From contig NZ_CP077769.1 in NCBI RefSeq assembly GCF_020386615.1, positions 4,278,001 through 4,342,000 on the forward strand: a stretch of DNA of 64,000 bases. Reading direction: 5' to 3'. Below are positions 1-64,000 of this stretch, one piece after another (position 1 is the first letter of the stretch; the number at the start of each line of letters is the position of its first letter). Below the pieces are notes generated by a model that saw nothing but the letters and a program-made list of their open reading frames with translations, was not told where the DNA came from and ran no database searches. Both the position numbers and the translations under genes were made by a program. This DNA is from Chitinophaga pendula (lineage in GTDB: Bacteria; Bacteroidota; Bacteroidia; Chitinophagales; Chitinophagaceae).

Positions 1-33
1 AAAACATATAGCCGGTTATTAGTGTGAAGAAAG

Positions 34-59
34 GGAGAGCCTGCAGGTGCAGGCTCTCC
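34..59 (-). terminator. Intrinsic terminator ending the RiPP operon
   Basis: A perfect inverted repeat (GGAGAGCCTGC at 34-44 pairing with GCAGGCTCTCC at 49-59) lies 28 bases beyond the precursor stop codon. Read on the minus strand the hairpin is followed by CTTTCTTC, a moderately U-rich tail. It probably ends transcription of the whole minus-strand cluster. The weak U-tract leaves room for some read-through. Confidence 0.7.
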
Positions 60-87
60 GGAAAGTAAAATCTCGGTATCGCTGTTC

Positions 88-264
88 TTAGAACAGGATA
101 TCGTCATTGCTTCCTACAGAGTCGAAGGTGTTGCAACCGCGAGGACGTCTGTTGAAGCTGGAGCAGAGGGATTCCAGGACTTCCAGGGATACTTCTTCTA
201 CTGCTTTACCGAGGTTTTTGGGTTCAGCCAGTTGTTTGCTTTTTGGATTTTCATTTTTTTGCAT
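88..264 (-). CDS. RiPP precursor peptide (58 aa)
   Basis: This small gene is translated from the minus strand as 58 residues, starting MQKNENPKSKQLAEPKNLGK. The N-terminal part (about residues 1-32) is rich in Lys and Glu and looks like a leader. The C-terminal part holds Cys34, Arg39, Arg40, Pro41, Arg42, Gly43 and Cys44, then a Ser/Asp-rich tail ending in Ile-Leu-Phe. It is the last gene before the operon terminator and follows the exporter gene by 46 bp. A peptide arginase, four JmjC proteins, a radical SAM/SPASM enzyme, two proteases and a glycosyltransferase lie in the same operon. The role as substrate of these enzymes is inferred from position, size and leader/core composition. There is no Gly-Gly motif, so leader removal probably uses one of the clustered proteases. 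Confidence 0.75.
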   Translation of the reverse strand: MQKNENPKSKQLAEPKNLGKAVEEVSLEVLESLCSSFNRRPRGCNTFDSVGSNDDILF

Positions 265-310
265 AAAATCAAATTTTAAAAAGTGAATAAAAAATAAAAA
301 GAGGTGATAA

Positions 311-2053
311 TCAGATCTTAACGGTCGTGAGGTCGAGCTGGCTTTCGAACAGCTGGTAAAAATGGCCTTTCTTTTGAATCAGTTCTGCCATGGTACCATG
401 TTCTATTATTCTACCGGCATCTATGCAGACAATCTCGTTTGCATATTTCAGGGCACTAAGCCTATGTGAGATGATAATAATGGTTTTGAATGCGGGATTT
501 CCGAAGAGGTGAGCATATATGGATTCTTCGCTTTTGGAGTCGATCTCTGATGTCGCTTCATCTATGATCAGCCATTCTGTGTTGCGCAATAGTGTTCTGC
601 CTAGGGACAGTTTCTGTTTTTGTCCTCCTGATAGTTTTACGCCACCATCGCCGATCTTACGTAAAGCCCTTTTATGGTAGTCATTATTATCGGTAAAGAT
701 CCCTGATAGTTGGGCAGCCTCTACCAGCTCATTGTCGCCGGCATTTAATTTTCCGTAGCGTATATTTTCCAGGATGGTATCGTTGAACAGGAAGTATCCC
801 TGGCTATTTACGGTCAGGTGATGCATCCAATCTTCCATATCGATTTCCTGCAGGTTTCTGCCGTTGACGAGTATTTGCCCTTTGTGCGGGATATTAAATT
901 TGCATAGCAAGTCTACGATGGTAGATTTTCCGCCGCCGCTGGCGCCTACGATTGCATAATGCCGGCCGGTATGAAACGTAAAATCCAGGTTGTTGATCAC
1001 TTGTTTGTCCTGATGCAGGAAGCTGACATTTTCCAGTTCGATCTTTTTGATGGGGCTATCGAGTTGCTGGTATGTACTGTCTTTTACTTCGATGGGATGA
1101 TCCAGCAATTCGAAGATGCGTGATATTGATACGGATGTGTTTATCAGTTCTACATACAGTGATATGATATTCTGGAAGGGGTCGTATAGTTTGTTGGCGT
1201 ATTGCAGGAATGCTACCAGCGTACCTATTGTCATCAGGCCGGCGATGACCTGCCAGCCCCCCAGCCCTAATGTAACGAGCGGTACGAGGGAGAGCAGGAA
1301 GATGCTGATCCCTTTTGAGACCGACAGCATGAGACCACCATCGATATTGAGTTTGACCAATTGCTTAAACCGGTTTTTGATCAGGTTTCCCTCATGATCA
1401 TATGCATTGAACAATTTTATAAACCGGACGTTGGTTATTCTTTCTGTGAGATGGCCGAGTATTCCTGCTTCTTCTGCTTTCACGTTTTCCGCCAATTTTT
1501 TGATGCGGGGGTTGAATCGTTTTATGCTGAAGAACAGGAGGGGGTATAGCAGGCAGATAGCCAGAAAAAGTTTTGTATCCAGCACGCACATCACCACGAT
1601 GAGCCCTATGATGGTGATAGCATTGTTGATGAAGTGAATGAGTACGCCTGTAAGTGATTTACGAACGTTATTCACTTCGTTATTCATCCTGTGGATCACG
1701 TCGCCGAGGCTTCTTTCTTTAAAGAAGTGCATGGGCAAGCGGATGATATGATTGAATAATTTCAGGGACAACGTGTTAAGGACCTGATTACTGATCCAGT
1801 TATACAGGTATTCTGACGCGATGCCCATTAATATCCGAGCGATATATGTGGCAAATATGAGGGATAGTATTTCGACCAGGAGTGAGACTTTTTTCTCTAT
1901 CAATACCTGATCGATTATGACCTTCAGGTAGTAGGGAGAAGCCAGTGCCGCGGCATTTCCGAGCAGCATTAAAAGCAGCAGCAGGGCTTCATACTTAATA
2001 TATGGCCGGAGGAAGGACAGCAGCCGCTTCCAGATCATTGTCTTTGGATTCAT
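311..2053 (-). CDS. ABC exporter, fused membrane and ATPase domains
   Basis: This 580-residue protein has an N-terminal six-helix ABC exporter membrane domain (about residues 15-310) and a C-terminal ATPase. The Walker A motif is GASGGGKST, the signature is KLSGGQKQKLSLG, and the Walker B region is WLIIDEATSEID, followed by an ISHR switch motif. This is the normal layout of a homodimeric exporter half. It has no N-terminal C39 peptidase domain, so it would not itself cut a leader peptide. It sits directly upstream of the precursor gene in the same operon and is most simply the exporter of the mature or nearly mature peptide. Substrate assignment is inference. Confidence 0.9.
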   Translation of the reverse strand: MNPKTMIWKRLLSFLRPYIKYEALLLLLMLLGNAAALASPYYLKVIIDQVLIEKKVSLLVEILSLIFATYIARILMGIASEYLYNWISNQVLNTLSLKLFNHIIRLPMHFFKERSLGDVIHRMNNEVNNVRKSLTGVLIHFINNAITIIGLIVVMCVLDTKLFLAICLLYPLLFFSIKRFNPRIKKLAENVKAEEAGILGHLTERITNVRFIKLFNAYDHEGNLIKNRFKQLVKLNIDGGLMLSVSKGISIFLLSLVPLVTLGLGGWQVIAGLMTIGTLVAFLQYANKLYDPFQNIISLYVELINTSVSISRIFELLDHPIEVKDSTYQQLDSPIKKIELENVSFLHQDKQVINNLDFTFHTGRHYAIVGASGGGKSTIVDLLCKFNIPHKGQILVNGRNLQEIDMEDWMHHLTVNSQGYFLFNDTILENIRYGKLNAGDNELVEAAQLSGIFTDNNDYHKRALRKIGDGGVKLSGGQKQKLSLGRTLLRNTEWLIIDEATSEIDSKSEESIYAHLFGNPAFKTIIIISHRLSALKYANEIVCIDAGRIIEHGTMAELIQKKGHFYQLFESQLDLTTVKI

Positions 2054-2084
2054 CTATGCTATTTGGGAGAGGGCAGCCGTGGTA

Positions 2085-2900
2085 TTATTGCTGCTTATCC
2101 AGGTAAATACGGATGATGTCTTCCATTTTCTGTGCCGCATTTGTATATCCAACGCTATTGAAATATTGCAGCACATTAAGATAGTTGTCTTTATTGATAA
2201 AGTTCTCTGACAGGGCCAGCCCAGATTCGAGCACGTATGCCCAATGCCAGATGTTACCCGGGCAGTATATGAGTTCTCCTGGTTCCTGGATACATACAAC
2301 AGGTGTAGTTTTGTAGAACAGCGGAAATCTGTCCGGATCTGCTGTTAACGGGTCTACTTCGCCATTATATAGCAGGTGTTCCTGTTCACGGGGAAAGAAG
2401 AGCCATAGTTTTCGTCCTTCGTACAATGCGTTCCAGAAGCTGGTACCCCATATGTCTTTATGCAAGGTACTTCTTGCGCCGCGAGGTCCGAAGTAGAGGC
2501 AAGAAAGTGTGATCTTCCGCGGTATATTCAAGGCTTTGTAATAGGCTTTGTACCAGCAACTAAAAGCCGGGTCTACCTGGTATTCCTCTTCCATACCGGT
2601 GCCGATGTGTAATGTTGATTTAGCGTAGTAAGGGTTTTCATCTGTCGTTTGGCGGATGTATTCGGCATATGTTGCTATTGTTGTGTGGATATATGTTGTG
2701 TCTTCGCCGATCTTATGATCTGCTGATATTTTTTGATGGCCGAATGTGTCGACCAGGTATTGGATGTTCCATTTGGGGTACGAAGCCCAATCATTCATCA
2801 TACCATTGTATAGTACCGGCAAATGTTCATCTATCAGCTGACCGGGAGTTGCGGCACGCATTATCTCCTTCGTCTGGCGAAAGGCTGAAAGGATATTCAT
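2085..2900 (-). CDS. JmjC/cupin_8 Fe(II)/2-oxoglutarate oxygenase
   Basis: A 271-residue protein of the cupin_8/JmjC type. The iron triad is visible: His147 and Asp149 in the STLHKDIWG segment and a distal His219 in GNIWHWAY. Family members hydroxylate protein or peptide side chains using Fe(II), oxygen and 2-oxoglutarate. It differs in sequence from the three JmjC proteins at 12227-15191, so it was recruited separately. It lies 31 bp from the exporter and 9 bp from the small carrier-like gene in one operon. The likely substrate is the cluster's precursor peptide. Residue and position specificity cannot be read from sequence. Confidence 0.8.
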   Translation of the reverse strand: MNILSAFRQTKEIMRAATPGQLIDEHLPVLYNGMMNDWASYPKWNIQYLVDTFGHQKISADHKIGEDTTYIHTTIATYAEYIRQTTDENPYYAKSTLHIGTGMEEEYQVDPAFSCWYKAYYKALNIPRKITLSCLYFGPRGARSTLHKDIWGTSFWNALYEGRKLWLFFPREQEHLLYNGEVDPLTADPDRFPLFYKTTPVVCIQEPGELIYCPGNIWHWAYVLESGLALSENFINKDNYLNVLQYFNSVGYTNAAQKMEDIIRIYLDKQQ

Positions 2901-2909
2901 AAGTTATCT

Positions 2910-3176
2910 TTAGATACCTGGCGATATGCACCTGTTGATGACGGTGGCCATATGCCGGATGCTACTGAGAAAGAAGTAGTCGACTTCGTTGTCTGGAATG
3001 TTTATCTCAAACTTCTCTTCGATAAAGGCGACCCATTTAATAGCGGCGTCATCATCTCTGGAGAAAAGGTAGAGCAGGTTAAGTGTTATCAATTCGTCGG
3101 AAAAATGCTGGGGTATATGGATACGCTCCTTCAGCGCAGCAAGCAGGTAGCTTTCCAGCGTCTGTTGGGAAATCAT
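2910..3176 (-). CDS. Acyl-carrier-like small protein lacking the phosphopantetheine serine
   Basis: This 88-residue protein carries the helix III and IV pattern of acyl and peptidyl carrier proteins: WVAFIEEKFEINIPDNEV matches the usual EEEFxIxIPDE segment. Counting back from Phe56 of that motif, the phosphopantetheine attachment site should fall at residue 42, but the local sequence is SRDDDAAI, with Asp at that place. If it is a carrier-protein relative it cannot carry a phosphopantetheine arm. It may instead be a docking or leader-binding protein for the modifying enzymes. The family call is from motif similarity only. It is spaced 9 and 17 bp from its operon neighbours. Confidence 0.5.
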   Translation of the reverse strand: MISQQTLESYLLAALKERIHIPQHFSDELITLNLLYLFSRDDDAAIKWVAFIEEKFEINIPDNEVDYFFLSSIRHMATVINRCISPGI

Positions 3177-3193
3177 GACGATATTTTTTAAGG

Positions 3194-5530
3194 CTAATTT
3201 TCTCTGAGTACGCGGGCAGGGTTGATGGTCTTCAACCGGATTGCATAAAAAAGGATGATTAATAAGATGAGTCCGGCCATTCCCAACAGGGGTATTGCGA
3301 ATGACAGCGGGTTCATTTGTATCCTGTAGGGGAATTTCTCCAGCCAGTTGTGTAACAGCAGGTATGATACCGGTATAGCTACTACTGCCGCTACAGCTAT
3401 CAGCTTAAGGAAATCCACGAATATGAGATTTACTATTTGTTGTTGTGTACTTCCGAATATTCTCCGGATGCTCATTTCTCTCATTCTTTTGATGATAGAG
3501 AAGTTTATCAGTCCGAAGAATCCGGATAAGGCGATCAATATGCATACGATGCTGAATATAAAGGATCGTTTGCCCAGGTTGGCCTCATCTTTATAGATAG
3601 TATTAAGTTGGTCTTCTACCCAGAAGTAGTTTTCGGTTTTTTTCGACGGATCTTTCCGACCCAGTGCTTCCATGAAGGCGATTGCATCGGTTTCTCTGCC
3701 GGGTATGGGTTGAATAAACAGGTATTCTGCTTCGGGTGGGAAGTCTGCTATGATGAGTGGTTCTATGGGATTGTAGAGGGAGCTGAAGTTAAAATCTTCA
3801 ACGATACCTGTAACGCGGCCTTTTTCGCCGAAGACATCAATCATTTTATTGATGATTGCATCTTCGCCCCCCATTAGTTTTGCGGCTCTCCGATTGATCA
3901 CGACTGCGAGGTCTGCGCTGAATTCGTCTCCGGGGTCTTTGGTTATCCGTTTTACTTTAAATGTTTTAACGAAGTCTTTGTCGGTATATAACACGGCAAA
4001 CCTGACGCTATCATTCGGGGTCTTACCCGGCCAGTTGACGTCTCCGGTAACCGGGCAGCCGGTCACGAGGTTAGAGCTGGAGAAGGTACTGCTTGCGAGG
4101 AAGGACTTGGATTTGAGTTCTTCTTTAATCAGTGGCATCTTCTGTATTTCTTCTTCGGTCAGTTTTCTGCCCAGTATATGTTGTTTATCATATCCCAGGT
4201 CTTTATGCAGTAGGTATTGTACCTGGTTGTTGGTGGTAAAGGCGATATATATCAGTATGACAGATATAAAGAACTGTATTGTAAAGAGGATCTTTGTTAC
4301 GCCGATGCCGCCTATCCTGGTACCTTTATTGTTTTTGAGTACGCTTATAGGGTCGAAGGAGGTCAGTATCAGGGCTGGGTATATGCTGGCAACCAGGCCT
4401 GTTATGCCAAAGATTACGGCGATGAACAACCAGAATTCCCATGAGGTGAGTGGGAACCGGAGTGTTTCTGCCAGGTAGGTATTGATAGTAGGCAGACAGA
4501 AGAAGACGATGAGCAGGCCTAGTACGATAGCAATGAACACGGTGAGATAAGCTTCCCCGATCAATTGCCTGATGAGAGACATTCTTCCTGCGCCCATCAT
4601 TCTTTTTACACTTAATTCTTTTGTGCGTTTGAAAGAGCTGGCGATGTTCAGGTTCATAAAATTGATACATGCCATTGCCAGCAGGAAGATAGCTGCTATG
4701 GTAAAGAGGCGTACATATAAGATCCTGCCGCCGCTTACGGCACCGTTCTCAAAATTCGAGTAGAGGTGAATATCTTCGAAAGGTTGCAAATAGATACCGG
4801 CTTTTGAGAGGCCGGTTACTTTTTGATTTATTTTGGCCCTTATGTCTGCGATGTTGCTGTTAGGATTGAGTTTAAGATATGCTTCATAGTTATAGCTACC
4901 TATGTGTTCGTTGGTGTCTTTAGGCAGTGGGATAAAGAAGTCACTACGGAAGCTGGACTGTTCGGGGAAAGCTTCAAACACTCCTTTTACTTGCCATTCC
5001 CGGGTTTTATCGGTGGAGATCGTCAGTACGCCATTATCCATTCTTGTGCGCCATTCGGGGCCATATAACCTGTTGGCGACATCAGAGGATATGACAATTG
5101 CTGCCGGATCATTCAGGGCACCTTCGGGACTTCCTGTGAGGAATGGTCTGGGGAAGACTTTAAACAGGTCCGTGCTAGCATATCTTCCATTTGACCGTGT
5201 TTGTTTTTTGTCCATTTCGATGTCCACTTCGTCCATCGTTTTGGTAGTAACAATATTTTCGACACCGGGTATTCCCTGACTGATAGCGCGTATCAGCGGT
5301 AATGAGGTAGCGCGGGCTGATCTTATCTCGTTATTGACCGGGTAGTTTGTTACTACCTGAAACACCTGTTGATCTTTGAGGAAGCGGTTATATCCTTTCT
5401 CCCGGAATATCCACAGCATCAGTATGATGAACGATGCTATGCCGATGGAAAATCCGGAAATGTTTATGATGAATGTAAGTTTGTTCCTGCTGAAGATCCT
5501 AGAGGTTTTCTTTAAGATTGAAGTACTCAT
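3194..5530 (-). CDS. FtsX/MacB-type ABC transporter permease
   Basis: A 778-residue permease typical of Bacteroidota. It has an N-terminal membrane helix with a periplasmic MacB_PCD domain, three helices around residues 280-400, a second periplasmic region, and a last three-helix FtsX domain in the C-terminal 130 residues ending INPARVLREN. Such proteins use a separate LolD/MacB-type ATPase, but none is encoded in this cluster, so the ATPase must come from elsewhere or the protein works without one. It lies between the protease and carrier-like genes. It may serve export or self-protection; this is inference. Confidence 0.85.
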   Translation of the reverse strand: MSTSILKKTSRIFSRNKLTFIINISGFSIGIASFIILMLWIFREKGYNRFLKDQQVFQVVTNYPVNNEIRSARATSLPLIRAISQGIPGVENIVTTKTMDEVDIEMDKKQTRSNGRYASTDLFKVFPRPFLTGSPEGALNDPAAIVISSDVANRLYGPEWRTRMDNGVLTISTDKTREWQVKGVFEAFPEQSSFRSDFFIPLPKDTNEHIGSYNYEAYLKLNPNSNIADIRAKINQKVTGLSKAGIYLQPFEDIHLYSNFENGAVSGGRILYVRLFTIAAIFLLAMACINFMNLNIASSFKRTKELSVKRMMGAGRMSLIRQLIGEAYLTVFIAIVLGLLIVFFCLPTINTYLAETLRFPLTSWEFWLFIAVIFGITGLVASIYPALILTSFDPISVLKNNKGTRIGGIGVTKILFTIQFFISVILIYIAFTTNNQVQYLLHKDLGYDKQHILGRKLTEEEIQKMPLIKEELKSKSFLASSTFSSSNLVTGCPVTGDVNWPGKTPNDSVRFAVLYTDKDFVKTFKVKRITKDPGDEFSADLAVVINRRAAKLMGGEDAIINKMIDVFGEKGRVTGIVEDFNFSSLYNPIEPLIIADFPPEAEYLFIQPIPGRETDAIAFMEALGRKDPSKKTENYFWVEDQLNTIYKDEANLGKRSFIFSIVCILIALSGFFGLINFSIIKRMREMSIRRIFGSTQQQIVNLIFVDFLKLIAVAAVVAIPVSYLLLHNWLEKFPYRIQMNPLSFAIPLLGMAGLILLIILFYAIRLKTINPARVLREN

Positions 5531-5540
5531 ACTTTGATGA

Positions 5541-6698
5541 TTAAATGGATAGTGTTTCCAAAATCACAATCTGCCCGTTAAATCTACTTCCGAATAAAAG
5601 TACTGTTTTTCTAATAACATTGGCTATGTATTCGTCAAAAACTAGGAAATTCCCATTATGTTCGATGAACTGGCGGATGAGGGTGTATCCGAAATATACA
5701 TTCAACAGGTGTTTGTTGTCGAAGAAGTTACCTATAAGCAACGTATTGACCCGATTGAACATTTTTCCGGAAACGAGCGGTTTCAGATCCGGTATACCGG
5801 GATATTGGATCTCCGGGGTATTCCCCTGCAGAAAGTAGTTCATGTTGAACAGTAGTTGATCTGCCAATACAGCCGGATCTTTTACCGGTGTGTGATCGAG
5901 GGCATATGAGAGGCATTTCCACGCTTTATTTATTCCTGTTACGGGTATATGGGTGGTGGTTTCCTCCGGCTGATATTCTATCAGGTAATGAAGATTTAAA
6001 GTATTCGTTCCCCCCTGCCTGATATGATCATGTATATTGATGGTGTTATCTGCCGTTTCATTGATCAGCTTGTTGCACAAGATACCGGAGAATGCGGCGG
6101 TTGCGTAGCTGGTACCTCCCCGGAGGATATATTTATCGTTTTCATGTAGCAGGCGTTGGTGGATGCCTTTTGCGAGGATGTTAATGTATCCATCACCGAG
6201 ATAGCTGTATTGGTTAATATCGCTTATCAAGCCGGCGCCTACACCATATACGAAAGGGAAGGCGGCGGGGTAGCATTTTTTCTCGCAGTTGAAGTGAGCG
6301 GCTGCCACCAGTATTTTCCCCTTCTGATGGCAGTACCGACAGCATTCGAATAGTTCCTGTGAATAGGTGTCTGTGCTTAGGATACCCAGGCTGATATTGA
6401 TTACGTTAACGACCGGTAGTTCTGCGCAAAAGCGGAGTGCTTTGCACAGGAGGGGGACGTTGATCGTTTTGAGCGGTACCATTCTTACGGAGAGGATACT
6501 TGCGGAAGGGCATACCTGGAGTATAATGGAGGCTATATTCGTACCATGGAGGCGTTTGGTTGCCATATCCGCGATGTTATCCACATTTGTGTTGGTGGAT
6601 TCGTAGATATTGATCTCCTGGACGGGAGTGGTTTGAGCTGCAAACCGATCCATCAGCAATCCTTCGTCAATAATGGCGACTACCGGTTGTCTGCTCAT
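5541..6698 (-). CDS. Subtilisin-like (S8) serine protease, no propeptide
   Basis: A 385-residue S8-family protein. The catalytic triad is in the expected order: Asp11 (VAIIDEG), His51 (LHGTNIAS) and Ser197 (GGTSYATAAF). The substrate-binding segment NISLG is also present. The catalytic Asp comes only 11 residues from the start, so there is neither a signal peptide nor a prodomain and the enzyme is probably cytoplasmic. Residues after about 215 form an unassigned C-terminal extension. Within this operon it is a good candidate for removing the precursor leader or trimming the modified peptide. It is encoded 16 bp from the radical SAM gene. Confidence 0.82.
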   Translation of the reverse strand: MSRQPVVAIIDEGLLMDRFAAQTTPVQEINIYESTNTNVDNIADMATKRLHGTNIASIILQVCPSASILSVRMVPLKTINVPLLCKALRFCAELPVVNVINISLGILSTDTYSQELFECCRYCHQKGKILVAAAHFNCEKKCYPAAFPFVYGVGAGLISDINQYSYLGDGYINILAKGIHQRLLHENDKYILRGGTSYATAAFSGILCNKLINETADNTINIHDHIRQGGTNTLNLHYLIEYQPEETTTHIPVTGINKAWKCLSYALDHTPVKDPAVLADQLLFNMNYFLQGNTPEIQYPGIPDLKPLVSGKMFNRVNTLLIGNFFDNKHLLNVYFGYTLIRQFIEHNGNFLVFDEYIANVIRKTVLLFGSRFNGQIVILETLSI

Positions 6699-6713
6699 AA
6701 TGCGGCCGGAGTT

Positions 6714-8171
6714 TTATTTATTGGCATGTGTTTGAAATTCGGCTGCCTGGGGAGCGGCGATGGCTATGTTGTCGGCATCTTCCTGCATGAGGTTGTACAT
6801 TTTTTCGAAGTAGGCCGGTAGTTGGGATTTCCAGGCGGTACAGGGAAAGTTCCCTTCTTCTACGGCGTGTAGTGAGTCGTATGCGCAGGAAAGACCTTCG
6901 CATACGGGATTGAATTTACAATTGTAGCAAGTGGGATGTATGTTGGTGCGGGAGTAGTCGAGATATTTTTTAAAGTCGGCCGGATTCCAGGCTTCGAATA
7001 CTTTTTTACCGGAGGAGATGTTGGTATCGTGAATGGTTTCCCAGCATTTGTGGATGTTTCCTTCCGGATCGAATGTAAAGGAGTATGGCGATACATAGGT
7101 CGCGCAGTCGCTTTGTTTTGTGGGGAATTTCCATTTTAGTTTGGGACGTTGCTTACCGGTATGCGCCGGCCAGCTTTGGAAGCGGTCTATCATGAGTTGA
7201 CTGAATTCGTTTTCAGTATGGAAAAACTCTTCCTGTGTCATGAAGGCCATGTTCTCGGTGTCGGCACCTTTATAGGAGCGCAGCCAGGCCAATTTGATGG
7301 ATATATTTTTATATCGCTGGGGCCATATTCCGTATGTCTGTAAGTCGTCGAGTAGGCGAGGTAGGGTAGCTGCTACTTTTTTATCGGTATTGACCCGGAT
7401 GTTGGCGCTGACGCCCGGGGGCATGATAGAGAGGTTCTCCAGTATTTTCTCGTAGTTCTTACCATTTTGATTTTTCAGAGGCCGGTAGGCTTCGTGTACT
7501 TCTTTGGCACCATCGATCGTAATCTGTACATCTGTGACACGATTTTCTACCAGGAAATCCCAGTTTTCTTTGTCGAGTAATATTCCATTGGTGATGATAG
7601 ACGCTTCATATGGAATGTTGTATTGCTCACACAGTGGGATAAAGTGTTCGGAGAGCAGGCGGATGGCTTCTTTATTGATCATGGGTTCGCCGCCATACCA
7701 TATAATGGAGAGGCCGCCCCATTTTTTGACTGGTGCGCGCAGGATCATATCTTCTATGTAGTTGGCGATCCCTTCTACTACTTCTTTTTTTCGCAAGCTT
7801 TTGTTGGGTTTTATCAGCTCGAAGCAATATGGGCATCCCATATTGCAGGTGATGGTGGTACCTATTGTAAGGCCGATATGGGGGTTGTTCGTATATTTTC
7901 TCAGCTGGCTTTTGTGATAGTCTTCCTGGTAGGCCGCTATTTCATCGAGTTGGCTGTCGACGAAAAAGCCTAGTTCTGACAGGCCTGCCAGTTCTTCTTC
8001 CAGGGAGGGGTAGTCGGTGAGTTGAAAGGCTGGCAGCTCTTTCAGTGCGGTGACGGTCTGTCCCAGGTTATTTTCCAGCACTTGTAATCCACCGGTCAGG
8101 ATATTATACAGGAGGAATTCGCCGGTACTTTTAATGGGTATTAACTCATTATAATAGCTAGACTTTATCAT
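6714..8171 (-). CDS. Radical SAM/SPASM peptide maturase
   Basis: A 485-residue radical SAM enzyme. The cluster motif is Cys109-x3-Cys113-x2-Cys116 within TITCNMGCPYCF. The C-terminal third holds a Cys-rich SPASM-type domain, with Cys residues in HKCWETIH, CYNCKFNPVCEGLSC and FPCTAW, likely binding auxiliary Fe-S clusters. The roughly 90-residue N-terminal region could be a precursor-binding (RRE-like) domain but shows no motif I can confirm. SPASM enzymes form C-C, thioether or ether cross-links or epimerise residues in RiPPs. Which one applies here cannot be decided. It is part of the minus-strand operon with the precursor at 88-264. Confidence 0.85.
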   Translation of the reverse strand: MIKSSYYNELIPIKSTGEFLLYNILTGGLQVLENNLGQTVTALKELPAFQLTDYPSLEEELAGLSELGFFVDSQLDEIAAYQEDYHKSQLRKYTNNPHIGLTIGTTITCNMGCPYCFELIKPNKSLRKKEVVEGIANYIEDMILRAPVKKWGGLSIIWYGGEPMINKEAIRLLSEHFIPLCEQYNIPYEASIITNGILLDKENWDFLVENRVTDVQITIDGAKEVHEAYRPLKNQNGKNYEKILENLSIMPPGVSANIRVNTDKKVAATLPRLLDDLQTYGIWPQRYKNISIKLAWLRSYKGADTENMAFMTQEEFFHTENEFSQLMIDRFQSWPAHTGKQRPKLKWKFPTKQSDCATYVSPYSFTFDPEGNIHKCWETIHDTNISSGKKVFEAWNPADFKKYLDYSRTNIHPTCYNCKFNPVCEGLSCAYDSLHAVEEGNFPCTAWKSQLPAYFEKMYNLMQEDADNIAIAAPQAAEFQTHANK

Positions 8172-8227
8172 GTCTTAATTTTTACTGGTAAAAAGTTGTC
8201 AGTGATATTTTGCTAGTGAGCGGTATG

Positions 8228-10183
8228 TTATAGCCGGATCAACTGTAGTGCATGTTTCAGCAATTTGTCCTCATAGGGAGCGAGGTCTCTGGCATGTGTT
8301 TTAGCGACCCAGATATCCGGTTCTATACCTTTTCCTTCGGTATAGATGGCCGGATCGAATATGAATTGCCTGAAGTTGGTATGTAGTTGCAATGTTAATC
8401 CGGAGGGCAGGCGGAATATAGTAGCGCTGGCGACTGCCCCCATGGTAGGGGTATCTCCCAATACGAAGGTGCCAGGTCTTTTTTTCATGCCCAGTATAAA
8501 TATTTCGGAGGCACAGGCGGTATTTTTATCTGTCAGGATAATCACTTTAGCAGCCCGGCATCTGAATTCTTTTCTTGCCGGTGAGATCAGGATGGATTCT
8601 TCGAACCAGGGGTAGTGTCTTCTGCCGAGGCTATATTCCTGGTTGGTGAACAGGGAAAGTGTTTTCAATACGTCTGCGCTGTAGCCACCGCCATTTCCCC
8701 GCAGGTCGATGATCATTCCTTTGATATCCTGTTGTGCGAAGAAGATATTCAGGAGTTTGTAGTAGGTTTCTCCTTTCCAGCTGGCGATGCGGAAGACCAG
8801 GGTATTATCCGGCAGTAGTCGTATTTCGGGTGCAGGCAGGAAGTTCTTTGTCATCCGGACAGGTGTGGTATATGGGATATGAAATGTCCGTAGGGAACGG
8901 TTGCTATCTGCCAGTATGCTGATGTTGAGTATTTCGGTTTCTTTCCTGAACAGGAGTTGATTAGGATCTCCACTGGTGGATACGGGTTTATCATCTATGG
9001 CTATTACTTTGGCTCCCAATGGGATTGAATCCCGATAGCGATCGTTCAGGATGGCTGCGACCACTACCTCTTCTCCGATAGTTTTGAGGCGCAGGGGGCC
9101 ATTTTTGGGCCGGGCTACCGGTGCATCGGCAGCAGGGGTGGATGGTAGTATAATACCCAGATGCGGGTCGGGATACAGGCGTTTAAAATTTGCCTGCAGG
9201 TCGGCCAGCAGGGAGGCATAAGGACGGTTAGTGTTACTGAATATCTTATTGAAAGTAGCGATGGCTTCTTTTTTGTTGATCCCTCTCTGTTGATAGAAGG
9301 GATATAGTTCTGCGAATTTCTTCATCAAGGCTGCCAGTAATTTTCTTTCTTCCGCCTTTGTATCGGCGGGTATGAAGGTGACGTATCCTGACAGGTATCC
9401 ATTCTCCCGTCCAAAGTCTTCGAAGGTGAGTGGCTTTGTATTCTCTTTTTCGGAAGTTTCCGGCTGTGCGTAGACGAACCGGGAATAGTCGTCGAACATC
9501 CTGGTGTAGGTTTCCTGCGGGTGTCCGGTGAGGCTATCGATCCACGCGAATACGTTCCGGGTGGGTGTATTATTGATCTCTCCGATAGTAAGGTCGCTGA
9601 TGATAAGATCTGATCTTTCTGTGGGATGAGCCGGTTGGTATAGTATCGTCAGGCTATTAAAGGTAATATTGTCGTCACTGAACTCATGGCCGGTACTATG
9701 ATCCCAGGTACTGATGAAGGAGGACAATGGCAACTGGAATCCATCCTGGTCGATGGTGATGTCCTTGAAGTGCCAGGTGGAATCATTTCCCATTAGAACG
9801 AGTAGCAGCTTTTTAACATTTCTGGTATAGCAGGAGATATTGGCCTTTGCTTTATCGTAGTTCAGTGTGGGTTTATTACTGGGGAGCAATTGCCGGAGGA
9901 AAAACGTATCCGTTTGCCAATCTGCGGCAGCGAGTATTGCCGTTGTGGCGGATGTTTTTGTACCTTTTTCATTTACGATGATGCCCTGACAATCTTTATG
10001 ATCAGGAAAACATACGGGGCTTTGGACATAGGCGCCGGTAGTCGTTGTTAGATCCCATTTGGTAGTGAACCCGGAAGTATAGGATATAGCTTTCCATTGT
10101 GCGTGTGCGGTAGTGTAGCACAGACACAGGAGGAGGCACAGATAATTATGCCAGGGGCTTACTGACGAAGCACTATTGTTCAT
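8228..10183 (-). CDS. Secreted S41-like protease with Cys at the nucleophile position
   Basis: A 651-residue protein with a signal peptide (hydrophobic stretch ending AHAQ near residue 29). A central PDZ-like region (about 355-430) precedes an S41 core with the family segment DLRGNGGGY (493-501) and GDTPTMGAVAS (about 572-582). Where S41 proteases have the nucleophilic Ser of the SASE-type motif, this protein has TACASEIF with Cys557. The Lys of the tail-specific FGKG motif is also absent, as it is in tricorn-like S41 members. It may be a Cys-nucleophile variant or an inactive binding protein. Being exported, it could act on the peptide after secretion. Confidence 0.75.
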   Translation of the reverse strand: MNNSASSVSPWHNYLCLLLCLCYTTAHAQWKAISYTSGFTTKWDLTTTTGAYVQSPVCFPDHKDCQGIIVNEKGTKTSATTAILAAADWQTDTFFLRQLLPSNKPTLNYDKAKANISCYTRNVKKLLLVLMGNDSTWHFKDITIDQDGFQLPLSSFISTWDHSTGHEFSDDNITFNSLTILYQPAHPTERSDLIISDLTIGEINNTPTRNVFAWIDSLTGHPQETYTRMFDDYSRFVYAQPETSEKENTKPLTFEDFGRENGYLSGYVTFIPADTKAEERKLLAALMKKFAELYPFYQQRGINKKEAIATFNKIFSNTNRPYASLLADLQANFKRLYPDPHLGIILPSTPAADAPVARPKNGPLRLKTIGEEVVVAAILNDRYRDSIPLGAKVIAIDDKPVSTSGDPNQLLFRKETEILNISILADSNRSLRTFHIPYTTPVRMTKNFLPAPEIRLLPDNTLVFRIASWKGETYYKLLNIFFAQQDIKGMIIDLRGNGGGYSADVLKTLSLFTNQEYSLGRRHYPWFEESILISPARKEFRCRAAKVIILTDKNTACASEIFILGMKKRPGTFVLGDTPTMGAVASATIFRLPSGLTLQLHTNFRQFIFDPAIYTEGKGIEPDIWVAKTHARDLAPYEDKLLKHALQLIRL

Positions 10184-10212
10184 TTTACGGGGATGATTAA
10201 GACCAGACCGGT

Positions 10213-11271
10213 CTATTTGAGTTCAATTATTTCGCAGAAGTTTTTCATTACTATTCCCTTTCCGAAGCCTTCTTCATTTGCTCTGCAGTTGCCGCTTTTT
10301 CGCCGGTTCTTCATCATCTGGTAGTTACCGATAATGGATTTTCGGAGCAGGATATCGTTCCAGTCTTCGGAGCGGATCACTTCCCGGTATATTTCTTCGC
10401 CATGAACCAGTTGCGGAACATTGTGGGAGTGGTCTTCGAGGAATGTCCGTGTCTCCTCTCCTACTTCTTCTATGTGGATATGATTTCCGATGCTGTTCCA
10501 ATGGCCTTTTCGCCAGCCACCTTCCTGAATAGACGGGAAATGATCTTCTGCTTTGATGAGGGTACCTGCTTCGATCTTTCCATCTTTGTACAGGAACAAT
10601 ACGCTACTGGTGCCAGGGTCTATTTTCCTGACGAATGCCCTTTGAAGGTGGTGGTAGTCGTAGCTGTTCTCAAACCGTCTGATATCGTCGTGGCTGACAT
10701 AGTTATTAAAAAAGGTGTTGGGCAGGTATTTCAGATGTACGCCGGACATTTTCAGGCGCAAGCTGAGGTCGATATCTTCATATCCATATCCTTTGAAACT
10801 TTCGTCGAATCCTCCTACAGTATGAAAGTCGGCTGTTCTCAGGCAGATGCGTCCTATGTTGTCGCGATCTGCTCCGTTCAGGTCGGCGATCAGTGCCAGT
10901 GGGTCATTGACGGGTAATTCGTTGCTGACATATCCGAGTATGTTGTCTCCGACGTGGTAGTCGGCGTTGACATTGCAGATGATGTTGCCGGTGGCCAGTC
11001 TGAAGGCAATGTTTCTGGAATGGGCATGTGAAAAGTAGCGAGGTAGTGGGTCGATGATCCTGTAAAAGCTCAATATGCCCTCTTCTATGTACTGCAGGCA
11101 GTTTTCTTTCACCCAGGATTCCAGGCCATCTGAGGAGTTATAGTCCAGCAGGATGATCTCTGTATTGGGAAATCTTCTGCTGCAGGCGATGTTGCCAGGC
11201 AGTGTTTCTTTCAGTGTGAACAGTCTGTTCATCGACACGGTGCAAAGTGAAATTCTTGCAGGCGGTGTCAT
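10213..11271 (-). CDS. GT2-family glycosyltransferase
   Basis: A 352-residue GT-A fold glycosyltransferase. The N-terminus has the family-2 pattern (ISLCTVSMNR, then IILLDYNSSDG). The DxD-like metal motif is NVNADYH, and the acceptor-side motif GGFDESFKGYGYEDIDLSLR resembles the galactosyltransferase C-terminal (Glyco_transf_7C) segment. It has no membrane helix and should be cytoplasmic. It is 15 bp from the arginase gene in the same operon, which suggests that the peptide product is glycosylated. The sugar and acceptor are unknown. Confidence 0.8.
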   Translation of the reverse strand: MTPPARISLCTVSMNRLFTLKETLPGNIACSRRFPNTEIILLDYNSSDGLESWVKENCLQYIEEGILSFYRIIDPLPRYFSHAHSRNIAFRLATGNIICNVNADYHVGDNILGYVSNELPVNDPLALIADLNGADRDNIGRICLRTADFHTVGGFDESFKGYGYEDIDLSLRLKMSGVHLKYLPNTFFNNYVSHDDIRRFENSYDYHHLQRAFVRKIDPGTSSVLFLYKDGKIEAGTLIKAEDHFPSIQEGGWRKGHWNSIGNHIHIEEVGEETRTFLEDHSHNVPQLVHGEEIYREVIRSEDWNDILLRKSIIGNYQMMKNRRKSGNCRANEEGFGKGIVMKNFCEIIELK

Positions 11272-11285
11272 TGGGTGTAATTGTC

Positions 11286-12215
11286 TTATTGGGAATCGGT
11301 GGACAGTGGGACGTTGTTAACGTGTGTACAGTCTTCGATATCGTATATTTTGCTAAGTGCGTTTATCAGTTGTGTTTCTATGAATTCGCATTGATCATCG
11401 GGGGTATATCCACTTTTACGGGACCGGCAGATGGTGATCACCGGGGGATTGGTGATTTTGGCCTTCAGGAACCCGATGGTACGATCGATCCGTTGCTGAA
11501 TGGTATCTGCGCTTACTTTCAGCGGAGATTCCCGGGGGTCTGCGATCCTGTTGAAGTAATAGTAGTATCGATCGTTCTCACATACAGCATCTACTCTTCC
11601 GAAGTCAAAAAAGCGGATGCGATGATAAGGCGTCTGGTGGAAATGTTTGTATTCTTCTTCGGTGATTTCAATACGAAGTTCTTTTTGCAAGGGGTTCTGG
11701 ATGCAGGAGAAGTAGTCGAGATCGATATCCAGTACGACGGTACCAAACTTTTTGAGTTCATTGATATGTTGTTTATAGAAGCGGTAGCGGCGGGCGTCCT
11801 GGCTTTTGCTACCTGAGGCATCATCGTATTTATCTAGCAATCCTGCCTGTCCGCCGGCGAGGAAGGTACCCGCATTGTTTTGGGAGCGGATGTACATTTC
11901 ATGGGCTTTCCTGTTGGTTTTGCCATGGCGATGTTTGATCCAGTAGACATCGTCGAATAAGCCTTCATAGACAGCGGGCAGGATAAAAGTAGCGATGGTC
12001 AGTTCTTTGTAGGTAAAGTCTTTGATCTGAGACAGGTCGCCATTCAGCTTGGGGGCTGGTATGTTGAGATATGGAATTCCCATATCGGAATGTTCGTCGA
12101 TATGTATCAATATGTTGTTGCTTGGCTTGATACGTCCTTGTGCCACTGCATATTTCCAGATGAGGTATGCTTCGTGATGTTCTTCTACTATAAAAATCGT
12201 TGATTTCTTTCTCAT
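11286..12215 (-). CDS. UPF0489-family peptide arginase (Arg to ornithine)
   Basis: A 309-residue protein with the arginase-like metal-binding motifs of the UPF0489 family: HIDEHSDM (His38, Asp40, His42, Asp44) and DIDLDYF (Asp163, Asp165, Asp167). Established knowledge: UPF0489 members in cyanobacterial RiPP clusters (OspR type) are manganese-dependent arginases that turn peptide arginines into ornithines. The precursor here has three arginines close together (39, 40, 42), which makes a peptide-arginase role likely. Position inside the operon, between the glycosyltransferase and the JmjC genes, agrees. Substrate and activity remain inferred. Confidence 0.75.
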   Translation of the reverse strand: MRKKSTIFIVEEHHEAYLIWKYAVAQGRIKPSNNILIHIDEHSDMGIPYLNIPAPKLNGDLSQIKDFTYKELTIATFILPAVYEGLFDDVYWIKHRHGKTNRKAHEMYIRSQNNAGTFLAGGQAGLLDKYDDASGSKSQDARRYRFYKQHINELKKFGTVVLDIDLDYFSCIQNPLQKELRIEITEEEYKHFHQTPYHRIRFFDFGRVDAVCENDRYYYYFNRIADPRESPLKVSADTIQQRIDRTIGFLKAKITNPPVITICRSRKSGYTPDDQCEFIETQLINALSKIYDIEDCTHVNNVPLSTDSQ

Positions 12216-12226
12216 ATAGGCATTGA

Positions 12227-13186
12227 TCAGTTTGTTTGTGATTGGCTAGGTGCGGCAAACAGTGTTTTTTGCTGGTCTGTCAGTGGTGTTGGCCTGGTTT
12301 GTTTTATATTTCTGTTGAGTATATCTATGGAAAGGTTGTCGAGGAGTAGTTTTCGGATACTATCTATCAGCTCATTTTCGGGTATTCCCTTGTGAATGAG
12401 GGAGAGGACGCTACGGCGTAGCAGGCTTTCGCTGGCCGCCAGGCTAACTACGTAATCGGATAATATCTTGGCCAGGGTGGTGTTATAGACGCCGGCGGTG
12501 ATGTGGGCGGACATATCCGCGGAGGTTGCTGCTTCGTGTACGAAGCCCCTGGGCATATACAAGGTATCGCCGGCTTCCAGTTCTACGTCATAAAGCAGTT
12601 CGAGGCTATCGACATCAAACGGTACGGCGTTGTGGATACCCAGCGGGAGGATATAAGGGTTGCTGTATACTTTCCAGTGTTTTGCGCCGGCGATCTGCAG
12701 GACAAAGACATCATGCGAGTCATAATGGACATCGAATCCACAGGCATCCGGAGGTGTGATGTATACATTAGCGTTAGAGGTACAGTGGAAAGTATCGTTG
12801 ATGGAAAGCAGTAAGCGGGATATAGCCGGCCACAGCTCTTTGATCTGTTCCAATATAAAAGTGGCTTTTTCTTCTTTAAACAAGCGATTTACCTCTTTTG
12901 TAAGCACTTTAGACTTTACTTCAACATTCCTCATCTTTTCTACCTGTATATATTGTTGTACGGGGACTGGTTTTCCCTCTTTCACCATTCTCATATTTGC
13001 CCTGTTCAGTATATCGTCCATATACAAGATCTTATCCACATCCTGTAGTTGTAGCAGCGAGGAAAAGAAGCTGCTATTTTCCCGTTTTATTACGAGGGGT
13101 TTCTTTTCAAAGTATTCGCTGAAAAAAGTGGTGCTATCCAGTGGATCGATGAGGTGATCGAAGTGGATCTCTGAAGGGCTGTGCAT
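12227..13186 (-). CDS. JmjC-type oxygenase paralogue 1
   Basis: A 319-residue protein of the ribosomal-oxygenase-like (JmjC_2) family. The N-terminal YFEKKPLVIKR segment is typical. The iron ligands are intact: His154 and Asp156 in DVHYDSHD and His217 in PRGFVHEA. Family members hydroxylate Arg or His side chains of proteins using 2-oxoglutarate. It is the most downstream of three tandem paralogues, separated from the next by 38 bp and from the arginase gene by 11 bp. It probably hydroxylates the precursor peptide. The hydroxylated residue is not predictable from sequence. Confidence 0.82.
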   Translation of the reverse strand: MHSPSEIHFDHLIDPLDSTTFFSEYFEKKPLVIKRENSSFFSSLLQLQDVDKILYMDDILNRANMRMVKEGKPVPVQQYIQVEKMRNVEVKSKVLTKEVNRLFKEEKATFILEQIKELWPAISRLLLSINDTFHCTSNANVYITPPDACGFDVHYDSHDVFVLQIAGAKHWKVYSNPYILPLGIHNAVPFDVDSLELLYDVELEAGDTLYMPRGFVHEAATSADMSAHITAGVYNTTLAKILSDYVVSLAASESLLRRSVLSLIHKGIPENELIDSIRKLLLDNLSIDILNRNIKQTRPTPLTDQQKTLFAAPSQSQTN

Positions 13187-13224
13187 TTTTTTATATTGAG
13201 GAGGTGAATGGCGATGTATCGGTA

Positions 13225-14196
13225 TCAGTGCTGTGCGGGTATGTGATCACTGATCAGTGCTGCCAGGGAAGGTATGGTCATAGCTGACGGTTTTGCGGTA
13301 TTATGCCGGTGCTGGTAAAAAAAGGCCAGCAGTTCTTCTTCCGATATCTTTTGCAGCAATTGTTGTTTCAGACTGTTGATTTTATCCTCTTTATATTGTT
13401 GAGGTATATCCATGCCGGTGATATATGATCTTCTGAACAACGGGTCCTGGTATGCGAGATGGGTGATATAGTCTGCAAACCGTTTGATCCAGCTGGTATT
13501 TAGTATTCCTAATGTAACATGGCAGGACAGCACATCGGTCGTGATCACCTCGTGTACGTATCCTCTTGGGAGGTACAGCAGGTCGCCGGGTTCGAGGCAT
13601 ACGTCGTGTAATAGCGCGAGCCCGGAGAAATCTACTTGTTTCCGGTTTTGTGGTTCGAATGGCAGGTAGACGGCACTTTCGAATATTTTCCAATGTTTGT
13701 TGCCGGCGATCTGAATAATAAAGAGGTCGTGTTCATCGTAATGCCATTGGAAACATTGTGCGTTGGCGGGTGTTACGAATAGATTGACACCTGAGTTGCA
13801 GTTGAATTCCTGTTCCATACTTACCACCAGTTCGTTTAATGTTGCATGATAGCTGGCGGCGTTGTGTATGATCATGGTTGCTTTATCGTGTGTGAAGGTA
13901 TTGAACAGTTTCTCCCGGTTTACGCCGGTCTGCATGCTTACTTTTTCGGTATGCCAGCTATTGGTATAATCTTCCGGAACTATTTTTTTCCCTGCGTGGC
14001 TCATTGTCAGTTTCAGGTCGGCATGCCGGGTACCTGCATCAATGATCTGATCTGTTGCTGCGAGGGTCAGCAGGTTATCGAAATAATGTTTATTATTTCT
14101 TTTTATGATCAGTGGTTTTTTCTCAAAGTATTCGCTTATAAACTCCCCTTTTTTCAGGGGAGCTATCAGCTGATGAAACCCGAATGTGGTATTCAT
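13225..14196 (-). CDS. JmjC-type oxygenase paralogue 2
   Basis: A 323-residue paralogue of its neighbour, with the same YFEKKPLIIKR start. The iron ligands are intact: His152 and Asp154 in QWHYDEHD, and His215 in PRGYVHEV. The C-terminal winged-helix-like part is also present, so the length matches a full JmjC_2 protein. It lies in tandem between an active-looking copy and a degenerate copy. The pair of intact paralogues may modify different residues of the same peptide. Activity is inferred from conserved ligands. Confidence 0.82.
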   Translation of the reverse strand: MNTTFGFHQLIAPLKKGEFISEYFEKKPLIIKRNNKHYFDNLLTLAATDQIIDAGTRHADLKLTMSHAGKKIVPEDYTNSWHTEKVSMQTGVNREKLFNTFTHDKATMIIHNAASYHATLNELVVSMEQEFNCNSGVNLFVTPANAQCFQWHYDEHDLFIIQIAGNKHWKIFESAVYLPFEPQNRKQVDFSGLALLHDVCLEPGDLLYLPRGYVHEVITTDVLSCHVTLGILNTSWIKRFADYITHLAYQDPLFRRSYITGMDIPQQYKEDKINSLKQQLLQKISEEELLAFFYQHRHNTAKPSAMTIPSLAALISDHIPAQH

Positions 14197-14210
14197 ATAG
14201 GGAGCTATTT

Positions 14211-15191
14211 TCAGTCGTTGGCGTGAAGGCTGGCGAGTGCAGTCAGCATCGCTTTTAGTGTTTGCGGATCACAGGAAGAGGGCCTGTTATGGGGGGGCCG
14301 TCGTTTTCCGGATAAGTTATCGAATGTGGTCGTATTAAATTGCGTTTCAATCTTTTCTCCCAGCAGGTTCGCTGCTTTTTTCAAGCTGTTATTATCTTCC
14401 AGGTCGTTGAGGAAGGCTGTTTCCCGTAATGTACCGGCGGTGTTGCCGATATCTTTCAGGATATCGAGTATTAGCCGCAGATAAGTGGGGAAGGTAAATT
14501 TAACGGCGGCGAATACGGCTGTTTGTTCCAGGGGGAATGATTCCCAGATGAATCCTCTGGGTATGTACAATGTATCGCCAGGTTGGGTGATACATTGGTG
14601 TATTAGTGATTGTTGGGACAGGTCAAACGGTTGATTGGCCTGGGATGGTAGTGGCAAGGAGATGGGCCCCTGATATATTTTCCATTTCCGGCTACCGGTT
14701 ATCTGCAAGATGAACATGTCTGCAGTTTCATACCTAGGATATGTGGGGACGCCTGTTGGCGGTGTAAAGTACAGCTGGCTTTCGCAGGAGCAGTTCAGTT
14801 CTTCGGTGAGTGCTGCTGTGAGGTCATCCAGCATGGGCAGTTGCCCCTGTATGTTTTTGAAGGCTATATTCACTTTTCCTTCTGAGAAAAGCCGGAATAC
14901 GGTTTCTATGTCGATACCATAATTAAGTCGGACATTACCAGGCAGGGCTCTTATATGCATGTATCTTGCTGCTGCAAGCGTTGTGGTATTATCTTCCAAG
15001 ACGACCTGATAGGGCACGGGATCTACTGCATTTGCGAGCCATGCTGCGACTATATCGAGTGAGGAGCATTGATCAAAGGAATGAAGATCGTTTCTTTTGA
15101 TATGAAGTATATTTTGCTCAAAATAGTCCTGGAGGAAGGACGTTTTTGCGCATGGGGATATGATCCAGGAAAAGTCATTTTTCATAGACAA
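14211..15191 (-). CDS. JmjC-like paralogue 3, metal ligands lost (probable pseudoenzyme)
   Basis: A 326-residue paralogue of the two following JmjC proteins (YFEQNILHIKR start, GDTLYIPRGF segment). All three expected iron ligands are replaced: the His-x-Asp motif reads Arg153-Tyr-Glu155 in YPRYETAD, and the distal His is Trp216 in PRGFIWES. The reading frame is intact and the fold-defining residues remain, so the gene is kept under selection but is unlikely to bind iron. It may act as a substrate-binding or scaffold partner of the two active copies. It is separated from paralogue 2 by 14 bp. Confidence 0.8.
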   Translation of the reverse strand: MSMKNDFSWIISPCAKTSFLQDYFEQNILHIKRNDLHSFDQCSSLDIVAAWLANAVDPVPYQVVLEDNTTTLAAARYMHIRALPGNVRLNYGIDIETVFRLFSEGKVNIAFKNIQGQLPMLDDLTAALTEELNCSCESQLYFTPPTGVPTYPRYETADMFILQITGSRKWKIYQGPISLPLPSQANQPFDLSQQSLIHQCITQPGDTLYIPRGFIWESFPLEQTAVFAAVKFTFPTYLRLILDILKDIGNTAGTLRETAFLNDLEDNNSLKKAANLLGEKIETQFNTTTFDNLSGKRRPPHNRPSSCDPQTLKAMLTALASLHAND

Positions 15192-15217
15192 GTATGCGTT
15201 TGGTGGAATTAAGGCGA

Positions 15218-15721
15218 TCAGACGGCTTTGAGGTGTTGTCTTGCGATCACTGCCGTGACTACTTTTCCGAGCAGGTTGACGGTGACCATGACGTTTTTCT
15301 GTCTTTGTTTTATGACTTCGCAGCCTAGTCCTGAGAGTGGGCCTTCGCGGATCATCAGTTTCTGACCTTTCATCAACATCTCGTTTTCGACTTTGATATG
15401 CCGGCCTTGTGTGGTGATCAGTTTTAGTCTTTCGATGGTGTCGTGAGACAGTGTGGCCATTTCATTTCCGAACCTGACATACTTCGCATAGCCATCGATA
15501 CCGGTGCTTTTATAGAAGGTGGCGGGCATATCCACGTATACAAAAACGTATGAAGGGAACATGGGTTTTTCTCTTATTACGATTACGTTTTTGCCGGTAC
15601 CTGTTACTCTGATCATAGGCAGGTAGTGTTGGATATTACTATCGGATAGTTGCCTGGCTACCTTTTGTTCATGGTGGGCTTTGGTATACATCACATACCA
15701 ACCTGCTACTAACTGTGGCAT
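15218..15721 (-). CDS. NusG/UpxY-like transcription antiterminator
   Basis: A 167-residue NusG paralogue. The NGN domain is at residues 6-110 (GWYVMYTKAHHEQKVARQL, MFPSYVFVYVDM) and a KOW-like domain is at about 120-160 (MIREGPLSGLGCEVI). In Bacteroidota, UpxY-type paralogues head long polysaccharide or natural-product operons and let RNA polymerase read through the whole operon. This gene is the first of a roughly 15.7-kb minus-strand operon and is preceded by about 400 bp without genes. It is most likely the cluster-specific elongation factor. Confidence 0.85.
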   Translation of the reverse strand: MPQLVAGWYVMYTKAHHEQKVARQLSDSNIQHYLPMIRVTGTGKNVIVIREKPMFPSYVFVYVDMPATFYKSTGIDGYAKYVRFGNEMATLSHDTIERLKLITTQGRHIKVENEMLMKGQKLMIREGPLSGLGCEVIKQRQKNVMVTVNLLGKVVTAVIARQHLKAV

Positions 15722-16119
15722 TAGTAAACGAGTTTAACAATGGTTATAAATTGGAAAGAAAGGATACGGCTGTCGCTACGGTAAAAGGGAATTTTACTTC
15801 AGGATCAATGAGTTGTAAAAAAAGTAAGGAGTTTAAAAGGAATTACATCTAAAGTTTCATAGTGCTTCTCATCAGAGCATATGTCGCCACTTGATCAAAC
15901 GCTTCTCTATTAAAAGTAAAGAAAAATATTTTAAACTTTCAAAAAGATATTCGCCGAATTTGTTGATAAAAAAAATACAGTCTGCTGTAATATTGGTTTC
16001 AAGCCTGCTACTATTGGCCATTCCCACCTTTTAAGATCAGCCCTGTTTAAGTAATGTTAATATTCTACAGGCATTGTTATCAAGGGATGTCGTTTACACA
16101 ATAAATCAGGAATAGGATT
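15722..16119. other. 398-bp gene-free region upstream of the RiPP operon
   Basis: This A/T-rich stretch between the antiterminator gene and the upstream hypothetical gene has no open frame worth reporting on either strand. It should hold the operon promoter and a long untranslated leader, as expected for a gene controlled by its own NusG paralogue. I could not identify a convincing Bacteroidota promoter (TTTG and TAnnTTTG boxes) or a clear hairpin in it. Confidence 0.4.
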
Positions 16120-16662
16120 CTAGGCCAGCGCGCCAAGTGTATCATAGTATGCGATAGCTTTGGGCTCTGCGCCACTTTGCTTTAGTATCTCTTTTATATC
16201 TTCCGGCGCCAGGCTCCAGTCTACTGCATATGCAATAAAATGTTCGTCCAGCGGCACTTTTCCATCCCATCTATTTTCATTGAGTATCCTGGCAGCATCC
16301 CGGATCATTTCCATTGCCAGGTCATATTTTTCTTGTCCGACTATCATTTGCATAAATGCCACATACAGGTATTCATAGCTTTTGTTGTCAATAGCAATGG
16401 TCGGCCTTTCGGAAAAAAAGAGCGCGGACATCCTGTTTGTCTGATCATTGTCGCTGATGGCTATACGGAGCTCTTCTGTTGTCAGATAATAGGGATAAGG
16501 GTCATAGGAATCGCATTCCCGTATATTCAGTTCCAATTACCTGGGAGATTTTGCATACACGGTCTCGGTGGCTATTTCCACTTTTTCTGCTATTAGCGGA
16601 TATTCACCCCAGGCTGCGATGAATCTGTGGATGAGGTTATTTTTAATTTCGGCGAGTGTCAT
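16120..16662 (-). pseudogene. Hypothetical gene interrupted by an in-frame TAA
   Basis: From the ATG at 16662 the frame reads 41 residues (MTLAEIKNNLIHRF...AKSPR), meets TAA at 16537-16539, and then continues in the same frame for 138 further codons to 16120. The second part has no ATG near its beginning; its first possible start is TTG directly after the stop. Together they look like one protein of about 180 residues with a nonsense mutation. No family was recognised. Alternatively these are two small genes, the second starting at TTG or at an internal Met. Confidence 0.45.
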
Positions 16663-16733
16663 GCGTATTGGAGCATTTTTTCTATACCTAAATTACTATT
16701 AATAGGCATAACCAGGTAAAAATATACTTCTGG

Positions 16734-16856
16734 TTATTCTTCGACGTAGTCGAGGTCTTCTAGAGAATGAGCATGCAACGTCTGTTCACGCTGGTGGCGT
16801 AAATCAAATACATTGGTGAAACACTCGGTTGGTTCTGGTCGGCGCTTTTCAGACAT
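16734..16856 (-). CDS. Possible 40-aa small protein
   Basis: An open frame of 40 residues (start MSEKRRPEPTECF, end LEDLDYVEE) lies between the broken hypothetical gene and the TetR gene. It is charged and has no membrane segment. No family is recognised and no ribosome-binding site is visible, although that is common in Bacteroidota. It could be a chance frame. Confidence 0.28.
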   Translation of the reverse strand: MSEKRRPEPTECFTNVFDLRHQREQTLHAHSLEDLDYVEE

Positions 16857-16934
16857 GGTTATGAAACTTGACGCGCAAATATATTGATGACTATTTGTCA
16901 AAAACAAATACTTTGTTTGCCCGGCTGGGGGAGA

Positions 16935-17519
16935 TTAGTTCAATATGTTCAGACTTAGCATTATTTCTTCTTTGAGAGAGGAGTCTTTAGGATATATGCG
17001 GCGAGTGATATTGATCCCGTTCCAAAGGTTGAGCAGGTATCTGCCTAATATTTCAGGTTTGGTTTTATTGCGCATTAATTTTTTTGCCTGGGCGTCCCGG
17101 AGGGTATCGGTGAATACTTCTGCCAGTCCGGCCATCAGTCTGGTGATAACTTTTTTGGTATGCGGATCTTTGGTGGACATTTCGATCAATCCGTTACCGA
17201 GGTAGCAGCCTTGTGCCTGTTTGCGTTCGGATTCGTCGGTGAGGTTGAGGAAAAACTGTTTGATAAATTCTACGGGATTATTGCTACGTTGTATCTCTGC
17301 CCGTAGTTGTGTATGATAATGATCGGCGAAATATTCCAGTGATTTTTCATATAGTTCGCGTTTACCCTCTTTGAAAGCCAGGTAAAAGCTTCCTTTCCCG
17401 ATGCCCATTGCGGCCAGGAGTTCTTCAGTGGAGGCGGCTTCATAGCCTTTATCCCAGAACACTTTGATCGCCTTCTGCAGTATCTCCTTATCATCAAATA
17501 TCTTGGGCCTTCCCGCCAT
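16935..17519 (-). CDS. TetR/AcrR-family transcriptional regulator
   Basis: A 194-residue TetR-type repressor. The N-terminal helix-turn-helix (AIKVFWDKGYEAASTEELLAAMGIGKGSFYLAFKEGKREL; about residues 15-55) is typical. The C-terminal ligand-binding part resembles TetR_C. It is transcribed away from the alpha/beta hydrolase gene at 17803, and two copies of the same near-palindrome lie between them, so it probably represses both itself and the hydrolase. Confidence 0.9.
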   Translation of the reverse strand: MAGRPKIFDDKEILQKAIKVFWDKGYEAASTEELLAAMGIGKGSFYLAFKEGKRELYEKSLEYFADHYHTQLRAEIQRSNNPVEFIKQFFLNLTDESERKQAQGCYLGNGLIEMSTKDPHTKKVITRLMAGLAEVFTDTLRDAQAKKLMRNKTKPEILGRYLLNLWNGINITRRIYPKDSSLKEEIMLSLNILN

Positions 17520-17605
17520 GATTGCTGTTTTTGACTAACAAGGATACGACTTTATTTTCAAATGGCTGCGATGCAGGCACATTACACCGTGCAGAAAATA
17601 TATTT

Positions 17606-17621
17606 TGTACCAATTAGTACA
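17606..17621. promoter_or_regulatory. Putative TetR operator, copy 1
   Basis: The near-palindrome TGTACCAATTAGTACA (5-bp arms TGTAC/GTACA around an AATT core) is 85 bp upstream of the TetR start. It recurs identically at 17742-17757 inside a longer shared stretch (about 25 bp). The two centres are 136 bp apart, close to 13 helical turns, so they lie on the same DNA face. Assignment to this TetR protein is inferred from position. Confidence 0.6.
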
Positions 17622-17741
17622 TTATATACCTTTACCCTATCAAACAGCCATGATGGGGTAGCGATGAGGGGGGTACCGCCTGATCGGGAGTTATGTGGTG
17701 CGGTCGTATCGGGACTGTGTTGAGGAAGCCGTTTTATATTT

Positions 17742-17757
17742 TGTACCAATTAGTACA
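17742..17757. promoter_or_regulatory. Putative TetR operator, copy 2
   Basis: Second identical copy of TGTACCAATTAGTACA, 45 bp upstream of the hydrolase start codon. It is well placed to block the hydrolase promoter. Together with copy 1 it could support looping or side-by-side repression of the divergent pair. Confidence 0.6.
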
Positions 17758-17802
17758 TTATCAATAATATATTCAACTAATATCTACATAAAACTAAAAG
17801 TT

Positions 17803-18723
17803 ATGAAAGCAACCAATGCTACGTATGCTGTAAATGGTCGGAATGCGGCTGATATCAATGTGGTGCGACATGCCACGATCAACGTTGCCGGGCTTGATAT
17901 CTTCTACCGGGAGGCAGGCGATCCTACGCATCCTACACTTTTATTGCTGCACGGGTTTCCTACTTCTTCGCATATGTTCAGGAACCTGATGATTGCGTTA
18001 GGTGGCAAGTATCATCTGGTGGCGCCGGATTATCCAGGTTTTGGGAACAGTGCCATGCCGGATGTTAGTGCCTTTGATTATACGTTTGATAACCTGGCGA
18101 ATATTGTGGAGCAGTTTATTATTGCCAAGCGGCTGACACGTTATAGTCTGTATGTGATGGATTATGGGGCACCGGTGGGATTCCGGATATTTACGCGGCG
18201 GCCGACGGAGGTGCAGGCTTTTATCGTTCAGAATGGCAATGCATATGAGGAAGGGTTATCCCCGTTCTGGGATCCAATCAAACAGTTTTGGGCGGCGCCG
18301 GAAGATCCTGTTAACATTGCCAATATGAAAACTCAGCTGACACTGGAGGCTACCAAACAGCAGTACCTGATTGGTGTACGGGATGCGGAGGCCATCAGTC
18401 CTGATAACTGGATCGTTGCACAGGCAGGATTAGACCGGCCCGGCAACGATGCCATACAGCTGGCGCTTTTCTATTCTTATCGTACGAATCCCGAGTTGTA
18501 TGAGACCTGGCATCGTTATTTCCGGCAGTACCAGCCACCGACGTTGATTACGTGGGGTAAGGGAGATCTTATTTTTCCTGTCTCGGGGGCATATCCTTAC
18601 CAGCGGGATTTGAACAATGTGAGTCTTCACGTGCTTGACACCGGGCACTTTGCATTGGAAGAGGACGGTACGCTTATTGCGCAGCTGATTGACGAGTTTT
18701 TATCGCAACAGGATATACGGTAA
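17803..18723 (+). CDS. Alpha/beta hydrolase (dehalogenase/epoxide hydrolase type)
   Basis: A 306-residue alpha/beta hydrolase starting MKATNATYAVNGRN. The oxyanion segment LLLHGFPTSSHMF, the PDYPGFGNS turn, a nucleophile elbow VMDYGAPVG with Asp rather than Ser, and a late GHFALEE His are all visible. An Asp nucleophile points to haloalkane dehalogenase or epoxide hydrolase relatives. I chose the ATG at 17803, not an upstream in-frame one at 17695, because the upstream part overlaps the second operator and has no family similarity. Probably controlled by the divergent TetR gene. Confidence 0.85.
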   Translation: MKATNATYAVNGRNAADINVVRHATINVAGLDIFYREAGDPTHPTLLLLHGFPTSSHMFRNLMIALGGKYHLVAPDYPGFGNSAMPDVSAFDYTFDNLANIVEQFIIAKRLTRYSLYVMDYGAPVGFRIFTRRPTEVQAFIVQNGNAYEEGLSPFWDPIKQFWAAPEDPVNIANMKTQLTLEATKQQYLIGVRDAEAISPDNWIVAQAGLDRPGNDAIQLALFYSYRTNPELYETWHRYFRQYQPPTLITWGKGDLIFPVSGAYPYQRDLNNVSLHVLDTGHFALEEDGTLIAQLIDEFLSQQDIR

Positions 18724-18730
18724 TGCAGGA

Positions 18731-18776
18731 GGCCCAAAGCATACTTCTTTCCCTGTTTATGCTTTGGGCCATTTTT
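18731..18776 (+). terminator. Intrinsic terminator of the hydrolase gene
   Basis: A perfect 13-bp stem (GGCCCAAAGCATA at 18731 and TATGCTTTGGGCC at 18758) with a 14-base loop is followed by ATTTTTATTT. It starts seven bases after the hydrolase stop codon. The convergent SDR gene ends just beyond, but the T-run favours the plus-strand direction. Confidence 0.85.
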
Positions 18777-18787
18777 ATTTGCTGGTA

Positions 18788-19567
18788 TTATATTGTAGGG
18801 ATGGTTCCTCCATCGATGATATATTCTGTGCCGGTTAAGTATGCGGCGCGGGGGGATACTAGGAACCCTACCAAATCGGCTACTTCTGCTGGTTCTGCCG
18901 GGCGGCCCATGGGGATACCACCTAGTGCATCCATAACGCTTTGGGTCGCTGCATCCAACGATATATTACCGGACTGTGCAATCCGCTCCATCATTCTGAT
19001 GGAGGCGCTTGTTTTGATCCATCCTGGTGAGACGGTCAGTACCCGTACACCTTTGGAAGCGACTTCGTTGGAGAGTGCTTTACTGTAATTCAGCAGGCCG
19101 GCTTTAGCTGCAGCGTAGGGCAATGTAGATTCATATAGCGGGAGTCTTGCCTGAATGGAAGCGATGTGAATAATAACGCCCCTTTTTCTTTCCAACATAT
19201 ACGGCAATAATGCTCTATCCAACCGAACCGGGGCCATGAGGTTTGTCTGCAGTACCTGTAGCCAGTCGTTGTCTGTCAACGCGGCGAAGCCGCCACCCGG
19301 TGTTTCCGACGCGCCCAGGTTATTGACCAATATATCTACGCCTCCATAGCTCTTTTTCAGTGCGGCGGCTACCGTATTGGTACCTGTTGCTGTACTCAGA
19401 TCGGCTCCTATAAAATCCCATCCTGCGTCCAGCTGTTCCGGTTGATGACGTGCTGTAACGATCACTTTGGCTCCGGCGGCATGCAGGTGTGCAGCGATTG
19501 CCAGTCCTGTTCCTTTAGTGCCTCCGGTAATGAGCGCTATCTTATCTTTCAGCTCATATGTCTGCAT
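18788..19567 (-). CDS. SDR-family oxidoreductase
   Basis: A 259-residue classical short-chain dehydrogenase/reductase. It has the nucleotide-binding motif TGGTKGTG (residues 15-22), NNLGA, the active-site Tyr and Lys in YAAAK, and a C-terminal GTEYIIDGG segment. The substrate is unknown. A 25-bp sequence upstream (19633-19657) also occurs in front of the HxlR gene at 26128, so this gene is probably controlled by that regulator. It converges on the alpha/beta hydrolase gene. Confidence 0.9.
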   Translation of the reverse strand: MQTYELKDKIALITGGTKGTGLAIAAHLHAAGAKVIVTARHQPEQLDAGWDFIGADLSTATGTNTVAAALKKSYGGVDILVNNLGASETPGGGFAALTDNDWLQVLQTNLMAPVRLDRALLPYMLERKRGVIIHIASIQARLPLYESTLPYAAAKAGLLNYSKALSNEVASKGVRVLTVSPGWIKTSASIRMMERIAQSGNISLDAATQSVMDALGGIPMGRPAEPAEVADLVGFLVSPRAAYLTGTEYIIDGGTIPTI

Positions 19568-19633
19568 AACATTTATTTTTATGCAAAGTTCCTTCCAAGC
19601 TACGTTTTAAACAATAACCGACAAATGATTCAT

Positions 19634-19655
19634 ATAGTGAACAATTTATCACTAT
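19634..19655. promoter_or_regulatory. Putative HxlR operator upstream of the SDR gene
   Basis: Arms ATAGTGA and TCACTAT form a palindrome around an 8-bp A/T-rich centre, 67 bp upstream of the SDR start. The same 25-bp stretch occurs at 26071-26095 in front of the HxlR-family gene. Such exact sharing 6.4 kb apart in non-coding DNA is best explained as a common binding site. Confidence 0.6.
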
Positions 19656-19700
19656 TGCGTTCTGACGGCGTATTTTGCCTGTCACGTTAGGTATCCTGTT

Positions 19701-19733
19701 AAAAAAAATCCCAACATATAGATATATGTCGGG
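19701..19733 (-). terminator. Intrinsic terminator of the LysE-to-thioredoxin operon
   Basis: Read on the minus strand, CCCGACATAT and ATATGTTGGG form a 10-bp stem (one G-U pair) followed by ATTTTTTTT. It lies about 105 bp beyond the LysE stop codon and before the SDR operator, so it separates the operon from the SDR gene. Confidence 0.8.
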
Positions 19734-19837
19734 AATGTAAACAACTATACCCGTTAGGGCTGCTTGTAAACGGTCGTCTCAATTACCTTCTTTAGAAGTA
19801 TTGCGGCAGGTTGGTTTGGCAATAACGTGGAACTTTT

Positions 19838-20485
19838 TCATCTACAAGCCGGACTATTTTCCTGTGTAGTGATCATACGGTATAGCTGTATGACAGCGAT
19901 CATCAGCAATACCATACCACTCAGCCAGTTGAGCACACCCTGGTACTCTCCCAGGAGGTGAATGAGATACCAGCCGGCCAGGCCATATAATGTAAAGGCG
20001 ATAGCGGCACCTATTCCAATTGCACACACGAAATAATTTTCTGTCCATGTCTCCGAGCCGAGCATTCCTTTAGATTTGAGGATTACGATCCAGCCTATCC
20101 AGAAGGGGATGTATAAAGGATTGGAGACACTGAGGAATACGGCAGAAAGTACCGGGTCTGCGAACGGCAATGTAATCTGAAAATGCGTGTTGGTATGGGA
20201 TGCTGTAGTCAATGTCGTTACCCCTAATATGAATAACGTGAGGCAACCCAACCATTTCAATGTCCTTATATATTTTTCCCAACTTCCGATGTGGTCTGTT
20301 GCCAGTAATACCAGCCGTACCCCTATCAGTTCTATTATCAGGGCGCTGGCAGCGAAAGCCATTGCTGCTGTGATATTATGCCGGGTGGCTAAATAAGCGA
20401 CACTCAAATTCAATATCCCTAATGGTAGTGAGCCAGTAAAGCTTATCGTCGCGGTGAGTAAGACCAATTTCCATTTTTTTCTCAT
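19838..20485 (-). CDS. LysE-family transporter
   Basis: A 215-residue membrane protein with about six predicted helices and the LysE/RhtB layout (N-terminal helix containing GSLPLGILNLSVA, central NPLYIPFWIGW, C-terminal GMVLLMIAVIQLY). These proteins export amino acids or related small molecules. It overlaps the preceding gene by 4 bp, so the two are translationally coupled, and it is the last gene of the operon. Confidence 0.75.
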   Translation of the reverse strand: MRKKWKLVLLTATISFTGSLPLGILNLSVAYLATRHNITAAMAFAASALIIELIGVRLVLLATDHIGSWEKYIRTLKWLGCLTLFILGVTTLTTASHTNTHFQITLPFADPVLSAVFLSVSNPLYIPFWIGWIVILKSKGMLGSETWTENYFVCAIGIGAAIAFTLYGLAGWYLIHLLGEYQGVLNWLSGMVLLMIAVIQLYRMITTQENSPACR

Positions 20486-22275
20486 ACCTGTACTAATGAT
20501 CTCAGATATTGTTTATGGTCCCTCAACATTCTGATTCCTGCGGCGAAGCTCATTGCGGGCAATTTATACCGGACTGCATTTTCTTTACTTATCTCATAGA
20601 GTAGTTTCCAGTGCCGGCAAATCTCTTTCCATGCATAAAAAATGGAATGCCCCGGATCGTAGATATGTGTGGGTTCACTTCCGGCTCCATTTAGTTCTAT
20701 AATGGAGAAGTTACGTCCTTCCAGCAGTTCTGTCCAGTTTGTGAAGCGGATATCCAGCCGGCCATAGTAAAAATCTGGTATCTGTGTACAGATCTGATCG
20801 ATGACAGCTGTCAGTTGTGGAGATATCTTATCACTTCTGTCTATAAACTTAGCGCCCCGGCTATGGTTGCCATAGGGTACCAGTTGCAGTTGTTGTCCGG
20901 CTGGCAGTACGGCATATAACATTTCTCCATGAGAAAACTGTAATGCCTGTAGCTGTAGCAATGAGCGGCTATCTTTTTTCAGCAGATCAATGACGGCAGA
21001 TATCCCATCTCCTGTTACGGTCAGAAACTGTTTTTCTACTATTCCGGAGATGTTTCCGGTCTTTGCTCCCGGCAGGCGATAGTAAAATATGCCTACTTCC
21101 TGTTCGTAGTTGATAAACTCCTGTATCAGGAAGGGGACGCGGTTTTTTCTGTTATATGCTGTCAATTCGGTGAGGGACTTTACCAGTTTTACCTGTACGC
21201 CTCGTTCTCCGATGTCGGGTTTGGCGATTACCGGAAACTGCAGGCCATTGTCTTTCATTAATTGCATGATACTAATAATGGTCGTATCCGGCTCACAGTA
21301 TACTGATACCGGGTAATATTGATCTGGTATCAGTTTATAGATATCGCTTTTACGTTCTTGGACAAAGCCTGCATACCTGATGCGGGGATTTGCGGTGTTG
21401 AAGAAGAAGAAAGATTTTGCTTTCAGGCTTAGCCAGCACCAATATAAAAACACCGGTGCATATATGAGGGCGGCTGGCCAGTATTCCCAATACTTTGTCC
21501 TTACGCGCCATATTTTCATGGTGTCGTAGTAGCGTTGCCATCCTTTGTTGTTAGCGGAGGAAGGAGCAAGTGCGTTAAACTTCTTCTGAAAGTCGGTATT
21601 ACCCTGAAGATCTTTGTATCGAATCCATGATTGGTCTTTGGCGACGAGTATGGTTGTGATGCTTACTGTGTACATGCGTTGATCCCGATCCATGACGAGG
21701 TTATTCCGGATATCGCCATTACCGGCATGTTGATGAAAATAGAGGATATCTGCCATATCCGGCTCGGGTGTTTCCAACAACCAGCAATGGAACCATTTCT
21801 TTCTTTCGACGGCTGTAAGGGCGTCGTATAGGGTTGCTGACGACCATATATTGGGCCGGGTTGCATTTAGTTGTTTAACATATTTTCTCTTACTATCCCA
21901 GCGGGCTTCCAATAGTTTACCTCCGATAAAAAGAATCAAGGTAAACGGTTCTATATCGGTCAGGTCTGCCTGATGGAAAGCGTTATCCGGTTCATCTGTC
22001 TCCAGGAGTTGTAACATTATTACGCCTCTGCTTTCGCGATAGGACGGTTGCCGTTGATGATTTTCGAAGGCACCATTCATCAATACGGCTGCATCCCGTT
22101 TATTTTTCAACAGTATCCAGGTGCCTCCTGCGTCGGTATCCTTGGGATATACCATTTGATGTCCTTTGCGACAGTGTTCCTGTGGTGGTAAAGCCTGGCC
22201 TCTTTCTTTCTTTTCGTCCCGGTTAGCCGTCAGGTAGATGCCATTGGGCGTTGGGATAAATGTTACTGTGCACAT
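20482..22275 (-). CDS. NRDE (TANGO2-like) plus ATP-grasp fusion protein
   Basis: A 597-residue protein of two unlike halves. Residues 1 to about 245 are an NRDE-domain protein, with the defining MCTVTFIPT start and TANRDE motif. Residues about 300-560 look like an ATP-grasp ligase: nucleotide-binding FPVIAKPDIGERG, QEFINYEQEVGIF, YYGRLDIRF and a terminal metal-binding IIELNGAGSEP. The linker holds a hydrophobic stretch (about 265-280) that could be a membrane segment. ATP-grasp enzymes join a carboxylate to an amine or thiol. The combination is unusual and its substrate is unknown. It overlaps its neighbours on both sides within the operon. Confidence 0.7.
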   Translation of the reverse strand: MCTVTFIPTPNGIYLTANRDEKKERGQALPPQEHCRKGHQMVYPKDTDAGGTWILLKNKRDAAVLMNGAFENHQRQPSYRESRGVIMLQLLETDEPDNAFHQADLTDIEPFTLILFIGGKLLEARWDSKRKYVKQLNATRPNIWSSATLYDALTAVERKKWFHCWLLETPEPDMADILYFHQHAGNGDIRNNLVMDRDQRMYTVSITTILVAKDQSWIRYKDLQGNTDFQKKFNALAPSSANNKGWQRYYDTMKIWRVRTKYWEYWPAALIYAPVFLYWCWLSLKAKSFFFFNTANPRIRYAGFVQERKSDIYKLIPDQYYPVSVYCEPDTTIISIMQLMKDNGLQFPVIAKPDIGERGVQVKLVKSLTELTAYNRKNRVPFLIQEFINYEQEVGIFYYRLPGAKTGNISGIVEKQFLTVTGDGISAVIDLLKKDSRSLLQLQALQFSHGEMLYAVLPAGQQLQLVPYGNHSRGAKFIDRSDKISPQLTAVIDQICTQIPDFYYGRLDIRFTNWTELLEGRNFSIIELNGAGSEPTHIYDPGHSIFYAWKEICRHWKLLYEISKENAVRYKLPAMSFAAGIRMLRDHKQYLRSLVQV

Positions 22276-22766
22276 GTGCTTCTATATTTTATAGTAGAGA
22301 TGGCCACGCCAAAGTCCTTTGGCAGTTCCAGTCTATTGAACATATATATCCCTACCCTGATCAGTGCCATATGATGTACCGTATGTTCCAGGTTGTATGC
22401 CAGTTCGCGCATATAGTCTGTTTTAATTAGTTCAGCGGTGCTATCGATCGTACTATAGTCTGTCTCTAGTATCAGTGAAATATTTTCTTTCTCCAATTCT
22501 GCTATCAGCTGTTGTAGTTTATTGATAGCGCAGGTTCTGTCTACTTCAATACTATGATCACGTTTTCGTTTATCATAATTGATGATGCCGGATGCATATC
22601 CTGTATTCAGTTCGAGGTAGAATTCGATTATATGCCGTATATGTTGCCCTATTGTTGCGTCTGACAGTAGTGCTATCTTATTACTGTACTCTTTATCTGT
22701 CAATTGTTCTAACAGTTGCAGTATCTGAGACAACAGACTGGCAATGGGTGTGGTTAGTTGTTTCAT
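22263..22766 (-). CDS. DinB-family protein
   Basis: A 167-residue DinB/DUF664-like four-helix protein. Metal-binding histidines are present in IGQHIRHIIEF and in EHTVHHMALIRVG. Family members include metal-dependent thiol transferases, but the function here is unknown. I chose the ATG at 22766 because it overlaps the stop of the DoxX gene as ATGA. A longer start at 22805 would extend into that gene. Confidence 0.75.
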   Translation of the reverse strand: MKQLTTPIASLLSQILQLLEQLTDKEYSNKIALLSDATIGQHIRHIIEFYLELNTGYASGIINYDKRKRDHSIEVDRTCAINKLQQLIAELEKENISLILETDYSTIDSTAELIKTDYMRELAYNLEHTVHHMALIRVGIYMFNRLELPKDFGVAISTIKYRSTCAQ

Positions 22767-23179
22767 TTTGTTGCATTTTCTTGCGCATTCTTTATCACTG
22801 TCCATTCAGTGCTGCACATCACGGACAATATGATGCAAGCTGTCCATACTATCAGTGCATAGCTAAAGAGCAGTCCATTATCATCCATTACGACGATTCC
22901 CAGTGCTGTGATATGAAAGTATAATGCACCGCTCATTAGTCCTATTCCCAGCAATGCGCCCCAGCGGGTATATTTAGGGATGAGTAGTAGTATAGCAGCG
23001 ATCAGTTCCATGATGCCTATGCCAATACGCCCTGTGGGTTCCATATTTATCTTTGAAAAGATGTATACGGATTCGGGGGCTGCGGTAAATTTGAAGAAAA
23101 GTGTCTGTAGCATGATTATTGCTGCTATTACTCTTAACACCCACATTATGCCGTTCTTTATATTGACAGATCTGTTCAT
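22763..23179 (-). CDS. DoxX-family membrane protein
   Basis: A 138-residue protein with four predicted membrane helices and the DoxX pattern (FFKFTAAPESVYIFSKI, GIGIMELIAAILLL). DoxX-like proteins are associated with respiratory or redox membrane functions. It is operonic with YHS and thioredoxin genes, which fits a redox or metal role. Its stop codon overlaps the next start by 4 bp. Confidence 0.8.
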   Translation of the reverse strand: MNRSVNIKNGIMWVLRVIAAIIMLQTLFFKFTAAPESVYIFSKINMEPTGRIGIGIMELIAAILLLIPKYTRWGALLGIGLMSGALYFHITALGIVVMDDNGLLFSYALIVWTACIILSVMCSTEWTVIKNAQENATK

Positions 23180-23201
23180 GATTTACTGTTGTATTGATTA
23201 G

Positions 23202-23642
23202 TTATTGCTGGTCTTTCACTGTTTTCCACTGTACATTTGCTTTATTGATAAAGTTCTGTTGGTTTTTACTCCAAGTTTCCTTGACCTTTTTGTTATAGTT
23301 GAAGTACAGTTTATCATTTACAATGCTCCAGGTATCTGTTTCGGTGGGTGCTTTGTGTCCTTCAGCGACGCCATAGGCGCAATATCCGCCATATTGCGGT
23401 GCGTAGTGTTCCGGATTGGCTTTGAATGTTTCCAGGTGTTCTTTGGAAGCGAAAAGCCATTCTGTTTCTTTCCAGGTCAGGGTGTATTGTGTTGTCCCTT
23501 TTATGGCTTTTCCTTCCTGAAAGAAGGCGACTACGTCGTATCCCCTGATTGCTTTTCCATCCGTGGAAAATATCTCTGCTTTTTGGGCGGAAGCTATATA
23601 GGAGCTAAATAGTAGCGCCAGCATTGACATCATTAGTTTCAT
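23202..23642 (-). CDS. Secreted YHS-domain protein 1
   Basis: A 146-residue protein with a signal peptide ending near SYIASAQKAE and a YHS domain: GYDVVAFF, WLFASKEHLETFKANPEHYAPQYGGYCAYG. YHS domains are small metal-binding folds found with copper transport and secreted oxidases. It is a paralogue of the adjacent YHS gene. The operon setting, with thioredoxin and DoxX, suggests periplasmic metal or redox handling. Confidence 0.85.
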   Translation of the reverse strand: MKLMMSMLALLFSSYIASAQKAEIFSTDGKAIRGYDVVAFFQEGKAIKGTTQYTLTWKETEWLFASKEHLETFKANPEHYAPQYGGYCAYGVAEGHKAPTETDTWSIVNDKLYFNYNKKVKETWSKNQQNFINKANVQWKTVKDQQ

Positions 23643-23679
23643 ATTTTTTTATTTTAGGATGATTTATACGGGTACTACT

Positions 23680-24144
23680 TTACTGGGACACTTTCGTCCA
23701 GTTCTGATCTGCTGCTGCTTTCAGGCGAGTTTCGTCTTTATTCCAGGTTTTGAGTGTATTGTTCAGGAACTTGTTATAGAAGAGGTATAGTTTTCCGTTT
23801 ATGATCTTAAATGTTTCCGGATCTATCTCTACTTTTTCTCCTTTGGCGCCCATTGCGTAGGCGCACCATCCGCCATACTGGGGCTGATATTGCTCCGGAT
23901 GAGCTGCAAATACTGCTTTATTGCCAGCGGAGGAGAAGCGGTAGGTGATTCCCTGGTAGGTAGTGCTGAGGCTTTTTTTTCCTTCTATCGCTTTATTCTC
24001 TGTGAAATATGCTACCGGGTCGTATCCTTCTATTGCCAATCCGGTTTTACTGACATTTAACCGGGGCTTTTGCTGTGCCATTGCGGACATGGCCACCAGG
24101 AGTAGTGAAGAGAGGAAGCCAATAAAAGACTTTTTCATGTTCAT
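23680..24144 (-). CDS. Secreted YHS-domain protein 2
   Basis: A 154-residue paralogue of the previous protein with its own signal peptide (ending near MSAMAQQ). The YHS signature is GYDPVAYFTENKAIEG and HPEQYQPQYGGWCAYAMG. The C-terminal half ends in an Asn/Lys-rich WNKDETRLKAAADQNW segment shared in pattern with paralogue 1. It starts 5 bp after the beta-barrel gene. Confidence 0.85.
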   Translation of the reverse strand: MNMKKSFIGFLSSLLLVAMSAMAQQKPRLNVSKTGLAIEGYDPVAYFTENKAIEGKKSLSTTYQGITYRFSSAGNKAVFAAHPEQYQPQYGGWCAYAMGAKGEKVEIDPETFKIINGKLYLFYNKFLNNTLKTWNKDETRLKAAADQNWTKVSQ

Positions 24145-24148
24145 TTTT

Positions 24149-25081
24149 TTAGAATAAAATACTGTATTGGATATTGATAGTGGCTTTCCTGGTCAGGCCA
24201 TCTGCGCGCACTTCACGTGCTACAAAGGGGGTAGCGACGATCAGTTCTAACCGGCTATTATTTGCAAACTGTCTGCTGACGGCGAGGCCGCCATTAATGG
24301 TAATACCTGCGGAGCCATTGATGGCATATCGGTTACCATCGGGCGCCTGAAAGGTATCTTCTCCGAGGTGGTATAGTCCCAGGACGGAAGGTTTAATAAC
24401 GGTCCGCTGTGTAACCTGCCAGTTGTAAGCGGCTCTGAGCAGTGCATCTGGTTTGCGTCGGAACAGGTTTGTAGGCGCAAATTGTTTGGCTCTTGGATCG
24501 CTGTATTGTGTTGGCAAGAAGGTGTTGTTATTCTTTTGGATGACCGGTAGTTGTACTCCTGTGTTGAATTCCCATTGACGTTGATAGGTATAGGAAGCTC
24601 CCAGGATGAGGTCATAGGTACCTAGGCTGGCTTGATAGTCCAGTGGCAGGACACTTCCATCTGTTGCTTTTGTCCCTGCATTTGAGAGCGGGATCTTTAC
24701 GCCGCCCAGCAATCTGACATTATTTTTCTGTGCGGGATGCAGGGTGTAGGTAAGTAAACCGAAGAAGTCGCCTAATCCTGCTCCACGGCCCAGGAATCCG
24801 CTGGCGTAGGTAGCGGTGACTTTACCTGACAAGGAGATGTGTTCATTTAAGTTACCGGTGTATTGTACATATGGATTGACTGTAAATGTCCGGCCCTCTC
24901 CTATTCCGATGTTAGTGCCCAGGTCCAGCTGGTTCTTTTTGCCTTTGGTGCCGCCAGGTTGCTTCAGGGCTGCCAGGCTACAGAATCCGGCATCACTGCA
25001 ACCCTGTGCCAGCAGGTATTGTGTGAATAGCAGGCATAATATGCTTAAGCTGCTATATTTTATCCAGGAGGTATGTTTCAT
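24149..25081 (-). CDS. Outer-membrane beta-barrel protein, unknown function
   Basis: A 310-residue protein with a signal peptide (about residues 1-26, ending LLAQ) and alternating hydrophobic/polar strands. It ends in Phe (NIQYSILF), as outer-membrane barrels do. The start of the mature part has CSDAGFCSL, two nearby cysteines that could be metal ligands or a disulfide. No family was recognised. The thioredoxin gene is 8 bp upstream. Confidence 0.6.
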   Translation of the reverse strand: MKHTSWIKYSSLSILCLLFTQYLLAQGCSDAGFCSLAALKQPGGTKGKKNQLDLGTNIGIGEGRTFTVNPYVQYTGNLNEHISLSGKVTATYASGFLGRGAGLGDFFGLLTYTLHPAQKNNVRLLGGVKIPLSNAGTKATDGSVLPLDYQASLGTYDLILGASYTYQRQWEFNTGVQLPVIQKNNNTFLPTQYSDPRAKQFAPTNLFRRKPDALLRAAYNWQVTQRTVIKPSVLGLYHLGEDTFQAPDGNRYAINGSAGITINGGLAVSRQFANNSRLELIVATPFVAREVRADGLTRKATINIQYSILF

Positions 25082-25088
25082 AGGTTTG

Positions 25089-25577
25089 TTATTTATTAAC
25101 AGACAATGCCTTTTTGCCTAAGGCGATGAGTTTTGCGGCATCTATATATCCTATTGATTCTGCCACCTGTTTACCTTGCGGATCGAAGATAAGTAAGGTA
25201 GGAAGGGCCTTTATCTTCCACCGGGCAGTGAGTGCGGGCCCCTCCCCCTTTTCTACATCTATGGCCACGTTAATAAATTGCGTATTAAAAAAGTCCGCGG
25301 CGGCCTTATCTGTAAAGGTGGTTTGTTTTAGTACTTTACAAGGGCCGCACCAGACGGCATATGCATCTACCAGGATATATCTGCCTGTTTTCCGGGCTTG
25401 TTCCAATGCGGCATTCCATTTATCATCGACAAAATGTATGGCTGTTTTGCCATCACTTTTTTGTGCCGGGGTATGTATACGATCTGACTGGGCTTGTGTG
25501 CGCAGGGATATACTTATGAGCGACAGCGCGGGTAGCAGACCTTTTATCCCGTTGGTAATTATTTGCCTTGTCATCAT
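25089..25577 (-). CDS. Periplasmic thioredoxin-family protein
   Basis: A 162-residue protein with an N-terminal signal sequence (to about residue 30) and a thioredoxin fold. The active site is WCGPC in DAYAVWCGPCKVLKQ, and the cis-Pro is in IKALPTLLIFD. It is the first gene of an eight-gene minus-strand operon that also encodes two YHS proteins and a DoxX protein, so it may keep cysteines of these exported proteins reduced. Confidence 0.88.
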   Translation of the reverse strand: MMTRQIITNGIKGLLPALSLISISLRTQAQSDRIHTPAQKSDGKTAIHFVDDKWNAALEQARKTGRYILVDAYAVWCGPCKVLKQTTFTDKAAADFFNTQFINVAIDVEKGEGPALTARWKIKALPTLLIFDPQGKQVAESIGYIDAAKLIALGKKALSVNK

Positions 25578-25698
25578 CCGTTTATTGTTTAAGTATTTTT
25601 AGTCTGTGCTGTACACCTCCCCCTGTGTTGGCGGCGGGTGTATTAGTTGTCATTTATTATACAAAACAAACAAAACGGTATCTCAATAAGATTGCAGG

Positions 25699-25800
25699 AT
25701 TATAACAAAAGTATCACGGTCATTATTGAGGGAGGTGCCTGGCATTTCCGTTGAGTCGGGAATAGCCGGAGCAATAAGCGAATTATAACAAAAGTATCAC
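25699..25800. repeat. Direct repeat of a 19-bp motif
   Basis: ATTATAACAAAAGTATCAC occurs at 25699-25717 and again at 25782-25800, 83 bp apart. Both copies lie just upstream of a truncated response-regulator fragment at 25858. They may be leftover operator sites of the lost gene, or traces of a duplication. Confidence 0.6.
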
Positions 25801-25857
25801 AGCGACGCTTTGGGGCTTTTTTTGTTGATTTTTGTATCCGGAAGTAATATGATCACT

Positions 25858-25965
25858 ATGCGAAAAGTATTGATAATCGAAGACGACCCAAATATTGTAG
25901 CCCTGTTGACCATCCACCTGAATGATCTTGGTTGTACCGTTACCGCTCATCATAGTGGTGTCTAA
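25858..25965 (+). pseudogene. Truncated response-regulator receiver remnant
   Basis: The frame reads 35 residues, MRKVLIIEDDPNIVALLTIH followed by LNDLGCTVTAHHSGV, then TAA. This is the typical beginning of an OmpR-type receiver domain, including the acidic pair that binds magnesium, but the phosphorylated Asp and the rest of the gene are missing. Nothing in the following 160 bp resumes the gene in any frame I examined. Confidence 0.7.
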
Positions 25966-26071
25966 ATAGCTGTCAGTGCATGTGCTGAAGCGCATTTCAT
26001 CTGCTGCAGGTTCGAACAGTTCTTGCCGGGAGGTTACGATTACCCCGGCACAATAACCGGCAATGCGTCCT

Positions 26072-26093
26072 ATAGTGAACAATTTATCACTAT
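26072..26093. promoter_or_regulatory. Putative HxlR autoregulatory operator
   Basis: Copy of the ATAGTGA/TCACTAT palindrome found upstream of the SDR gene at 19634. It lies 34 bp upstream of the HxlR start codon, as expected for self-regulation. Confidence 0.6.
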
Positions 26094-26127
26094 TGACACT
26101 GGGCGGTATAATGGCTATCTTTATCTT

Positions 26128-26481
26128 ATGTACACCAGAAAGAATCCTCCTACTTTAACCTGTGGCCTGGATGTCACCGGAGAGCTGCTTTACGGCAAGT
26201 GGAAAATGCGGCTGTTGTATTTCATACACGAAGGGCATCTGCGGCCAACGCAGCTGCAGAAGAAGATACCTGATGCATCGCCGCGGGTGCTGCTAATGCA
26301 ATTACGCGAGCTGGAGCAGGCGCAGCTGGTCGTCAAGGAGACTTATGCACAAGTGCCACCGAAGGTGGAATACCGGCTGACTCCACTGGGGGCTTCGCTT
26401 ATACCTGTGATAGAGACACTCGGCCTATGGGGAGATGCCCACCTGGAAGAACTAAGGGAGATGTTGATGGGGAGAGAGTAG
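26128..26481 (+). CDS. HxlR-family transcriptional regulator
   Basis: A 117-residue winged-helix protein of the HxlR family: ELLYGKWKMRLLYFIHEGHLRPTQLQKKIPDASPRVLLMQLRELE, then a wing with YRLTPLGASLIPVI. I use the ATG at 26128 because residues upstream of it do not match the family and overlap the palindrome. The protein probably binds the palindromes at 26072 and 19634, linking it to the SDR gene at 18788. Confidence 0.88.
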   Translation: MYTRKNPPTLTCGLDVTGELLYGKWKMRLLYFIHEGHLRPTQLQKKIPDASPRVLLMQLRELEQAQLVVKETYAQVPPKVEYRLTPLGASLIPVIETLGLWGDAHLEELREMLMGRE

Positions 26482-26867
26482 CTTGGGCGATATGATCCCG
26501 GATAATTTTGTACCTTACAGGCTGCGTCCGGATAGCTACCATTATCTAATAGCATACTACACCGTATAATTGTACCCTGAGGAATTGAAATAATAGCTTA
26601 TTCATCGCCGGTAATTCTGTAATCGTACCATAGAGGAATTCCTTATTTTATTGTTTACCTATGCAAGTTGTATGTAATGAGCGCCATCTGTTAATTATAG
26701 CTGACTTTTAGTGATCTCCTGACATTATATATATTTTTCTCTCCAAAAAAACAGGAAAATTCCCCTCTGACTTTCTGCAAAAAAAATGCTCATTTTGTAT
26801 TGCATAAAATACAAACGCAAATAGTATGCTCATGAACTATATCTGACTTTAGATATAAATAATCTAT
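26482..26867. other. Gene-free region upstream of the cas operon
   Basis: This 386-bp A/T-rich stretch holds the decayed repeat-like units and, close to cas6, an inverted repeat TTTGTAT/ATACAAA (26794-26800 and 26809-26815) that could be an operator for the cas operon. No open frame of note was seen. A canonical promoter was not identified with confidence. Confidence 0.4.
26502..26640. repeat. Decayed CRISPR-repeat-like units upstream of cas6
   Basis: Three related sequences occur here: TAATTTTGTACCTTACAGG near 26503, TAATTGTACCCTGAGG then AATTGAAA (26567-26590), and GTAATCGTACCATAGAGG then AATT (26619-26640). They resemble the two decayed repeats at the far end of the array (GTACCATACAGGAATTGAAA) more than the active repeat (GGACTATTGAAGAATTGAAA). 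Spacing of GTACC cores is 62 and 53 bp. I read them as relics of an older array; chance similarity of A/T-rich DNA is possible. Confidence 0.45.
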
Positions 26868-27689
26868 TTGATTATGATTATAGAATTAAAGTTAACGTCC
26901 AAAAGCATGAGCCCCATAATACCGATCAACTATCCGTATCCTTTATCGGCGGCTATTTATAAGATATTATCGAAGGGGGACGCTGCGTACAGTGATTTTT
27001 TACATGGACAAGGGTATGGTAAGGGTTTCAAGCTATTCTCTTTTTCACAGATCAATTGTTCATTTAGCATCATTGGAGACAGAATGCATATACTTAAACC
27101 GGACATATCTATATATATCGCTTTTCACCTGCCTTTGGCGGCGGAGCACTTTATCAAGGGGCTTTTCCAGTCCTCGGAGATAGATATTGCGGACAGACAA
27201 TCTAAGGCCTCCTTCATTGTGAGTGCTGTAGCGCGGATACCGGAGCCTCTGCAGCATCATGCAGAACAGGAAATTGTGCAAATAGTGGCGAAGCCGCTTT
27301 CTCCTGTTGTGGCAGGGCTTCCGGATCGGATGGGGTATTATGATTTCCTGTCTCCAGATAGTAATGATTTTGCAGGTAACATAGTGCATAACTGGCGAAA
27401 TAAAATAGCTTCCTGTTATGATGCGGATACTGCCCGGGATGCGCTGTTGATTGTCAGTACATCCAATGGCTACCAAACACCACAGTGTCGGTTGATTACA
27501 ATTAAAGCAGGGACACCTGCGGAGACGAAAATAAAAGGCTGGATGCAATTCGGGCTAAGGATAACGGCAGAGCGCCGCTTTTTGGATATTCTTTTGCATG
27601 CCGGCATCGGGCTGTATAATGCACAAGGCATGGGTATGATCACCGTGAACAAGCCCTTTCCCTATGAACGACAAAAAAAATCAGCATGA
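26868..27689 (+). CDS. cas6: Cas6 CRISPR pre-crRNA endoribonuclease
   Basis: A 273-residue RAMP protein at the head of the cas operon. The C-terminal glycine-rich loop reads AGIGLYNAQGMGMI, typical of Cas6. The N-terminal region begins with the usual strand and a proline-rich PIIPINYPYPLSAAIYKI segment. It cuts the array transcript within each repeat, leaving the ATTGAAAC 5-prime tag. ATG codons at 26868 and 26874 are both possible starts. Its stop overlaps the cas8b start (ATGA). Confidence 0.88.
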   Translation: MIMIIELKLTSKSMSPIIPINYPYPLSAAIYKILSKGDAAYSDFLHGQGYGKGFKLFSFSQINCSFSIIGDRMHILKPDISIYIAFHLPLAAEHFIKGLFQSSEIDIADRQSKASFIVSAVARIPEPLQHHAEQEIVQIVAKPLSPVVAGLPDRMGYYDFLSPDSNDFAGNIVHNWRNKIASCYDADTARDALLIVSTSNGYQTPQCRLITIKAGTPAETKIKGWMQFGLRITAERRFLDILLHAGIGLYNAQGMGMITVNKPFPYERQKKSA

Positions 27690-29602
27690 TAAAAGAGCTT
27701 GTGAACTTCACCAGTTTGCTGGACGACTCCTTCAAGATGCAGAATACGTATCCTAAGGAAGGATTACATATCCGACTTAAGATCAAGGAGATCAATCAGC
27801 AGGTAAGTATTGATCTATCTGATATACAGCATGAGAGATTCTCTAAAAAGGCGAAGGACGATGTTTCATCGTTCCTGCATCAGTGCAAATTGCTACAGCA
27901 GCAAGCCTGGTGTATTGATACGAATAAGTGTTTCGATCTTCCTACCAAGGCTATACATACCTGTTCTCCTTTTGCCGTTGGATTTAAAAGGGAGCACTGG
28001 GCTGGTGGCAGTAAATACCAGAAAAACACAGGCACTAAAAATGCTTTATCTGCGCGTTTTGGCGTCTATTTCGGTAAAGCGTTTGAACTGTTTGTCCCTC
28101 CGGAGATAGCTGCGCAATATGTCCCTTTCCGGGATTTCTTCCTACAGGGACATTATTCCGCTATAATAGAAAAGATTGAACAGGACAATAAGACCCATAG
28201 CATATCTCTTCAGGAGCAAATAGCTGCTATTAACGAAGAGGCGAAGCAAACCAAAGAGAAAAGTGAAAAGGAGAAGGCGAAAGAGCAAGTGGCTGAACTG
28301 ACAAAGGCATCGTACAAATACATGCCCTTAGAGGAAGGCAATTATATCATATTCTACCTGGATGTTACTCTTTCCCAATACCAGGAGGTTTATGACAGGT
28401 ATCTGAATAATGCGCTATTTAACAGTGCCAAATATAATGTAACCTCAGACGAAGGAGGACCTGTATTCGGGACCAGCAACTTTATGAATAGCTATAATAG
28501 CACCATGCCATTCCTACTACATCATACTGCTCCTTTTGAGATTAGTGGCAGGATATCTGAAGGAGACGCGAGGTTGCTTCACGACCTTAAAAACATCTTC
28601 CCGAATAAAACTTTACCGAATCCCTTGCCTGTTTTTGTTTATCAGGAGGAATTGCAGCAGGAAGTCATTTCCATATACCAGGAAAGCGAGTTCAAATTTG
28701 GCTATAGGGAGATTATAGAGCGGGTGACAGAAAAGCATGCATCCGATGTCTCCAATTACTACCTTTTGCTTTGGCAGAATACTAAAGACGGGCTTGTATT
28801 CAAAGATTTTGATTTTGTGTCCCGATTTGAGTACCAGCTGGCCTCTCCAGTAGTCATACAAAACCTGTTCGGCGCCAAAGTAAATGAAGGAAAAGCATTT
28901 AAGCACTACTCTATTATTAAAGACATCTTTTCGTTGGAGCAGCAGGTATTTAAGCCCTTGCTGCAAAATGAGTATCATCGGTTAGATTACTTCGGAGAGT
29001 TAAGCAAGGATGGTTATACGAGTACTGACCGTGTTTTCCATTCCTACTGCAGGTACAGGAAGGTTGTGTATGACTACGTGTACAAATCTCATCGGCACTT
29101 TATTGATGGGCGTATGTTTGACGATATGGTATTCGGTGCCATCCTTGATGATATCAAAAACGATAAGGATGATGGCGTAAAAGACAAATTAAACATCTGG
29201 TATGGCGCATACCATTTATTTCATAACGAAAACGAAACAAAAATGTCAAACATGGTACCAGTATTTAGGGCATTTGTAAATGATTTAATTTCCGGGAACA
29301 TACCCGACAATATCCAAGATGAGGAGTTTGCATTTGCTGCCGGGCAAGTAATTGATTATATGTTGAGCAAGAGTAAATCTTCAAAAAAAAATCGCGCTTT
29401 ATTAGAACCATATTTACAGCATTCAAAGTGTTTGGAGTTTCAGAAAGCGATTAGCAACGACATGTTTCGTTATAAACATGGGGAATTCTCCGATGACTTT
29501 GAGACAGTAGCCAGTGTTGTACTCGGTCATAGAACAGATATTAATATGAAAGATTTACTCCCCAGCATACTTTCAGGAGTATTCTCTAAGAATCAACTAT
29601 AG
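27686..29602 (+). CDS. cas8b: Cas8b (TM1802/Csh1-type) Cascade large subunit
   Basis: A 638-residue protein between cas6 and cas7, the usual place of the type I-B large subunit that recognises the PAM. It resembles the TM1802-type Cas8b family in length and in its early Cys-containing region (WCIDTNKCFDLP). A charged Lys/Glu coiled-coil-like insert spans about 170-210. Sequence of Cas8 proteins is poorly conserved, so the call rests mainly on gene order and size. Confidence 0.8.
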   Translation: MIKELVNFTSLLDDSFKMQNTYPKEGLHIRLKIKEINQQVSIDLSDIQHERFSKKAKDDVSSFLHQCKLLQQQAWCIDTNKCFDLPTKAIHTCSPFAVGFKREHWAGGSKYQKNTGTKNALSARFGVYFGKAFELFVPPEIAAQYVPFRDFFLQGHYSAIIEKIEQDNKTHSISLQEQIAAINEEAKQTKEKSEKEKAKEQVAELTKASYKYMPLEEGNYIIFYLDVTLSQYQEVYDRYLNNALFNSAKYNVTSDEGGPVFGTSNFMNSYNSTMPFLLHHTAPFEISGRISEGDARLLHDLKNIFPNKTLPNPLPVFVYQEELQQEVISIYQESEFKFGYREIIERVTEKHASDVSNYYLLLWQNTKDGLVFKDFDFVSRFEYQLASPVVIQNLFGAKVNEGKAFKHYSIIKDIFSLEQQVFKPLLQNEYHRLDYFGELSKDGYTSTDRVFHSYCRYRKVVYDYVYKSHRHFIDGRMFDDMVFGAILDDIKNDKDDGVKDKLNIWYGAYHLFHNENETKMSNMVPVFRAFVNDLISGNIPDNIQDEEFAFAAGQVIDYMLSKSKSSKKNRALLEPYLQHSKCLEFQKAISNDMFRYKHGEFSDDFETVASVVLGHRTDINMKDLLPSILSGVFSKNQL

Positions 29603-29634
29603 TTCAAAATCGTCAAAGTAAAACTAAGATAGTT

Positions 29635-30549
29635 ATGTTCAGTAATCGTGTATATGGCGCTGCCATTATAAAATCTATTAACTCCAACTACAACGCTGAT
29701 TTTTCGGGTCGTCCGCGTATGCTACCTAATGCGACCGCATATGCAACAGATAAAGCGTTGAAATACGCTATCAGAAACTATTGGAAGGACGTATTGGGGG
29801 AAAAGATCTTTTACTTTAAGTCACTAAGTGAGGAGATGACTCCCCGTAGCTTGCAGGAGACTTACAACCTACACTTTGGGGAATACAAGGCGAAGGGCAA
29901 GGCACAAGATGCTCAACTACGGCTGGAGGTATTAGGTAGCATTCTCCAATGCCTGGATGTCAGGTTATTTGGAGCCACCTATGCAGAGAAACCCAATATC
30001 TCTATTCACGGTACCTGCCAGATCACGCACGGGGTGAACAGGTTTCCCGAGAGTGTGATTTATTCTGAGCAAATCATGTCGCCGTTTCGTAACTCCAGCG
30101 AAGCCAGTGCAGATAATGCTATGACGACACTAGGTAGTCAATCGCGGTTGGAGGAAGGGCATTATGTACATCACTTTTCTGTGAATCCGAAAAATATTGA
30201 AGAGGATAGTCAGCGAGTGGGTGGAGGTGGATTGTCCTCAACAGACATTGACAAACTGAAAGAAGGCCTCAGAAAGGGCGCTACTTATTATGACTCCGCC
30301 GCTAAGGCCGGCACCGAAAACGAGTTATTACTCTGGGTACAACTGAAACCAGCATCAAAGGTGGTGCTGCCATCATTTGTAACACTGATCGATGTCAATA
30401 AAAACAAAGAGATTGACCTTTCCAAGGTAAGTGCTTTGTTGGCCGAGCCTCATATAAAAGGGGATATTGAGCGGATAGAGATCTATTATGACAAATCCAA
30501 CACCATTGTACGTAGCGAGCCAACAGGGGCTATATTCTCAGAACTGTAA
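29635..30549 (+). CDS. cas7: Cas7 (Csh2-type) Cascade backbone
   Basis: A 304-residue Cas7-family RAMP protein that would polymerise along the crRNA. Family features include the start MFSNRVYGAAIIKSINSNYN, a DFSGRPRMLPNATAYATDKAL segment and the ISIHGTCQITHGVNRFPESV stretch, which matches Csh2. It follows cas8b by 32 bp and precedes cas5 by 10 bp. Confidence 0.9.
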   Translation: MFSNRVYGAAIIKSINSNYNADFSGRPRMLPNATAYATDKALKYAIRNYWKDVLGEKIFYFKSLSEEMTPRSLQETYNLHFGEYKAKGKAQDAQLRLEVLGSILQCLDVRLFGATYAEKPNISIHGTCQITHGVNRFPESVIYSEQIMSPFRNSSEASADNAMTTLGSQSRLEEGHYVHHFSVNPKNIEEDSQRVGGGGLSSTDIDKLKEGLRKGATYYDSAAKAGTENELLLWVQLKPASKVVLPSFVTLIDVNKNKEIDLSKVSALLAEPHIKGDIERIEIYYDKSNTIVRSEPTGAIFSEL

Positions 30550-30559
30550 ATAACGATCT

Positions 30560-31327
30560 ATGAAGCTAGTCTCTTTCGACCTTAAAGCAGACTTTGCCTT
30601 TTTCCGGAAGCCGGACACCAATAATACCATTAACCTCTCTTATAATATTATCCACAAACCCGCTTTACTGGGGATATTGGGGGCTATACTAGGCCTGGAA
30701 GGCTATCGTGAAAAGGGGAAACTCCCGGCATACTATGAGATACTTAAGGACATTAAAGTTGGTATTGAACCATTACAACACGATAAGGGCAACTACAGCA
30801 AAACAGTTATTAAATATACCAATACCGTGGGCTATGCTAATGGCGGTGCTAACTTTTTGACGGAAGAGCTTACACTGCTTGCGCCGGCATATCGCATCTA
30901 CCTTTTGCTAGATGTGAATATTGAAGCGCATATGCAGCTGGATCAATATTTAAAACAGGGGTATGCGGAGTATCTACCCTACTTTGGGAAAAATGAACAT
31001 ACTGCCTGGTGGGAAGCAACCAGCTATTGTGACTATCGATTTGGTCATGATGTGGCTGATCCGGAGGAAGTATATATCCGAAGTATCTTTCAAAAACAGC
31101 AGGTATTGAAAGATAATAGCGAAGCGCCTTTTCCTGATCTATTTAATGTTCAGGCAATAGAAGATCCCTTCCTCTATTTTGAACGGTTGCCATTGGGTTT
31201 TGATCTTACCCTGCTGCAATATAAGATGGGGGATTTCGCTTATTCTAACTATCGGATAAAAAATGCTCATCAACTGGAGAACCTGGTGTTTCTCGAAGCC
31301 TTAAATACTTATGTCCAATTGTTTTAA
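30560..31327 (+). CDS. cas5: Cas5 Cascade subunit
   Basis: A 255-residue Cas5-family RAMP. The N-terminus MKLVSFDLKADFAFFRKPD and the following PALLGILGAILGLEGY are characteristic of Cas5h/Cas5b proteins, which cap the 5-prime tag of the crRNA. Its end overlaps the cas3 start by 17 bp. Confidence 0.9.
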   Translation: MKLVSFDLKADFAFFRKPDTNNTINLSYNIIHKPALLGILGAILGLEGYREKGKLPAYYEILKDIKVGIEPLQHDKGNYSKTVIKYTNTVGYANGGANFLTEELTLLAPAYRIYLLLDVNIEAHMQLDQYLKQGYAEYLPYFGKNEHTAWWEATSYCDYRFGHDVADPEEVYIRSIFQKQQVLKDNSEAPFPDLFNVQAIEDPFLYFERLPLGFDLTLLQYKMGDFAYSNYRIKNAHQLENLVFLEALNTYVQLF

Positions 31328-34097
31328 AACTGTCCGCGCGTGTCTGGAGACTTTGCCGGCTTTAGATAGTTATTTAACTGCTGCAGATAAATATTATGCC
31401 CACCTGCCGTTACCCAAGACCGGTGGGACTACCTTTGCGCCAGAGAAACTGGAAGAACATATCCGGCTGGTTAACGGGTATTTGCAACGACTGGTGGACC
31501 AACACCAGCTCGATATAGTTATAGACACCCTTATAAGAGATCTGGCGCCAGGCATTTCCGTTGAGACAGGGAATCATATCAAGCAGCTTTTTGTGAATGT
31601 TATTGTATTTCATGACTTTGGCAAGGTGAATACGGCATTCCAGGTTAAGAAAATGAAAAATCCCTGCTTTCCAGGCAGATCGGTAGCAGACAGTCCTATT
31701 GGCACCACTCATTCATCATTGGGAGCGTTCATCTATCTTGCCAGACATTTAAAAGATATCCATCTGCGGCAGAAAGATCGGTCATTACTGCTTACCTGTT
31801 GTTACTATCTCTCCTATGTTATATTCAAACATCACAATAGCCAGCTGGACAATGACAGTTTGCATACCGTGACCTTTGAAACGCTGAAGGCCCGTTTTGC
31901 AAGCGAAGCCATTGAAAAAGTGCTATCTGACTATGCCTGTCTCTATCATTGGGAGATCCCGGCAGCACTACTTAAGTCGATTGTCTATATCAAAAGTACC
32001 CATATATCGGCTGTTAGTACTTCTTTTAGCTCTTTTTCGCTCTATGCACTATGCAAACTCAGTTTTTCGCTGCTAACAGCAGCGGATTACCTGGCTACGC
32101 ATGAATATATGCATCGTCAGCCGATTGCTAATATGGGTATATTAGATAAAATCAGAATAGAAGCGTTATATAAGTCTGCTACTACCAACGAGTGGCTCAA
32201 CGAAGCGCTGGCAAAACGTAATTACAACAAAGATATTTACACGCTATTGGGGAAGGGCTATCTCTTTCAAAACCCCAGGGAGCGCAATGCAGACAACCTG
32301 AATATACTCAGATTAGAAATGGCTATGACGGTGATCCAGCGTATACGCCAGTATGCCGATCAGCAACTATTCTATCTGGAAGCGCCTACCGGTGGTGGTA
32401 AAAGCAACTTGTCTTTCCTGGCGACAATGGAGTTGCTGAAAATACATAAGGCCATTTACAATAAGGTATTTTATGTATTTCCTTTTACGACGCTCATCAC
32501 CCAGACTTTTGATAGTATCAAAGAAACCCTGAGCCTGGAGGATGAAGAAATTATAGCATTACATTCAAAAGCCGGTTTTGCTGCTAACAATGCTTTAGGT
32601 ACGGAAGATGATGACTATGGAGCCGACCGGCTCAATTATATCAGCCACCTGTTTGCTCAATTTCCGTTTTCGCTGCTTTCTCATATACGATTCTTTGATA
32701 TCCTGAAGACCAATGAGAAAGAAAGTAATTATCTATTACACCGTATGGCGAATTCGATCGTGGTAATAGATGAGTTACAGTCTTATAATCCGGCGCATTG
32801 GGATAAGATCATTTACTTTATACGTCAGTATGCACGGTTGTTTAATATTAAGTTCATCCTTATGTCGGCGACCTTGCCTAAACTGAATCAGCTATCCGTC
32901 ATACAGGATCAGGTACAGGATTTTGTGTACTTACTGCCTGACGCGAAAGCACTTTATTTCAACAATCCCAACTTCTCTGAAAGGGTACATTTCAATTTTG
33001 ACCTGCTCCAACGTAAAGACTTGACCCTAAGGGAGCTGGCAGAAAAAGTAGTCGCTGCCTCCCGGGATTACGCGCAGTATGATCAGGGACCAGATAAACC
33101 AAAAGGGAGTGTATATACCGTCGTTGAATTTATCCATAAGCAGGCAGCTACTGATTTTTATAAAATAGTTTCTTCCGATAGATTTTTTGACGTGATCTTT
33201 GTCCTGTCCGGTACTATACTGGAACATCGCCGCAAAGAGATCATCCATTACCTAAAAGACAAAAACAACCGGCATAAAAAGATCTTACTGATCACCACTC
33301 AGGTAGTAGAAGCGGGTGTAGATATCGACATGGATATTGGTTTCAAGGATCGCTCCATCATCGACTCAGATGAACAACTGGCGGGGCGTATTAACCGAAA
33401 TGCAAAAAAACACCACTGTGTGTTGTACCTATTCAGCTATAGCAAGGCCTCTGTTACCTATGGGAAAGATAAACGGTTTGAGCTCACCCGAGAAAAGATA
33501 AACATAGAGGAGTACAAAAGAATCTTACAACAAAAAGACTTCGACGTACTGTACAATCATGTATTCGACGCCCGCAACGATTGGAATACAAAAGCAATGG
33601 CTGCAGGATTTGCAGATTACGAGCGTAGCATTAAACAACTCCAGTTCAAATCTGTACATAAAGATTTCCAACTGATCGCGCAACAGCAAATCAGTTGTTT
33701 TGTACCTGTTAATATTCCATTATCAACGAATAGTGGTGCCTATAATACGTTTAGTGAGTCCGAGTTAAAGTTCCTTAAGCAACATCATGTGTATCCAGAT
33801 CAAAATAACACCATCTCCGGGGCGGACATCTTCGATCTTTATATTGCCTCTATACACCACCGAATTGATTTCACCCAACAGCAGATCAGGCAGAAGATCT
33901 TACAAGGTCTCTTATCCAAGTATATATTTTCGATTTTTCATACCCCGGAGATGCTGTTGAAGCTAGTACACTTCTCAGACATGGAAAAGTCTGCATATGG
34001 GTACCAGTACCTATCGAGGTGGATTGACATCTACTCGGTAGAAAAAGGATTGGATGCTTGTCAATTAGGAGACCCTTCGAACACTCAATTTTTGTAG
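31311..34097 (+). CDS. cas3: Cas3 HD nuclease-helicase
   Basis: A 928-residue fusion of an N-terminal HD nuclease and a superfamily 2 helicase. The HD motif is VFHDFGK (His101-Asp102), with a later KHHNS segment. The helicase has Walker A APTGGGKSN, the DEAD-box variant VIDELQS, motif III LMSATLP, and motif VI-like EQLAGRINRN. It is the effector that unwinds and degrades target DNA after Cascade binding. The start overlaps cas5. All key motifs are present, so it looks functional. Confidence 0.93.
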   Translation: MSNCFKTVRACLETLPALDSYLTAADKYYAHLPLPKTGGTTFAPEKLEEHIRLVNGYLQRLVDQHQLDIVIDTLIRDLAPGISVETGNHIKQLFVNVIVFHDFGKVNTAFQVKKMKNPCFPGRSVADSPIGTTHSSLGAFIYLARHLKDIHLRQKDRSLLLTCCYYLSYVIFKHHNSQLDNDSLHTVTFETLKARFASEAIEKVLSDYACLYHWEIPAALLKSIVYIKSTHISAVSTSFSSFSLYALCKLSFSLLTAADYLATHEYMHRQPIANMGILDKIRIEALYKSATTNEWLNEALAKRNYNKDIYTLLGKGYLFQNPRERNADNLNILRLEMAMTVIQRIRQYADQQLFYLEAPTGGGKSNLSFLATMELLKIHKAIYNKVFYVFPFTTLITQTFDSIKETLSLEDEEIIALHSKAGFAANNALGTEDDDYGADRLNYISHLFAQFPFSLLSHIRFFDILKTNEKESNYLLHRMANSIVVIDELQSYNPAHWDKIIYFIRQYARLFNIKFILMSATLPKLNQLSVIQDQVQDFVYLLPDAKALYFNNPNFSERVHFNFDLLQRKDLTLRELAEKVVAASRDYAQYDQGPDKPKGSVYTVVEFIHKQAATDFYKIVSSDRFFDVIFVLSGTILEHRRKEIIHYLKDKNNRHKKILLITTQVVEAGVDIDMDIGFKDRSIIDSDEQLAGRINRNAKKHHCVLYLFSYSKASVTYGKDKRFELTREKINIEEYKRILQQKDFDVLYNHVFDARNDWNTKAMAAGFADYERSIKQLQFKSVHKDFQLIAQQQISCFVPVNIPLSTNSGAYNTFSESELKFLKQHHVYPDQNNTISGADIFDLYIASIHHRIDFTQQQIRQKILQGLLSKYIFSIFHTPEMLLKLVHFSDMEKSAYGYQYLSRWIDIYSVEKGLDACQLGDPSNTQFL

Positions 34098-34099
34098 TT

Positions 34100-34645
34100 A
34101 TGCATATTAATGCCACGCTCATTAATTTATATCATATCTGCGCGAGAGAATGTTGGCTGCATGCGAATGGTATCAGGATGGAACATACTTCAGATACTGT
34201 ATATGATGGTAAGTTACTGCATGAAATGAGTTATCCACTAAGGGCTGACCGTCACACAGAAATATCACTTACTGCCGAGTTTTCCAACGAGATCGTACTT
34301 ACCGGGAAAGTTGATTTTTATGACAGCAAAGCACGAACTATCCATGAAACCAAACGTAGTAACAAAACCGCTGCTGCTCATGAATGGCAATGTAAGTTCT
34401 ATATCTGGCTATTTGCCTTAAATGGCATTGACGATGTACAGGCAATACTAGAGTATCCCAAATCGCGGGAGCGAACAAACATTTTTCTATCCGAGGCTGA
34501 TAGTGTATATCTATCGAACACTGTTGATGAGGTTTATCATTTATTACGAAGCGATTTGTGTCCACCGAGATTAGATGAGAAAATATGTAAGCATTGTTCT
34601 TACCATGACCTTTGTTATTCAGGGGAAGATCTGTCATCCTACTAA
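34100..34645 (+). CDS. cas4: Cas4 adaptation nuclease
   Basis: A 181-residue RecB-like Cas4. The nuclease core shows GKVDFYDSK and the E-x-K motif in IHETKRSN. Iron-sulfur cysteines are seen in ICARECWLH near the start and in KICKHCSYHDLCYS at the end. It trims prespacers and helps select PAM-bearing DNA. I chose the ATG at 34100, just after the cas3 stop, rather than an upstream ATG at 34058 inside cas3. Confidence 0.9.
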   Translation: MHINATLINLYHICARECWLHANGIRMEHTSDTVYDGKLLHEMSYPLRADRHTEISLTAEFSNEIVLTGKVDFYDSKARTIHETKRSNKTAAAHEWQCKFYIWLFALNGIDDVQAILEYPKSRERTNIFLSEADSVYLSNTVDEVYHLLRSDLCPPRLDEKICKHCSYHDLCYSGEDLSSY

Positions 34646-34654
34646 TATCTATTC

Positions 34655-35659
34655 ATGAAAAAAAGCTATTACCTTTTCAATCCCGGCCGTATGAGCCGAA
34701 AGGATAATACACTGCAATTTATTCCGGTGGATGCAGCTGGCATAGAAGGTACCCCGAAGTATATTCCGGTAGAAAGTGTCGCCAATCTATATGCATTCGG
34801 GGCGTTGGATGCAAATAGCAGTATGTATAATTTCCTCGGAAAAGAGCAAATCTCTGTACACTTTTTTGATTACCATGAGCACTATACAGGCAGTTTCATG
34901 CCTAAAGACTATCTTCTTAGTGGGAAGGTATTAATCGCACAGACTCAGCACTACACTCATCAAAAGAAACGCCTACTACTGGCCCAAAAGTTTGTATCCG
35001 GTGCTACCGGCAATATGCTTAAAAACCTTAAATACTATCACAATCGCGATAAAGATACTTCCATACAGATCGATCGAATTGAAGATCTGTCATCACAAAT
35101 ATGGGAAACCGACAGCATCGAAATGTTAATGGGTATAGAGGGCAATATCCGGATCACCTATTACTCCTCGTTTGACACTATCATTAACGATTTTGAGATG
35201 GGCATCCGCAGCAAGCAACCTCCTTCCAATGAAGTCAATGCCCTGATATCGTTTATCAATAGCCTCTGTTATACGCTCTGCCTGGATGCTATATATCACA
35301 CCCAACTGCATCCCACCATCAGTTTTCTTCATCAGCCTGGATTCCGCCGATATTCACTGGCATTAGACCTGGCTGAAATATTCAAACCTATTTTATCCGA
35401 CCGCCTTATATTCACCTTACTCAATAAGAAAATAGTTACCAAAGGTGACTTTGATATTCAATTAAATAGTTGTCTACTGAAAGAAAGCGGACGGAAAAAA
35501 GTAGTAAAATCCTGGGATGAACGTCTATCAGAGACTATCATGCACCGCTCCTTAAAAAGGAATGTCAGCTACAAACACCTGGTAAAACTTGAATGTTATA
35601 AGTTGGTCAAACATATTCTGGACATGGAAGGCTATCAACCATTTAAAGCCTGGTGGTAA
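34655..35659 (+). CDS. cas1: Cas1 integrase
   Basis: A 334-residue Cas1. The catalytic Glu is in LMGIEGNIR, and the His and acidic residue are in FLHQPGFRRYSLALDLAEIF, all matching the metal-binding active site. It inserts new spacers at the leader end of the array together with Cas2. It is followed directly by cas2 with no gap. Confidence 0.94.
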   Translation: MKKSYYLFNPGRMSRKDNTLQFIPVDAAGIEGTPKYIPVESVANLYAFGALDANSSMYNFLGKEQISVHFFDYHEHYTGSFMPKDYLLSGKVLIAQTQHYTHQKKRLLLAQKFVSGATGNMLKNLKYYHNRDKDTSIQIDRIEDLSSQIWETDSIEMLMGIEGNIRITYYSSFDTIINDFEMGIRSKQPPSNEVNALISFINSLCYTLCLDAIYHTQLHPTISFLHQPGFRRYSLALDLAEIFKPILSDRLIFTLLNKKIVTKGDFDIQLNSCLLKESGRKKVVKSWDERLSETIMHRSLKRNVSYKHLVKLECYKLVKHILDMEGYQPFKAWW

Positions 35660-35923
35660 ATGTATATTATACTTGTTTACGATATAGAACAACAACGTGT
35701 AGGAAAAATGCTCAAACTCTGCCGACGCTATCTCAACTGGATACAAAATAGCGTATTCGAAGGTGAAATAACCGAAGTAAAACTGAAAGAACTATTAGCA
35801 ACAGCAAAAGATATCATGAACGTTCATAAAGACAGCATCATCATCTTCAGTAGCAGAGATGAAAAATGGCTGGAAAAGCAAGTCATAGGTATAGAGCGTA
35901 ATGAACTTGACAACATACTCTAG
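35660..35923 (+). CDS. cas2: Cas2 adaptation protein
   Basis: An 87-residue Cas2 with the N-terminal strand MYIILVYDIEQQR carrying the conserved Asp and a ferredoxin-like layout. It forms the Cas1-Cas2 integration complex. The start codon abuts the cas1 stop, which suggests coupled translation. Its stop codon begins the AGTCGTCG element that recurs in the leader. Confidence 0.93.
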   Translation: MYIILVYDIEQQRVGKMLKLCRRYLNWIQNSVFEGEITEVKLKELLATAKDIMNVHKDSIIIFSSRDEKWLEKQVIGIERNELDNIL

Positions 35924-36131
35924 TCGTCGAAGAAGTAATTCTATACTCCGACTAACCAGTTCTTTGACATACATTTATTGATAATTAATTGAATACTAAA
36001 GTATTATACAAGTCGTCGTTCTCCAGGCGAAATCTTACTATTTTAGTTCGACGACTTTTTACTTAAAAAGTTTATTGTTAGAAATGGAAAAAGGCCGTAA
36101 AATGGCCTTTTTTTGGTGCGCATTGAAACGG
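35924..36131 (+). promoter_or_regulatory. CRISPR leader
   Basis: This 208-bp A/T-rich stretch between cas2 and the first repeat is in the normal leader position. It has AGTCGTCG at 35922-35929 and 36011-36018, and the complementary CGACGACT at 36049-36056, so a long-loop hairpin can form. A terminator-like hairpin follows at 36088-36114, and an isolated ATTGAAAC (the repeat's 3-prime end) is at 36122-36129, two bases before repeat 1. No promoter box was recognised with confidence. Confidence 0.75.
36088..36114 (+). terminator. Terminator-like hairpin inside the CRISPR leader
   Basis: AAAAAGGCC at 36088 pairs with GGCCTTTTT ending at 36112, around a 7-base loop, with a 7-T run. The A-tract makes it symmetric, so it could stop transcription in both directions. 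It probably ends the cas operon, but it stands only 17 bp before the first repeat, leaving almost no room for a downstream array promoter. Confidence 0.8.
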
Positions 36132-38134
36132 GTTTTAATTGGACTATTGAAGAATTGAAACAAATCTCTTTCCATGGTTCAGTTATTTGAAAGGTTAGGT
36201 TTTAATTGGACTATTGAAGAATTGAAACCATTCTAACATTTGACGAGCTTTTACATGTACCAAAGTTTTAATTGGACTATTGAAGAATTGAAACCTTGAT
36301 TCTCTACCTGATTAGACACCTGATATCCCGTTTTAATTGGACTATTGAAGAATTGAAACGCAGTTATATACCATTTATAATCCCTTGGGCTTTCGTTTTA
36401 ATTGGACTATTGAAGAATTGAAACTCCTTGGCATGAAAGCATTACGATCACCAGGCATCACGTTTTAATTGGACTATTGAAGAATTGAAACTTTTCTGAA
36501 CCATACTTCTCTAATGTGAGCTTTGCAGTTTTAATTGGACTATTGAAGAATTGAAACTAGATACCGCTTCTTATTTCGTCGTTATTTTCCTCCGTTTTAA
36601 TTGGACTATTGAAGAATTGAAACGCAAAAACGTAATATCCTTTAGCGAAGAGCAGCTTCGTTTTAATTGGACTATTGAAGAATTGAAACTTGTCGTTGAC
36701 TACCTGCAACTGATGGGCGGAGTGAGTTTTAATTGGACTATTGAAGAATTGAAACCCTTTTCTACACTCTTGGCAATGGGCCAGGGCGTGTGTTTTAATT
36801 GGACTATTGAAGAATTGAAACGATAGACGTAATCATTAAGCCGCAATACATAGAATCCGTTTTAATTGGACTATTGAAGAATTGAAACTTTACTGTGGTC
36901 TTGTTGGCGACTACCGGGTGAATGTTTTAATTGGACTATTGAAGAATTGAAACTATCTGGCATTGGGCAGGCTGTCGGTAATCTGCTGGTTTTAATTGGA
37001 CTATTGAAGAATTGAAACGCGGTTAAGATTACAATTTGGTGACATTATTCGTGGTTTTAATTGGACTATTGAAGAATTGAAACTACATATTACCCACAAC
37101 TCCCCTATATGTGTTTGTAGTTTTAATTGGACTATTGAAGAATTGAAACGGATTATTATCGGGACAGATATAAAAATGGCCTATGGTTTTAATTGGACTA
37201 TTGAAGAATTGAAACTGATCTACGTTATTGTTGTTAATCAAAGGGTTATTAGTTTTAATTGGACTATTGAAGAATTGAAACTGAGCGAAGTTCTAAGCGA
37301 GGTTGCATCGAACCGGTTGTTTTAATTGGACTATTGAAGAATTGAAACATTTCAAATTCGATTTCCGTTTCTATTTTTACTACGTTTTAATTGGACTATT
37401 GAAGAATTGAAACAGGCTGCCGGAGATTACGCTTTTGAAGCCCAGGGTGTTTTAATTGGACTATTGAAGAATTGAAACCAGAAGCTCAAATACTGACCTT
37501 TAAACGTTGCTTTAGTTTTAATTGGACTATTGAAGAATTGAAAAGTCTGACAGCAACATTACTGCCGGGGGGCCAACTAAGTTTTAATTGGACTATTGAA
37601 GAATTGAAACCCATGATTACCTCGTGGCGGAATTTACCGTCCTGATCGTTTTAATTGGACTATTGAAGAATTGAAACGTTAATCCGGCGAAAGTTGTAGC
37701 GCCACCTCCCAGTTTTAATTGGACTATTGAAGAATTGAAACATGAAATCGTCTCTGAATAAGTCTGTAGGCTGTTTTGTTTTAATTGGACTATTGAAGAA
37801 TTGAAACATGAAATCGTCTCTGAATAATTCTGTAGGCTGTTTTGTTTTAATTGGACTATTGAAGAATTGAAACGTGTAATTGCCGGTATTTCTCATGCTG
37901 CTTGCACCAGTTTTAATTGGACTATTGAAGAATTGAAACTTGGTAGAGTTGATGCAGAGGCGGTTGCTACCAACCGTTTTAATTGGACTATTGAGTAATT
38001 GAAATCATCTTGATCATTGCGTCCATGTTGAATGCGATGGATTTAATTGTACCATACAGGAATTGAAATTCCATAGTTTCGTCGTCAGCCATCGTGGCAA
38101 GTAGCGTTGTAATTGAACCTATAGGAATTAAGAC
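36132..38134 (+). CRISPR. Type I-B CRISPR array, 29 clear plus 2 decayed repeats
   Basis: The repeat is 30 bp, beginning GTTTTAATTGGACTATTGAA and ending GAATTGAAAC. Spacers are 34-37 bp. The repeat's ATTGAAAC end matches the usual crRNA tag, so the array is read on the plus strand with its leader next to cas2. Repeat 22 (37515) ends in A instead of C. Repeat 29 (37976-38005) has three changes. Two further units (38040-38069 and 38106-38134) are strongly decayed but keep the spacing. Decay at the leader-distal end is normal. Spacers 25 and 26 differ at one base only. Confidence 0.97.
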
Positions 38135-38141
38135 TGGACCG

Positions 38142-38969
38142 TTACATACCGGCCGATCGGGCGCGGGTAGATAGTTCTGCAGGGGAATAGCCGAATTGTT
38201 TTTTGAAGGCGAAAGAGAAATGCGACAGGTCTTCGAATCCTACTTCGAGGTATACATCTGAAGGGCGTTTTTTCTTTTCCTGCAGGTGATAGTGTGCCAG
38301 TGATAATCTTTTTTTTGTCAGCCAGCGCTGGGGTGTGGTGTTGTAGATCTTTCGGAAGTCGCGGTGGAAGGTAGAGAGACTTCTACCGGTGAGGTAGCCG
38401 AAACGTTCGAGAGGTAGATTGACCATGTAGTGCTGTTCCATATATCCTGCGAGGTCTATCTTACCCGGCTCTTCGAAATCGGCCAGTATGCTGTCGATAT
38501 CTGGGTGTATGGTACGCAGTATGGTGATCGCTTCGTTGATCTTCATCGAGGCGATGTTTTCCGGGAAGGTACCTGGTATATCGAAATATGGGATCAATGA
38601 GGCCAGGCAACTTTCCAGCAGCGGATGTTTTTCAAAGCTGACAATGCCTTTTATGGGATTTCTGACTGCCACCGGTGGGTTCTCTTGGTAATATTGTTTC
38701 AGCCGTTCCGGCTCCAGGTGCATCACCACGGCTTTGTGGTTTTGTCCTTCTTTTGCATAGTTGATGAATGTCGCCACGTGATTCCTGGGGATCAGAAATA
38801 TGGACCCTGTTCCCAGTGTAAAACTCTTATCTCCCTGTATGATCTTCGACTCTCCCAATATGTACCATATCAGGATATGGTGCTGAAAAGCCGCTTCCGC
38901 TTTATATACTTCTCCTTTGAATTCGGACAGCTTGATATCGGGTGTTATATATCGTATTTCGAAATCCAT
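38142..38969 (-). CDS. AraC-family transcriptional regulator
   Basis: A 275-residue regulator with an N-terminal cupin-like sensor domain (about residues 20-100) and a C-terminal AraC helix-turn-helix pair (LERFGYLTGRSLSTFHRDFRKIYNTTPQRWLTKKRLSLAHYHL and DVYLEVGFEDLSHFSFAFKKQFGYSP). It lies directly downstream of the SDR gene on the same strand and is likely its regulator. Its end is 7 bp from the last decayed CRISPR unit. Confidence 0.9.
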   Translation of the reverse strand: MDFEIRYITPDIKLSEFKGEVYKAEAAFQHHILIWYILGESKIIQGDKSFTLGTGSIFLIPRNHVATFINYAKEGQNHKAVVMHLEPERLKQYYQENPPVAVRNPIKGIVSFEKHPLLESCLASLIPYFDIPGTFPENIASMKINEAITILRTIHPDIDSILADFEEPGKIDLAGYMEQHYMVNLPLERFGYLTGRSLSTFHRDFRKIYNTTPQRWLTKKRLSLAHYHLQEKKKRPSDVYLEVGFEDLSHFSFAFKKQFGYSPAELSTRARSAGM

Positions 38970-39022
38970 GTACTGTAAATTACTTTAATGCTGACAAAAC
39001 CACAAAGACGCAGGTGCGTTTG

Positions 39023-40054
39023 TTATACTACCGGGAATTTAATACCTGTCATCTCTTCGGAGAGTGCCCATAGGCGCTGTGCATTAGCGACATCTACGGA
39101 ATAGGGCATTACGCCTCTCAGGCTGGAAGGATCGTCGAAGTGGTGGTCGATGTCTCCATTATCCAGGTCTGCAATATCGGCATCTTCACAGTACACCCCT
39201 CCTATTTCATTGAGTGACGGACTTGTAGCACACCATACGGTGGTAGCGGCACCCTGTGGTATCGTCTTCAGGCGCTGTTCTACTTCGGGGATGATATTGC
39301 CCTCTTTGTCGTGTGTACCCATCTGGATGAACAGCTCCATAGGGGCTTCTCTGCCCAGGTCGGTGCCATTGATGGAACCCGGATGCAGGGAGTATGCCCT
39401 TACACCGAATGCCCTGGCGCGGTGATCCAATTCTACGGCGAACAGGTTATTAGCCGTTTTGGCTTGTCCATATCCCAGCAGGGTTTGGTACTCCCGCTGT
39501 TCGAAATTGGGATCTTCGAAATCAAAGGGAGCGATATGGTGTCCGTAGGAGGAGACTGCTACCACACGTGCGCCTTCCGCCGCTTTCAATGCCGGCCAGA
39601 GTCGAGCGGTAAGCCGGAAATGTCCCAGGTGGTTTGTTGATAGTTGTGATTCAAACCCTCTCGCATCGCGGCGCAGGGGTACCCACATAATACCGGCATT
39701 GTTGATGAGCAGGTGCAAGGGACTGCCGGTAGCCAGGAACTCTTCGGCAAAGCGATCGATAGAAGCGGGGTCCATCAGATCCAGCGGTTTGAGGGTGACA
39801 CCGGTTACTCCTTCGAGGTTTTTAGCCGCCTTATCGATATCGCGGGCGGGTACCCATACTGTGGCGCCAGCCCGGGTGAGCGTCTTTACGGTTTCGAGAC
39901 CGATGCCGGCATATCCGCCGGTAACGACGGCGACCTTACTAGTGAGGTCTATCCCCTTAATTACATCAGTAGTGGTGGTAGTAGCTGTATTACCGTTATG
40001 GAGGGGTCTTTGCAATGCTCCGTTGTAGTTGTCTGCGATTATTACGTTTTCCAT
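39023..40054 (-). CDS. SDR-family oxidoreductase
   Basis: A protein of 343 residues from the ATG at 40054 (MENVIIADNYNG). It has TGGYAGIG for nucleotide binding, NNAGIM, and the active-site Tyr/Lys in YGQAKTANNL. The long form and the C-terminal LWALSEEMTGIKFPV match the retinol-dehydrogenase-like SDR group common near AraC regulators. An ATG at 40075 would add seven residues. The upstream region is shared with the divergent RibD-type gene. Confidence 0.88.
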   Translation of the reverse strand: MENVIIADNYNGALQRPLHNGNTATTTTTDVIKGIDLTSKVAVVTGGYAGIGLETVKTLTRAGATVWVPARDIDKAAKNLEGVTGVTLKPLDLMDPASIDRFAEEFLATGSPLHLLINNAGIMWVPLRRDARGFESQLSTNHLGHFRLTARLWPALKAAEGARVVAVSSYGHHIAPFDFEDPNFEQREYQTLLGYGQAKTANNLFAVELDHRARAFGVRAYSLHPGSINGTDLGREAPMELFIQMGTHDKEGNIIPEVEQRLKTIPQGAATTVWCATSPSLNEIGGVYCEDADIADLDNGDIDHHFDDPSSLRGVMPYSVDVANAQRLWALSEEMTGIKFPVV

Positions 40055-40255
40055 TTTTTTGTCTTTGTATGACAAAGGTAGTATGGAAGCAGACTGGCGA
40101 GTTTGTTCAGCCTGTCAAAGATATTTTGTTTAGCGCGTCAGTTTTTTGTCGGGAATCACCCCCTAAGTTGTCTTTTTCATACCGTATTGCCTATTGCTAT
40201 GCACCGTAGTTTTGTATTGTCAATAACATTTGTCTTTATTATAAACGCGAATACG

Positions 40256-40852
40256 ATGAGAAAAATAACTGTATTAACGATGCTTTCCCTGGATGGTGTA
40301 ATGCAAGCACCCGGTGGTCCAGAAGAAGATACTTCCGGTGGTTTCAAACATGGCGGCTGGACGGCTCCTTATAGTGACGAGCAGTTTGGTAAGATCCTGC
40401 AAGAAGAGCTGCAGCAAACGGATTACCTGCTGGGTAGAAAAACATATGATATTTTTGCTTCGTATTGGCCTCACCATGCGGAGTTCTGGCCTGGTATTAA
40501 TGAAGGCAATAAATATGTGTTGTCGCAGACCCAACGATCATCTGACTGGAAAAACACCCAATTTGTCGGAGATGTGGAAGCCATCAAGCAGTTGAAAAAT
40601 ACGGAGGGCGCAGACTTACAGATTTGGGGGAGTAGTGAGCTTATCCAGCTATTGCTGCAGCATGACCTGGTAGATGAGTTCCGGCTTAAGGTATATCCAT
40701 TGATCCTTGGCGAGGGTAAGAAGCTGTTTCAAAATGGTATCCTACCGGCAGCGTTTACCTTAGCAGAAAGTGTGGTAACATCGAAGGGGGTTATTATCGC
40801 GCATTACAAGCGTGCTGGCGAGGTGGTGACGGGTGATCTTACAGAAAGGTAG
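40256..40852 (+). CDS. RibD C-terminal/dihydrofolate reductase-like protein
   Basis: A 198-residue protein of the YyaP/RibD_C family: MRKITVLTMLSLDGVMQAPGG, LLGRKTYDIFASYWP, and a late GSSELIQLLLQHDLVDEFRL followed by PLILGEGKKLF. Such proteins bind NADPH, and their substrates are mostly unknown. I chose the ATG at 40256 since the 51 residues before it in frame show no family similarity. Its 3-prime end overlaps the convergent response-regulator gene by 14 bp. Confidence 0.88.
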   Translation: MRKITVLTMLSLDGVMQAPGGPEEDTSGGFKHGGWTAPYSDEQFGKILQEELQQTDYLLGRKTYDIFASYWPHHAEFWPGINEGNKYVLSQTQRSSDWKNTQFVGDVEAIKQLKNTEGADLQIWGSSELIQLLLQHDLVDEFRLKVYPLILGEGKKLFQNGILPAAFTLAESVVTSKGVIIAHYKRAGEVVTGDLTER

Positions 40853-41234
40853 AAAAGGAGCGTACGAGTTCTACGCCTTCTTTCAAAGAGGTTGGTTTGG
40901 TCAGGTAAGAGCAGGCACCGAGGCTGATGCATTTATCCTTTTCGAAGGGATTGATAGAGGTGGAATATATGATAACGGGGATGCCGCTGAACCTGTTATC
41001 TGCCTTTAGCTTTTCCAGTATCTGGGTACCGTTCATGATAGGCATATTGAGATCGAGAATGATTAGTTTGGGGAGGGCCCCATTAACATAATCGATATCC
41101 AGCAGTTCAAGTGCTTTCACCCCATTTTCGACATAATTGACCAGGATGCTGAGATTATGTAGTGAGATTATTTCCTCTAGTATTTCTTTGTCACTGTCAT
41201 CATCATCTACTAAAAGGATGCCTGTGATGTTCAT
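40839..41234 (-). CDS. Single-domain response regulator
   Basis: A 131-residue receiver domain with the acidic cluster VDDDDSD, the phosphorylatable Asp61 in LIILDLNMP, Ser/Thr in IYSTS and Lys in LTKPTS. There is no output domain. It follows the histidine kinase gene by 10 bp and is the last gene of the stressosome-like cluster, so it probably passes a phosphate from that kinase to an unlinked partner. Confidence 0.92.
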   Translation of the reverse strand: MNITGILLVDDDDSDKEILEEIISLHNLSILVNYVENGVKALELLDIDYVNGALPKLIILDLNMPIMNGTQILEKLKADNRFSGIPVIIYSTSINPFEKDKCISLGACSYLTKPTSLKEGVELVRSFSTFL

Positions 41235-41244
41235 AATTAGCGGT

Positions 41245-42882
41245 TTAAATTGCGGTGTCTACCGGAATAGAGACCGTAAAGGTCGATCCCTCTCCTACCG
41301 TTGATACGGCATTGATCCTTCCTCTATGCACGTCTACTATCTTTTTACAGATAGCCAACCCTACTCCTGTTCCTGCAAATTCACGGCTTGTGTGCAGTCG
41401 TTGGAACAAGGTAAAGATCTTCGGTAAATACTTTTCATCAAACCCGATGCCATTATCTTTAAAATGGAGGTCGACGAACCCATCTGCTTGCTGGGCCCAT
41501 ATTTCTATGAGGGGGCGGCGGCCTTCGGCGGCATATTTCAGGGAATTTCCGATGATATTGGCAAAAAGCTGCCTCATCATTCCCCGGTCACAGTGGAGAG
41601 AAGGCAACACTTTTATGTCGATCAAGGCTTCTTTTTCGCTGATTTTCATTTCGAGGTCCTGGCAGGTCTCGGTGGCGACGATGTTGAGGTCGACTACCTG
41701 GAAGCGGGAATCTTGTTTGTCAATCTGGGAGAACAGGAGGATATCCTGGATGAGGTTTCTCATGCGGGTGGATGACTGGTGGATATTGGACAGGAAGTTC
41801 CGGCCTTTATCGTCCATGGCATCGCTGTATTTGTTCAGCAGGTAGTCGCTATAGAACAGGAGTTTGCGAACGGGTTCCTGGAGGTCGTGGGAGGCGATGA
41901 AGGCGAACTGCTGGAGTTCGCGGTTGCTGCGGTTGAGTTCCTGGATATACCGTTCTAGTACCTGTTGGTTATCTTCGAGTTTAGACTGGGCTTCTTTGAG
42001 TTCGAAGTTGTCTTTCAGTGTTTTTTCGAATACCTTCTGGGCGTGGATGTCGACCATATAGCCGATCCAGTATTGTTCGCTGGCTTTGTGCAGGGCGACC
42101 TGGTGCCAAAAGAATACGTTGTTGACAACGTTCCTGATCCTGAGTTGTGCCTTGGGATGTTCTACATCGGAGGACAATACGGGGGGCATGATATTGAGGA
42201 AGGCATTGTAGTCTTCTTCGTGTATGACGGAGCGCCAGTTGTTATCGTTGAGTTGTGTAATGGTTTGCCCGGTGAACTGTTCCATCCAGGCGTTGCCATA
42301 GCGGAGTGTTCCATCGAGGCCTACGGAGAATATGAGCATGGGCAGGTTGTCTGTCAGGATGCGGTATTGTGTTTCGCTATAGCGTATTTTTTCTGACAGT
42401 TCGAGCAGCTGGCTATTGCGGTTTTTGAGTTCTTCGTAGGGGGAAACGGAGGATTCGTTGCGCAGGGCGATTTTCCATTCATCGATCTTCTGGGCATCGA
42501 TCCTGAGGAGGTTGCTGATGTTGAAGAAGAGGTCGATGTAGGTGAGTTGACCGCTGGTGGATATTTTGTGTCTGTCGGCGAGTCTTCTGGCGTATTCGAG
42601 TCCTGTTTTTGATTCTAGTTTAAGTTGTTGTTGGGAGGCGACGAGGCGGGCGACTATATTTTTTTCTTTAGAAGTATTTTCTATGCAGAGTATAAGTGAT
42701 CCGGTGCGGCCATCTTCCATGATGATGCGTGATATTTCGGATACGGCGGTGGCTACCGTCGTTTGTACTGCGAGTGTGAGGCCGGTGAGTTCAGCCAATT
42801 TCATGGATCTTTTGTGTGCGAGGATAAGATCCATTTCATTTTCAAGGGTGACCTTGGCCAGTTCGTACATAAGCAGCTGCAT
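41245..42882 (-). CDS. Sensor histidine kinase with RsbT-like N-terminus and PAS domain
   Basis: A 545-residue cytoplasmic kinase. Residues 1-140 resemble a degenerate RsbT-type ATPase domain (LENEMDLILAHKRSMKLAEL, TTVATAVSEISR). A PAS domain follows (about 165-290), then a coiled coil, the HisKA domain with His332 in FIASHDLQEP, and a HATPase_c domain (N box GNSLKYA, G1 DNGIGF, G2 GTGVGLAI). No membrane segment. The start at 42882 overlaps the preceding gene by 41 bp; Met at 42834 would remove the overlap but cut into the conserved N-terminus. Confidence 0.85.
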   Translation of the reverse strand: MQLLMYELAKVTLENEMDLILAHKRSMKLAELTGLTLAVQTTVATAVSEISRIIMEDGRTGSLILCIENTSKEKNIVARLVASQQQLKLESKTGLEYARRLADRHKISTSGQLTYIDLFFNISNLLRIDAQKIDEWKIALRNESSVSPYEELKNRNSQLLELSEKIRYSETQYRILTDNLPMLIFSVGLDGTLRYGNAWMEQFTGQTITQLNDNNWRSVIHEEDYNAFLNIMPPVLSSDVEHPKAQLRIRNVVNNVFFWHQVALHKASEQYWIGYMVDIHAQKVFEKTLKDNFELKEAQSKLEDNQQVLERYIQELNRSNRELQQFAFIASHDLQEPVRKLLFYSDYLLNKYSDAMDDKGRNFLSNIHQSSTRMRNLIQDILLFSQIDKQDSRFQVVDLNIVATETCQDLEMKISEKEALIDIKVLPSLHCDRGMMRQLFANIIGNSLKYAAEGRRPLIEIWAQQADGFVDLHFKDNGIGFDEKYLPKIFTLFQRLHTSREFAGTGVGLAICKKIVDVHRGRINAVSTVGEGSTFTVSIPVDTAI

Positions 42883-43891
42883 TTATTTTACAAGTCAAGA
42901 TCCCTATATCGTCTGTGTTGCGTGCGTAGTCATTTAAGAGGGCGGCGCAAAAGACGGAGGGATCGTAACGGGTAATGCCATGATATTTCAGCATATCCCA
43001 GCGGGACCGGATACCGTCGCTGCACATGACAAGCTGCTGGGTATCGTCGTGCATGATCTGCTGGGTTTTCAGGTTTCGGGGGACATTCAAGCCGACGATG
43101 CCGTTGTACGGCATATAGTTTTTGTGTCCTTCGCGGCTCAATATTTTAGTCATAATATTGCCGATACCGCAGATGCTCCATATTTTCTTTTTCAGGTCGA
43201 ATATGGCGACTGTGGCGACGGCGCCCCGTGTTCTTTTGAGTGCGACGTTGAGGTGGCCAATCATGTCGACCGGATCTTCGGTGGGATAGTCGAGAAAGGC
43301 CTGGCCAGCCAGTTCGGCTACTTTGGCGGCGTCGGGGCCATGTCCCAAGCCATCGCAGAGTAATAGTTTCAGGTGTTGGTCGTTGACGGTGTAGTAACTG
43401 CCATCGCCGCACTGAGATTCTCCTGGTTTCGGGACGAGGATGGATCTTACTAATGCTTTGGGAGATTTGGCTCTGCTGTTATTGGGTTTACTCAATACGC
43501 GTATGAGTACGATGGTTCCCCAGTTTTTCTGGGAGTATATCTGACAGTCGTCGGATAATCTTTTGAGGGCGCCTAGTCCTCCGCCTAGTGTGTTGGTGGT
43601 AGATACGCCATCGTTCATCATGCGGTTTACGTCAGCCATTCCCGGACCTTTATCGAATGCGATCAATTCCAGTTCCTGTTGCTGATCGATATGTGCTGTA
43701 ATTTTTAGGAGCAGCGTACCGCTTCCGGCATGTTTGACGATGTTGGTCAATATTTCGGATACGATGATATCTATTTCAGCAACTTTCCTGGCGGGGAACC
43801 CTGCTGACAGTACGAGGGTATGAATTTCTTTTTTTATGATCGCGAAGTAGCTCCTGTCTCTTACCAGGAATGCCAGATGTGTTCTACCCAT
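42842..43891 (-). CDS. RsbT-like ATPase fused to SpoIIE/RsbX-type phosphatase
   Basis: A 349-residue two-domain protein. Residues 1-140 are a HATPase_c domain of the RsbT/RsbW group (IVSEILTNIVKHA, DKGPGMADVN). Residues about 150-340 are a PP2C-like SpoIIE domain (GDGSYYTVNDQHLKLLLCDGLGHGPDAA, MCSDGI, ARNTDDIGILTCK). In stressosomes the RsbX phosphatase resets RsbR and RsbS. A fusion of kinase-like and phosphatase halves could act in both directions. It overlaps the RsbT gene by 8 bp. Confidence 0.82.
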   Translation of the reverse strand: MGRTHLAFLVRDRSYFAIIKKEIHTLVLSAGFPARKVAEIDIIVSEILTNIVKHAGSGTLLLKITAHIDQQQELELIAFDKGPGMADVNRMMNDGVSTTNTLGGGLGALKRLSDDCQIYSQKNWGTIVLIRVLSKPNNSRAKSPKALVRSILVPKPGESQCGDGSYYTVNDQHLKLLLCDGLGHGPDAAKVAELAGQAFLDYPTEDPVDMIGHLNVALKRTRGAVATVAIFDLKKKIWSICGIGNIMTKILSREGHKNYMPYNGIVGLNVPRNLKTQQIMHDDTQQLVMCSDGIRSRWDMLKYHGITRYDPSVFCAALLNDYARNTDDIGILTCKINAAAYVRTGQGHP

Positions 43892-44297
43892 TTTTCCATT
43901 TGATAATGGAGACGGTTGTGCCCTCTCCTACTTTACTTTTCAGGTCGAACTCATTCACCAATCTTTTGGCTCCGGGGAGGCCTATTCCGAGGCTTTTGCC
44001 GGTTGAGTAGCCATCTTTCATTGCGAGTTGCGTGTCTGGTATGCCGGGGCCGTGATCCTGGAATACGAGTCGGATGCCGTTATCACGGCCCTGGCTGATG
44101 ATTTCCATGACGACGATGCCGCCATGCGCATATTTGAGCATATTTCGTACCAGTTCGCTGGCGGCTGTTATGAGTTTGGTCTGGTTGACCAGTGACATGC
44201 CGATTTTTACAGCCATTTCTTTGACGCGGGCACGAAAGGGTACGACATCTTGTTCTCTCTCTATGCGCATGCGGTCTTTACTCAGGACTATCTTCAT
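43884..44297 (-). CDS. rsbT: RsbT-like serine/threonine kinase
   Basis: A 137-residue HATPase_c protein. The N box is ELVRNMLKYAHGG and the G boxes are DHGPGIPD and STGKSLGIGLPGAKRL, the RsbT arrangement. RsbT phosphorylates the STAS proteins of the stressosome and then leaves it to activate a downstream partner. It overlaps the RsbS gene by 20 bp. Confidence 0.85.
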   Translation of the reverse strand: MKIVLSKDRMRIEREQDVVPFRARVKEMAVKIGMSLVNQTKLITAASELVRNMLKYAHGGIVVMEIISQGRDNGIRLVFQDHGPGIPDTQLAMKDGYSTGKSLGIGLPGAKRLVNEFDLKSKVGEGTTVSIIKWKNG

Positions 44298-44673
44298 CGC
44301 TGTCGGTTTCTTCGTCAGGGCCTATCTTTATTCTGAGCAGTTCCATTCCTTTTTCGACATTGAGTGCGGTGTGTACGCCTTTGAGTTCGAGGCCGAGTTC
44401 TATCAAGGTGATTGCAACGGCTGGTTGCATGCCTACCACTACGGTTTCTGCGTCGAGGATCTTGGACATGCTACCGATGTTGCCTAATATGCGTCCCATG
44501 AAGGAGTCGACTATAGACAGTGCGGAGATATCTATTAAAACGCCTTTAGCCTGGGTTTTACTTACCATTTGTACGAGATCGCTTTCAAGGTTGGTGGCCA
44601 ACCTGTCGTAGAGGTCGATCTGAATGGTTACCAGTAATAAATTCCCCATGCGGAGAATAGGAATACGGTCCAT
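44278..44673 (-). CDS. rsbS: RsbS-like STAS antagonist
   Basis: A 131-residue single STAS domain. The phosphoacceptor region VLIDISALSIVDSFMGRILG includes Asp-Ser at the RsbS phosphorylation site. The C-terminal end is very acidic (GPDEETDSDEDSPE). It would form the stressosome core with the RsbR protein encoded 5 bp upstream. Confidence 0.85.
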   Translation of the reverse strand: MDRIPILRMGNLLLVTIQIDLYDRLATNLESDLVQMVSKTQAKGVLIDISALSIVDSFMGRILGNIGSMSKILDAETVVVGMQPAVAITLIELGLELKGVHTALNVEKGMELLRIKIGPDEETDSDEDSPE

Positions 44674-44678
44674 AACCT

Positions 44679-45545
44679 TTAATTGAGGGTTTTATCTTTT
44701 TCTAATTTCCTCACGGTCAGGTTGAGCATGGCGTATGCTTGTTTCAGGGCGCTGGCGAGAGTAGCTTTTGTGATGATGCCGGTCAGGTCGATGCCGAGGT
44801 GCACGATGGTTTGTGCGATTTCGGGGCGGATGCCGCTGATGATGCATTCTGCACCCATCAGACGGGTAGCGGCGACAGTTTTGATGAGGTGTTGTGCTAC
44901 CAGGGAGTCTACGGCGGCGACGCCGGAGATGTCGAGGATGGCGATGGTGCTGCCGCTGTCCACTATTTGTTGGAGCAGGCTTTCCATGACGACCTGTGTC
45001 CTGGCGCTATCGAGTGTACCGATGATGGGGAGGGCCAGGATGCCATCCCATACGCGGATCACGGGTGTTGATATTTCGGATATTTCGTCTGTCTGGCGCA
45101 AGATTACTTCTTCTCTTCCTTTGATGAAGGTTTCGAAGGAGATGATGGCCAGGCTGTCCATGAGGCGATTGATGTTGTACATGGCATCGAACAGCAGGGC
45201 GTAATCATCTTTCACTTCTGCCTGCAATATGGAGATGATGGCGTCTTTGAGGCTGAATAGATAGATCCCTGTTTCTGCCGGTGAATACCCCTGCTGTGCG
45301 CGGGAGATAGAGATACCGGCGAGTATTTCCCTGACATCTTCGAGATCGTCGGAGTTGGTTTCTTTCAGGTTTTTGTCTGTGAGGGCTTTCAACAATGATT
45401 CGAGGAATTCATTGGATAGGTTTCGTAATTCATCATTGCTCATCAGGTCCTGGCGGAGTCCTTCGTTCATTAGCTGGTTGTTCATCCAGTATTCCAGTAC
45501 CTTCTTTTGTTTGCGTTGCAGTAGTTTCGCTATGTCGGTTGCCAT
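44679..45545 (-). CDS. rsbR: RsbR-like stressosome co-antagonist
   Basis: A 288-residue protein with an N-terminal all-helical RsbRD-type domain (about residues 1-150) and a C-terminal STAS domain with the phosphosite segment AILDISGVAAVDSLVAQHL. It would form the stressosome shell with RsbS. I chose MATDIAKLLQ at 45545 as start; an ATG at 45569 adds eight residues. It is the first gene of a six-gene minus-strand module running to 40839. Confidence 0.85.
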   Translation of the reverse strand: MATDIAKLLQRKQKKVLEYWMNNQLMNEGLRQDLMSNDELRNLSNEFLESLLKALTDKNLKETNSDDLEDVREILAGISISRAQQGYSPAETGIYLFSLKDAIISILQAEVKDDYALLFDAMYNINRLMDSLAIISFETFIKGREEVILRQTDEISEISTPVIRVWDGILALPIIGTLDSARTQVVMESLLQQIVDSGSTIAILDISGVAAVDSLVAQHLIKTVAATRLMGAECIISGIRPEIAQTIVHLGIDLTGIITKATLASALKQAYAMLNLTVRKLEKDKTLN

Positions 45546-45841
45546 TAATAAGAAAGATTTAGGAGACATATATTAATAATCTAGCCAACGATTTATAACT
45601 TCTGGTGTGCTTATATGGTAAATCTTGTGGAATTCAGTCTACAACGTGGTTACCTGTGATAAAAACTATTTTAATTCCTTTGTTCAGCGGTGCAATTATG
45701 TCTAAGAACTGTAGAAATCCTGTTTACTTTATTGCCCAGAATGCGGAAAATGTGGCATGACGATTCCTGCGCATCCACATAACATCTTTGTGTGAGACGC
45801 GATGGGGCGGCTGACAGCTATTGTTTGATGTGTCTTCCTAT

Positions 45842-46234
45842 CTATGCGGACAAAGCCTGTACCAGACCGTTGGTGTCTTCGAGGAGGCGATATTTTATGA
45901 TCAGGCCCTCGTGTATGGTGATCTCTGTAAAGAACAGAGAGGTGTATACGCGGTCGGTCCGTAACATGCGGGTGACGAAGCGGCCGGCGGTAAGGTTGGT
46001 ATTACCCTGTGTGAAGGAGTGGAATATTTCTCCGGCTACGGGTTCTGTTTCCTGCCATAGTAAGGCAAAGAATTCCGCGATCTCCTTTTTGGAGGAGCGA
46101 GTACCTACCCATGGGGCCAGGGTTTCGTCGCCTGGTATATGCCAATCCAGGGTTGTTGCGAAGCAGTCTAATATGGTATTTAAGTCTCTTTGGGCCAATG
46201 CCTGAAAATAGCGATCGAATATGTGTTGTGTCAT
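45842..46234 (-). CDS. SnoaL-like/NTF2-fold protein
   Basis: A 130-residue SnoaL-like protein: FDRYFQALAQRDLNTILDCFATTLDWHIPG is the usual NTF2-fold start. Members are small hydrolases, isomerases or binding proteins with variable substrates. It stands alone between the stressosome module and a hypothetical gene. No neighbour suggests a pathway. Confidence 0.8.
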   Translation of the reverse strand: MTQHIFDRYFQALAQRDLNTILDCFATTLDWHIPGDETLAPWVGTRSSKKEIAEFFALLWQETEPVAGEIFHSFTQGNTNLTAGRFVTRMLRTDRVYTSLFFTEITIHEGLIIKYRLLEDTNGLVQALSA

Positions 46235-46323
46235 AGTTGTTTATTTATGACACAAAGATGGGGTGATGGGGAGCATGTATTGTTATCCCCGTACGCCAAA
46301 TCGTTATCTTCCTATGCCAACGT

Positions 46324-47175
46324 TCATTCTTTTAGTATCTCTCTATGCGGCAGCAGCGAGTGTGGGTATGTTTGTGGGTGTAGGTATGTTTGCGGGTATG
46401 TTCGTAGGTGTGGGTATGTTTGTATGCGGCGGTTGCGTCTGCCGGGGTGGACGGTGAGGCTGTTCCGTACAATCTTTTTGACGGTGACGGGTTTTCTTCT
46501 GGCTGTTTTGCGGGCGGGGGTGGTGGGTTGTTGCCTGTTGAAGGCGACGATATCTGCGGCGATGCTTAGCCTGTCTTCGCGAGGTATTTCATTTTTATAG
46601 TCCTGTACTTGTAGTACGAGTATGCATGTGCCAGGGCCGGGGATATCGGCATGGAGGGTCAATCCTGTGAACGCGGCATGGAGGTCGATGCGTTGGGATA
46701 TGGAGCGGGTGGCGATGACTTTGCGATTGATAAAGTCGATGCGGGCGGCGACGAGTTTAACATGCAGGTGGGTGGTATGTTGCGGGCGCAATATTGTTTG
46801 TGCGGGTATGTGTATTTCTCCCGGCCCTTTATATATGGGTGGTAGCCGGAAGAATTTATCCAGTGTGGCATGTTTATTAAACCGGAATCCTTCTATGCTA
46901 TCCGGGTCTTTGGTACTGCCGGTGTGGACGAGTGTTTTTGTGAGGCGGTTGACCATGGTACCTTCATAGCAGACATCCAGCTGCGGGATGAATGCGCTGC
47001 GAATGAGGCGACCTTTTGTGCTGGCGGTACCGAAGTGTTGGGCGGCTTTACGGGTGGCCGGGGTTTGCCGGACGCCATCTACGTTGCGTCGCAGGAAGTA
47101 TACACCGTTGCGATAGTATCCGACGAGGTTTCCCAGTTTACCCGTAAAAGTTATTGGCCCGGTTTGTCTGGCCAT
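46324..47175 (-). CDS. Hypothetical protein with C-terminal Tyr-Pro repeats
   Basis: A 283-residue protein from the ATG at 47175 (MARQTGPITFTGKLGNLVGY). The start with GPITFTGKLGNLVGYYRNG resembles hypothetical proteins common in Bacteroidota genomes, but I know no function. The middle is beta-rich, then a basic linker (ARKTARRKPVTVKKIVR) leads to Tyr-Pro-rich repeats (TYPHLRTYPQTYLHPQTYPH) encoded by a tandem DNA repeat. There is no signal peptide. An ATG at 47241 would add 22 residues without similarity. Confidence 0.6.
   Translation of the reverse strand: MARQTGPITFTGKLGNLVGYYRNGVYFLRRNVDGVRQTPATRKAAQHFGTASTKGRLIRSAFIPQLDVCYEGTMVNRLTKTLVHTGSTKDPDSIEGFRFNKHATLDKFFRLPPIYKGPGEIHIPAQTILRPQHTTHLHVKLVAARIDFINRKVIATRSISQRIDLHAAFTGLTLHADIPGPGTCILVLQVQDYKNEIPREDRLSIAADIVAFNRQQPTTPARKTARRKPVTVKKIVRNSLTVHPGRRNRRIQTYPHLRTYPQTYLHPQTYPHSLLPHREILKE
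46365..46424. repeat. Two tandem 30-bp units in a coding region
   Basis: Two imperfect 30-bp units (46365-46394 and 46395-46424), each containing two GGTATGTT elements, lie in the 3-prime part of the hypothetical gene and encode its Tyr-Pro repeats. The unit length keeps the frame, so copy number can change without breaking the gene. Confidence 0.75.
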
Positions 47176-47408
47176 TGGATGTGTTTTCCTGGAAGTTACA
47201 GCAAAGGGATGAATGTTATTATAAGTATCGAAAATATTCAACGGTGCTTTTACTCTCCTTAGATATTTGCTAATATGGCTTCGACCGTTGTTATGAAATT
47301 TCGAACAGGCGGTTCTTTTGCCGGTATGGGCAGTAGTTGGCAGCAGGCGTCATGCAGGCTAGGAGAAGGCCGCTTTAGCTACAGGATATGTGGACCCAAT
47401 ATGGGTAT

Positions 47409-47672
47409 TTATTGCAGTAGCTGTGGGTTGTCTATATTCACCGGGGGTCCGTTGGGGTAGCTAACGATACTTTCGAATGCTTTGCCGAAGTACAGTGCAT
47501 AGCTTGCTTTTTCGATGTATCCGAGATGGGGTGTGCAGATGACGTTGGGCATGTTGCACCATGCGACGTTGGTGTCGCGCGATATTATGGTTTCGTGTGC
47601 AGCTAACAGTTGGAAGCAGTCGAGTTTTTCAATGACATGCTGGTAGTTGTCTAATATGGCAATTACTTGCAA
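47409..47672 (-). pseudogene. D-2-hydroxyacid dehydrogenase with large internal deletion
   Basis: The 87 residues join two separate ends of a D-2-hydroxyacid dehydrogenase. The beginning (IAILDNYQHVIEKLDCFQLL) is the usual N-terminus, and the end (NVICTPHLGYIEKASYALYFGKAF then VNIDNPQLL) is the C-terminal catalytic region with its His. About 230 residues between them, including the NAD-binding domain, are missing. The junction is near RDTN/VAWC. The reading frame stayed open by chance. Non-functional as an enzyme. Confidence 0.78.
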
Positions 47673-47781
47673 ATCAATATTTGGAATGTCCGATTTTTAC
47701 TATATGGGGGATTTTCTTCCTGGTAGCTTTGTGGCGTTAGTGCATATTTAATGCATAATTCGCAAAACCAAAATCGTATCT

Positions 47782-49137
47782 ATGATGCACCATTTTACCC
47801 CTGTAAAGAGGCCGGTCTTTCTGGCGGCCCGAAAATTATGTCCTCTCGTGCTGGCTGTTGTGCTGACATTATCGTGTTCGAAGAATCATATAATAGGGCC
47901 AGCGGCAAAGCCTGTTCCTACCTTTACGGACAGGGCTACTGCGAAAGCGTATGTTAATGATGTATTGAACCGGTATGCAAAAGTTATTGCTTCATTAAGC
48001 CGGAGCAAAAGTGTGCGGGCTGCTGTTGAGGCTGCGGTAGCGAAGAAATTTGACGGAGATTACAATGTATTGATCAAGGATCTGCCGGCGCTTTTATCAG
48101 GAAATACGGGTAGTTTTTATTTGCAGAGAAGCGGGTCTGGTCCTGAGGTACCTGAGCCCGGAGGCGGTGGTCTGCCTTCTCCGGTGGATCTTAACGCGTT
48201 GGCTGATCTGTTGCAGCAGCCGGTGGTAGTAAATGCGGACACGTTGTATCCTCAGATCTATATACCATTTTTCGGTGACGAAGCGGTTGTGGTTGATGAG
48301 TATGATCCATGTGCGAATGCCGCTGTTCCTACTCCGGTTCCTGTGGAGCCGCTTCCTTACCCGGTAGTTGTGCCCTTTGACGGGGATGAAACTATGAGTA
48401 ATGATGTATTCAGCGGTTATACGTATGATGCCAACGGCAACCAGACTGTTTGCGGTAATATATCGGAATGTTTTGCGCAAAGGAACCGGGTGTGGGCGGT
48501 TACGTTCAATGAGCGTGTTGATGCCACGGGCAGGATCCCTTCCCTGCCTAATATTCCTACTCCTACGACAGCGCCTAATAATCCGGATGTCTATTTTCCT
48601 AATATGACGGTGAAGGTGCATAAGGAAAGCTGGATAAAGGGCGGCAGTGAGATTGCTGTAGGGTGGTATCTGAGCTGGTTTACGGGATATAATCCGGCGA
48701 CTGGTAGTAAACAGCTCACGCTTTATCAGCAGCTGGGTAATCCTCAGGAGGTGGCGTTCTTTTCCAGGAAGCAGGTGCAGAAACAGACACCCCAGTATAT
48801 CAATACTACTTTTGCTACGCTATCTACCTGGTGGTCCTGGGATCATCATCCTTATGCATCGGATGGGGATTATATGTATCTCATCATCTATGAGTTGGAC
48901 AATGGTTTCTGGGAAGGTTTTGCGAGTTCCCTGGGTCTTGCCACTAATAATGAAAAGGAGCAGCTTTATTCGGCCAGTGGCAACTTCCTGGAGAATATCA
49001 AGTATCCATCCAATGAAGGTTCCTTTATCACGGTACCTATTAAGATCATTCCTAAAAACACTTTTGTTTCCGGTGTCAATACGTCGAATTTCGGTACTGA
49101 TAATGGGGCGATAAAATTCCAGACGGCGCATCGATAA
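47782..49137 (+). CDS. Putative lipoprotein, unknown function
   Basis: A 451-residue protein with a lipoprotein signal (LAVVLTLSCSK, lipid attached at the Cys near residue 32). A Gly/Pro-rich part (VPEPGGGGLPSPVD) follows, and later the segment DPCANAAVPTPVPVEPLPYP. The C-terminal half is rich in aromatic residues (WWSWDHHPYASDGDYMYLIIYELDNGFWEG) and may be a beta-rich surface domain. I recognise no family. It is a single-gene unit with its own terminator. Confidence 0.65.
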   Translation: MMHHFTPVKRPVFLAARKLCPLVLAVVLTLSCSKNHIIGPAAKPVPTFTDRATAKAYVNDVLNRYAKVIASLSRSKSVRAAVEAAVAKKFDGDYNVLIKDLPALLSGNTGSFYLQRSGSGPEVPEPGGGGLPSPVDLNALADLLQQPVVVNADTLYPQIYIPFFGDEAVVVDEYDPCANAAVPTPVPVEPLPYPVVVPFDGDETMSNDVFSGYTYDANGNQTVCGNISECFAQRNRVWAVTFNERVDATGRIPSLPNIPTPTTAPNNPDVYFPNMTVKVHKESWIKGGSEIAVGWYLSWFTGYNPATGSKQLTLYQQLGNPQEVAFFSRKQVQKQTPQYINTTFATLSTWWSWDHHPYASDGDYMYLIIYELDNGFWEGFASSLGLATNNEKEQLYSASGNFLENIKYPSNEGSFITVPIKIIPKNTFVSGVNTSNFGTDNGAIKFQTAHR

Positions 49138-49199
49138 ATTGGTCTTCTGCGTGAAGGAATAGTGTGGATATGTTTGATATGGATATGTTTGATATGGCG

Positions 49200-49245
49200 C
49201 AAAGAGGCGACCTCAAAGATATTTTGGGGTCGCCTCTTTGTTTTT
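49200..49245 (+). terminator. Intrinsic terminator after the lipoprotein gene
   Basis: CAAAGAGGCGACC (49200-49212) pairs with GGTCGCCTCTTTG (49228-49240) and is followed by TTTTT. It ends the plus-strand lipoprotein gene just before the convergent solute-binding protein gene. A direct repeat of GGATATGTTTGATAT (49165-49179 and 49180-49194) lies just before it. Confidence 0.88.
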
Positions 49246-49247
49246 AT

Positions 49248-50159
49248 TCAGGTGGTGATGAAACCATATTTTTTGAAGATGGCCTTTGCGGTGGGGCTGA
49301 CGAGGAACTGCATGAAGTCGGCTGCTGCTTTTTTGTGCGGGGCATTTTTCAGGAGCGCTGCTACTGCTTTGGCCTCGATATTTTCCGCAGCTGGTATTTC
49401 TATCATGTCGACCGGGTGGCCGATGGATTGTTGGTATTGTGCTTCTGTGTACCATACGGGCGCGACATCTGACTGGCCGTAGAGGATGCGCATGGGTGAC
49501 TGGCGATGGTGTATGTAGGTGAGATAGGTGGTGCTATCGGCTACTTTGGTTTGCATGACGGTGTTGCGGAGGTGTTGTCCACCTGCTTTTATGTATGCTT
49601 CTTCTATCCGTTTGCCGATGCCTTCCCATTCGGGATTGGGCATGCTGATTTTGACGCCGGCGGTGGCGAGGTCGGTTAGTTTTTGGATATTTTTCGGGTT
49701 GCCTTTGGGAACGAGGAGTGCGAGGCGGTTTTTGGCGTAGACGGTTGTTTGGCTGAACCACTCTGGTGTTTGTGCGATGCGACCTTCTCCGGCGGTGTAT
49801 ATATCGGGTTTGAGGTCGATGCGCATGTTGCCGATGGTGAGGGCGCCCCCTGCAATTTGTTTAGCGAGGATACCCGGGGGCAGCGTTTCTACGAACACTT
49901 TTTTGTAAGCCGGGTATGTTTGTTTGAAGGCAGCGATCAGTTCGTCGATGACCATGAACTGGTTGCCACCGAAAAAGATGACGAGATCTGGATTGTTGAT
50001 ATCTCCGAATAGGTCGGGTATGTTGTCTACTCCGGGAACGGTGAAGTGGACGGCACTTTCGGGCGGTTTGTTCCAGGGAGGGTCGAAGTGATGTTGTTGG
50101 CCGTATGTGGTGGTGGCGGTGATGATACAGAGTGGTATGCTGAGGAATATCTTTTTCAT
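49248..50159 (-). CDS. Periplasmic solute-binding protein
   Basis: A 303-residue protein with a signal peptide (ending near TTTYGQQH) and the two-lobed binding-protein pattern of the ModA/extracellular anion group: VIFFGGNQFMVIDELIAAFKQTYP, LALLVPKGNPKNIQKLTDLA, then ADFMQFLVSPTAKAIFKKYGF. It could bind molybdate, sulfate or another small anion. No transporter genes are next to it, but DsrE and cytochrome genes follow in the same direction, so a sulfur-related role is plausible. Confidence 0.75.
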   Translation of the reverse strand: MKKIFLSIPLCIITATTTYGQQHHFDPPWNKPPESAVHFTVPGVDNIPDLFGDINNPDLVIFFGGNQFMVIDELIAAFKQTYPAYKKVFVETLPPGILAKQIAGGALTIGNMRIDLKPDIYTAGEGRIAQTPEWFSQTTVYAKNRLALLVPKGNPKNIQKLTDLATAGVKISMPNPEWEGIGKRIEEAYIKAGGQHLRNTVMQTKVADSTTYLTYIHHRQSPMRILYGQSDVAPVWYTEAQYQQSIGHPVDMIEIPAAENIEAKAVAALLKNAPHKKAAADFMQFLVSPTAKAIFKKYGFITT

Positions 50160-50174
50160 GGAGGTCTTTTTTAA

Positions 50175-50630
50175 TTACGGGTGAATGGTGGCCCAACCCT
50201 GGTGGGCGCGGATGATGATTTCTCCGTTACCGCTGGGGACGAATGAGATGAAAGGCCACAAGGCTGTTTTGTTAATATTTCTTTCGCGCAAGGTGTTTTC
50301 GCACTGGGCGAGGATGACGCCTTTTTGTTGTAGTGGCAGGAGGAGTGTATCGTAGGCGCTGGTATTTTTGAATGCCTCTACGCCATCGCCGAATACGACC
50401 AATTCTACCTGGAGGCGGCCTTTGAGGCGTGGGTCTTCGAGGGCATTTTTGATATTGCGGAGGGTGCCTCTGATCTTTTTATCATCGGCGTTGTTGAGGA
50501 TATACAATGCTTTGTATTCCTTTAAGGTGGCGGCGGCTCCGTGGAAGGATTGCGGGGAGGTCTTTTGCTGGGCGTATGCGCCGGTGAGTGCGGCGGTAGC
50601 CAGTGCGAGTATCATTGCTGTTCTCTTCAT
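50175..50630 (-). CDS. Secreted DsrE-family protein
   Basis: A 151-residue protein starting MKRTAMILALATAALTGAYA, a signal peptide, followed by a DsrE-like domain (YKALYILNNADDKKIRGTLRNIKNAL, VELVVFGDGVEAF, GVILAQCENTLRER). The Cys in this last segment is at the position of the DsrE-family persulfide Cys. Such proteins bind or relay sulfur. An ATG at 50651 would only add residues before the signal peptide. It lies between a c-type cytochrome and a solute-binding protein. Confidence 0.8.
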   Translation of the reverse strand: MKRTAMILALATAALTGAYAQQKTSPQSFHGAAATLKEYKALYILNNADDKKIRGTLRNIKNALEDPRLKGRLQVELVVFGDGVEAFKNTSAYDTLLLPLQQKGVILAQCENTLRERNINKTALWPFISFVPSGNGEIIIRAHQGWATIHP

Positions 50631-50656
50631 ATATGGTGGTTTTTGACACATTTTCT

Positions 50657-51664
50657 TTACCTGGTTTTACGGGCGTATATCAGTGGTTGATAGGGACCGT
50701 ATTTATGTTGTTGTTCGCTGTATTCGTCTGCATAAGGGCCGAAGGGGGCGTCGTATGATTTTTTGCCCAGGTCGGGCCAGTCGTTGTGCTGGTCGAGATG
50801 CGGGCGGTATTGTGAGTTGACGAATGCGGCTACGTCCCAGGCATCTTCAATGCTTAGTGAAGGTTGTGAGTGAGCAGCCTGGTTGTAGGGCATGTTGTTG
50901 TATACAAAGCTGGCGAATTTGGTGAGGCGATAGAGGCCTGCGCCATCGTTGTAGCTATGTTCGCCCCATAGTGGCGGGTATGTATATTCATTATTGTCTG
51001 CGGCGAGCACGCCTTGTCCCTGATCGCCGTGGCAGGATTGGCAGTTGTTGCGATAGACGATCTGTCCTTGAACGGGATCGGCGGCTCTGGGGAGGAATGG
51101 CAGCCGAGGTAGTCCGGCGCCATAAGGTTTACGGCCTTTGGGTACGGTGATGCCGAGCCAGCTGATATAGGCCTGTATGGCTTTCATTTCGCGGCAGCTG
51201 GTATCCATCGCGCTACCGTTGAGGCTGCGTTGCAGGCAGTCGTTGATGCGGTCGTAGATATCCTGCATGTTTCCGGAGCGACTTCTCATTTGCGGGTAGG
51301 TAGCATATACCGCGCCATAGTTGTTGCCCCAGGGGCGAGTGCCGGCATCGAGGTGACAGTTCTGGCAGTTCATGCCATTGGTGATGCGGGCGACGGTGCC
51401 TTTCGGGCCGAGATAGACGGCGGTGTGGGCGATGAGTTGCTGGCCGTAGATGACGAGGTCTCTCTGTGCACCTTTGAGTGCGACATCGCAATACAGGCTT
51501 GGCGCTTGCCAGGTGCTGTCGGCGGCTTCTGTGGCCAGGTAGGTTTCAAATTTCTTTTTTTGTTCTTTCCTTTTCTGCAGGCTTCCATGTACTTCACTGC
51601 CGATAACGATGGAAACGACGAGGAATAACAGGATGGCGAATATGTTGGACTTCACACTTTTCAT
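50657..51664 (-). CDS. Diheme cytochrome c, TsdA-like
   Basis: A 335-residue exported protein with an N-terminal signal or anchor helix and two heme motifs, Cys100-x2-Cys103-His104 (NCQNCHLDAG) and Cys208-x2-Cys211-His212 (NCQSCHGDQG). The first motif followed by LDAG and the segment IYDRINDCLQRSLNGSAMD resemble thiosulfate dehydrogenase (TsdA)-type cytochromes. With the DsrE gene downstream, this suggests thiosulfate or tetrathionate redox chemistry in the periplasm. The enzyme identity is not proven from sequence alone. Confidence 0.75.
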   Translation of the reverse strand: MKSVKSNIFAILLFLVVSIVIGSEVHGSLQKRKEQKKKFETYLATEAADSTWQAPSLYCDVALKGAQRDLVIYGQQLIAHTAVYLGPKGTVARITNGMNCQNCHLDAGTRPWGNNYGAVYATYPQMRSRSGNMQDIYDRINDCLQRSLNGSAMDTSCREMKAIQAYISWLGITVPKGRKPYGAGLPRLPFLPRAADPVQGQIVYRNNCQSCHGDQGQGVLAADNNEYTYPPLWGEHSYNDGAGLYRLTKFASFVYNNMPYNQAAHSQPSLSIEDAWDVAAFVNSQYRPHLDQHNDWPDLGKKSYDAPFGPYADEYSEQQHKYGPYQPLIYARKTR

Positions 51665-51797
51665 AACTCTTTTTGCACATCAAAAGTAGGCTGGCGGTAT
51701 GAAAGCACCCCATCACGACTGTTTATGCGCAATAACCAATTGTAATATCAACATCCACGCAATATAACAGTAATCCCTATACGCCCATAGCGAAAGA

Positions 51798-51832
51798 GGT
51801 CCGGTAGCGGACCTTTTGTCCGGAACCGGACA
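51798..51832. promoter_or_regulatory. Two palindromic activator sites upstream of the efflux operon
   Basis: GGTCCGGTAGCGGACC (51798-51813) and TGTCCGGAACCGGACA (51817-51832) are both perfect inverted repeats in their arms and share the form GTCCG-N4-CGGAC. Their centres are 19 bp apart and lie 60-90 bp before a sigma-54-like promoter. They are good candidates for enhancer sites of the NtrC-type regulator at 57861. Confidence 0.65.
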
Positions 51833-51882
51833 GTTTTTCAGTTCAGAAAATACATAACAATTTCATTATCAATAAGATATGT

Positions 51883-51899
51883 TTGGCATTTCCCTTGGA
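51883..51899 (+). promoter_or_regulatory. Putative sigma-54 promoter of the efflux operon
   Basis: TTGGCATTTCCCTTGGA matches the -24/-12 pattern (TTGGCA then TTG-x-A) with GG-N10-spacing; the -12 element reads GG rather than GC. It is 26 bp upstream of the adaptor start. The operon includes a sigma-54-type response regulator downstream, which supports the call. Confidence 0.55.
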
Positions 51900-51925
51900 A
51901 AGGGGAATGACAATAAAATCTTTCC

Positions 51926-53176
51926 ATGGATACATTGATCGAGCCGGCGGTTCGTTTACAAAAAAAGAGGAAGCTGATACGTTTAGCGGTGATGGTGGTG
52001 ATGGTGCTGGTAGCTATCATATTGCTGTTACGTTTTTTCTTGTCGCCCAGTGTGCACCGGGGAGATATACGGGTGGCGGTGGTGGAGACGGGCAATATAG
52101 AAAACACGCTGCCGGCGGGTGGGGAGGTATTGCCGGAGTTTGAGGAGGTGATTACGAGTCCGATCAATGCGGCGGTGCAGCAGGTGTTGCTGGATGCGGG
52201 CAGTACGGTGAGCAGTGGTCAATCGATATTGACGTTGGACAAGCGTATGGCGGAGGCGGAGTATGCGAAGCAGCGGATACAGTTGGAGTCTAAGCAGGCT
52301 GCTATTAAGAAGTTGAAGGTAGCGCTTGACAAGAGTTTTTATGACATACAATCCAGCAACCAGGTGAAGCAGTTGCGTATCAGCAGTCTGGAGACGGAGG
52401 TAGACAATGCGCAGCATTTGTTCAAGGCAGGCGGGGGTACGCGAGCGGATATAGAGAAGGCGGAGTTGGAGTTGCAGGTAGCGCGGTTGGAGAAGCAGCA
52501 GTTGGAGAATGAGATCAAGAGTAAGCAGCAGTCTATGCAGATAGAGATGCGGGAGGCGGAGCTGGCGGCGGCGGTGCAGGAGAACGACTTGCAGGAGTTG
52601 GGGCGTAAGCTGAAGTTGGCCAGTATTGCTGCGAGCCGTGCGGGTGTGGTAACCTGGGCGAACCGTAATATAGGAGCGAATGTACGGGAGGGGGATGCGT
52701 TGGTGCGGATAGCGGATCTGCGCAGTTTCAAGGTACAGGGGACGATAGCGGATCAGTACCTGGGTCAGTTGCGTAACGGGATGTCTGCGATTATCCGTGT
52801 GAGTGAGACGATGACGATACGCGGTACGGTGGTGAATATACAGCCGGCGATACAGAATGGGATCGTGACGTTTGATCTGCAGCTGGATGTGCAGCAGCAG
52901 CAACAGTTGCGGCCGCATATGAAGGTAGATGTGTTCCTGGTGACGGCAGCCAAGCAGGGGATATTGCGGGTAGCGAACGGGCCTACTTTCAAGGGACCTG
53001 CGAGCCAGGATGTGTTTGTGTTGCGGCAAGGGAAGGCGGAGCGGCACCGGATACAGACGGGGTTGAGCAATTTTGATTATGTGGAAGTGAGTGCGCCGTT
53101 ACGGGCGGGGGATAGTGTGATCATTTCGGATATGAGTGCTTTTAAACACGCGAACGTACTGTCTATTATCAACTGA
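51926..53176 (+). CDS. Periplasmic adaptor (HlyD/MacA-type) of ABC efflux system
   Basis: A 416-residue membrane-fusion protein. An N-terminal membrane anchor (about residues 20-45) is followed by a biotinyl-lipoyl-like half (AAVQQVLLDAGSTVSSGQSILTLD), a long coiled-coil hairpin rich in Glu/Gln/Lys (about 108-230), the second lipoyl half (AGVVTWANRNIGANVREGDALVRIADL) and beta-barrel domains. It would link the inner-membrane permeases to the TolC protein encoded 6 bp downstream. First gene of the operon. Confidence 0.9.
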   Translation: MDTLIEPAVRLQKKRKLIRLAVMVVMVLVAIILLLRFFLSPSVHRGDIRVAVVETGNIENTLPAGGEVLPEFEEVITSPINAAVQQVLLDAGSTVSSGQSILTLDKRMAEAEYAKQRIQLESKQAAIKKLKVALDKSFYDIQSSNQVKQLRISSLETEVDNAQHLFKAGGGTRADIEKAELELQVARLEKQQLENEIKSKQQSMQIEMREAELAAAVQENDLQELGRKLKLASIAASRAGVVTWANRNIGANVREGDALVRIADLRSFKVQGTIADQYLGQLRNGMSAIIRVSETMTIRGTVVNIQPAIQNGIVTFDLQLDVQQQQQLRPHMKVDVFLVTAAKQGILRVANGPTFKGPASQDVFVLRQGKAERHRIQTGLSNFDYVEVSAPLRAGDSVIISDMSAFKHANVLSIIN

Positions 53177-53181
53177 TTGTC

Positions 53182-54678
53182 ATGAACCGATATATTATTT
53201 ATACCTGCTTATTCCTATACCAGTTTATATCTGTTACTGGGGTCTCGCAAGTACACCCGGACACTGTAGCATTAAGTCTGCCTGAAGTGGTGGAGCTGGC
53301 TAAATCGGCATCCATCGCTTCGAAGCAGGCGCTTACGACGCGGGAGACCAAGTACTGGGAATACCGGACGTACCGGTCGAACTATCAGCCACAGTTGTCA
53401 TTGAGCGGGACATTGCCCGGGTATAAGAAAACCTTTACGGAGGTATTGCAGCCGGATGGTACGATCAAGTTCCAATCGGTGCATAACAACAACTCTTCGC
53501 TTGATCTCTCCTTCAGCCAAAGCATCGCTGCGACGGGTGGTACTATTTTCGGTACTACCCAGCTGCAGCGGTTTGATGATTTTGACCGGAAGAATGATCC
53601 ATTGTATAACAGTACGCCATTTGGGATCGGCTATAACCAGCCATTGTTCCAGTTCAACCAGTTGCGATGGGATCGGAAGATAGCGCCATTGAAGTATAAG
53701 GAGAGTGTACAGGCATTTACGGAGGATATGGAGCAGATTGCGATACAGGCCAGCAGTTATTATTTCGTGTTGTTGCTGGCGCAGGTGAACCAGCAGATTG
53801 CGGAGACTAATTTGGTGAATACGCGTAACATCCTGCGTATTGCCAATGAGAAGTACAAGTTGGGTAAGCTATCGCGCAATGAGATATTGCAATTGCAGCT
53901 GGAGCAGCTGAAGTCGGAGAAGGCGGCGGGGGTTGCGCGCAGGGACCGGGAGATTGCCTCATTGAATCTGCGATCGTATATAGGTATGCAGCATATGGAC
54001 AAGATATTATTGTTATTACCTGGTACACAGACGAGGATGCAGGTATCTATTGACAAGGCGTTGACGGAGGCTTATGAGAACCGTAGTGATGCGACGGCAT
54101 TTATCCGCCGGGTGGCGGAAGCGAGGCGGGATGTGGCGAAGGCACGTGGGGAGAACGGGTTGAATGCGACGCTGAAGATGCAGCTAGGTTATTCCAAGAG
54201 TGGCAGTAGTATTTCGCAAGCGTACCGGTCGCCGCAGGAGCAGCAGGAGGTGCAGGTTGCCTTTACGATACCGATACTGGACTGGGGGCGGTCGAAGTCG
54301 CGGACGAAGACCGCGGAGGCCAACTTACAGTTCACCAACTATGCAGTGGAGCAGGACAAGCAGACCTTTGCGCAGGAGATACTGACACAGGTAACATTGT
54401 ATGACATGATGCGGGGGCAGGTATTATTGACGGCGGACGCAGATAGTATTGCCAGTGAGAAGTACCGTATCGCGGAGGAAAAGTATATATTGGGGAACTT
54501 CGGCATTACGGATCTCAGCATTGCTTTTCAGGAGAAGGACCAGGCGAAGCGGGATCATATCATGGCTTTACGAGACCTGTGGAGTTCCTATTACCAGTTA
54601 CGTTATCTATCGCTTTATGATTTTGAGCAACAGCAGAAGATCACTTATCAAAAAAAATATACATCAACCGACTTTTAA
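53182..54678 (+). CDS. TolC-family outer-membrane efflux channel
   Basis: A 498-residue outer-membrane factor with a signal peptide (to about residue 24) and the repeated long-helix pattern of TolC (ALSLPEVVELAKSASIASKQA, ANEKYKLGKLSRNEILQLQLEQLKSE and, in the second repeat, AEEKYILGNFGITDLSIAFQEKDQAKRD). It completes a tripartite efflux pump with the adaptor and the ABC proteins of this operon. Confidence 0.92.
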   Translation: MNRYIIYTCLFLYQFISVTGVSQVHPDTVALSLPEVVELAKSASIASKQALTTRETKYWEYRTYRSNYQPQLSLSGTLPGYKKTFTEVLQPDGTIKFQSVHNNNSSLDLSFSQSIAATGGTIFGTTQLQRFDDFDRKNDPLYNSTPFGIGYNQPLFQFNQLRWDRKIAPLKYKESVQAFTEDMEQIAIQASSYYFVLLLAQVNQQIAETNLVNTRNILRIANEKYKLGKLSRNEILQLQLEQLKSEKAAGVARRDREIASLNLRSYIGMQHMDKILLLLPGTQTRMQVSIDKALTEAYENRSDATAFIRRVAEARRDVAKARGENGLNATLKMQLGYSKSGSSISQAYRSPQEQQEVQVAFTIPILDWGRSKSRTKTAEANLQFTNYAVEQDKQTFAQEILTQVTLYDMMRGQVLLTADADSIASEKYRIAEEKYILGNFGITDLSIAFQEKDQAKRDHIMALRDLWSSYYQLRYLSLYDFEQQQKITYQKKYTSTDF

Positions 54679-54688
54679 CTAACGCCAT

Positions 54689-55354
54689 ATGATCAGTTTA
54701 CAAAACATAGAAAAAGTATACCGTACGGATACGGTCGAGACGCTGGCTCTTCACAATATCAACCTGGAGGTATCGAAGGGTGAGTTTGTTTCCATTATGG
54801 GGCCCTCGGGATGCGGGAAGAGCACCCTGTTAAATGTGATGGGTTTGCTGGATGCACCTTCGAAGGGCGGTGTGCTGATAGATCAGCAGCGTACGGAGCA
54901 GCTGTCTGACCGCCGGTTGGCGGAGTTCAGGAACCGGAAGGTGGGTTTTATTTTCCAAAGTTATCACCTGATCAATGATCTGAAGGTGTTGGATAATGTG
55001 GAGTTGCCATTGCTGTATCGTAAGGCCAGTGGCAGCGAGCGGCGGGAGCTGGCGACGGCGGCGCTTGGCAAGGTGGGGTTGAGCAACCGGCTGAAACATT
55101 TCCCGAAGCAGTTGTCGGGTGGGCAGAAGCAGCGGGTGGCTATTGCGCGGGCTATTGTGGGGAACCCGGAGATCATACTGGCGGATGAGCCGACGGGCAA
55201 CCTGGACAGTGCGATGGGTAATGAGATCATGGACATCCTGCTGGATCTTAACAAGCGGGAGGGTACTACGATCGTGATGGTGACGCATGATGAACATATG
55301 GCGCGGAAGACACACCGGCTGGTACGTTTGTTTGACGGCAGCCAGGTACAATAG
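54689..55354 (+). CDS. MacB/LolD-type ABC ATPase
   Basis: A 221-residue ATPase. Walker A is GPSGCGKST, the signature is LSGGQKQRVAIARA, and Walker B is ILADEPTGNLD, followed by the H-loop VTHD. It should power the two FtsX-type permeases encoded directly downstream. It is 10 bp from the TolC gene. Confidence 0.95.
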   Translation: MISLQNIEKVYRTDTVETLALHNINLEVSKGEFVSIMGPSGCGKSTLLNVMGLLDAPSKGGVLIDQQRTEQLSDRRLAEFRNRKVGFIFQSYHLINDLKVLDNVELPLLYRKASGSERRELATAALGKVGLSNRLKHFPKQLSGGQKQRVAIARAIVGNPEIILADEPTGNLDSAMGNEIMDILLDLNKREGTTIVMVTHDEHMARKTHRLVRLFDGSQVQ

Positions 55355-55378
55355 TCTATTCATTTCAACTATTTCCTT

Positions 55379-56602
55379 ATGCTTAAAAATTATTTCAAGA
55401 TAGCTATTGCGGTGTTGCAACGACGTAAGTTCTTCACCTTTCTGAGTTTATTCGTGATCAGTTTTACGCTGATGTTGCTGACGGTGCTGGCATCTTTTGT
55501 CAACAAGATGTTTAACGACAATTACCCTGACCGTAAGCGGGATCGTTCTTTATATATTAATGCTGTGACGATGACGGGGCCGGAGTCGATGAACAGGTCT
55601 ATGTTGTCGAAAAGCCTGGTGGATGATTATATCAACAAGTTGAAAACACCGGTGAGTGTGGCTATTTCCACCTGGGCCAGCAGTACGAACACGTATCTTA
55701 ACAACAAGAAGATCTCTCTTCAGTATAAGTATACGAATGCGGCTTACTGGGATGTGCTGGACTATGATTTTACGGAAGGAAAACCCTTCAGCCGGCAGCA
55801 GCTGGATAATGCGGAGCGGGTGGCTGTAATTTCGGAGCATTTGAAGCAGGAGTATTTTGGAGGTGGCGAGGTAGTTGGCAAGTTTATTACGGCGGATGAT
55901 ATCCAGTACCGGGTGATCGGCGTGGTAAAGGATGTGGCGGCATCCAGCCAGATGTTTTTCAGCGACATGTACCTGCCTTATACGGTGTCGAAGAAGGATT
56001 ACCGGAAGGAAAGCGGGTATTTTGGTTCTTTCCGGGTGATCTTGCTGGCGGGGCGTGTTGCGGATGTGGCGAAGATGCGTCAGGAGTATGAGCATATGGC
56101 ATCCAAGTTACCGATCACGCAATCCGGGTATGATAAGATCGAGAGTAAGGCACAGGATTATTTGCATGCGTTCCTGGATTTCGGACGTTTGGGGACGGCA
56201 GGCAATGTCTATCTGGCCATTGCTATATTTGTGTGCCTGGTGATGTTTCTGCCAGCTATCAACCTGGTGAACATCAATATTACACGTATTATGGAACGAT
56301 CTTCCGAGATCGGGGTGCGGAAGTCTTTCGGGGCTACTTCGTGGACGTTGACCGGTCAGTTCATTATAGAGAACCTGATATTAACGCTGGGGGGAGGTTT
56401 GCTTAGTATTCCCTTATCGTTGGCGGCGCTGGCGCTTTTCAATTATTTATCGCTGATCGATCATTTTCATTTATCGTTGAATGTGCCGGTGTTGCTGCTT
56501 AGTCTGCTGGCATGTATCGTATTTGGATTATTATCCGGTGTATACCCGGCATGGCGGATGTCGCGGATGCATGTGATCGTGGCTTTACGTACGGCCTCTT
56601 AA
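55379..56602 (+). CDS. FtsX/MacB-type permease 1 of the efflux operon
   Basis: A 407-residue permease with one N-terminal helix (about 18-42), a periplasmic MacB_PCD domain and three C-terminal helices, ending in YPAWRMSRMHVIVALRTAS. The SEIGVRKSFGATSWTLTGQF segment is the cytoplasmic coupling region of FtsX proteins. It pairs with the next, related permease. Confidence 0.92.
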   Translation: MLKNYFKIAIAVLQRRKFFTFLSLFVISFTLMLLTVLASFVNKMFNDNYPDRKRDRSLYINAVTMTGPESMNRSMLSKSLVDDYINKLKTPVSVAISTWASSTNTYLNNKKISLQYKYTNAAYWDVLDYDFTEGKPFSRQQLDNAERVAVISEHLKQEYFGGGEVVGKFITADDIQYRVIGVVKDVAASSQMFFSDMYLPYTVSKKDYRKESGYFGSFRVILLAGRVADVAKMRQEYEHMASKLPITQSGYDKIESKAQDYLHAFLDFGRLGTAGNVYLAIAIFVCLVMFLPAINLVNINITRIMERSSEIGVRKSFGATSWTLTGQFIIENLILTLGGGLLSIPLSLAALALFNYLSLIDHFHLSLNVPVLLLSLLACIVFGLLSGVYPAWRMSRMHVIVALRTAS

Positions 56603-56630
56603 TTACAGACCCTTTAAATTATCAATAACT

Positions 56631-57830
56631 ATGTTCAGGCATTTATTTACATTAATATGGAACAAGAAGGGGCAGCACGTGTTACTCATCATAGAGATGG
56701 TGGTATCCTTCTTTGTGTTGTTTGCGGTATTTACGTTGATGGCTTTTTGTTTCAACAACTACCGTAAGCCGATGGGTTTGACGGACCGGGATGTTTGGAT
56801 TGCTACTTATAACAATACGATGGAGACGAATGATAGTGATTCGTTGCTGACTTTTTATGAGACGTTGCGGCGTACGGTAGCAACGTTGCCGCATGTGGAG
56901 GGAGTGAGTTATATGACGAGTAATGCGCCCTTTGCGAATTCGACGATACAGACCGGCACGCAATACAGGGACATTAAGGTGACGGGGGTAGATATTTACC
57001 GTACGGATATGCACCTGGCGAAGGTGTTGGGTATGGTTGTCACGGAGGGTCGTTGGTTTGATAATACGGATAAGGCCAGTACGACGCAAGGAGTGGTGAT
57101 CAATGAGACGCTGCGGGAGCGGTTGTTTGGCAATAAGAACGCTGTGGGAGAGTTTATCGGTGAGGATTATAAGAGTGAGGGTAATAAGGGCCGGGGGCCG
57201 CGGGTATTGGGGGTAGTCAAGGATGCGAAGTTCAAGGGAGATTACTCGACGGTATCGCCGGCGATGTTCGTGCGGGCGGACAGTACTGATTACAAGTGGT
57301 TAGGGAGTATGATTGTGAAAGTGGCTCCCGGGAGTGGGATTGCGCAGGAAGGTCGATTGTATAATACGTTGTCGCGTACGATGAAGGGATCGAATATTGA
57401 CGTGCAGCATTTAACGGCGCAGCGTTCGAGTATTAACAATCTGGCATTGGTGCCACTGATCGTTTCTTCGATAGTGGCGGGGTTCCTGATCATCAACGTG
57501 GCATTGGGGTTGTTTGGGGTGCTTTGGTATACTATTAACAAGCGGCGCGGGGAGATCGGGTTGCGGCGGGCGATTGGCGCGACGGGTAGTTCTGTGTCGG
57601 GGCAGCTGGTAGCGGAGTCGTTGATATTATCGACATTTGCGATACTGATCGGGTTGTTTTTTGCGATGCAGTTTCCGCTGCTGCATGTATTTGATCTGGC
57701 TACTGGTATTTATCTGACGGCGATCCTATTATCGGTGGTATCTGTTTATGTGCTGGTGTTTTTATGTGCTATATATCCTGGCAGGCAAGCGGCGGCGATT
57801 TACCCGGCGGTGGCATTGCACGAGGATTAA
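56631..57830 (+). CDS. FtsX/MacB-type permease 2 of the efflux operon
   Basis: A 399-residue permease with the same layout as its neighbour (N-terminal helix, periplasmic domain, three C-terminal helices; coupling segment GEIGLRRAIGATGSSVSGQL). Two different permeases and one ATPase suggest a heterodimeric MacB-like transporter. The substrate is unknown; exported peptides or antimicrobials are possible. Confidence 0.92.
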   Translation: MFRHLFTLIWNKKGQHVLLIIEMVVSFFVLFAVFTLMAFCFNNYRKPMGLTDRDVWIATYNNTMETNDSDSLLTFYETLRRTVATLPHVEGVSYMTSNAPFANSTIQTGTQYRDIKVTGVDIYRTDMHLAKVLGMVVTEGRWFDNTDKASTTQGVVINETLRERLFGNKNAVGEFIGEDYKSEGNKGRGPRVLGVVKDAKFKGDYSTVSPAMFVRADSTDYKWLGSMIVKVAPGSGIAQEGRLYNTLSRTMKGSNIDVQHLTAQRSSINNLALVPLIVSSIVAGFLIINVALGLFGVLWYTINKRRGEIGLRRAIGATGSSVSGQLVAESLILSTFAILIGLFFAMQFPLLHVFDLATGIYLTAILLSVVSVYVLVFLCAIYPGRQAAAIYPAVALHED

Positions 57831-57860
57831 ATTTTTCAATTTGTAACTTGCATACCAGCT

Positions 57861-59234
57861 ATGATACTTATAATAGACGATGATATAGCGGTACGCGCTT
57901 CGATGGAATTATTATTCGGCAATGCCCGGTATAAGGTATGTAGTGCTTCTTCTGAGCGGGAGGCGTTGGATCTGCTGTCTACGCGAGTTATCAGGCTGAT
58001 CATCCTGGATCTGAACTTCAGTGCGGCGACCAGTGGTGAGGAAGGGATGGCATTGCTTCGTATCATCCGGCGGGAGTATGCTGATATTCCGGTGATTCTG
58101 ATTACGGGGTGGGGTACTATTGCGCTGGCGGTGCAGGGGATGAAGCTGGGCGCCAGTGATTTTATCAATAAGCCCTGGACGAACGAGCATTTGTTGCAAT
58201 CTGTGCAGACGTTATTGCAGTTGCGGGAGCAGGCAGTGCAACCGCAGCATAGGAAGGAGTTGGATAAGTTATATGATTTTGGGGCTATTATTACGGGTGA
58301 TGAGCGGATGTTGTCTTTGTTGGAGACGGTGGGCCGGGTGGCGGCTACGGATGCGCCGGTGTTGATCACGGGGGAGAGTGGTACGGGTAAGGAGTTGATT
58401 GCGGAGGCAATACATCAGCACAGTATGCGGCGGAGCCGTGCCTTTGTGAAGGTGAACTTAGGCGGTATTTCGACGACGTTGTTTGAGAGTGAGATGTTCG
58501 GGCATGTGCGAGGGGCATTTACGGATGCGCGTACGGACCGGGTGGGTCGTTTTGAGTTGGCGCATAAGGGGACGATCTTTTTGGATGAGATAGGTGATCT
58601 TGACTTCGGGAGTCAGGTGAAGTTGTTGCGGGTGTTGCAGGACCGGACTTACGAGGTATTAGGGAGTAGTCGTACGCGTGTGGTGGATACGCGGGTGATC
58701 TGCGGGACTAACAAGCAGTTGGAGCATATGGTGTCGGCAGGTAGTTTCCGGGAGGATTTGTTTTACCGTATTAACCTGATCACGGTGCATTTGCCGCCGT
58801 TGCGGGAGCGGCCCGGGGATATACCTTTGCTGGTGCAGTTTTTCATTAATAATCTTAAGGAGATCTATAACCGGCCGGCGTTGACGGTGACGCGGGAAGC
58901 GATGAAGTGGTTGCAGCAGTTGCCATGGCCAGGTAATATCCGTCAGTTGAAGAACCTGGTGGAGCGGTCGGTGCTGATATCGCGGCGAGATGACCTGGAT
59001 ACGGCGGATTTCCGAGCGCAGCTGGAGTTGTCGGCGGCTCATAAGGGTAGTATACAGTTGCCCCAGGTGGGTACGGTGACGCTGGATGAGATAGAGGTAT
59101 TAATGATACGGAAGGCGATGGATTTTCACAAGAACAAGATTGCGAAGGCGGCGGCATCGTTGGGGTTAACCCGTAGTTCGCTGTATCGTCGTCTGGAGAA
59201 ATATAATATTCCTTACGATGAGGCTCAGGACTAA
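57861..59234 (+). CDS. Sigma-54-dependent response regulator (NtrC family)
   Basis: A 457-residue regulator. The receiver domain has IIDDDIA and the phosphoacceptor Asp50 (LIILDLNF). The AAA+ domain has Walker A GESGTGKE, the GAFTDA loop that contacts sigma-54, and Walker B FLDEIGDL. The C-terminal Fis-type helix-turn-helix reads NKIAKAAASLGLTRSSLYRRLEKY. It likely binds the palindromes at 51798-51832 and controls the upstream efflux operon. Confidence 0.95.
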   Translation: MILIIDDDIAVRASMELLFGNARYKVCSASSEREALDLLSTRVIRLIILDLNFSAATSGEEGMALLRIIRREYADIPVILITGWGTIALAVQGMKLGASDFINKPWTNEHLLQSVQTLLQLREQAVQPQHRKELDKLYDFGAIITGDERMLSLLETVGRVAATDAPVLITGESGTGKELIAEAIHQHSMRRSRAFVKVNLGGISTTLFESEMFGHVRGAFTDARTDRVGRFELAHKGTIFLDEIGDLDFGSQVKLLRVLQDRTYEVLGSSRTRVVDTRVICGTNKQLEHMVSAGSFREDLFYRINLITVHLPPLRERPGDIPLLVQFFINNLKEIYNRPALTVTREAMKWLQQLPWPGNIRQLKNLVERSVLISRRDDLDTADFRAQLELSAAHKGSIQLPQVGTVTLDEIEVLMIRKAMDFHKNKIAKAAASLGLTRSSLYRRLEKYNIPYDEAQD

Positions 59235-60465
59235 GTATATCCTGTTTATCGGGTTGTTGCACCTGGTGGCGCTGGTATTAAGTTACTCTGTGTTCCGGTC
59301 GAACAAGGTATTGTTTATTGTTTCGGAGGCGGTGTTATTGTTTTCGTTGTGGTTGTCGTGGCGTTTCTATTTGCAGCTGATCTCTCCCTTGCGGTTGCTG
59401 GTGGAGGGTGCGGAGGCGATCAGCAGTAAGGATTTCGCGGTGAAGTTGCTGCCATCGGGGCAGTATGAGATGGATCAGCTGATAGCGGTTTATAACCGGA
59501 TGATCGATGAGTTGCGGCAGGAGCGTATCAAGCAGGAGCAGCAGCATCTTTTCCTGGAGAAGCTGATACACACTTCTCCTACCGGCATTGTGATATTGGA
59601 TTATGATCAGCAGGTCTCGCAGGCGAATCCGAAGGCGCAGGAGATATTGCGATTTCATCCGGTGCTGGCGCATATACAGCAGCTGGAGCCGGACCGATCG
59701 ATGACGGTGACCTATAACAATGCGGTGACGTATAAGTTGCAGAAGTCTCATTTTATGGACCGGGGCTTTGCCCGTCAGTTTGTGTTGATAGAGGAGTTGA
59801 CGGCGGAGATACTGGCGGCGGAGAAGAAGGCGTATGGTAAGGTGATCCGGATGATGGCGCATGAGGTGAACAATACGATCGGGCCGGTGAATTCTATTTT
59901 ACAATCGGCGCTGGCTACGCCTGGGTTGTCTTCTTCGGAGGTGTTACAACATGCGTTGCAGGTAGCGATACAACGTAATCAGCATCTGAATATGTTCATG
60001 CGTAATTTTGCGGATGTGGTGCGGCTACCGGAGCCCAGCCGTCAGCCGGTGGACCTGCACCAGCTGGTGGCAGGTGTAGCGCGGCTGATGGAGATGAAGG
60101 CGCAGGAGCGGGATATCCGTTTTGCATATCATTTATCGGCGGGATCTTTTCTTATAGAGGCGGACCCGGCGCAGCTGGAGCAGGTATTGATCAACATTGT
60201 CAAAAACGCGCTGGAGGCTACTACCGGGCCCGGTGTTGTTGAATTTATCACGCGGCAGCCGGAGCGGGTGCTGGTTATTGCGGATTCCGGAAGTGGTATA
60301 GACCCCGCTATTGCGGAGCAGCTGTTCAGTCCATTTTTCAGTACTAAAAAGAACGGGCAAGGGATCGGGCTTACGCTGATCCGGGAGGTATTGCACCAAC
60401 ACGGGTATGAGCTATCGCTGACGACGGTAGCACCCGGCAGGACGGAGTTTGTTATTCAGTTTTAG
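59218..60465 (+). CDS. NtrY-like sensor histidine kinase
   Basis: A 415-residue membrane kinase with two N-terminal helices (about 7-25 and 32-50), a HAMP-like linker, a PAS-like region (about 115-180), the phosphoacceptor His215 in MMAHEVNNTIGPV, and a HATPase domain (N box NIVKNALEA, G1 DSGSGIDP, G2 GQGIGLTL). It overlaps the response-regulator gene by 17 bp, and both form one two-component pair. Its end overlaps the convergent small lipoprotein gene by 14 bp. Confidence 0.92.
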   Translation: MRLRTKYILFIGLLHLVALVLSYSVFRSNKVLFIVSEAVLLFSLWLSWRFYLQLISPLRLLVEGAEAISSKDFAVKLLPSGQYEMDQLIAVYNRMIDELRQERIKQEQQHLFLEKLIHTSPTGIVILDYDQQVSQANPKAQEILRFHPVLAHIQQLEPDRSMTVTYNNAVTYKLQKSHFMDRGFARQFVLIEELTAEILAAEKKAYGKVIRMMAHEVNNTIGPVNSILQSALATPGLSSSEVLQHALQVAIQRNQHLNMFMRNFADVVRLPEPSRQPVDLHQLVAGVARLMEMKAQERDIRFAYHLSAGSFLIEADPAQLEQVLINIVKNALEATTGPGVVEFITRQPERVLVIADSGSGIDPAIAEQLFSPFFSTKKNGQGIGLTLIREVLHQHGYELSLTTVAPGRTEFVIQF

Positions 60466-60931
60466 CTGCCGGCATTTTCACATATACTTCTATTATTTCG
60501 TGGTTAACCTGCAGGCTATCGATCTTTTCGATGCCTTTCTGTATGAGTGTATCTTGTTTTATTTCCAGTTGGAAGGAGAAGTCCCTGTTTTCCCATTCGC
60601 GATAGCTGCAGAACTGTAAGTGTTCTTTATACTCGTTGCCGGACAGTTGGTAGGTACCGCTGCCGGCGCCGAAGGTAGCGGCGCTGTCTTTACCTTTATT
60701 GAGATCGTGTGAAAAGAAGGCGAAGTGGTTGTCGTTGAACAACTTGATGGTTTCGAGGCCGGCGGGCGGTGTGGTGTTGAGGGTGTCTCCGTTTTTGATC
60801 TGCCAGCTGTTGAGCAGGCGATAGGAGCCATTGAGGGAGGCGGGCCGGGAAGTGGCAGGTTGTTGTTGTGACTGATTGCAAGCCAAGGCGGCGCTTGCGA
60901 TGATGGTGAAGGCGAAGCAAGTAGATTTCAT
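60452..60931 (-). CDS. Small putative lipoprotein
   Basis: A 159-residue protein with a lipoprotein signal (MKSTCFAFTIIASAALAC; lipid-attached Cys at about 18). The mature part is beta-rich (GSYRLLNSWQIKNGDTL, FAFFSHDLNKGK, GSGTYQLSGNEYKEHLQF) and resembles small lipocalin-like lipoproteins of Bacteroidota, but no family was confirmed. An ATG at 60949 is an alternative start. Confidence 0.65.
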   Translation of the reverse strand: MKSTCFAFTIIASAALACNQSQQQPATSRPASLNGSYRLLNSWQIKNGDTLNTTPPAGLETIKLFNDNHFAFFSHDLNKGKDSAATFGAGSGTYQLSGNEYKEHLQFCSYREWENRDFSFQLEIKQDTLIQKGIEKIDSLQVNHEIIEVYVKMPAAKTE

Positions 60932-61112
60932 AACGGGTGAGTATTTCATTGTTGGTGCAAAGATATACAAACGGTTAAGGGATCAAAGGGGGATGTTGAG
61001 GGAATAAATGGGTCTAGATAAATAACGTAAAGAATAGTGCTTTCATTCCAATAATTGAATTTGTATATTGTATGGACCAAGAAAAGCATTTTTAACCCTT
61101 CAAATCCCTAGT

Positions 61113-61325
61113 ATGAAAAAATCCCTGTCATCGTTGTCATTCCAATCGATGGACCGTGCGGCATTGCGCACATTAAAAGGCGGCGGCATGAGTGTTAGTG
61201 CCGTGTTCTGTGAGAACAGGCGTTGTGTGCCATTCCAGCCGAACCAGTGCGATGTGAGTACGCAGTTCATGTGTTATTGCGGCTCGACCAGCAGCCCTGG
61301 CGTGTATGCCTGTACGAGAGGTTAG
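61113..61325 (+). CDS. Gly-Gly-leader, six-Cys peptide precursor
   Basis: A 70-residue peptide starting MKKSLSSLSFQSMDRAALRT with a Gly-Gly-Gly at 23-25, like the class of Bacteroidota natural-product precursors with a short leader ending in Gly-Gly. The 45-residue part after it has six cysteines (33, 38, 46, 54, 56, 67), including CYC, and many polar residues. It has no modifying enzyme next to it, so the cysteines may form disulfides. It is a monocistronic unit with its own terminator. The nearest transporter is the ABC efflux operon ending at 57830, but that lacks a C39 peptidase. Confidence 0.6.
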   Translation: MKKSLSSLSFQSMDRAALRTLKGGGMSVSAVFCENRRCVPFQPNQCDVSTQFMCYCGSTSSPGVYACTRG

Positions 61326-61485
61326 TCTGTAAGTGTTGCTTTATTATTTCCTGTGGTAAAGACGCTCTCCGTTGGCCGCTGCTCCTGAAACAAGCGGTGG
61401 TAACGGAAGCGACTACTGTTCCTGATTAGAACGATCAGGTGTGGAGCAGTTCGGTACTGCCGACTACTGGTGTGGAGATGATACG

Positions 61486-61524
61486 GAGGATGTCTCAACG
61501 ATCTTGTTGAGACATCCTCTTTTT
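61486..61524 (+). terminator. Intrinsic terminator after the Cys-rich peptide gene
   Basis: A perfect 14-bp stem (GAGGATGTCTCAAC and GTTGAGACATCCTC) with a 6-base loop is followed by TTTTTA. It lies 160 bp after the peptide stop codon, so the transcript has a sizeable 3-prime untranslated part. Confidence 0.9.
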
Positions 61525-61563
61525 ATTAGCGGCATCAGCTATCAGCGTTCTAATATCTTAAGA

Positions 61564-62904
61564 TCAGAAGCGGAGTGACAGTACGCGGTTGGCGATCTGT
61601 TTGCCGGTGGTTTTGCCTGCTTCGCTATCGTATTCGTAGTGGATGCCACCGTATACGCGGGAGATGGCAGCTTCGTCTATCATGGCGGAGAAGGTGTTAA
61701 AGGAGCGGGCGGAGAATCCATCCGGTATTTTTTGTTTATCGGAGAAGGTGAAGTTATTGCCGAAGTTGCCGGCCAGTACGTTACCAGCGGCGCTGGTGAA
61801 GGTGGCGTGTCCGGAGGTGTAGGAAGGGAATGGCGGGGTGTTGATGAGAGGGTTCCAGGCGGAGTCTATTTGGTTTTTGATGTAGGTGACGGGGCGGACG
61901 AGGTTGTATTTGTATTTATACTTCCAGCAGAGGATGCCGGCGTCGTTGAGGCTGATGCCTACCTGGGCGAGGAGTCTGGCGGTCCGGGCCAGGGAGAGTT
62001 GTTGTTCACCTGCCAGTTGAACGGCGATGGCGATGAGGTGACCTGGCGGGGTGAAAGTGCCGCCACCGTCGGCCCAGTAGAGGGCGATGGTACGTTCTTC
62101 GGGGGTGAGGGTGATGCCTTTGTGGTATACGAGCCAGGCGGCTTTATAGAATGCGGAGGTGGTGTCGGTGGCGTATGGGGGGTGTGGGATGTTGGGTACA
62201 TCGGGGGTGGCGGGGCGTACCAGTGGGCGGTTGTTGCCCCAGTATGGGAGTAGTGCGCGCTGGAATTGTGGGGGTGTGGGTACCCATAGGCCGGGGCCTA
62301 CTGGCGGGATGTAGTCTGTGGGGAAGTTGTTGGCATAGCCATCTTTGCCACCATCGGTGTTAGACCATTGGAGGATGGCGGCGGCGATTTGTTTGCCAAA
62401 GTTTACGGAGCGGCTGACCTCTGCGGAGTCGCAGTTGTTGGAGAGGGCGGCGAGGTTATCGGTTTCGAGTTGGTTGATGGCGGTGACGTTTGCCGGGGAG
62501 GCGTTGGGATACAGGTTTTTGGTGATGGCGGCGAGGGCGCTGTTGGCGGCGATGCTCCATTTATATCTTTTGAACCTGTCGGGGCGGGGTAATTGGGAGA
62601 GGCCATTGAGTTGTCCATTGAGGGAGGGGTATCCCTGTATGCCCGGGGCGACGGCTTCGTAGCCGGCTACGCCGGTGTATGCGATGGCGCGTGCGGCTAC
62701 GGGCGGGCTGAAGCCGGGGGTTTCTTTTATCAGTTTGAGTTGCAGCTGGTACCAGGATGCGGGTATGGCTGTTTCGCCGATGCGGGCGAGGGATTCGGTG
62801 ATGGGGGCACGTTGATCGTCTTTGATCTGTTGTTCTTTGCGGCATGCGAAGATGCAGAGGAGTAGCAGGCAACAAAGTCCGTTGCGCAAATAGTTGGGTT
62901 GCAT
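61564..62904 (-). CDS. Vanadium-dependent haloperoxidase/PAP2-like lipoprotein
   Basis: A 446-residue exported protein with a lipoprotein-like signal (CLLLLCIFACRK). The vanadate/phosphate site motifs of this family are visible: Lys and Arg in KYKYNLVRPVTYI, the PSYTSGHATF motif with its Gly-His, and Arg and His in AISRVYGGIHYEYD. Bacteroidota members are usually annotated as vanadium-dependent haloperoxidases or PAP2 phosphatases; activity here is uncertain. Confidence 0.85.
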   Translation of the reverse strand: MQPNYLRNGLCCLLLLCIFACRKEQQIKDDQRAPITESLARIGETAIPASWYQLQLKLIKETPGFSPPVAARAIAYTGVAGYEAVAPGIQGYPSLNGQLNGLSQLPRPDRFKRYKWSIAANSALAAITKNLYPNASPANVTAINQLETDNLAALSNNCDSAEVSRSVNFGKQIAAAILQWSNTDGGKDGYANNFPTDYIPPVGPGLWVPTPPQFQRALLPYWGNNRPLVRPATPDVPNIPHPPYATDTTSAFYKAAWLVYHKGITLTPEERTIALYWADGGGTFTPPGHLIAIAVQLAGEQQLSLARTARLLAQVGISLNDAGILCWKYKYKYNLVRPVTYIKNQIDSAWNPLINTPPFPSYTSGHATFTSAAGNVLAGNFGNNFTFSDKQKIPDGFSARSFNTFSAMIDEAAISRVYGGIHYEYDSEAGKTTGKQIANRVLSLRF

Positions 62905-63048
62905 GGTTTAAACATTGAAGGTGTTAACAATAATGACAAGGGTTGCTAATGAATTATGATGGTGCTGATGGTGCTGGTTTCCGGTTGTAAGGTCGGGAGG
63001 GGCTACGCTGTGTATCGGCGTGATGGGATTTGGGTGTTCACTAAAACA

Positions 63049-63077
63049 TTAACGGACAGGATGGGCCTGTCCGTTAA
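63049..63077 (-). terminator. Hairpin after the VOC gene
   Basis: TTAACGGACAGG and CCTGTCCGTTAA form a perfect 12-bp stem with a 5-base loop. On the minus strand the stem is followed by TGTTTTAG, so it can serve as terminator for the VOC protein gene. Confidence 0.7.
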
Positions 63078-63097
63078 TTAAGTATGGTCACTGTTCT

Positions 63098-63502
63098 TTA
63101 TTGTTGTACGGCGTTGGGATCCATGTAAACGATCTCCCAGCGGTGTCCATCGAGGTCGTTGAAGGTACGGCTGTACATGAAGCCATAGTCGGTGGCCGGC
63201 TTGGGTTCTGTGGCGCCTGCGGCTACTGCTTTGTCTACCAGCTCTATCAGTTGTTCTTTGCTGTCTGCGGAGAGGGCGAGGATCACTTCATTTACTTTGG
63301 AGGTGTCGGCGACCTCTTGGTTGCTGAAGGATTTAAAGTATTCTTCTGTGAGCAGCATGGCGAAGATGGTATCGGAGATGACGAGGCAGGCGGCTTTATC
63401 GTCGGTGAATTGCGGATTAAAGCTATATCCCAGTTGGGTGAAGAAGTCCTTTGATTGCTGGAGGTCTTTAACCGGGAGATTAACGAAGATCATTTTAGCC
63501 AT
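63098..63502 (-). CDS. VOC-family (glyoxalase-like) protein
   Basis: A 134-residue protein with two beta-alpha-beta-beta-beta units typical of the VOC superfamily: IFVNLPVKDLQQSKDFFTQLGYSF at the start and RTFNDLDGHRWEIVYMDP at the end with the metal-ligand Glu. Members include dioxygenases and resistance proteins. Substrate unknown. Single-gene unit followed by a hairpin terminator. Confidence 0.88.
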   Translation of the reverse strand: MAKMIFVNLPVKDLQQSKDFFTQLGYSFNPQFTDDKAACLVISDTIFAMLLTEEYFKSFSNQEVADTSKVNEVILALSADSKEQLIELVDKAVAAGATEPKPATDYGFMYSRTFNDLDGHRWEIVYMDPNAVQQ

Positions 63503-63555
63503 GATGTTGCGATTTAGGAAGTTAAGTTAATTCGTTTTTAATGTTGATGGTATTA

Positions 63556-63960
63556 CTATTTGTGTATCGGGATGAGTTTACGTACGGCGGGGTCGGTGAG
63601 GTACAAGGCGGCCCATGTGAGTATGCCCATGATGAGGCAGAAGTAGATGGGTTGGCCTGCGCGTATCATGACGGCGGTGGCGCCACCGAGGTATCCTGTG
63701 AGGAGGATGGCGCCGAGTACGGCGGTCCGAGGGATGATATACAGGATGGTGCTGACGAGGAGGGCGATGCCTATACCTTGTACGGCGTCGGCGGGCCAGC
63801 CCAGCTGTACGGAGCCTTCCATGGAAGGGGCGGCTTTTATGACTTTCATGATGGCATCGACGAGCATGAACAGGATGACGAGGATACCGATGATACGGCC
63901 GGTCCATAATGCCGCTTTTGACGGTGTCTGTATGGTGGGTGTGATGTGAACAGCTTCCAT
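63556..63960 (-). CDS. DoxX-like membrane protein
   Basis: A 134-residue protein with four predicted membrane helices and the DoxX_2-like pattern (IIGILVILFMLVDAIMKVIKA, QGIGIALLVSTILYIIPRTAVLGAILLTGYLGGA). I use the start MEAVHITPT at 63960. It lies 53 bp upstream of the VOC gene and may be co-transcribed with it. Confidence 0.8.
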   Translation of the reverse strand: MEAVHITPTIQTPSKAALWTGRIIGILVILFMLVDAIMKVIKAAPSMEGSVQLGWPADAVQGIGIALLVSTILYIIPRTAVLGAILLTGYLGGATAVMIRAGQPIYFCLIMGILTWAALYLTDPAVRKLIPIHK

Positions 63961-64000
63961 GATTATTATGTTTTGATTGATTTGATAATGCAAACGTAGT

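Follow-up and report, generated by a model that had tools for sequence, protein, structure and literature searches.

An operon of Chitinophaga pendula that probably belongs to the ohk branch of the FlmA RiPP family, with conserved dead forms of an oxygenase and a carrier protein

The window (the whole 64,000-nucleotide stretch of Chitinophaga pendula DNA analysed here) opens with a minus-strand operon that is probably an ohk-type member of the FlmA, or DD(I/V)LF, RiPP family, matured along the route proposed below. We base this assignment on the precursor, the arginase and the radical SAM enzyme, all of which score above NCBI curated cut-offs. Pfeiffer et al. 2025 (PMC12703449) demonstrated ornithine formation by FlmR and OhkR on DD(I/V)LF precursors, homologous RPR arginines included. 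Together, the three curated models and this published activity strongly support the reading in the earlier note of a RiPP operon with arginine-to-ornithine chemistry. What is new here is an extension of the operon by at least 3.7 kb, a conserved dead JmjC_2 protein, a carrier-like protein that has lost its Ser, and a pattern in which the arginase goes with core Arg and an intact Cup8 with core Arg or Lys. The comparison of loci yields testable answers on the role of the precursor tail, the role of the arginase and the dead parts of the FlmA family.

Operon layout and precursor

The features are as follows, all on the minus strand except where stated.

88-264, minus: FlmA-family precursor, 58 aa, core from C34: CSSFNRRPRGCNTFDSVGSNDDILF (NF052472, 62.5 bits, cut-off 30)
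139-150, minus: codons of R39, R40, P41 and R42 (RRPR; alignment A2 against OhkA1)
311-2053, minus: MsbA-like ABC exporter (Pfam ABC_membrane and ABC_tran; TIGR02203, 360.5 bits, cut-off 602)
2085-2900, minus: Cup8, a Cupin_8/JmjC oxygenase with HxD..H intact, candidate ornithine hydroxylase (Pfam, 3.4e-15)
2910-3176, minus: carrier-protein-like 88-aa protein, or pseudo-carrier (AF2 pLDDT 84.3; Foldseek; alignment)
3194-5530, minus: MacB/FtsX-type permease (Pfam; NF038008 DarB, 129.2 bits, cut-off 700)
5541-6698, minus: S8 subtilisin-like protease with D, H and S motifs (Pfam, 1.6e-08; QhpE model, 79.8 bits, cut-off 165)
6714-8171, minus: FlmE/OhkG-family radical SAM/SPASM enzyme, CNMGCPYC (NF052473, 671.9 bits, cut-off 500)
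8228-10183, minus: S41 C-terminal-processing-type protease, signal-like N-terminus by eye (Pfam, 5.1e-21)
10213-11271, minus: GT2-like glycosyltransferase (Pfam Glyco_tranf_2_2, 7.9e-10)
11286-12215, minus: UPF0489 peptide arginase of the FlmR/OhkR family (NF052474, 419 bits, cut-off 350)
12227-13186, minus: JmjC_2 oxygenase, iron triad intact (Pfam, 1.9e-25)
13225-14196, minus: JmjC_2 oxygenase, iron triad intact (Pfam, 4.1e-26)
14211-15191, minus: JmjC_2 pseudo-oxygenase, R/E/W replacing H/D/H (Pfam, 1e-16)
15218-15721, minus: UpxY-family (NusG/UpxY) antiterminator at the operon head (NF033644, 103.4 bits, cut-off 100)
L002:12534-13607, outside the window, same strand as the operon: acyltransferase-like protein (hhalign)

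All named genes have intact reading frames and intergenic gaps of 9-56 bases, which bears out the single, tightly spaced operon described previously. The genes listed in the earlier note are all present; it had omitted the 88-aa carrier-like protein, the FtsX permease and the antiterminator. The operon does not stop at the window edge. Past that edge (L002), genes continue on the same strand for at least 3.7 kb, encoding a 122-aa protein, the acyltransferase-like protein, LicD and GT4, and this block is kept in two relatives. Since the same gene order recurs in L095 and L093 (42-83% identity), the operon is more than a chance arrangement; the exceptions are that L093 has no counterpart of 12227-13186 and that both loci add a 285-aa gene. 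A defence-system reading was rejected, given that among the five operon proteins scanned the sole match was a distant one, of the radical SAM enzyme to viperin models.

The precursor combines a KELVKP-like leader motif (KQLAEP), a core that carries Cys and Arg, and a C-terminal NDDILF, and it is encoded near an arginase and a radical SAM enzyme of the types that accompany this family. The three clustered arginines reported earlier are indeed there, as RRPR, and R40 and R42 align with R43 and R45 of OhkA1, which others have shown to become ornithine (PMC12703449). A FlmA profile search listed 91 proteins, the window precursor among them, each with at least two Cys; two invariant core Cys were tried as a family rule and rejected because the L092 core has one. 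The expectation that a short precursor accompanies related gene sets also held: one with an acidic-hydrophobic C-terminus is present nearby in 20/20 distinct loci retrieved with only the radical SAM model, including a weak match (G889, E 0.015).

Arginase, Cup8 and core residues across loci

The window arginase is 50% identical to OhkR, and its EEHHEA, DEHSD and LDIDLDYF match the three UPF0489 motifs (EEH(N/H)EA, DxHxD and LDIDLDYF). Across 24 loci, a core Arg is found in 18 of the 19 with an arginase versus one of the five without (Fisher one-sided p 0.0023, uncorrected for kinship); the first 21 loci gave 17/18 and 1/3, and the three added later fitted. The exceptions are L008, which lacks Cup8 and whose single detected precursor has no core Arg despite the presence of an arginase, and L098, where one core Arg occurs without an arginase. 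L163 has no arginase either, and carries, by eye, Lys at positions where relatives have Arg.

A strict tie of Cup8 to the arginase (16/18 against 0/3 in the first 21 loci) was abandoned once matches in L163 and L164 broke it. The better rule is that an intact Cup8 goes with core Arg or Lys: it occurs in 17 of the 19 arginase loci and in L163, and all 18 of these have one or the other residue. The one dead Cup8 copy, a short protein of 220 aa that is missing two of the three iron ligands, belongs to L164, a locus whose five precursors have neither core Arg nor Lys. No Cup8 match was found in G439 (L094), which has an arginase and core Arg, or in L097, L098 and L130, each of which carries a single Lys or Arg in the core. 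Because L163 codes Lys and drops the arginase, and because Cup8 is dead where Arg and Lys are both missing, the arginase appears to act as a supplier of an amine.

Since the DD(I/V)LF tail persists without the arginase, its role most likely lies with a different maturase or processing step. S41 proteases of the Tsp type recognise nonpolar C-termini, precursor tails end in hydrophobic residues, and S41 is present in 19 of the first 21 loci and in the three later ones, so the tail might be a tag for this protease and not a follower that maturases bind. We regard this as unlikely and did not adopt S41 as the tail's only reader; what speaks against it comes from only two S41-less loci, L128 and L012, which keep altered acidic-hydrophobic tails (EELIF and DSLLF).

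Conserved dead parts and the proposed route

The iron triad of JmjC_2 (PF08007) oxygenases is HxD..H, which is retained at 12227-13186 and 13225-14196 and lost at 14211-15191. Of the four JmjC-type proteins counted in the earlier note, three (Cup8 included) therefore have an intact iron site and the fourth is dead. One JmjC_2 paralogue without iron ligands occurs in 6/6 ohk-type loci, and the window copy and the other five form one side of a branch. The 88-aa protein is predicted to adopt a helical carrier fold, its best Foldseek matches being ACPs (best TM 0.70, best E 0.015, none at <=0.001). In carrier proteins the phosphopantetheine Ser sits in D-S-L; here the position holds Asp, and it is D/E in 6/6 ohk-type loci and Ser in 10/10 other loci with the gene. 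Since both proteins are conserved dead forms of parts that look catalytic, a reconstitution that omits them might fail. For the acyltransferase-like protein, a PDB sequence search found no match and profile comparison resolved its kinship with lysophospholipid-type acyltransferases (hhalign 91.1%, versus <=0.4% in eight controls). Those enzymes use the catalytic pair H-x4-D/E, of which this protein keeps the His, the acid being Y or N in 6/6.

One may ask whether these losses (the iron ligands, the carrier Ser and the 285-aa gene) mark a decaying operon whose ancestral product is no longer made here. The 285-aa gene, present in 9/24 loci including the other five of the six ohk-type loci, was not found in the window's genome in a search that matched it in 3/3 other genomes, so the pathway could be altered or impaired in this strain. 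However, the reading frames are intact, as are the motifs of two JmjC_2 enzymes, Cup8, the arginase, the radical SAM enzyme and the S8 protease, and the loss of iron ligands in one JmjC_2 and of Ser in the carrier, being common to all six ohk-type loci, ohk included, predates this strain. We therefore consider decay very improbable. The 285-aa protein itself (AF2 pLDDT 87.7) had no Foldseek match at E <=0.001, and an eIF4E-like identity was not adopted, its top matches being weak and not trusted.

The most likely route starts with ornithine formation at R40 and R42 and passes through hydroxylation and a Cys-based radical SAM step to proteolysis and export. Judging from OhkR acting on homologous arginines, the arginase would convert R40 and R42 by hydrolysis to ornithine, and perhaps R39 as well. 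BipG, a JmjC enzyme from the biphenomycin work, hydroxylates Orn and not Arg (PMC12707348, PMC12257519); by analogy, and from the gene distribution, Cup8 may next hydroxylate ornithine, while the two intact JmjC_2 enzymes may hydroxylate ornithine or other RRPRGC residues. As related enzymes do, the radical SAM/SPASM enzyme would form a Cys-based bond in the core; its match to the ranthipeptide PapB model is below cut-off (NF047865, 93.7 bits, cut-off 340). The carrier protein without Ser would, like the dead JmjC_2, serve as a non-catalytic partner. The S8 protease, in which no signal peptide was seen by eye, would cut in the cytosol, the ABC exporter, in which no peptidase domain was found, would export the peptide, and trimming by the S41 protease may follow outside. 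Decoration by GT2, LicD and GT4 is the weakest step; GT2 is present in 4/6 ohk-type loci and missing from ohk and Chryseotalea, so glycosylation is no trait of the ohk branch. The product may be hydroxylated, cross-linked and glycosylated, as the earlier note proposed.

The oxygenases might instead spare the ornithines, the JmjC_2 enzymes hydroxylating core Pro, Phe or Asp or else, like NO66 and MINA, targeting the ribosome or some other host protein. In favour of this, the best matches of the JmjC_2 profile (dead copies included) among solved structures are the histidyl hydroxylases MINA and NO66, and the JmjC_2 genes track a precursor type (RPRGC) that differs by more than arginine. Yet these genes lie inside the cluster in 6/6 ohk-type loci, which form one clade and so count as one event, and for Cup8 the coincidence of its only dead copy with the absence of core Arg and Lys speaks against this reading. 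Hence we think it possible but not probable that the ornithines are spared. A bolder idea, which we offer as improbable, is that FlmA-type clusters are peptide-carrier hybrids: the carrier of the flm and Pedobacter clusters, charged on the Ser of SES, would transfer an acyl or aminoacyl moiety onto the amine of arginase-made Orn or coded Lys. In the ohk branch, to which the window belongs, the carrier and one JmjC protein would now be permanent subunits without catalytic activity, handing the precursor to the live oxygenases, and this pseudoenzyme-assisted complex would turn RRPRGC into a hydroxylated ornithine cluster.

Comparison with known systems

The pathway is not new, and the operon belongs to the already published FlmA family. 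The earlier remark that its author knew of no described pathway with this set is contradicted by the 2025 publication of the family, by the same set at the ohk locus and by biphenomycin, which joins arginase, JmjC and radical SAM enzymes. Among the open-access literature matches listed, the full gene set is described nowhere beyond PMC12703449, PMC12707348 and PMC12257519.

The more distant systems share parts of the logic. Qhp maturation combines a radical SAM enzyme, an S8 protease and an exporter, and the S8 protease here finds its best NCBIfam match in QhpE, although below the cut-off of that model; the substrate there is an amine dehydrogenase subunit and here a small peptide. Landornamide has lanthipeptide chemistry, and its OspR is likewise a UPF0489 peptide arginase producing Orn. 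Its precursor, unlike ours, is of the NHLP type (PMC12703449). In biphenomycin pathways a UPF0489 arginase and a radical SAM enzyme occur together with a JmjC enzyme that hydroxylates ornithine (PMC12707348), and the biphenomycin/pbs systems (PMC12707348, PMC12257519) resemble the window in joining such an arginase and a radical SAM enzyme with an Orn hydroxylase of the JmjC or cupin type in one RiPP pathway. They own, in contrast, an MNIO, a B12-dependent radical SAM enzyme, a Phe-Arg-Phe core and a metalloprotease; the scanned operon proteins contain no MNIO or B12 Pfam domain, the core has no Phe-Arg-Phe and the operon is without the metalloprotease.

The flm cluster of Flagellimonas meridianipacifica (PMC12703449) has FlmA precursors, arginase, radical SAM enzyme, S41, S8, Cup8, ABC and antiterminator genes like the window, but no JmjC_2 or acyltransferase-like match; it encodes instead a 2OG-type oxygenase, along with a carrier-like protein in which the Ser is retained. 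The ohk cluster of Ohtaekwangia koreensis (PMC12703449), whose gene set we mapped from the published locus, differs in the fetched stretch by two precursors, the 285-aa gene, another order of genes and the lack of a match to GT2 or LicD. It shares with the window an RPRGC precursor with a DDVLF tail, the arginase, a radical SAM enzyme (57% identical), three JmjC_2 proteins including one dead, S41, S8, FtsX, Cup8, ABC, the Ser-less carrier-like protein and the acyltransferase-like protein.

Operon content and related loci

The minus-strand operon (34..15721), with the genes and tight spacing that an earlier note had claimed for it, is present in the gene map of the window. Pfam and NCBIfam assign to it three JmjC_2 proteins, one Cupin_8/JmjC oxygenase (Cup8), a UPF0489 arginase, a radical SAM/SPASM enzyme, a GT2 glycosyltransferase, S41 and S8 proteases, an FtsX permease, an ABC exporter, a UpxY antiterminator and a FlmA-family precursor with a conserved C-terminal tail. 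Three of these genes need their positions here:

2085..2900, minus strand, Cup8
2910..3176, minus strand, carrier-like 88-aa protein
14211..15191, minus strand, JmjC_2 protein lacking both motif histidines (dead copy)

The window covers positions 4278001-4342000 of a single-contig genome of 7.66 Mb. Past its edge, the operon continues on the same strand for 3.7 kb with genes for a 122-aa protein, an acyltransferase-like protein, LicD and GT4, a block whose order is kept in two relatives (L095 and L093). A 294-aa CarboxypepD_reg-like gene follows this block (reaching 4.7 kb) and has relatives in the ohk locus of Ohtaekwangia koreensis (L004), L006 and L133. Also left of the window, in its own genome, L002:7641-9323 (+) encodes a 560-aa protein that lies tail-to-tail with the operon end and had no match in an NCBIfam scan; since its relatives occur in L043, L092, L130, L163 and L164, it seems to be part of FlmA-type clusters.

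Scanning genome contigs with an arginase profile yielded 79 loci. Of these, 11 had a FlmA-like precursor together with a FlmE-like radical SAM gene and were kept; the other 68, in which no such precursor was seen and radical SAM matches were distant at best, were left out. A radical-SAM-first search was positive in 9/79 genomes of the same genus, 1/395 of a phylum sample, 2/390 of the order of O. koreensis, 5/145 of the genus of P. cryoconitis, 1/299 of the family of F. meridianipacifica and 4/395 of the latter's order. Duplicate removal left 24 distinct loci (21 in a first set and 3 added later). Since 11 came in via the arginase, its frequency among the 24 is biased upward; the radical SAM model by itself finds 20 loci, 15 of them with an arginase.

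Core residues, Cup8 and the precursor tail

A core arginine is found in 18 of the 19 loci with an arginase versus one of the five without (Fisher one-sided 0.0023, kinship not corrected) and, in the first 21 loci alone, in 17/18 versus 1/3. At least two changes on the radical SAM tree are needed to account for the arginase-less loci. By eye, L163 carries Lys where its close relatives carry Arg. L165 has both core Arg and arginase. The Chryseobacterium-type locus L164 (L164:7160-7822, minus strand) has no arginase, a Cup8 minus two iron ligands and five precursors of near-identical length, none with a core Arg or Lys, and is apparently an amine-free branch of the FlmA family. At L008:3401-3559, a FlmA-like cluster of a Latescibacteria MAG, an arginase is present and core Arg is absent from the sole precursor found; further precursors may have been overlooked.

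Cup8 was matched in 17/19 arginase loci and 2/5 arginase-less loci. Of 20 distinct copies, 19 retain the iron ligands (17 from the first set, plus L163 and L165). The sole exception is the short L164 copy, with D/E/H instead of H/D/H. Therefore, an intact Cup8 is always accompanied by a core Arg or Lys (18/18 loci). There are exceptions to a strict rule: Cup8 matches are missing from L008 and G439, both with an arginase, and from L097, L098 and L130, each with a single core Lys or Arg.

Among the 91 proteins of the precursor profile search, 90 have D or E at position -4 and 79 end in ILF. This acidic-hydrophobic tail is kept in all five arginase-less loci, in two loci without an S8 match and, in altered form (EELIF and DSLLF), in both S41-less loci. 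Because loci were chosen by radical SAM and precursor, the radical SAM gene is constant by design; this selection notwithstanding, its enzyme is the best remaining candidate for the reader of the tail.

The ohk-type loci and their neighbours

JmjC_2 genes occur in 7/24 loci, a separate 2OG-type oxygenase in 12/24 and the acyltransferase-like protein in 6/24, the last two never together (0/24). In Maribacter (L007+L134), the 2OG enzyme is accompanied, further along, by two intact JmjC_2. The six loci that combine JmjC_2, a Ser-less carrier and the acyltransferase-like protein are those with an RPRGC core; they form one clade (support 100/99) and therefore represent one evolutionary event, not six.

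The motif H, D and H is kept in 12 of 18 distinct JmjC_2 copies, a count that leaves out a 75-aa fragment in L133. Both histidines are gone from the other six, one per ohk-type locus, and the Asp is also gone from five. These dead copies lie on the same side of one branch (84/96; 83% of bootstrap trees), in a tree with some long branches. The carrier-like 88-aa protein, found in 16/24 loci by iterated search, gives a carrier-like profile match in the PDB (best E 0.006), and Foldseek with its AF2 model (pLDDT 84.3) returned mostly ACPs (best E 0.015, TM 0.70, none at 0.001). Its attachment site is Ser in 10/10 non-ohk loci and D/E in 6/6 ohk-type loci. Searched against the PDB, a profile of the ten Ser forms hits carrier proteins (best E 6e-5, first match named uncharacterised), Pfam on nine of them gave PP-binding in seven, every one below cut-off, and the Ser and D/E forms match each other at 95.9% in a profile comparison. 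The acyltransferase-like protein, whose gene lies beyond the window edge, gives a 91.1% match to Lip_A_acyltrans relatives (eight controls, at most 0.4%), but none of its six copies keeps the acidic residue that pairs with the catalytic His.

A 285-aa gene adjoins the radical SAM or S8 gene in 9/24 loci, including the other five of the six ohk-type loci (for example L095:8598-9455; the corresponding window gap lies between 6698 and 6714). None was found in the window's own genome by a search that was positive in 3/3 other genomes. The protein has no Pfam match, and its confident AF2 model has no PDB match at E 0.001.

Further genes were observed in the related loci:

L129:17904-19364 (+), stand-alone NRPS condensation-domain protein of a Pedobacter FlmA-type locus, downstream of a Ser-bearing carrier; a 25% relative lies at L096:1377-2777 (-) and a distant one in L009
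L129:15521-17929, L164:4448-6844 and L165:14120-16480, OMP_b-brl_3 TonB-receptor-like genes (Pfam, these three) near carrier/oxygenase genes; the L129 gene has relatives in 11 other loci
L129:13304-15118, L038:18572-20392, L164:2671-4473 and L096:3487-5187, a family of ~600 aa with no Pfam match in the two of four members scanned

The TonB-receptor-like genes are possible uptake or self-protection partners. Within its first 300 residues, the ~600-aa L129 protein shows a SPASM-like Cys cluster and no CxxxCxxC, and the family is perhaps a radical-SAM-derived partner.

Proposed pathway and comparison with published systems

By sequence, the motifs of the arginase, radical SAM enzyme, S8 protease, Cup8 and two JmjC_2 proteins are intact in the window, whereas the third JmjC_2 has lost its iron ligands and the carrier has no attachment Ser. 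Orn formation on arginines homologous to the window's has been shown by others (PMC12703449). Beyond it, Orn or neighbouring residues would be hydroxylated, the radical SAM enzyme would form a Cys-based bond, the dead JmjC_2 and the Ser-less carrier may serve as scaffolds, and the peptide would be exported and processed, with any glycosylation a putative addition.

The window proteins pass the cut-offs of all three curated NCBIfam models (FlmA_fam_RIPP, pept_arginase FlmR/OhkR and rSAM_FlmE_OhkG). For this family, Pfeiffer et al. 2025 (PMC12703449) report 30 arginases with 57 DD(I/V)LF precursors, the production of Orn by FlmR and OhkR, both in E. coli and in vitro, and the conversion of OhkA1 R43 and R45. 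By alignment, these two arginines belong to the RPR of the KRPRGC block and are homologous to window R40 and R42. Replacing the tail with Ala left FlmR unaffected and lowered the efficiency of OhkR (PMC12703449). The main text of the same paper makes no mention of JmjC, cupin, oxygenase or glycosyltransferase.

The biphenomycin pathway is reported to unite a UPF0489 arginase, a B12 radical SAM enzyme and a JmjC gamma-Orn hydroxylase that requires Orn, not Arg (PMC12707348). Some JmjC_2 proteins have RRE-like folds, and the closest bacterial homologues of these sit in RiPP-like contexts, as a 2025 survey of RiPP recognition elements notes (PMC12710340). The earlier note knew of no described pathway with this gene set; the kind of pathway is already published (PMC12703449), and in our own map the ohk locus has the window's gene set except GT2 and LicD, in a different gene order. 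The part worth following is the ohk-type variant, with its retained dead subunits and added decoration branch.
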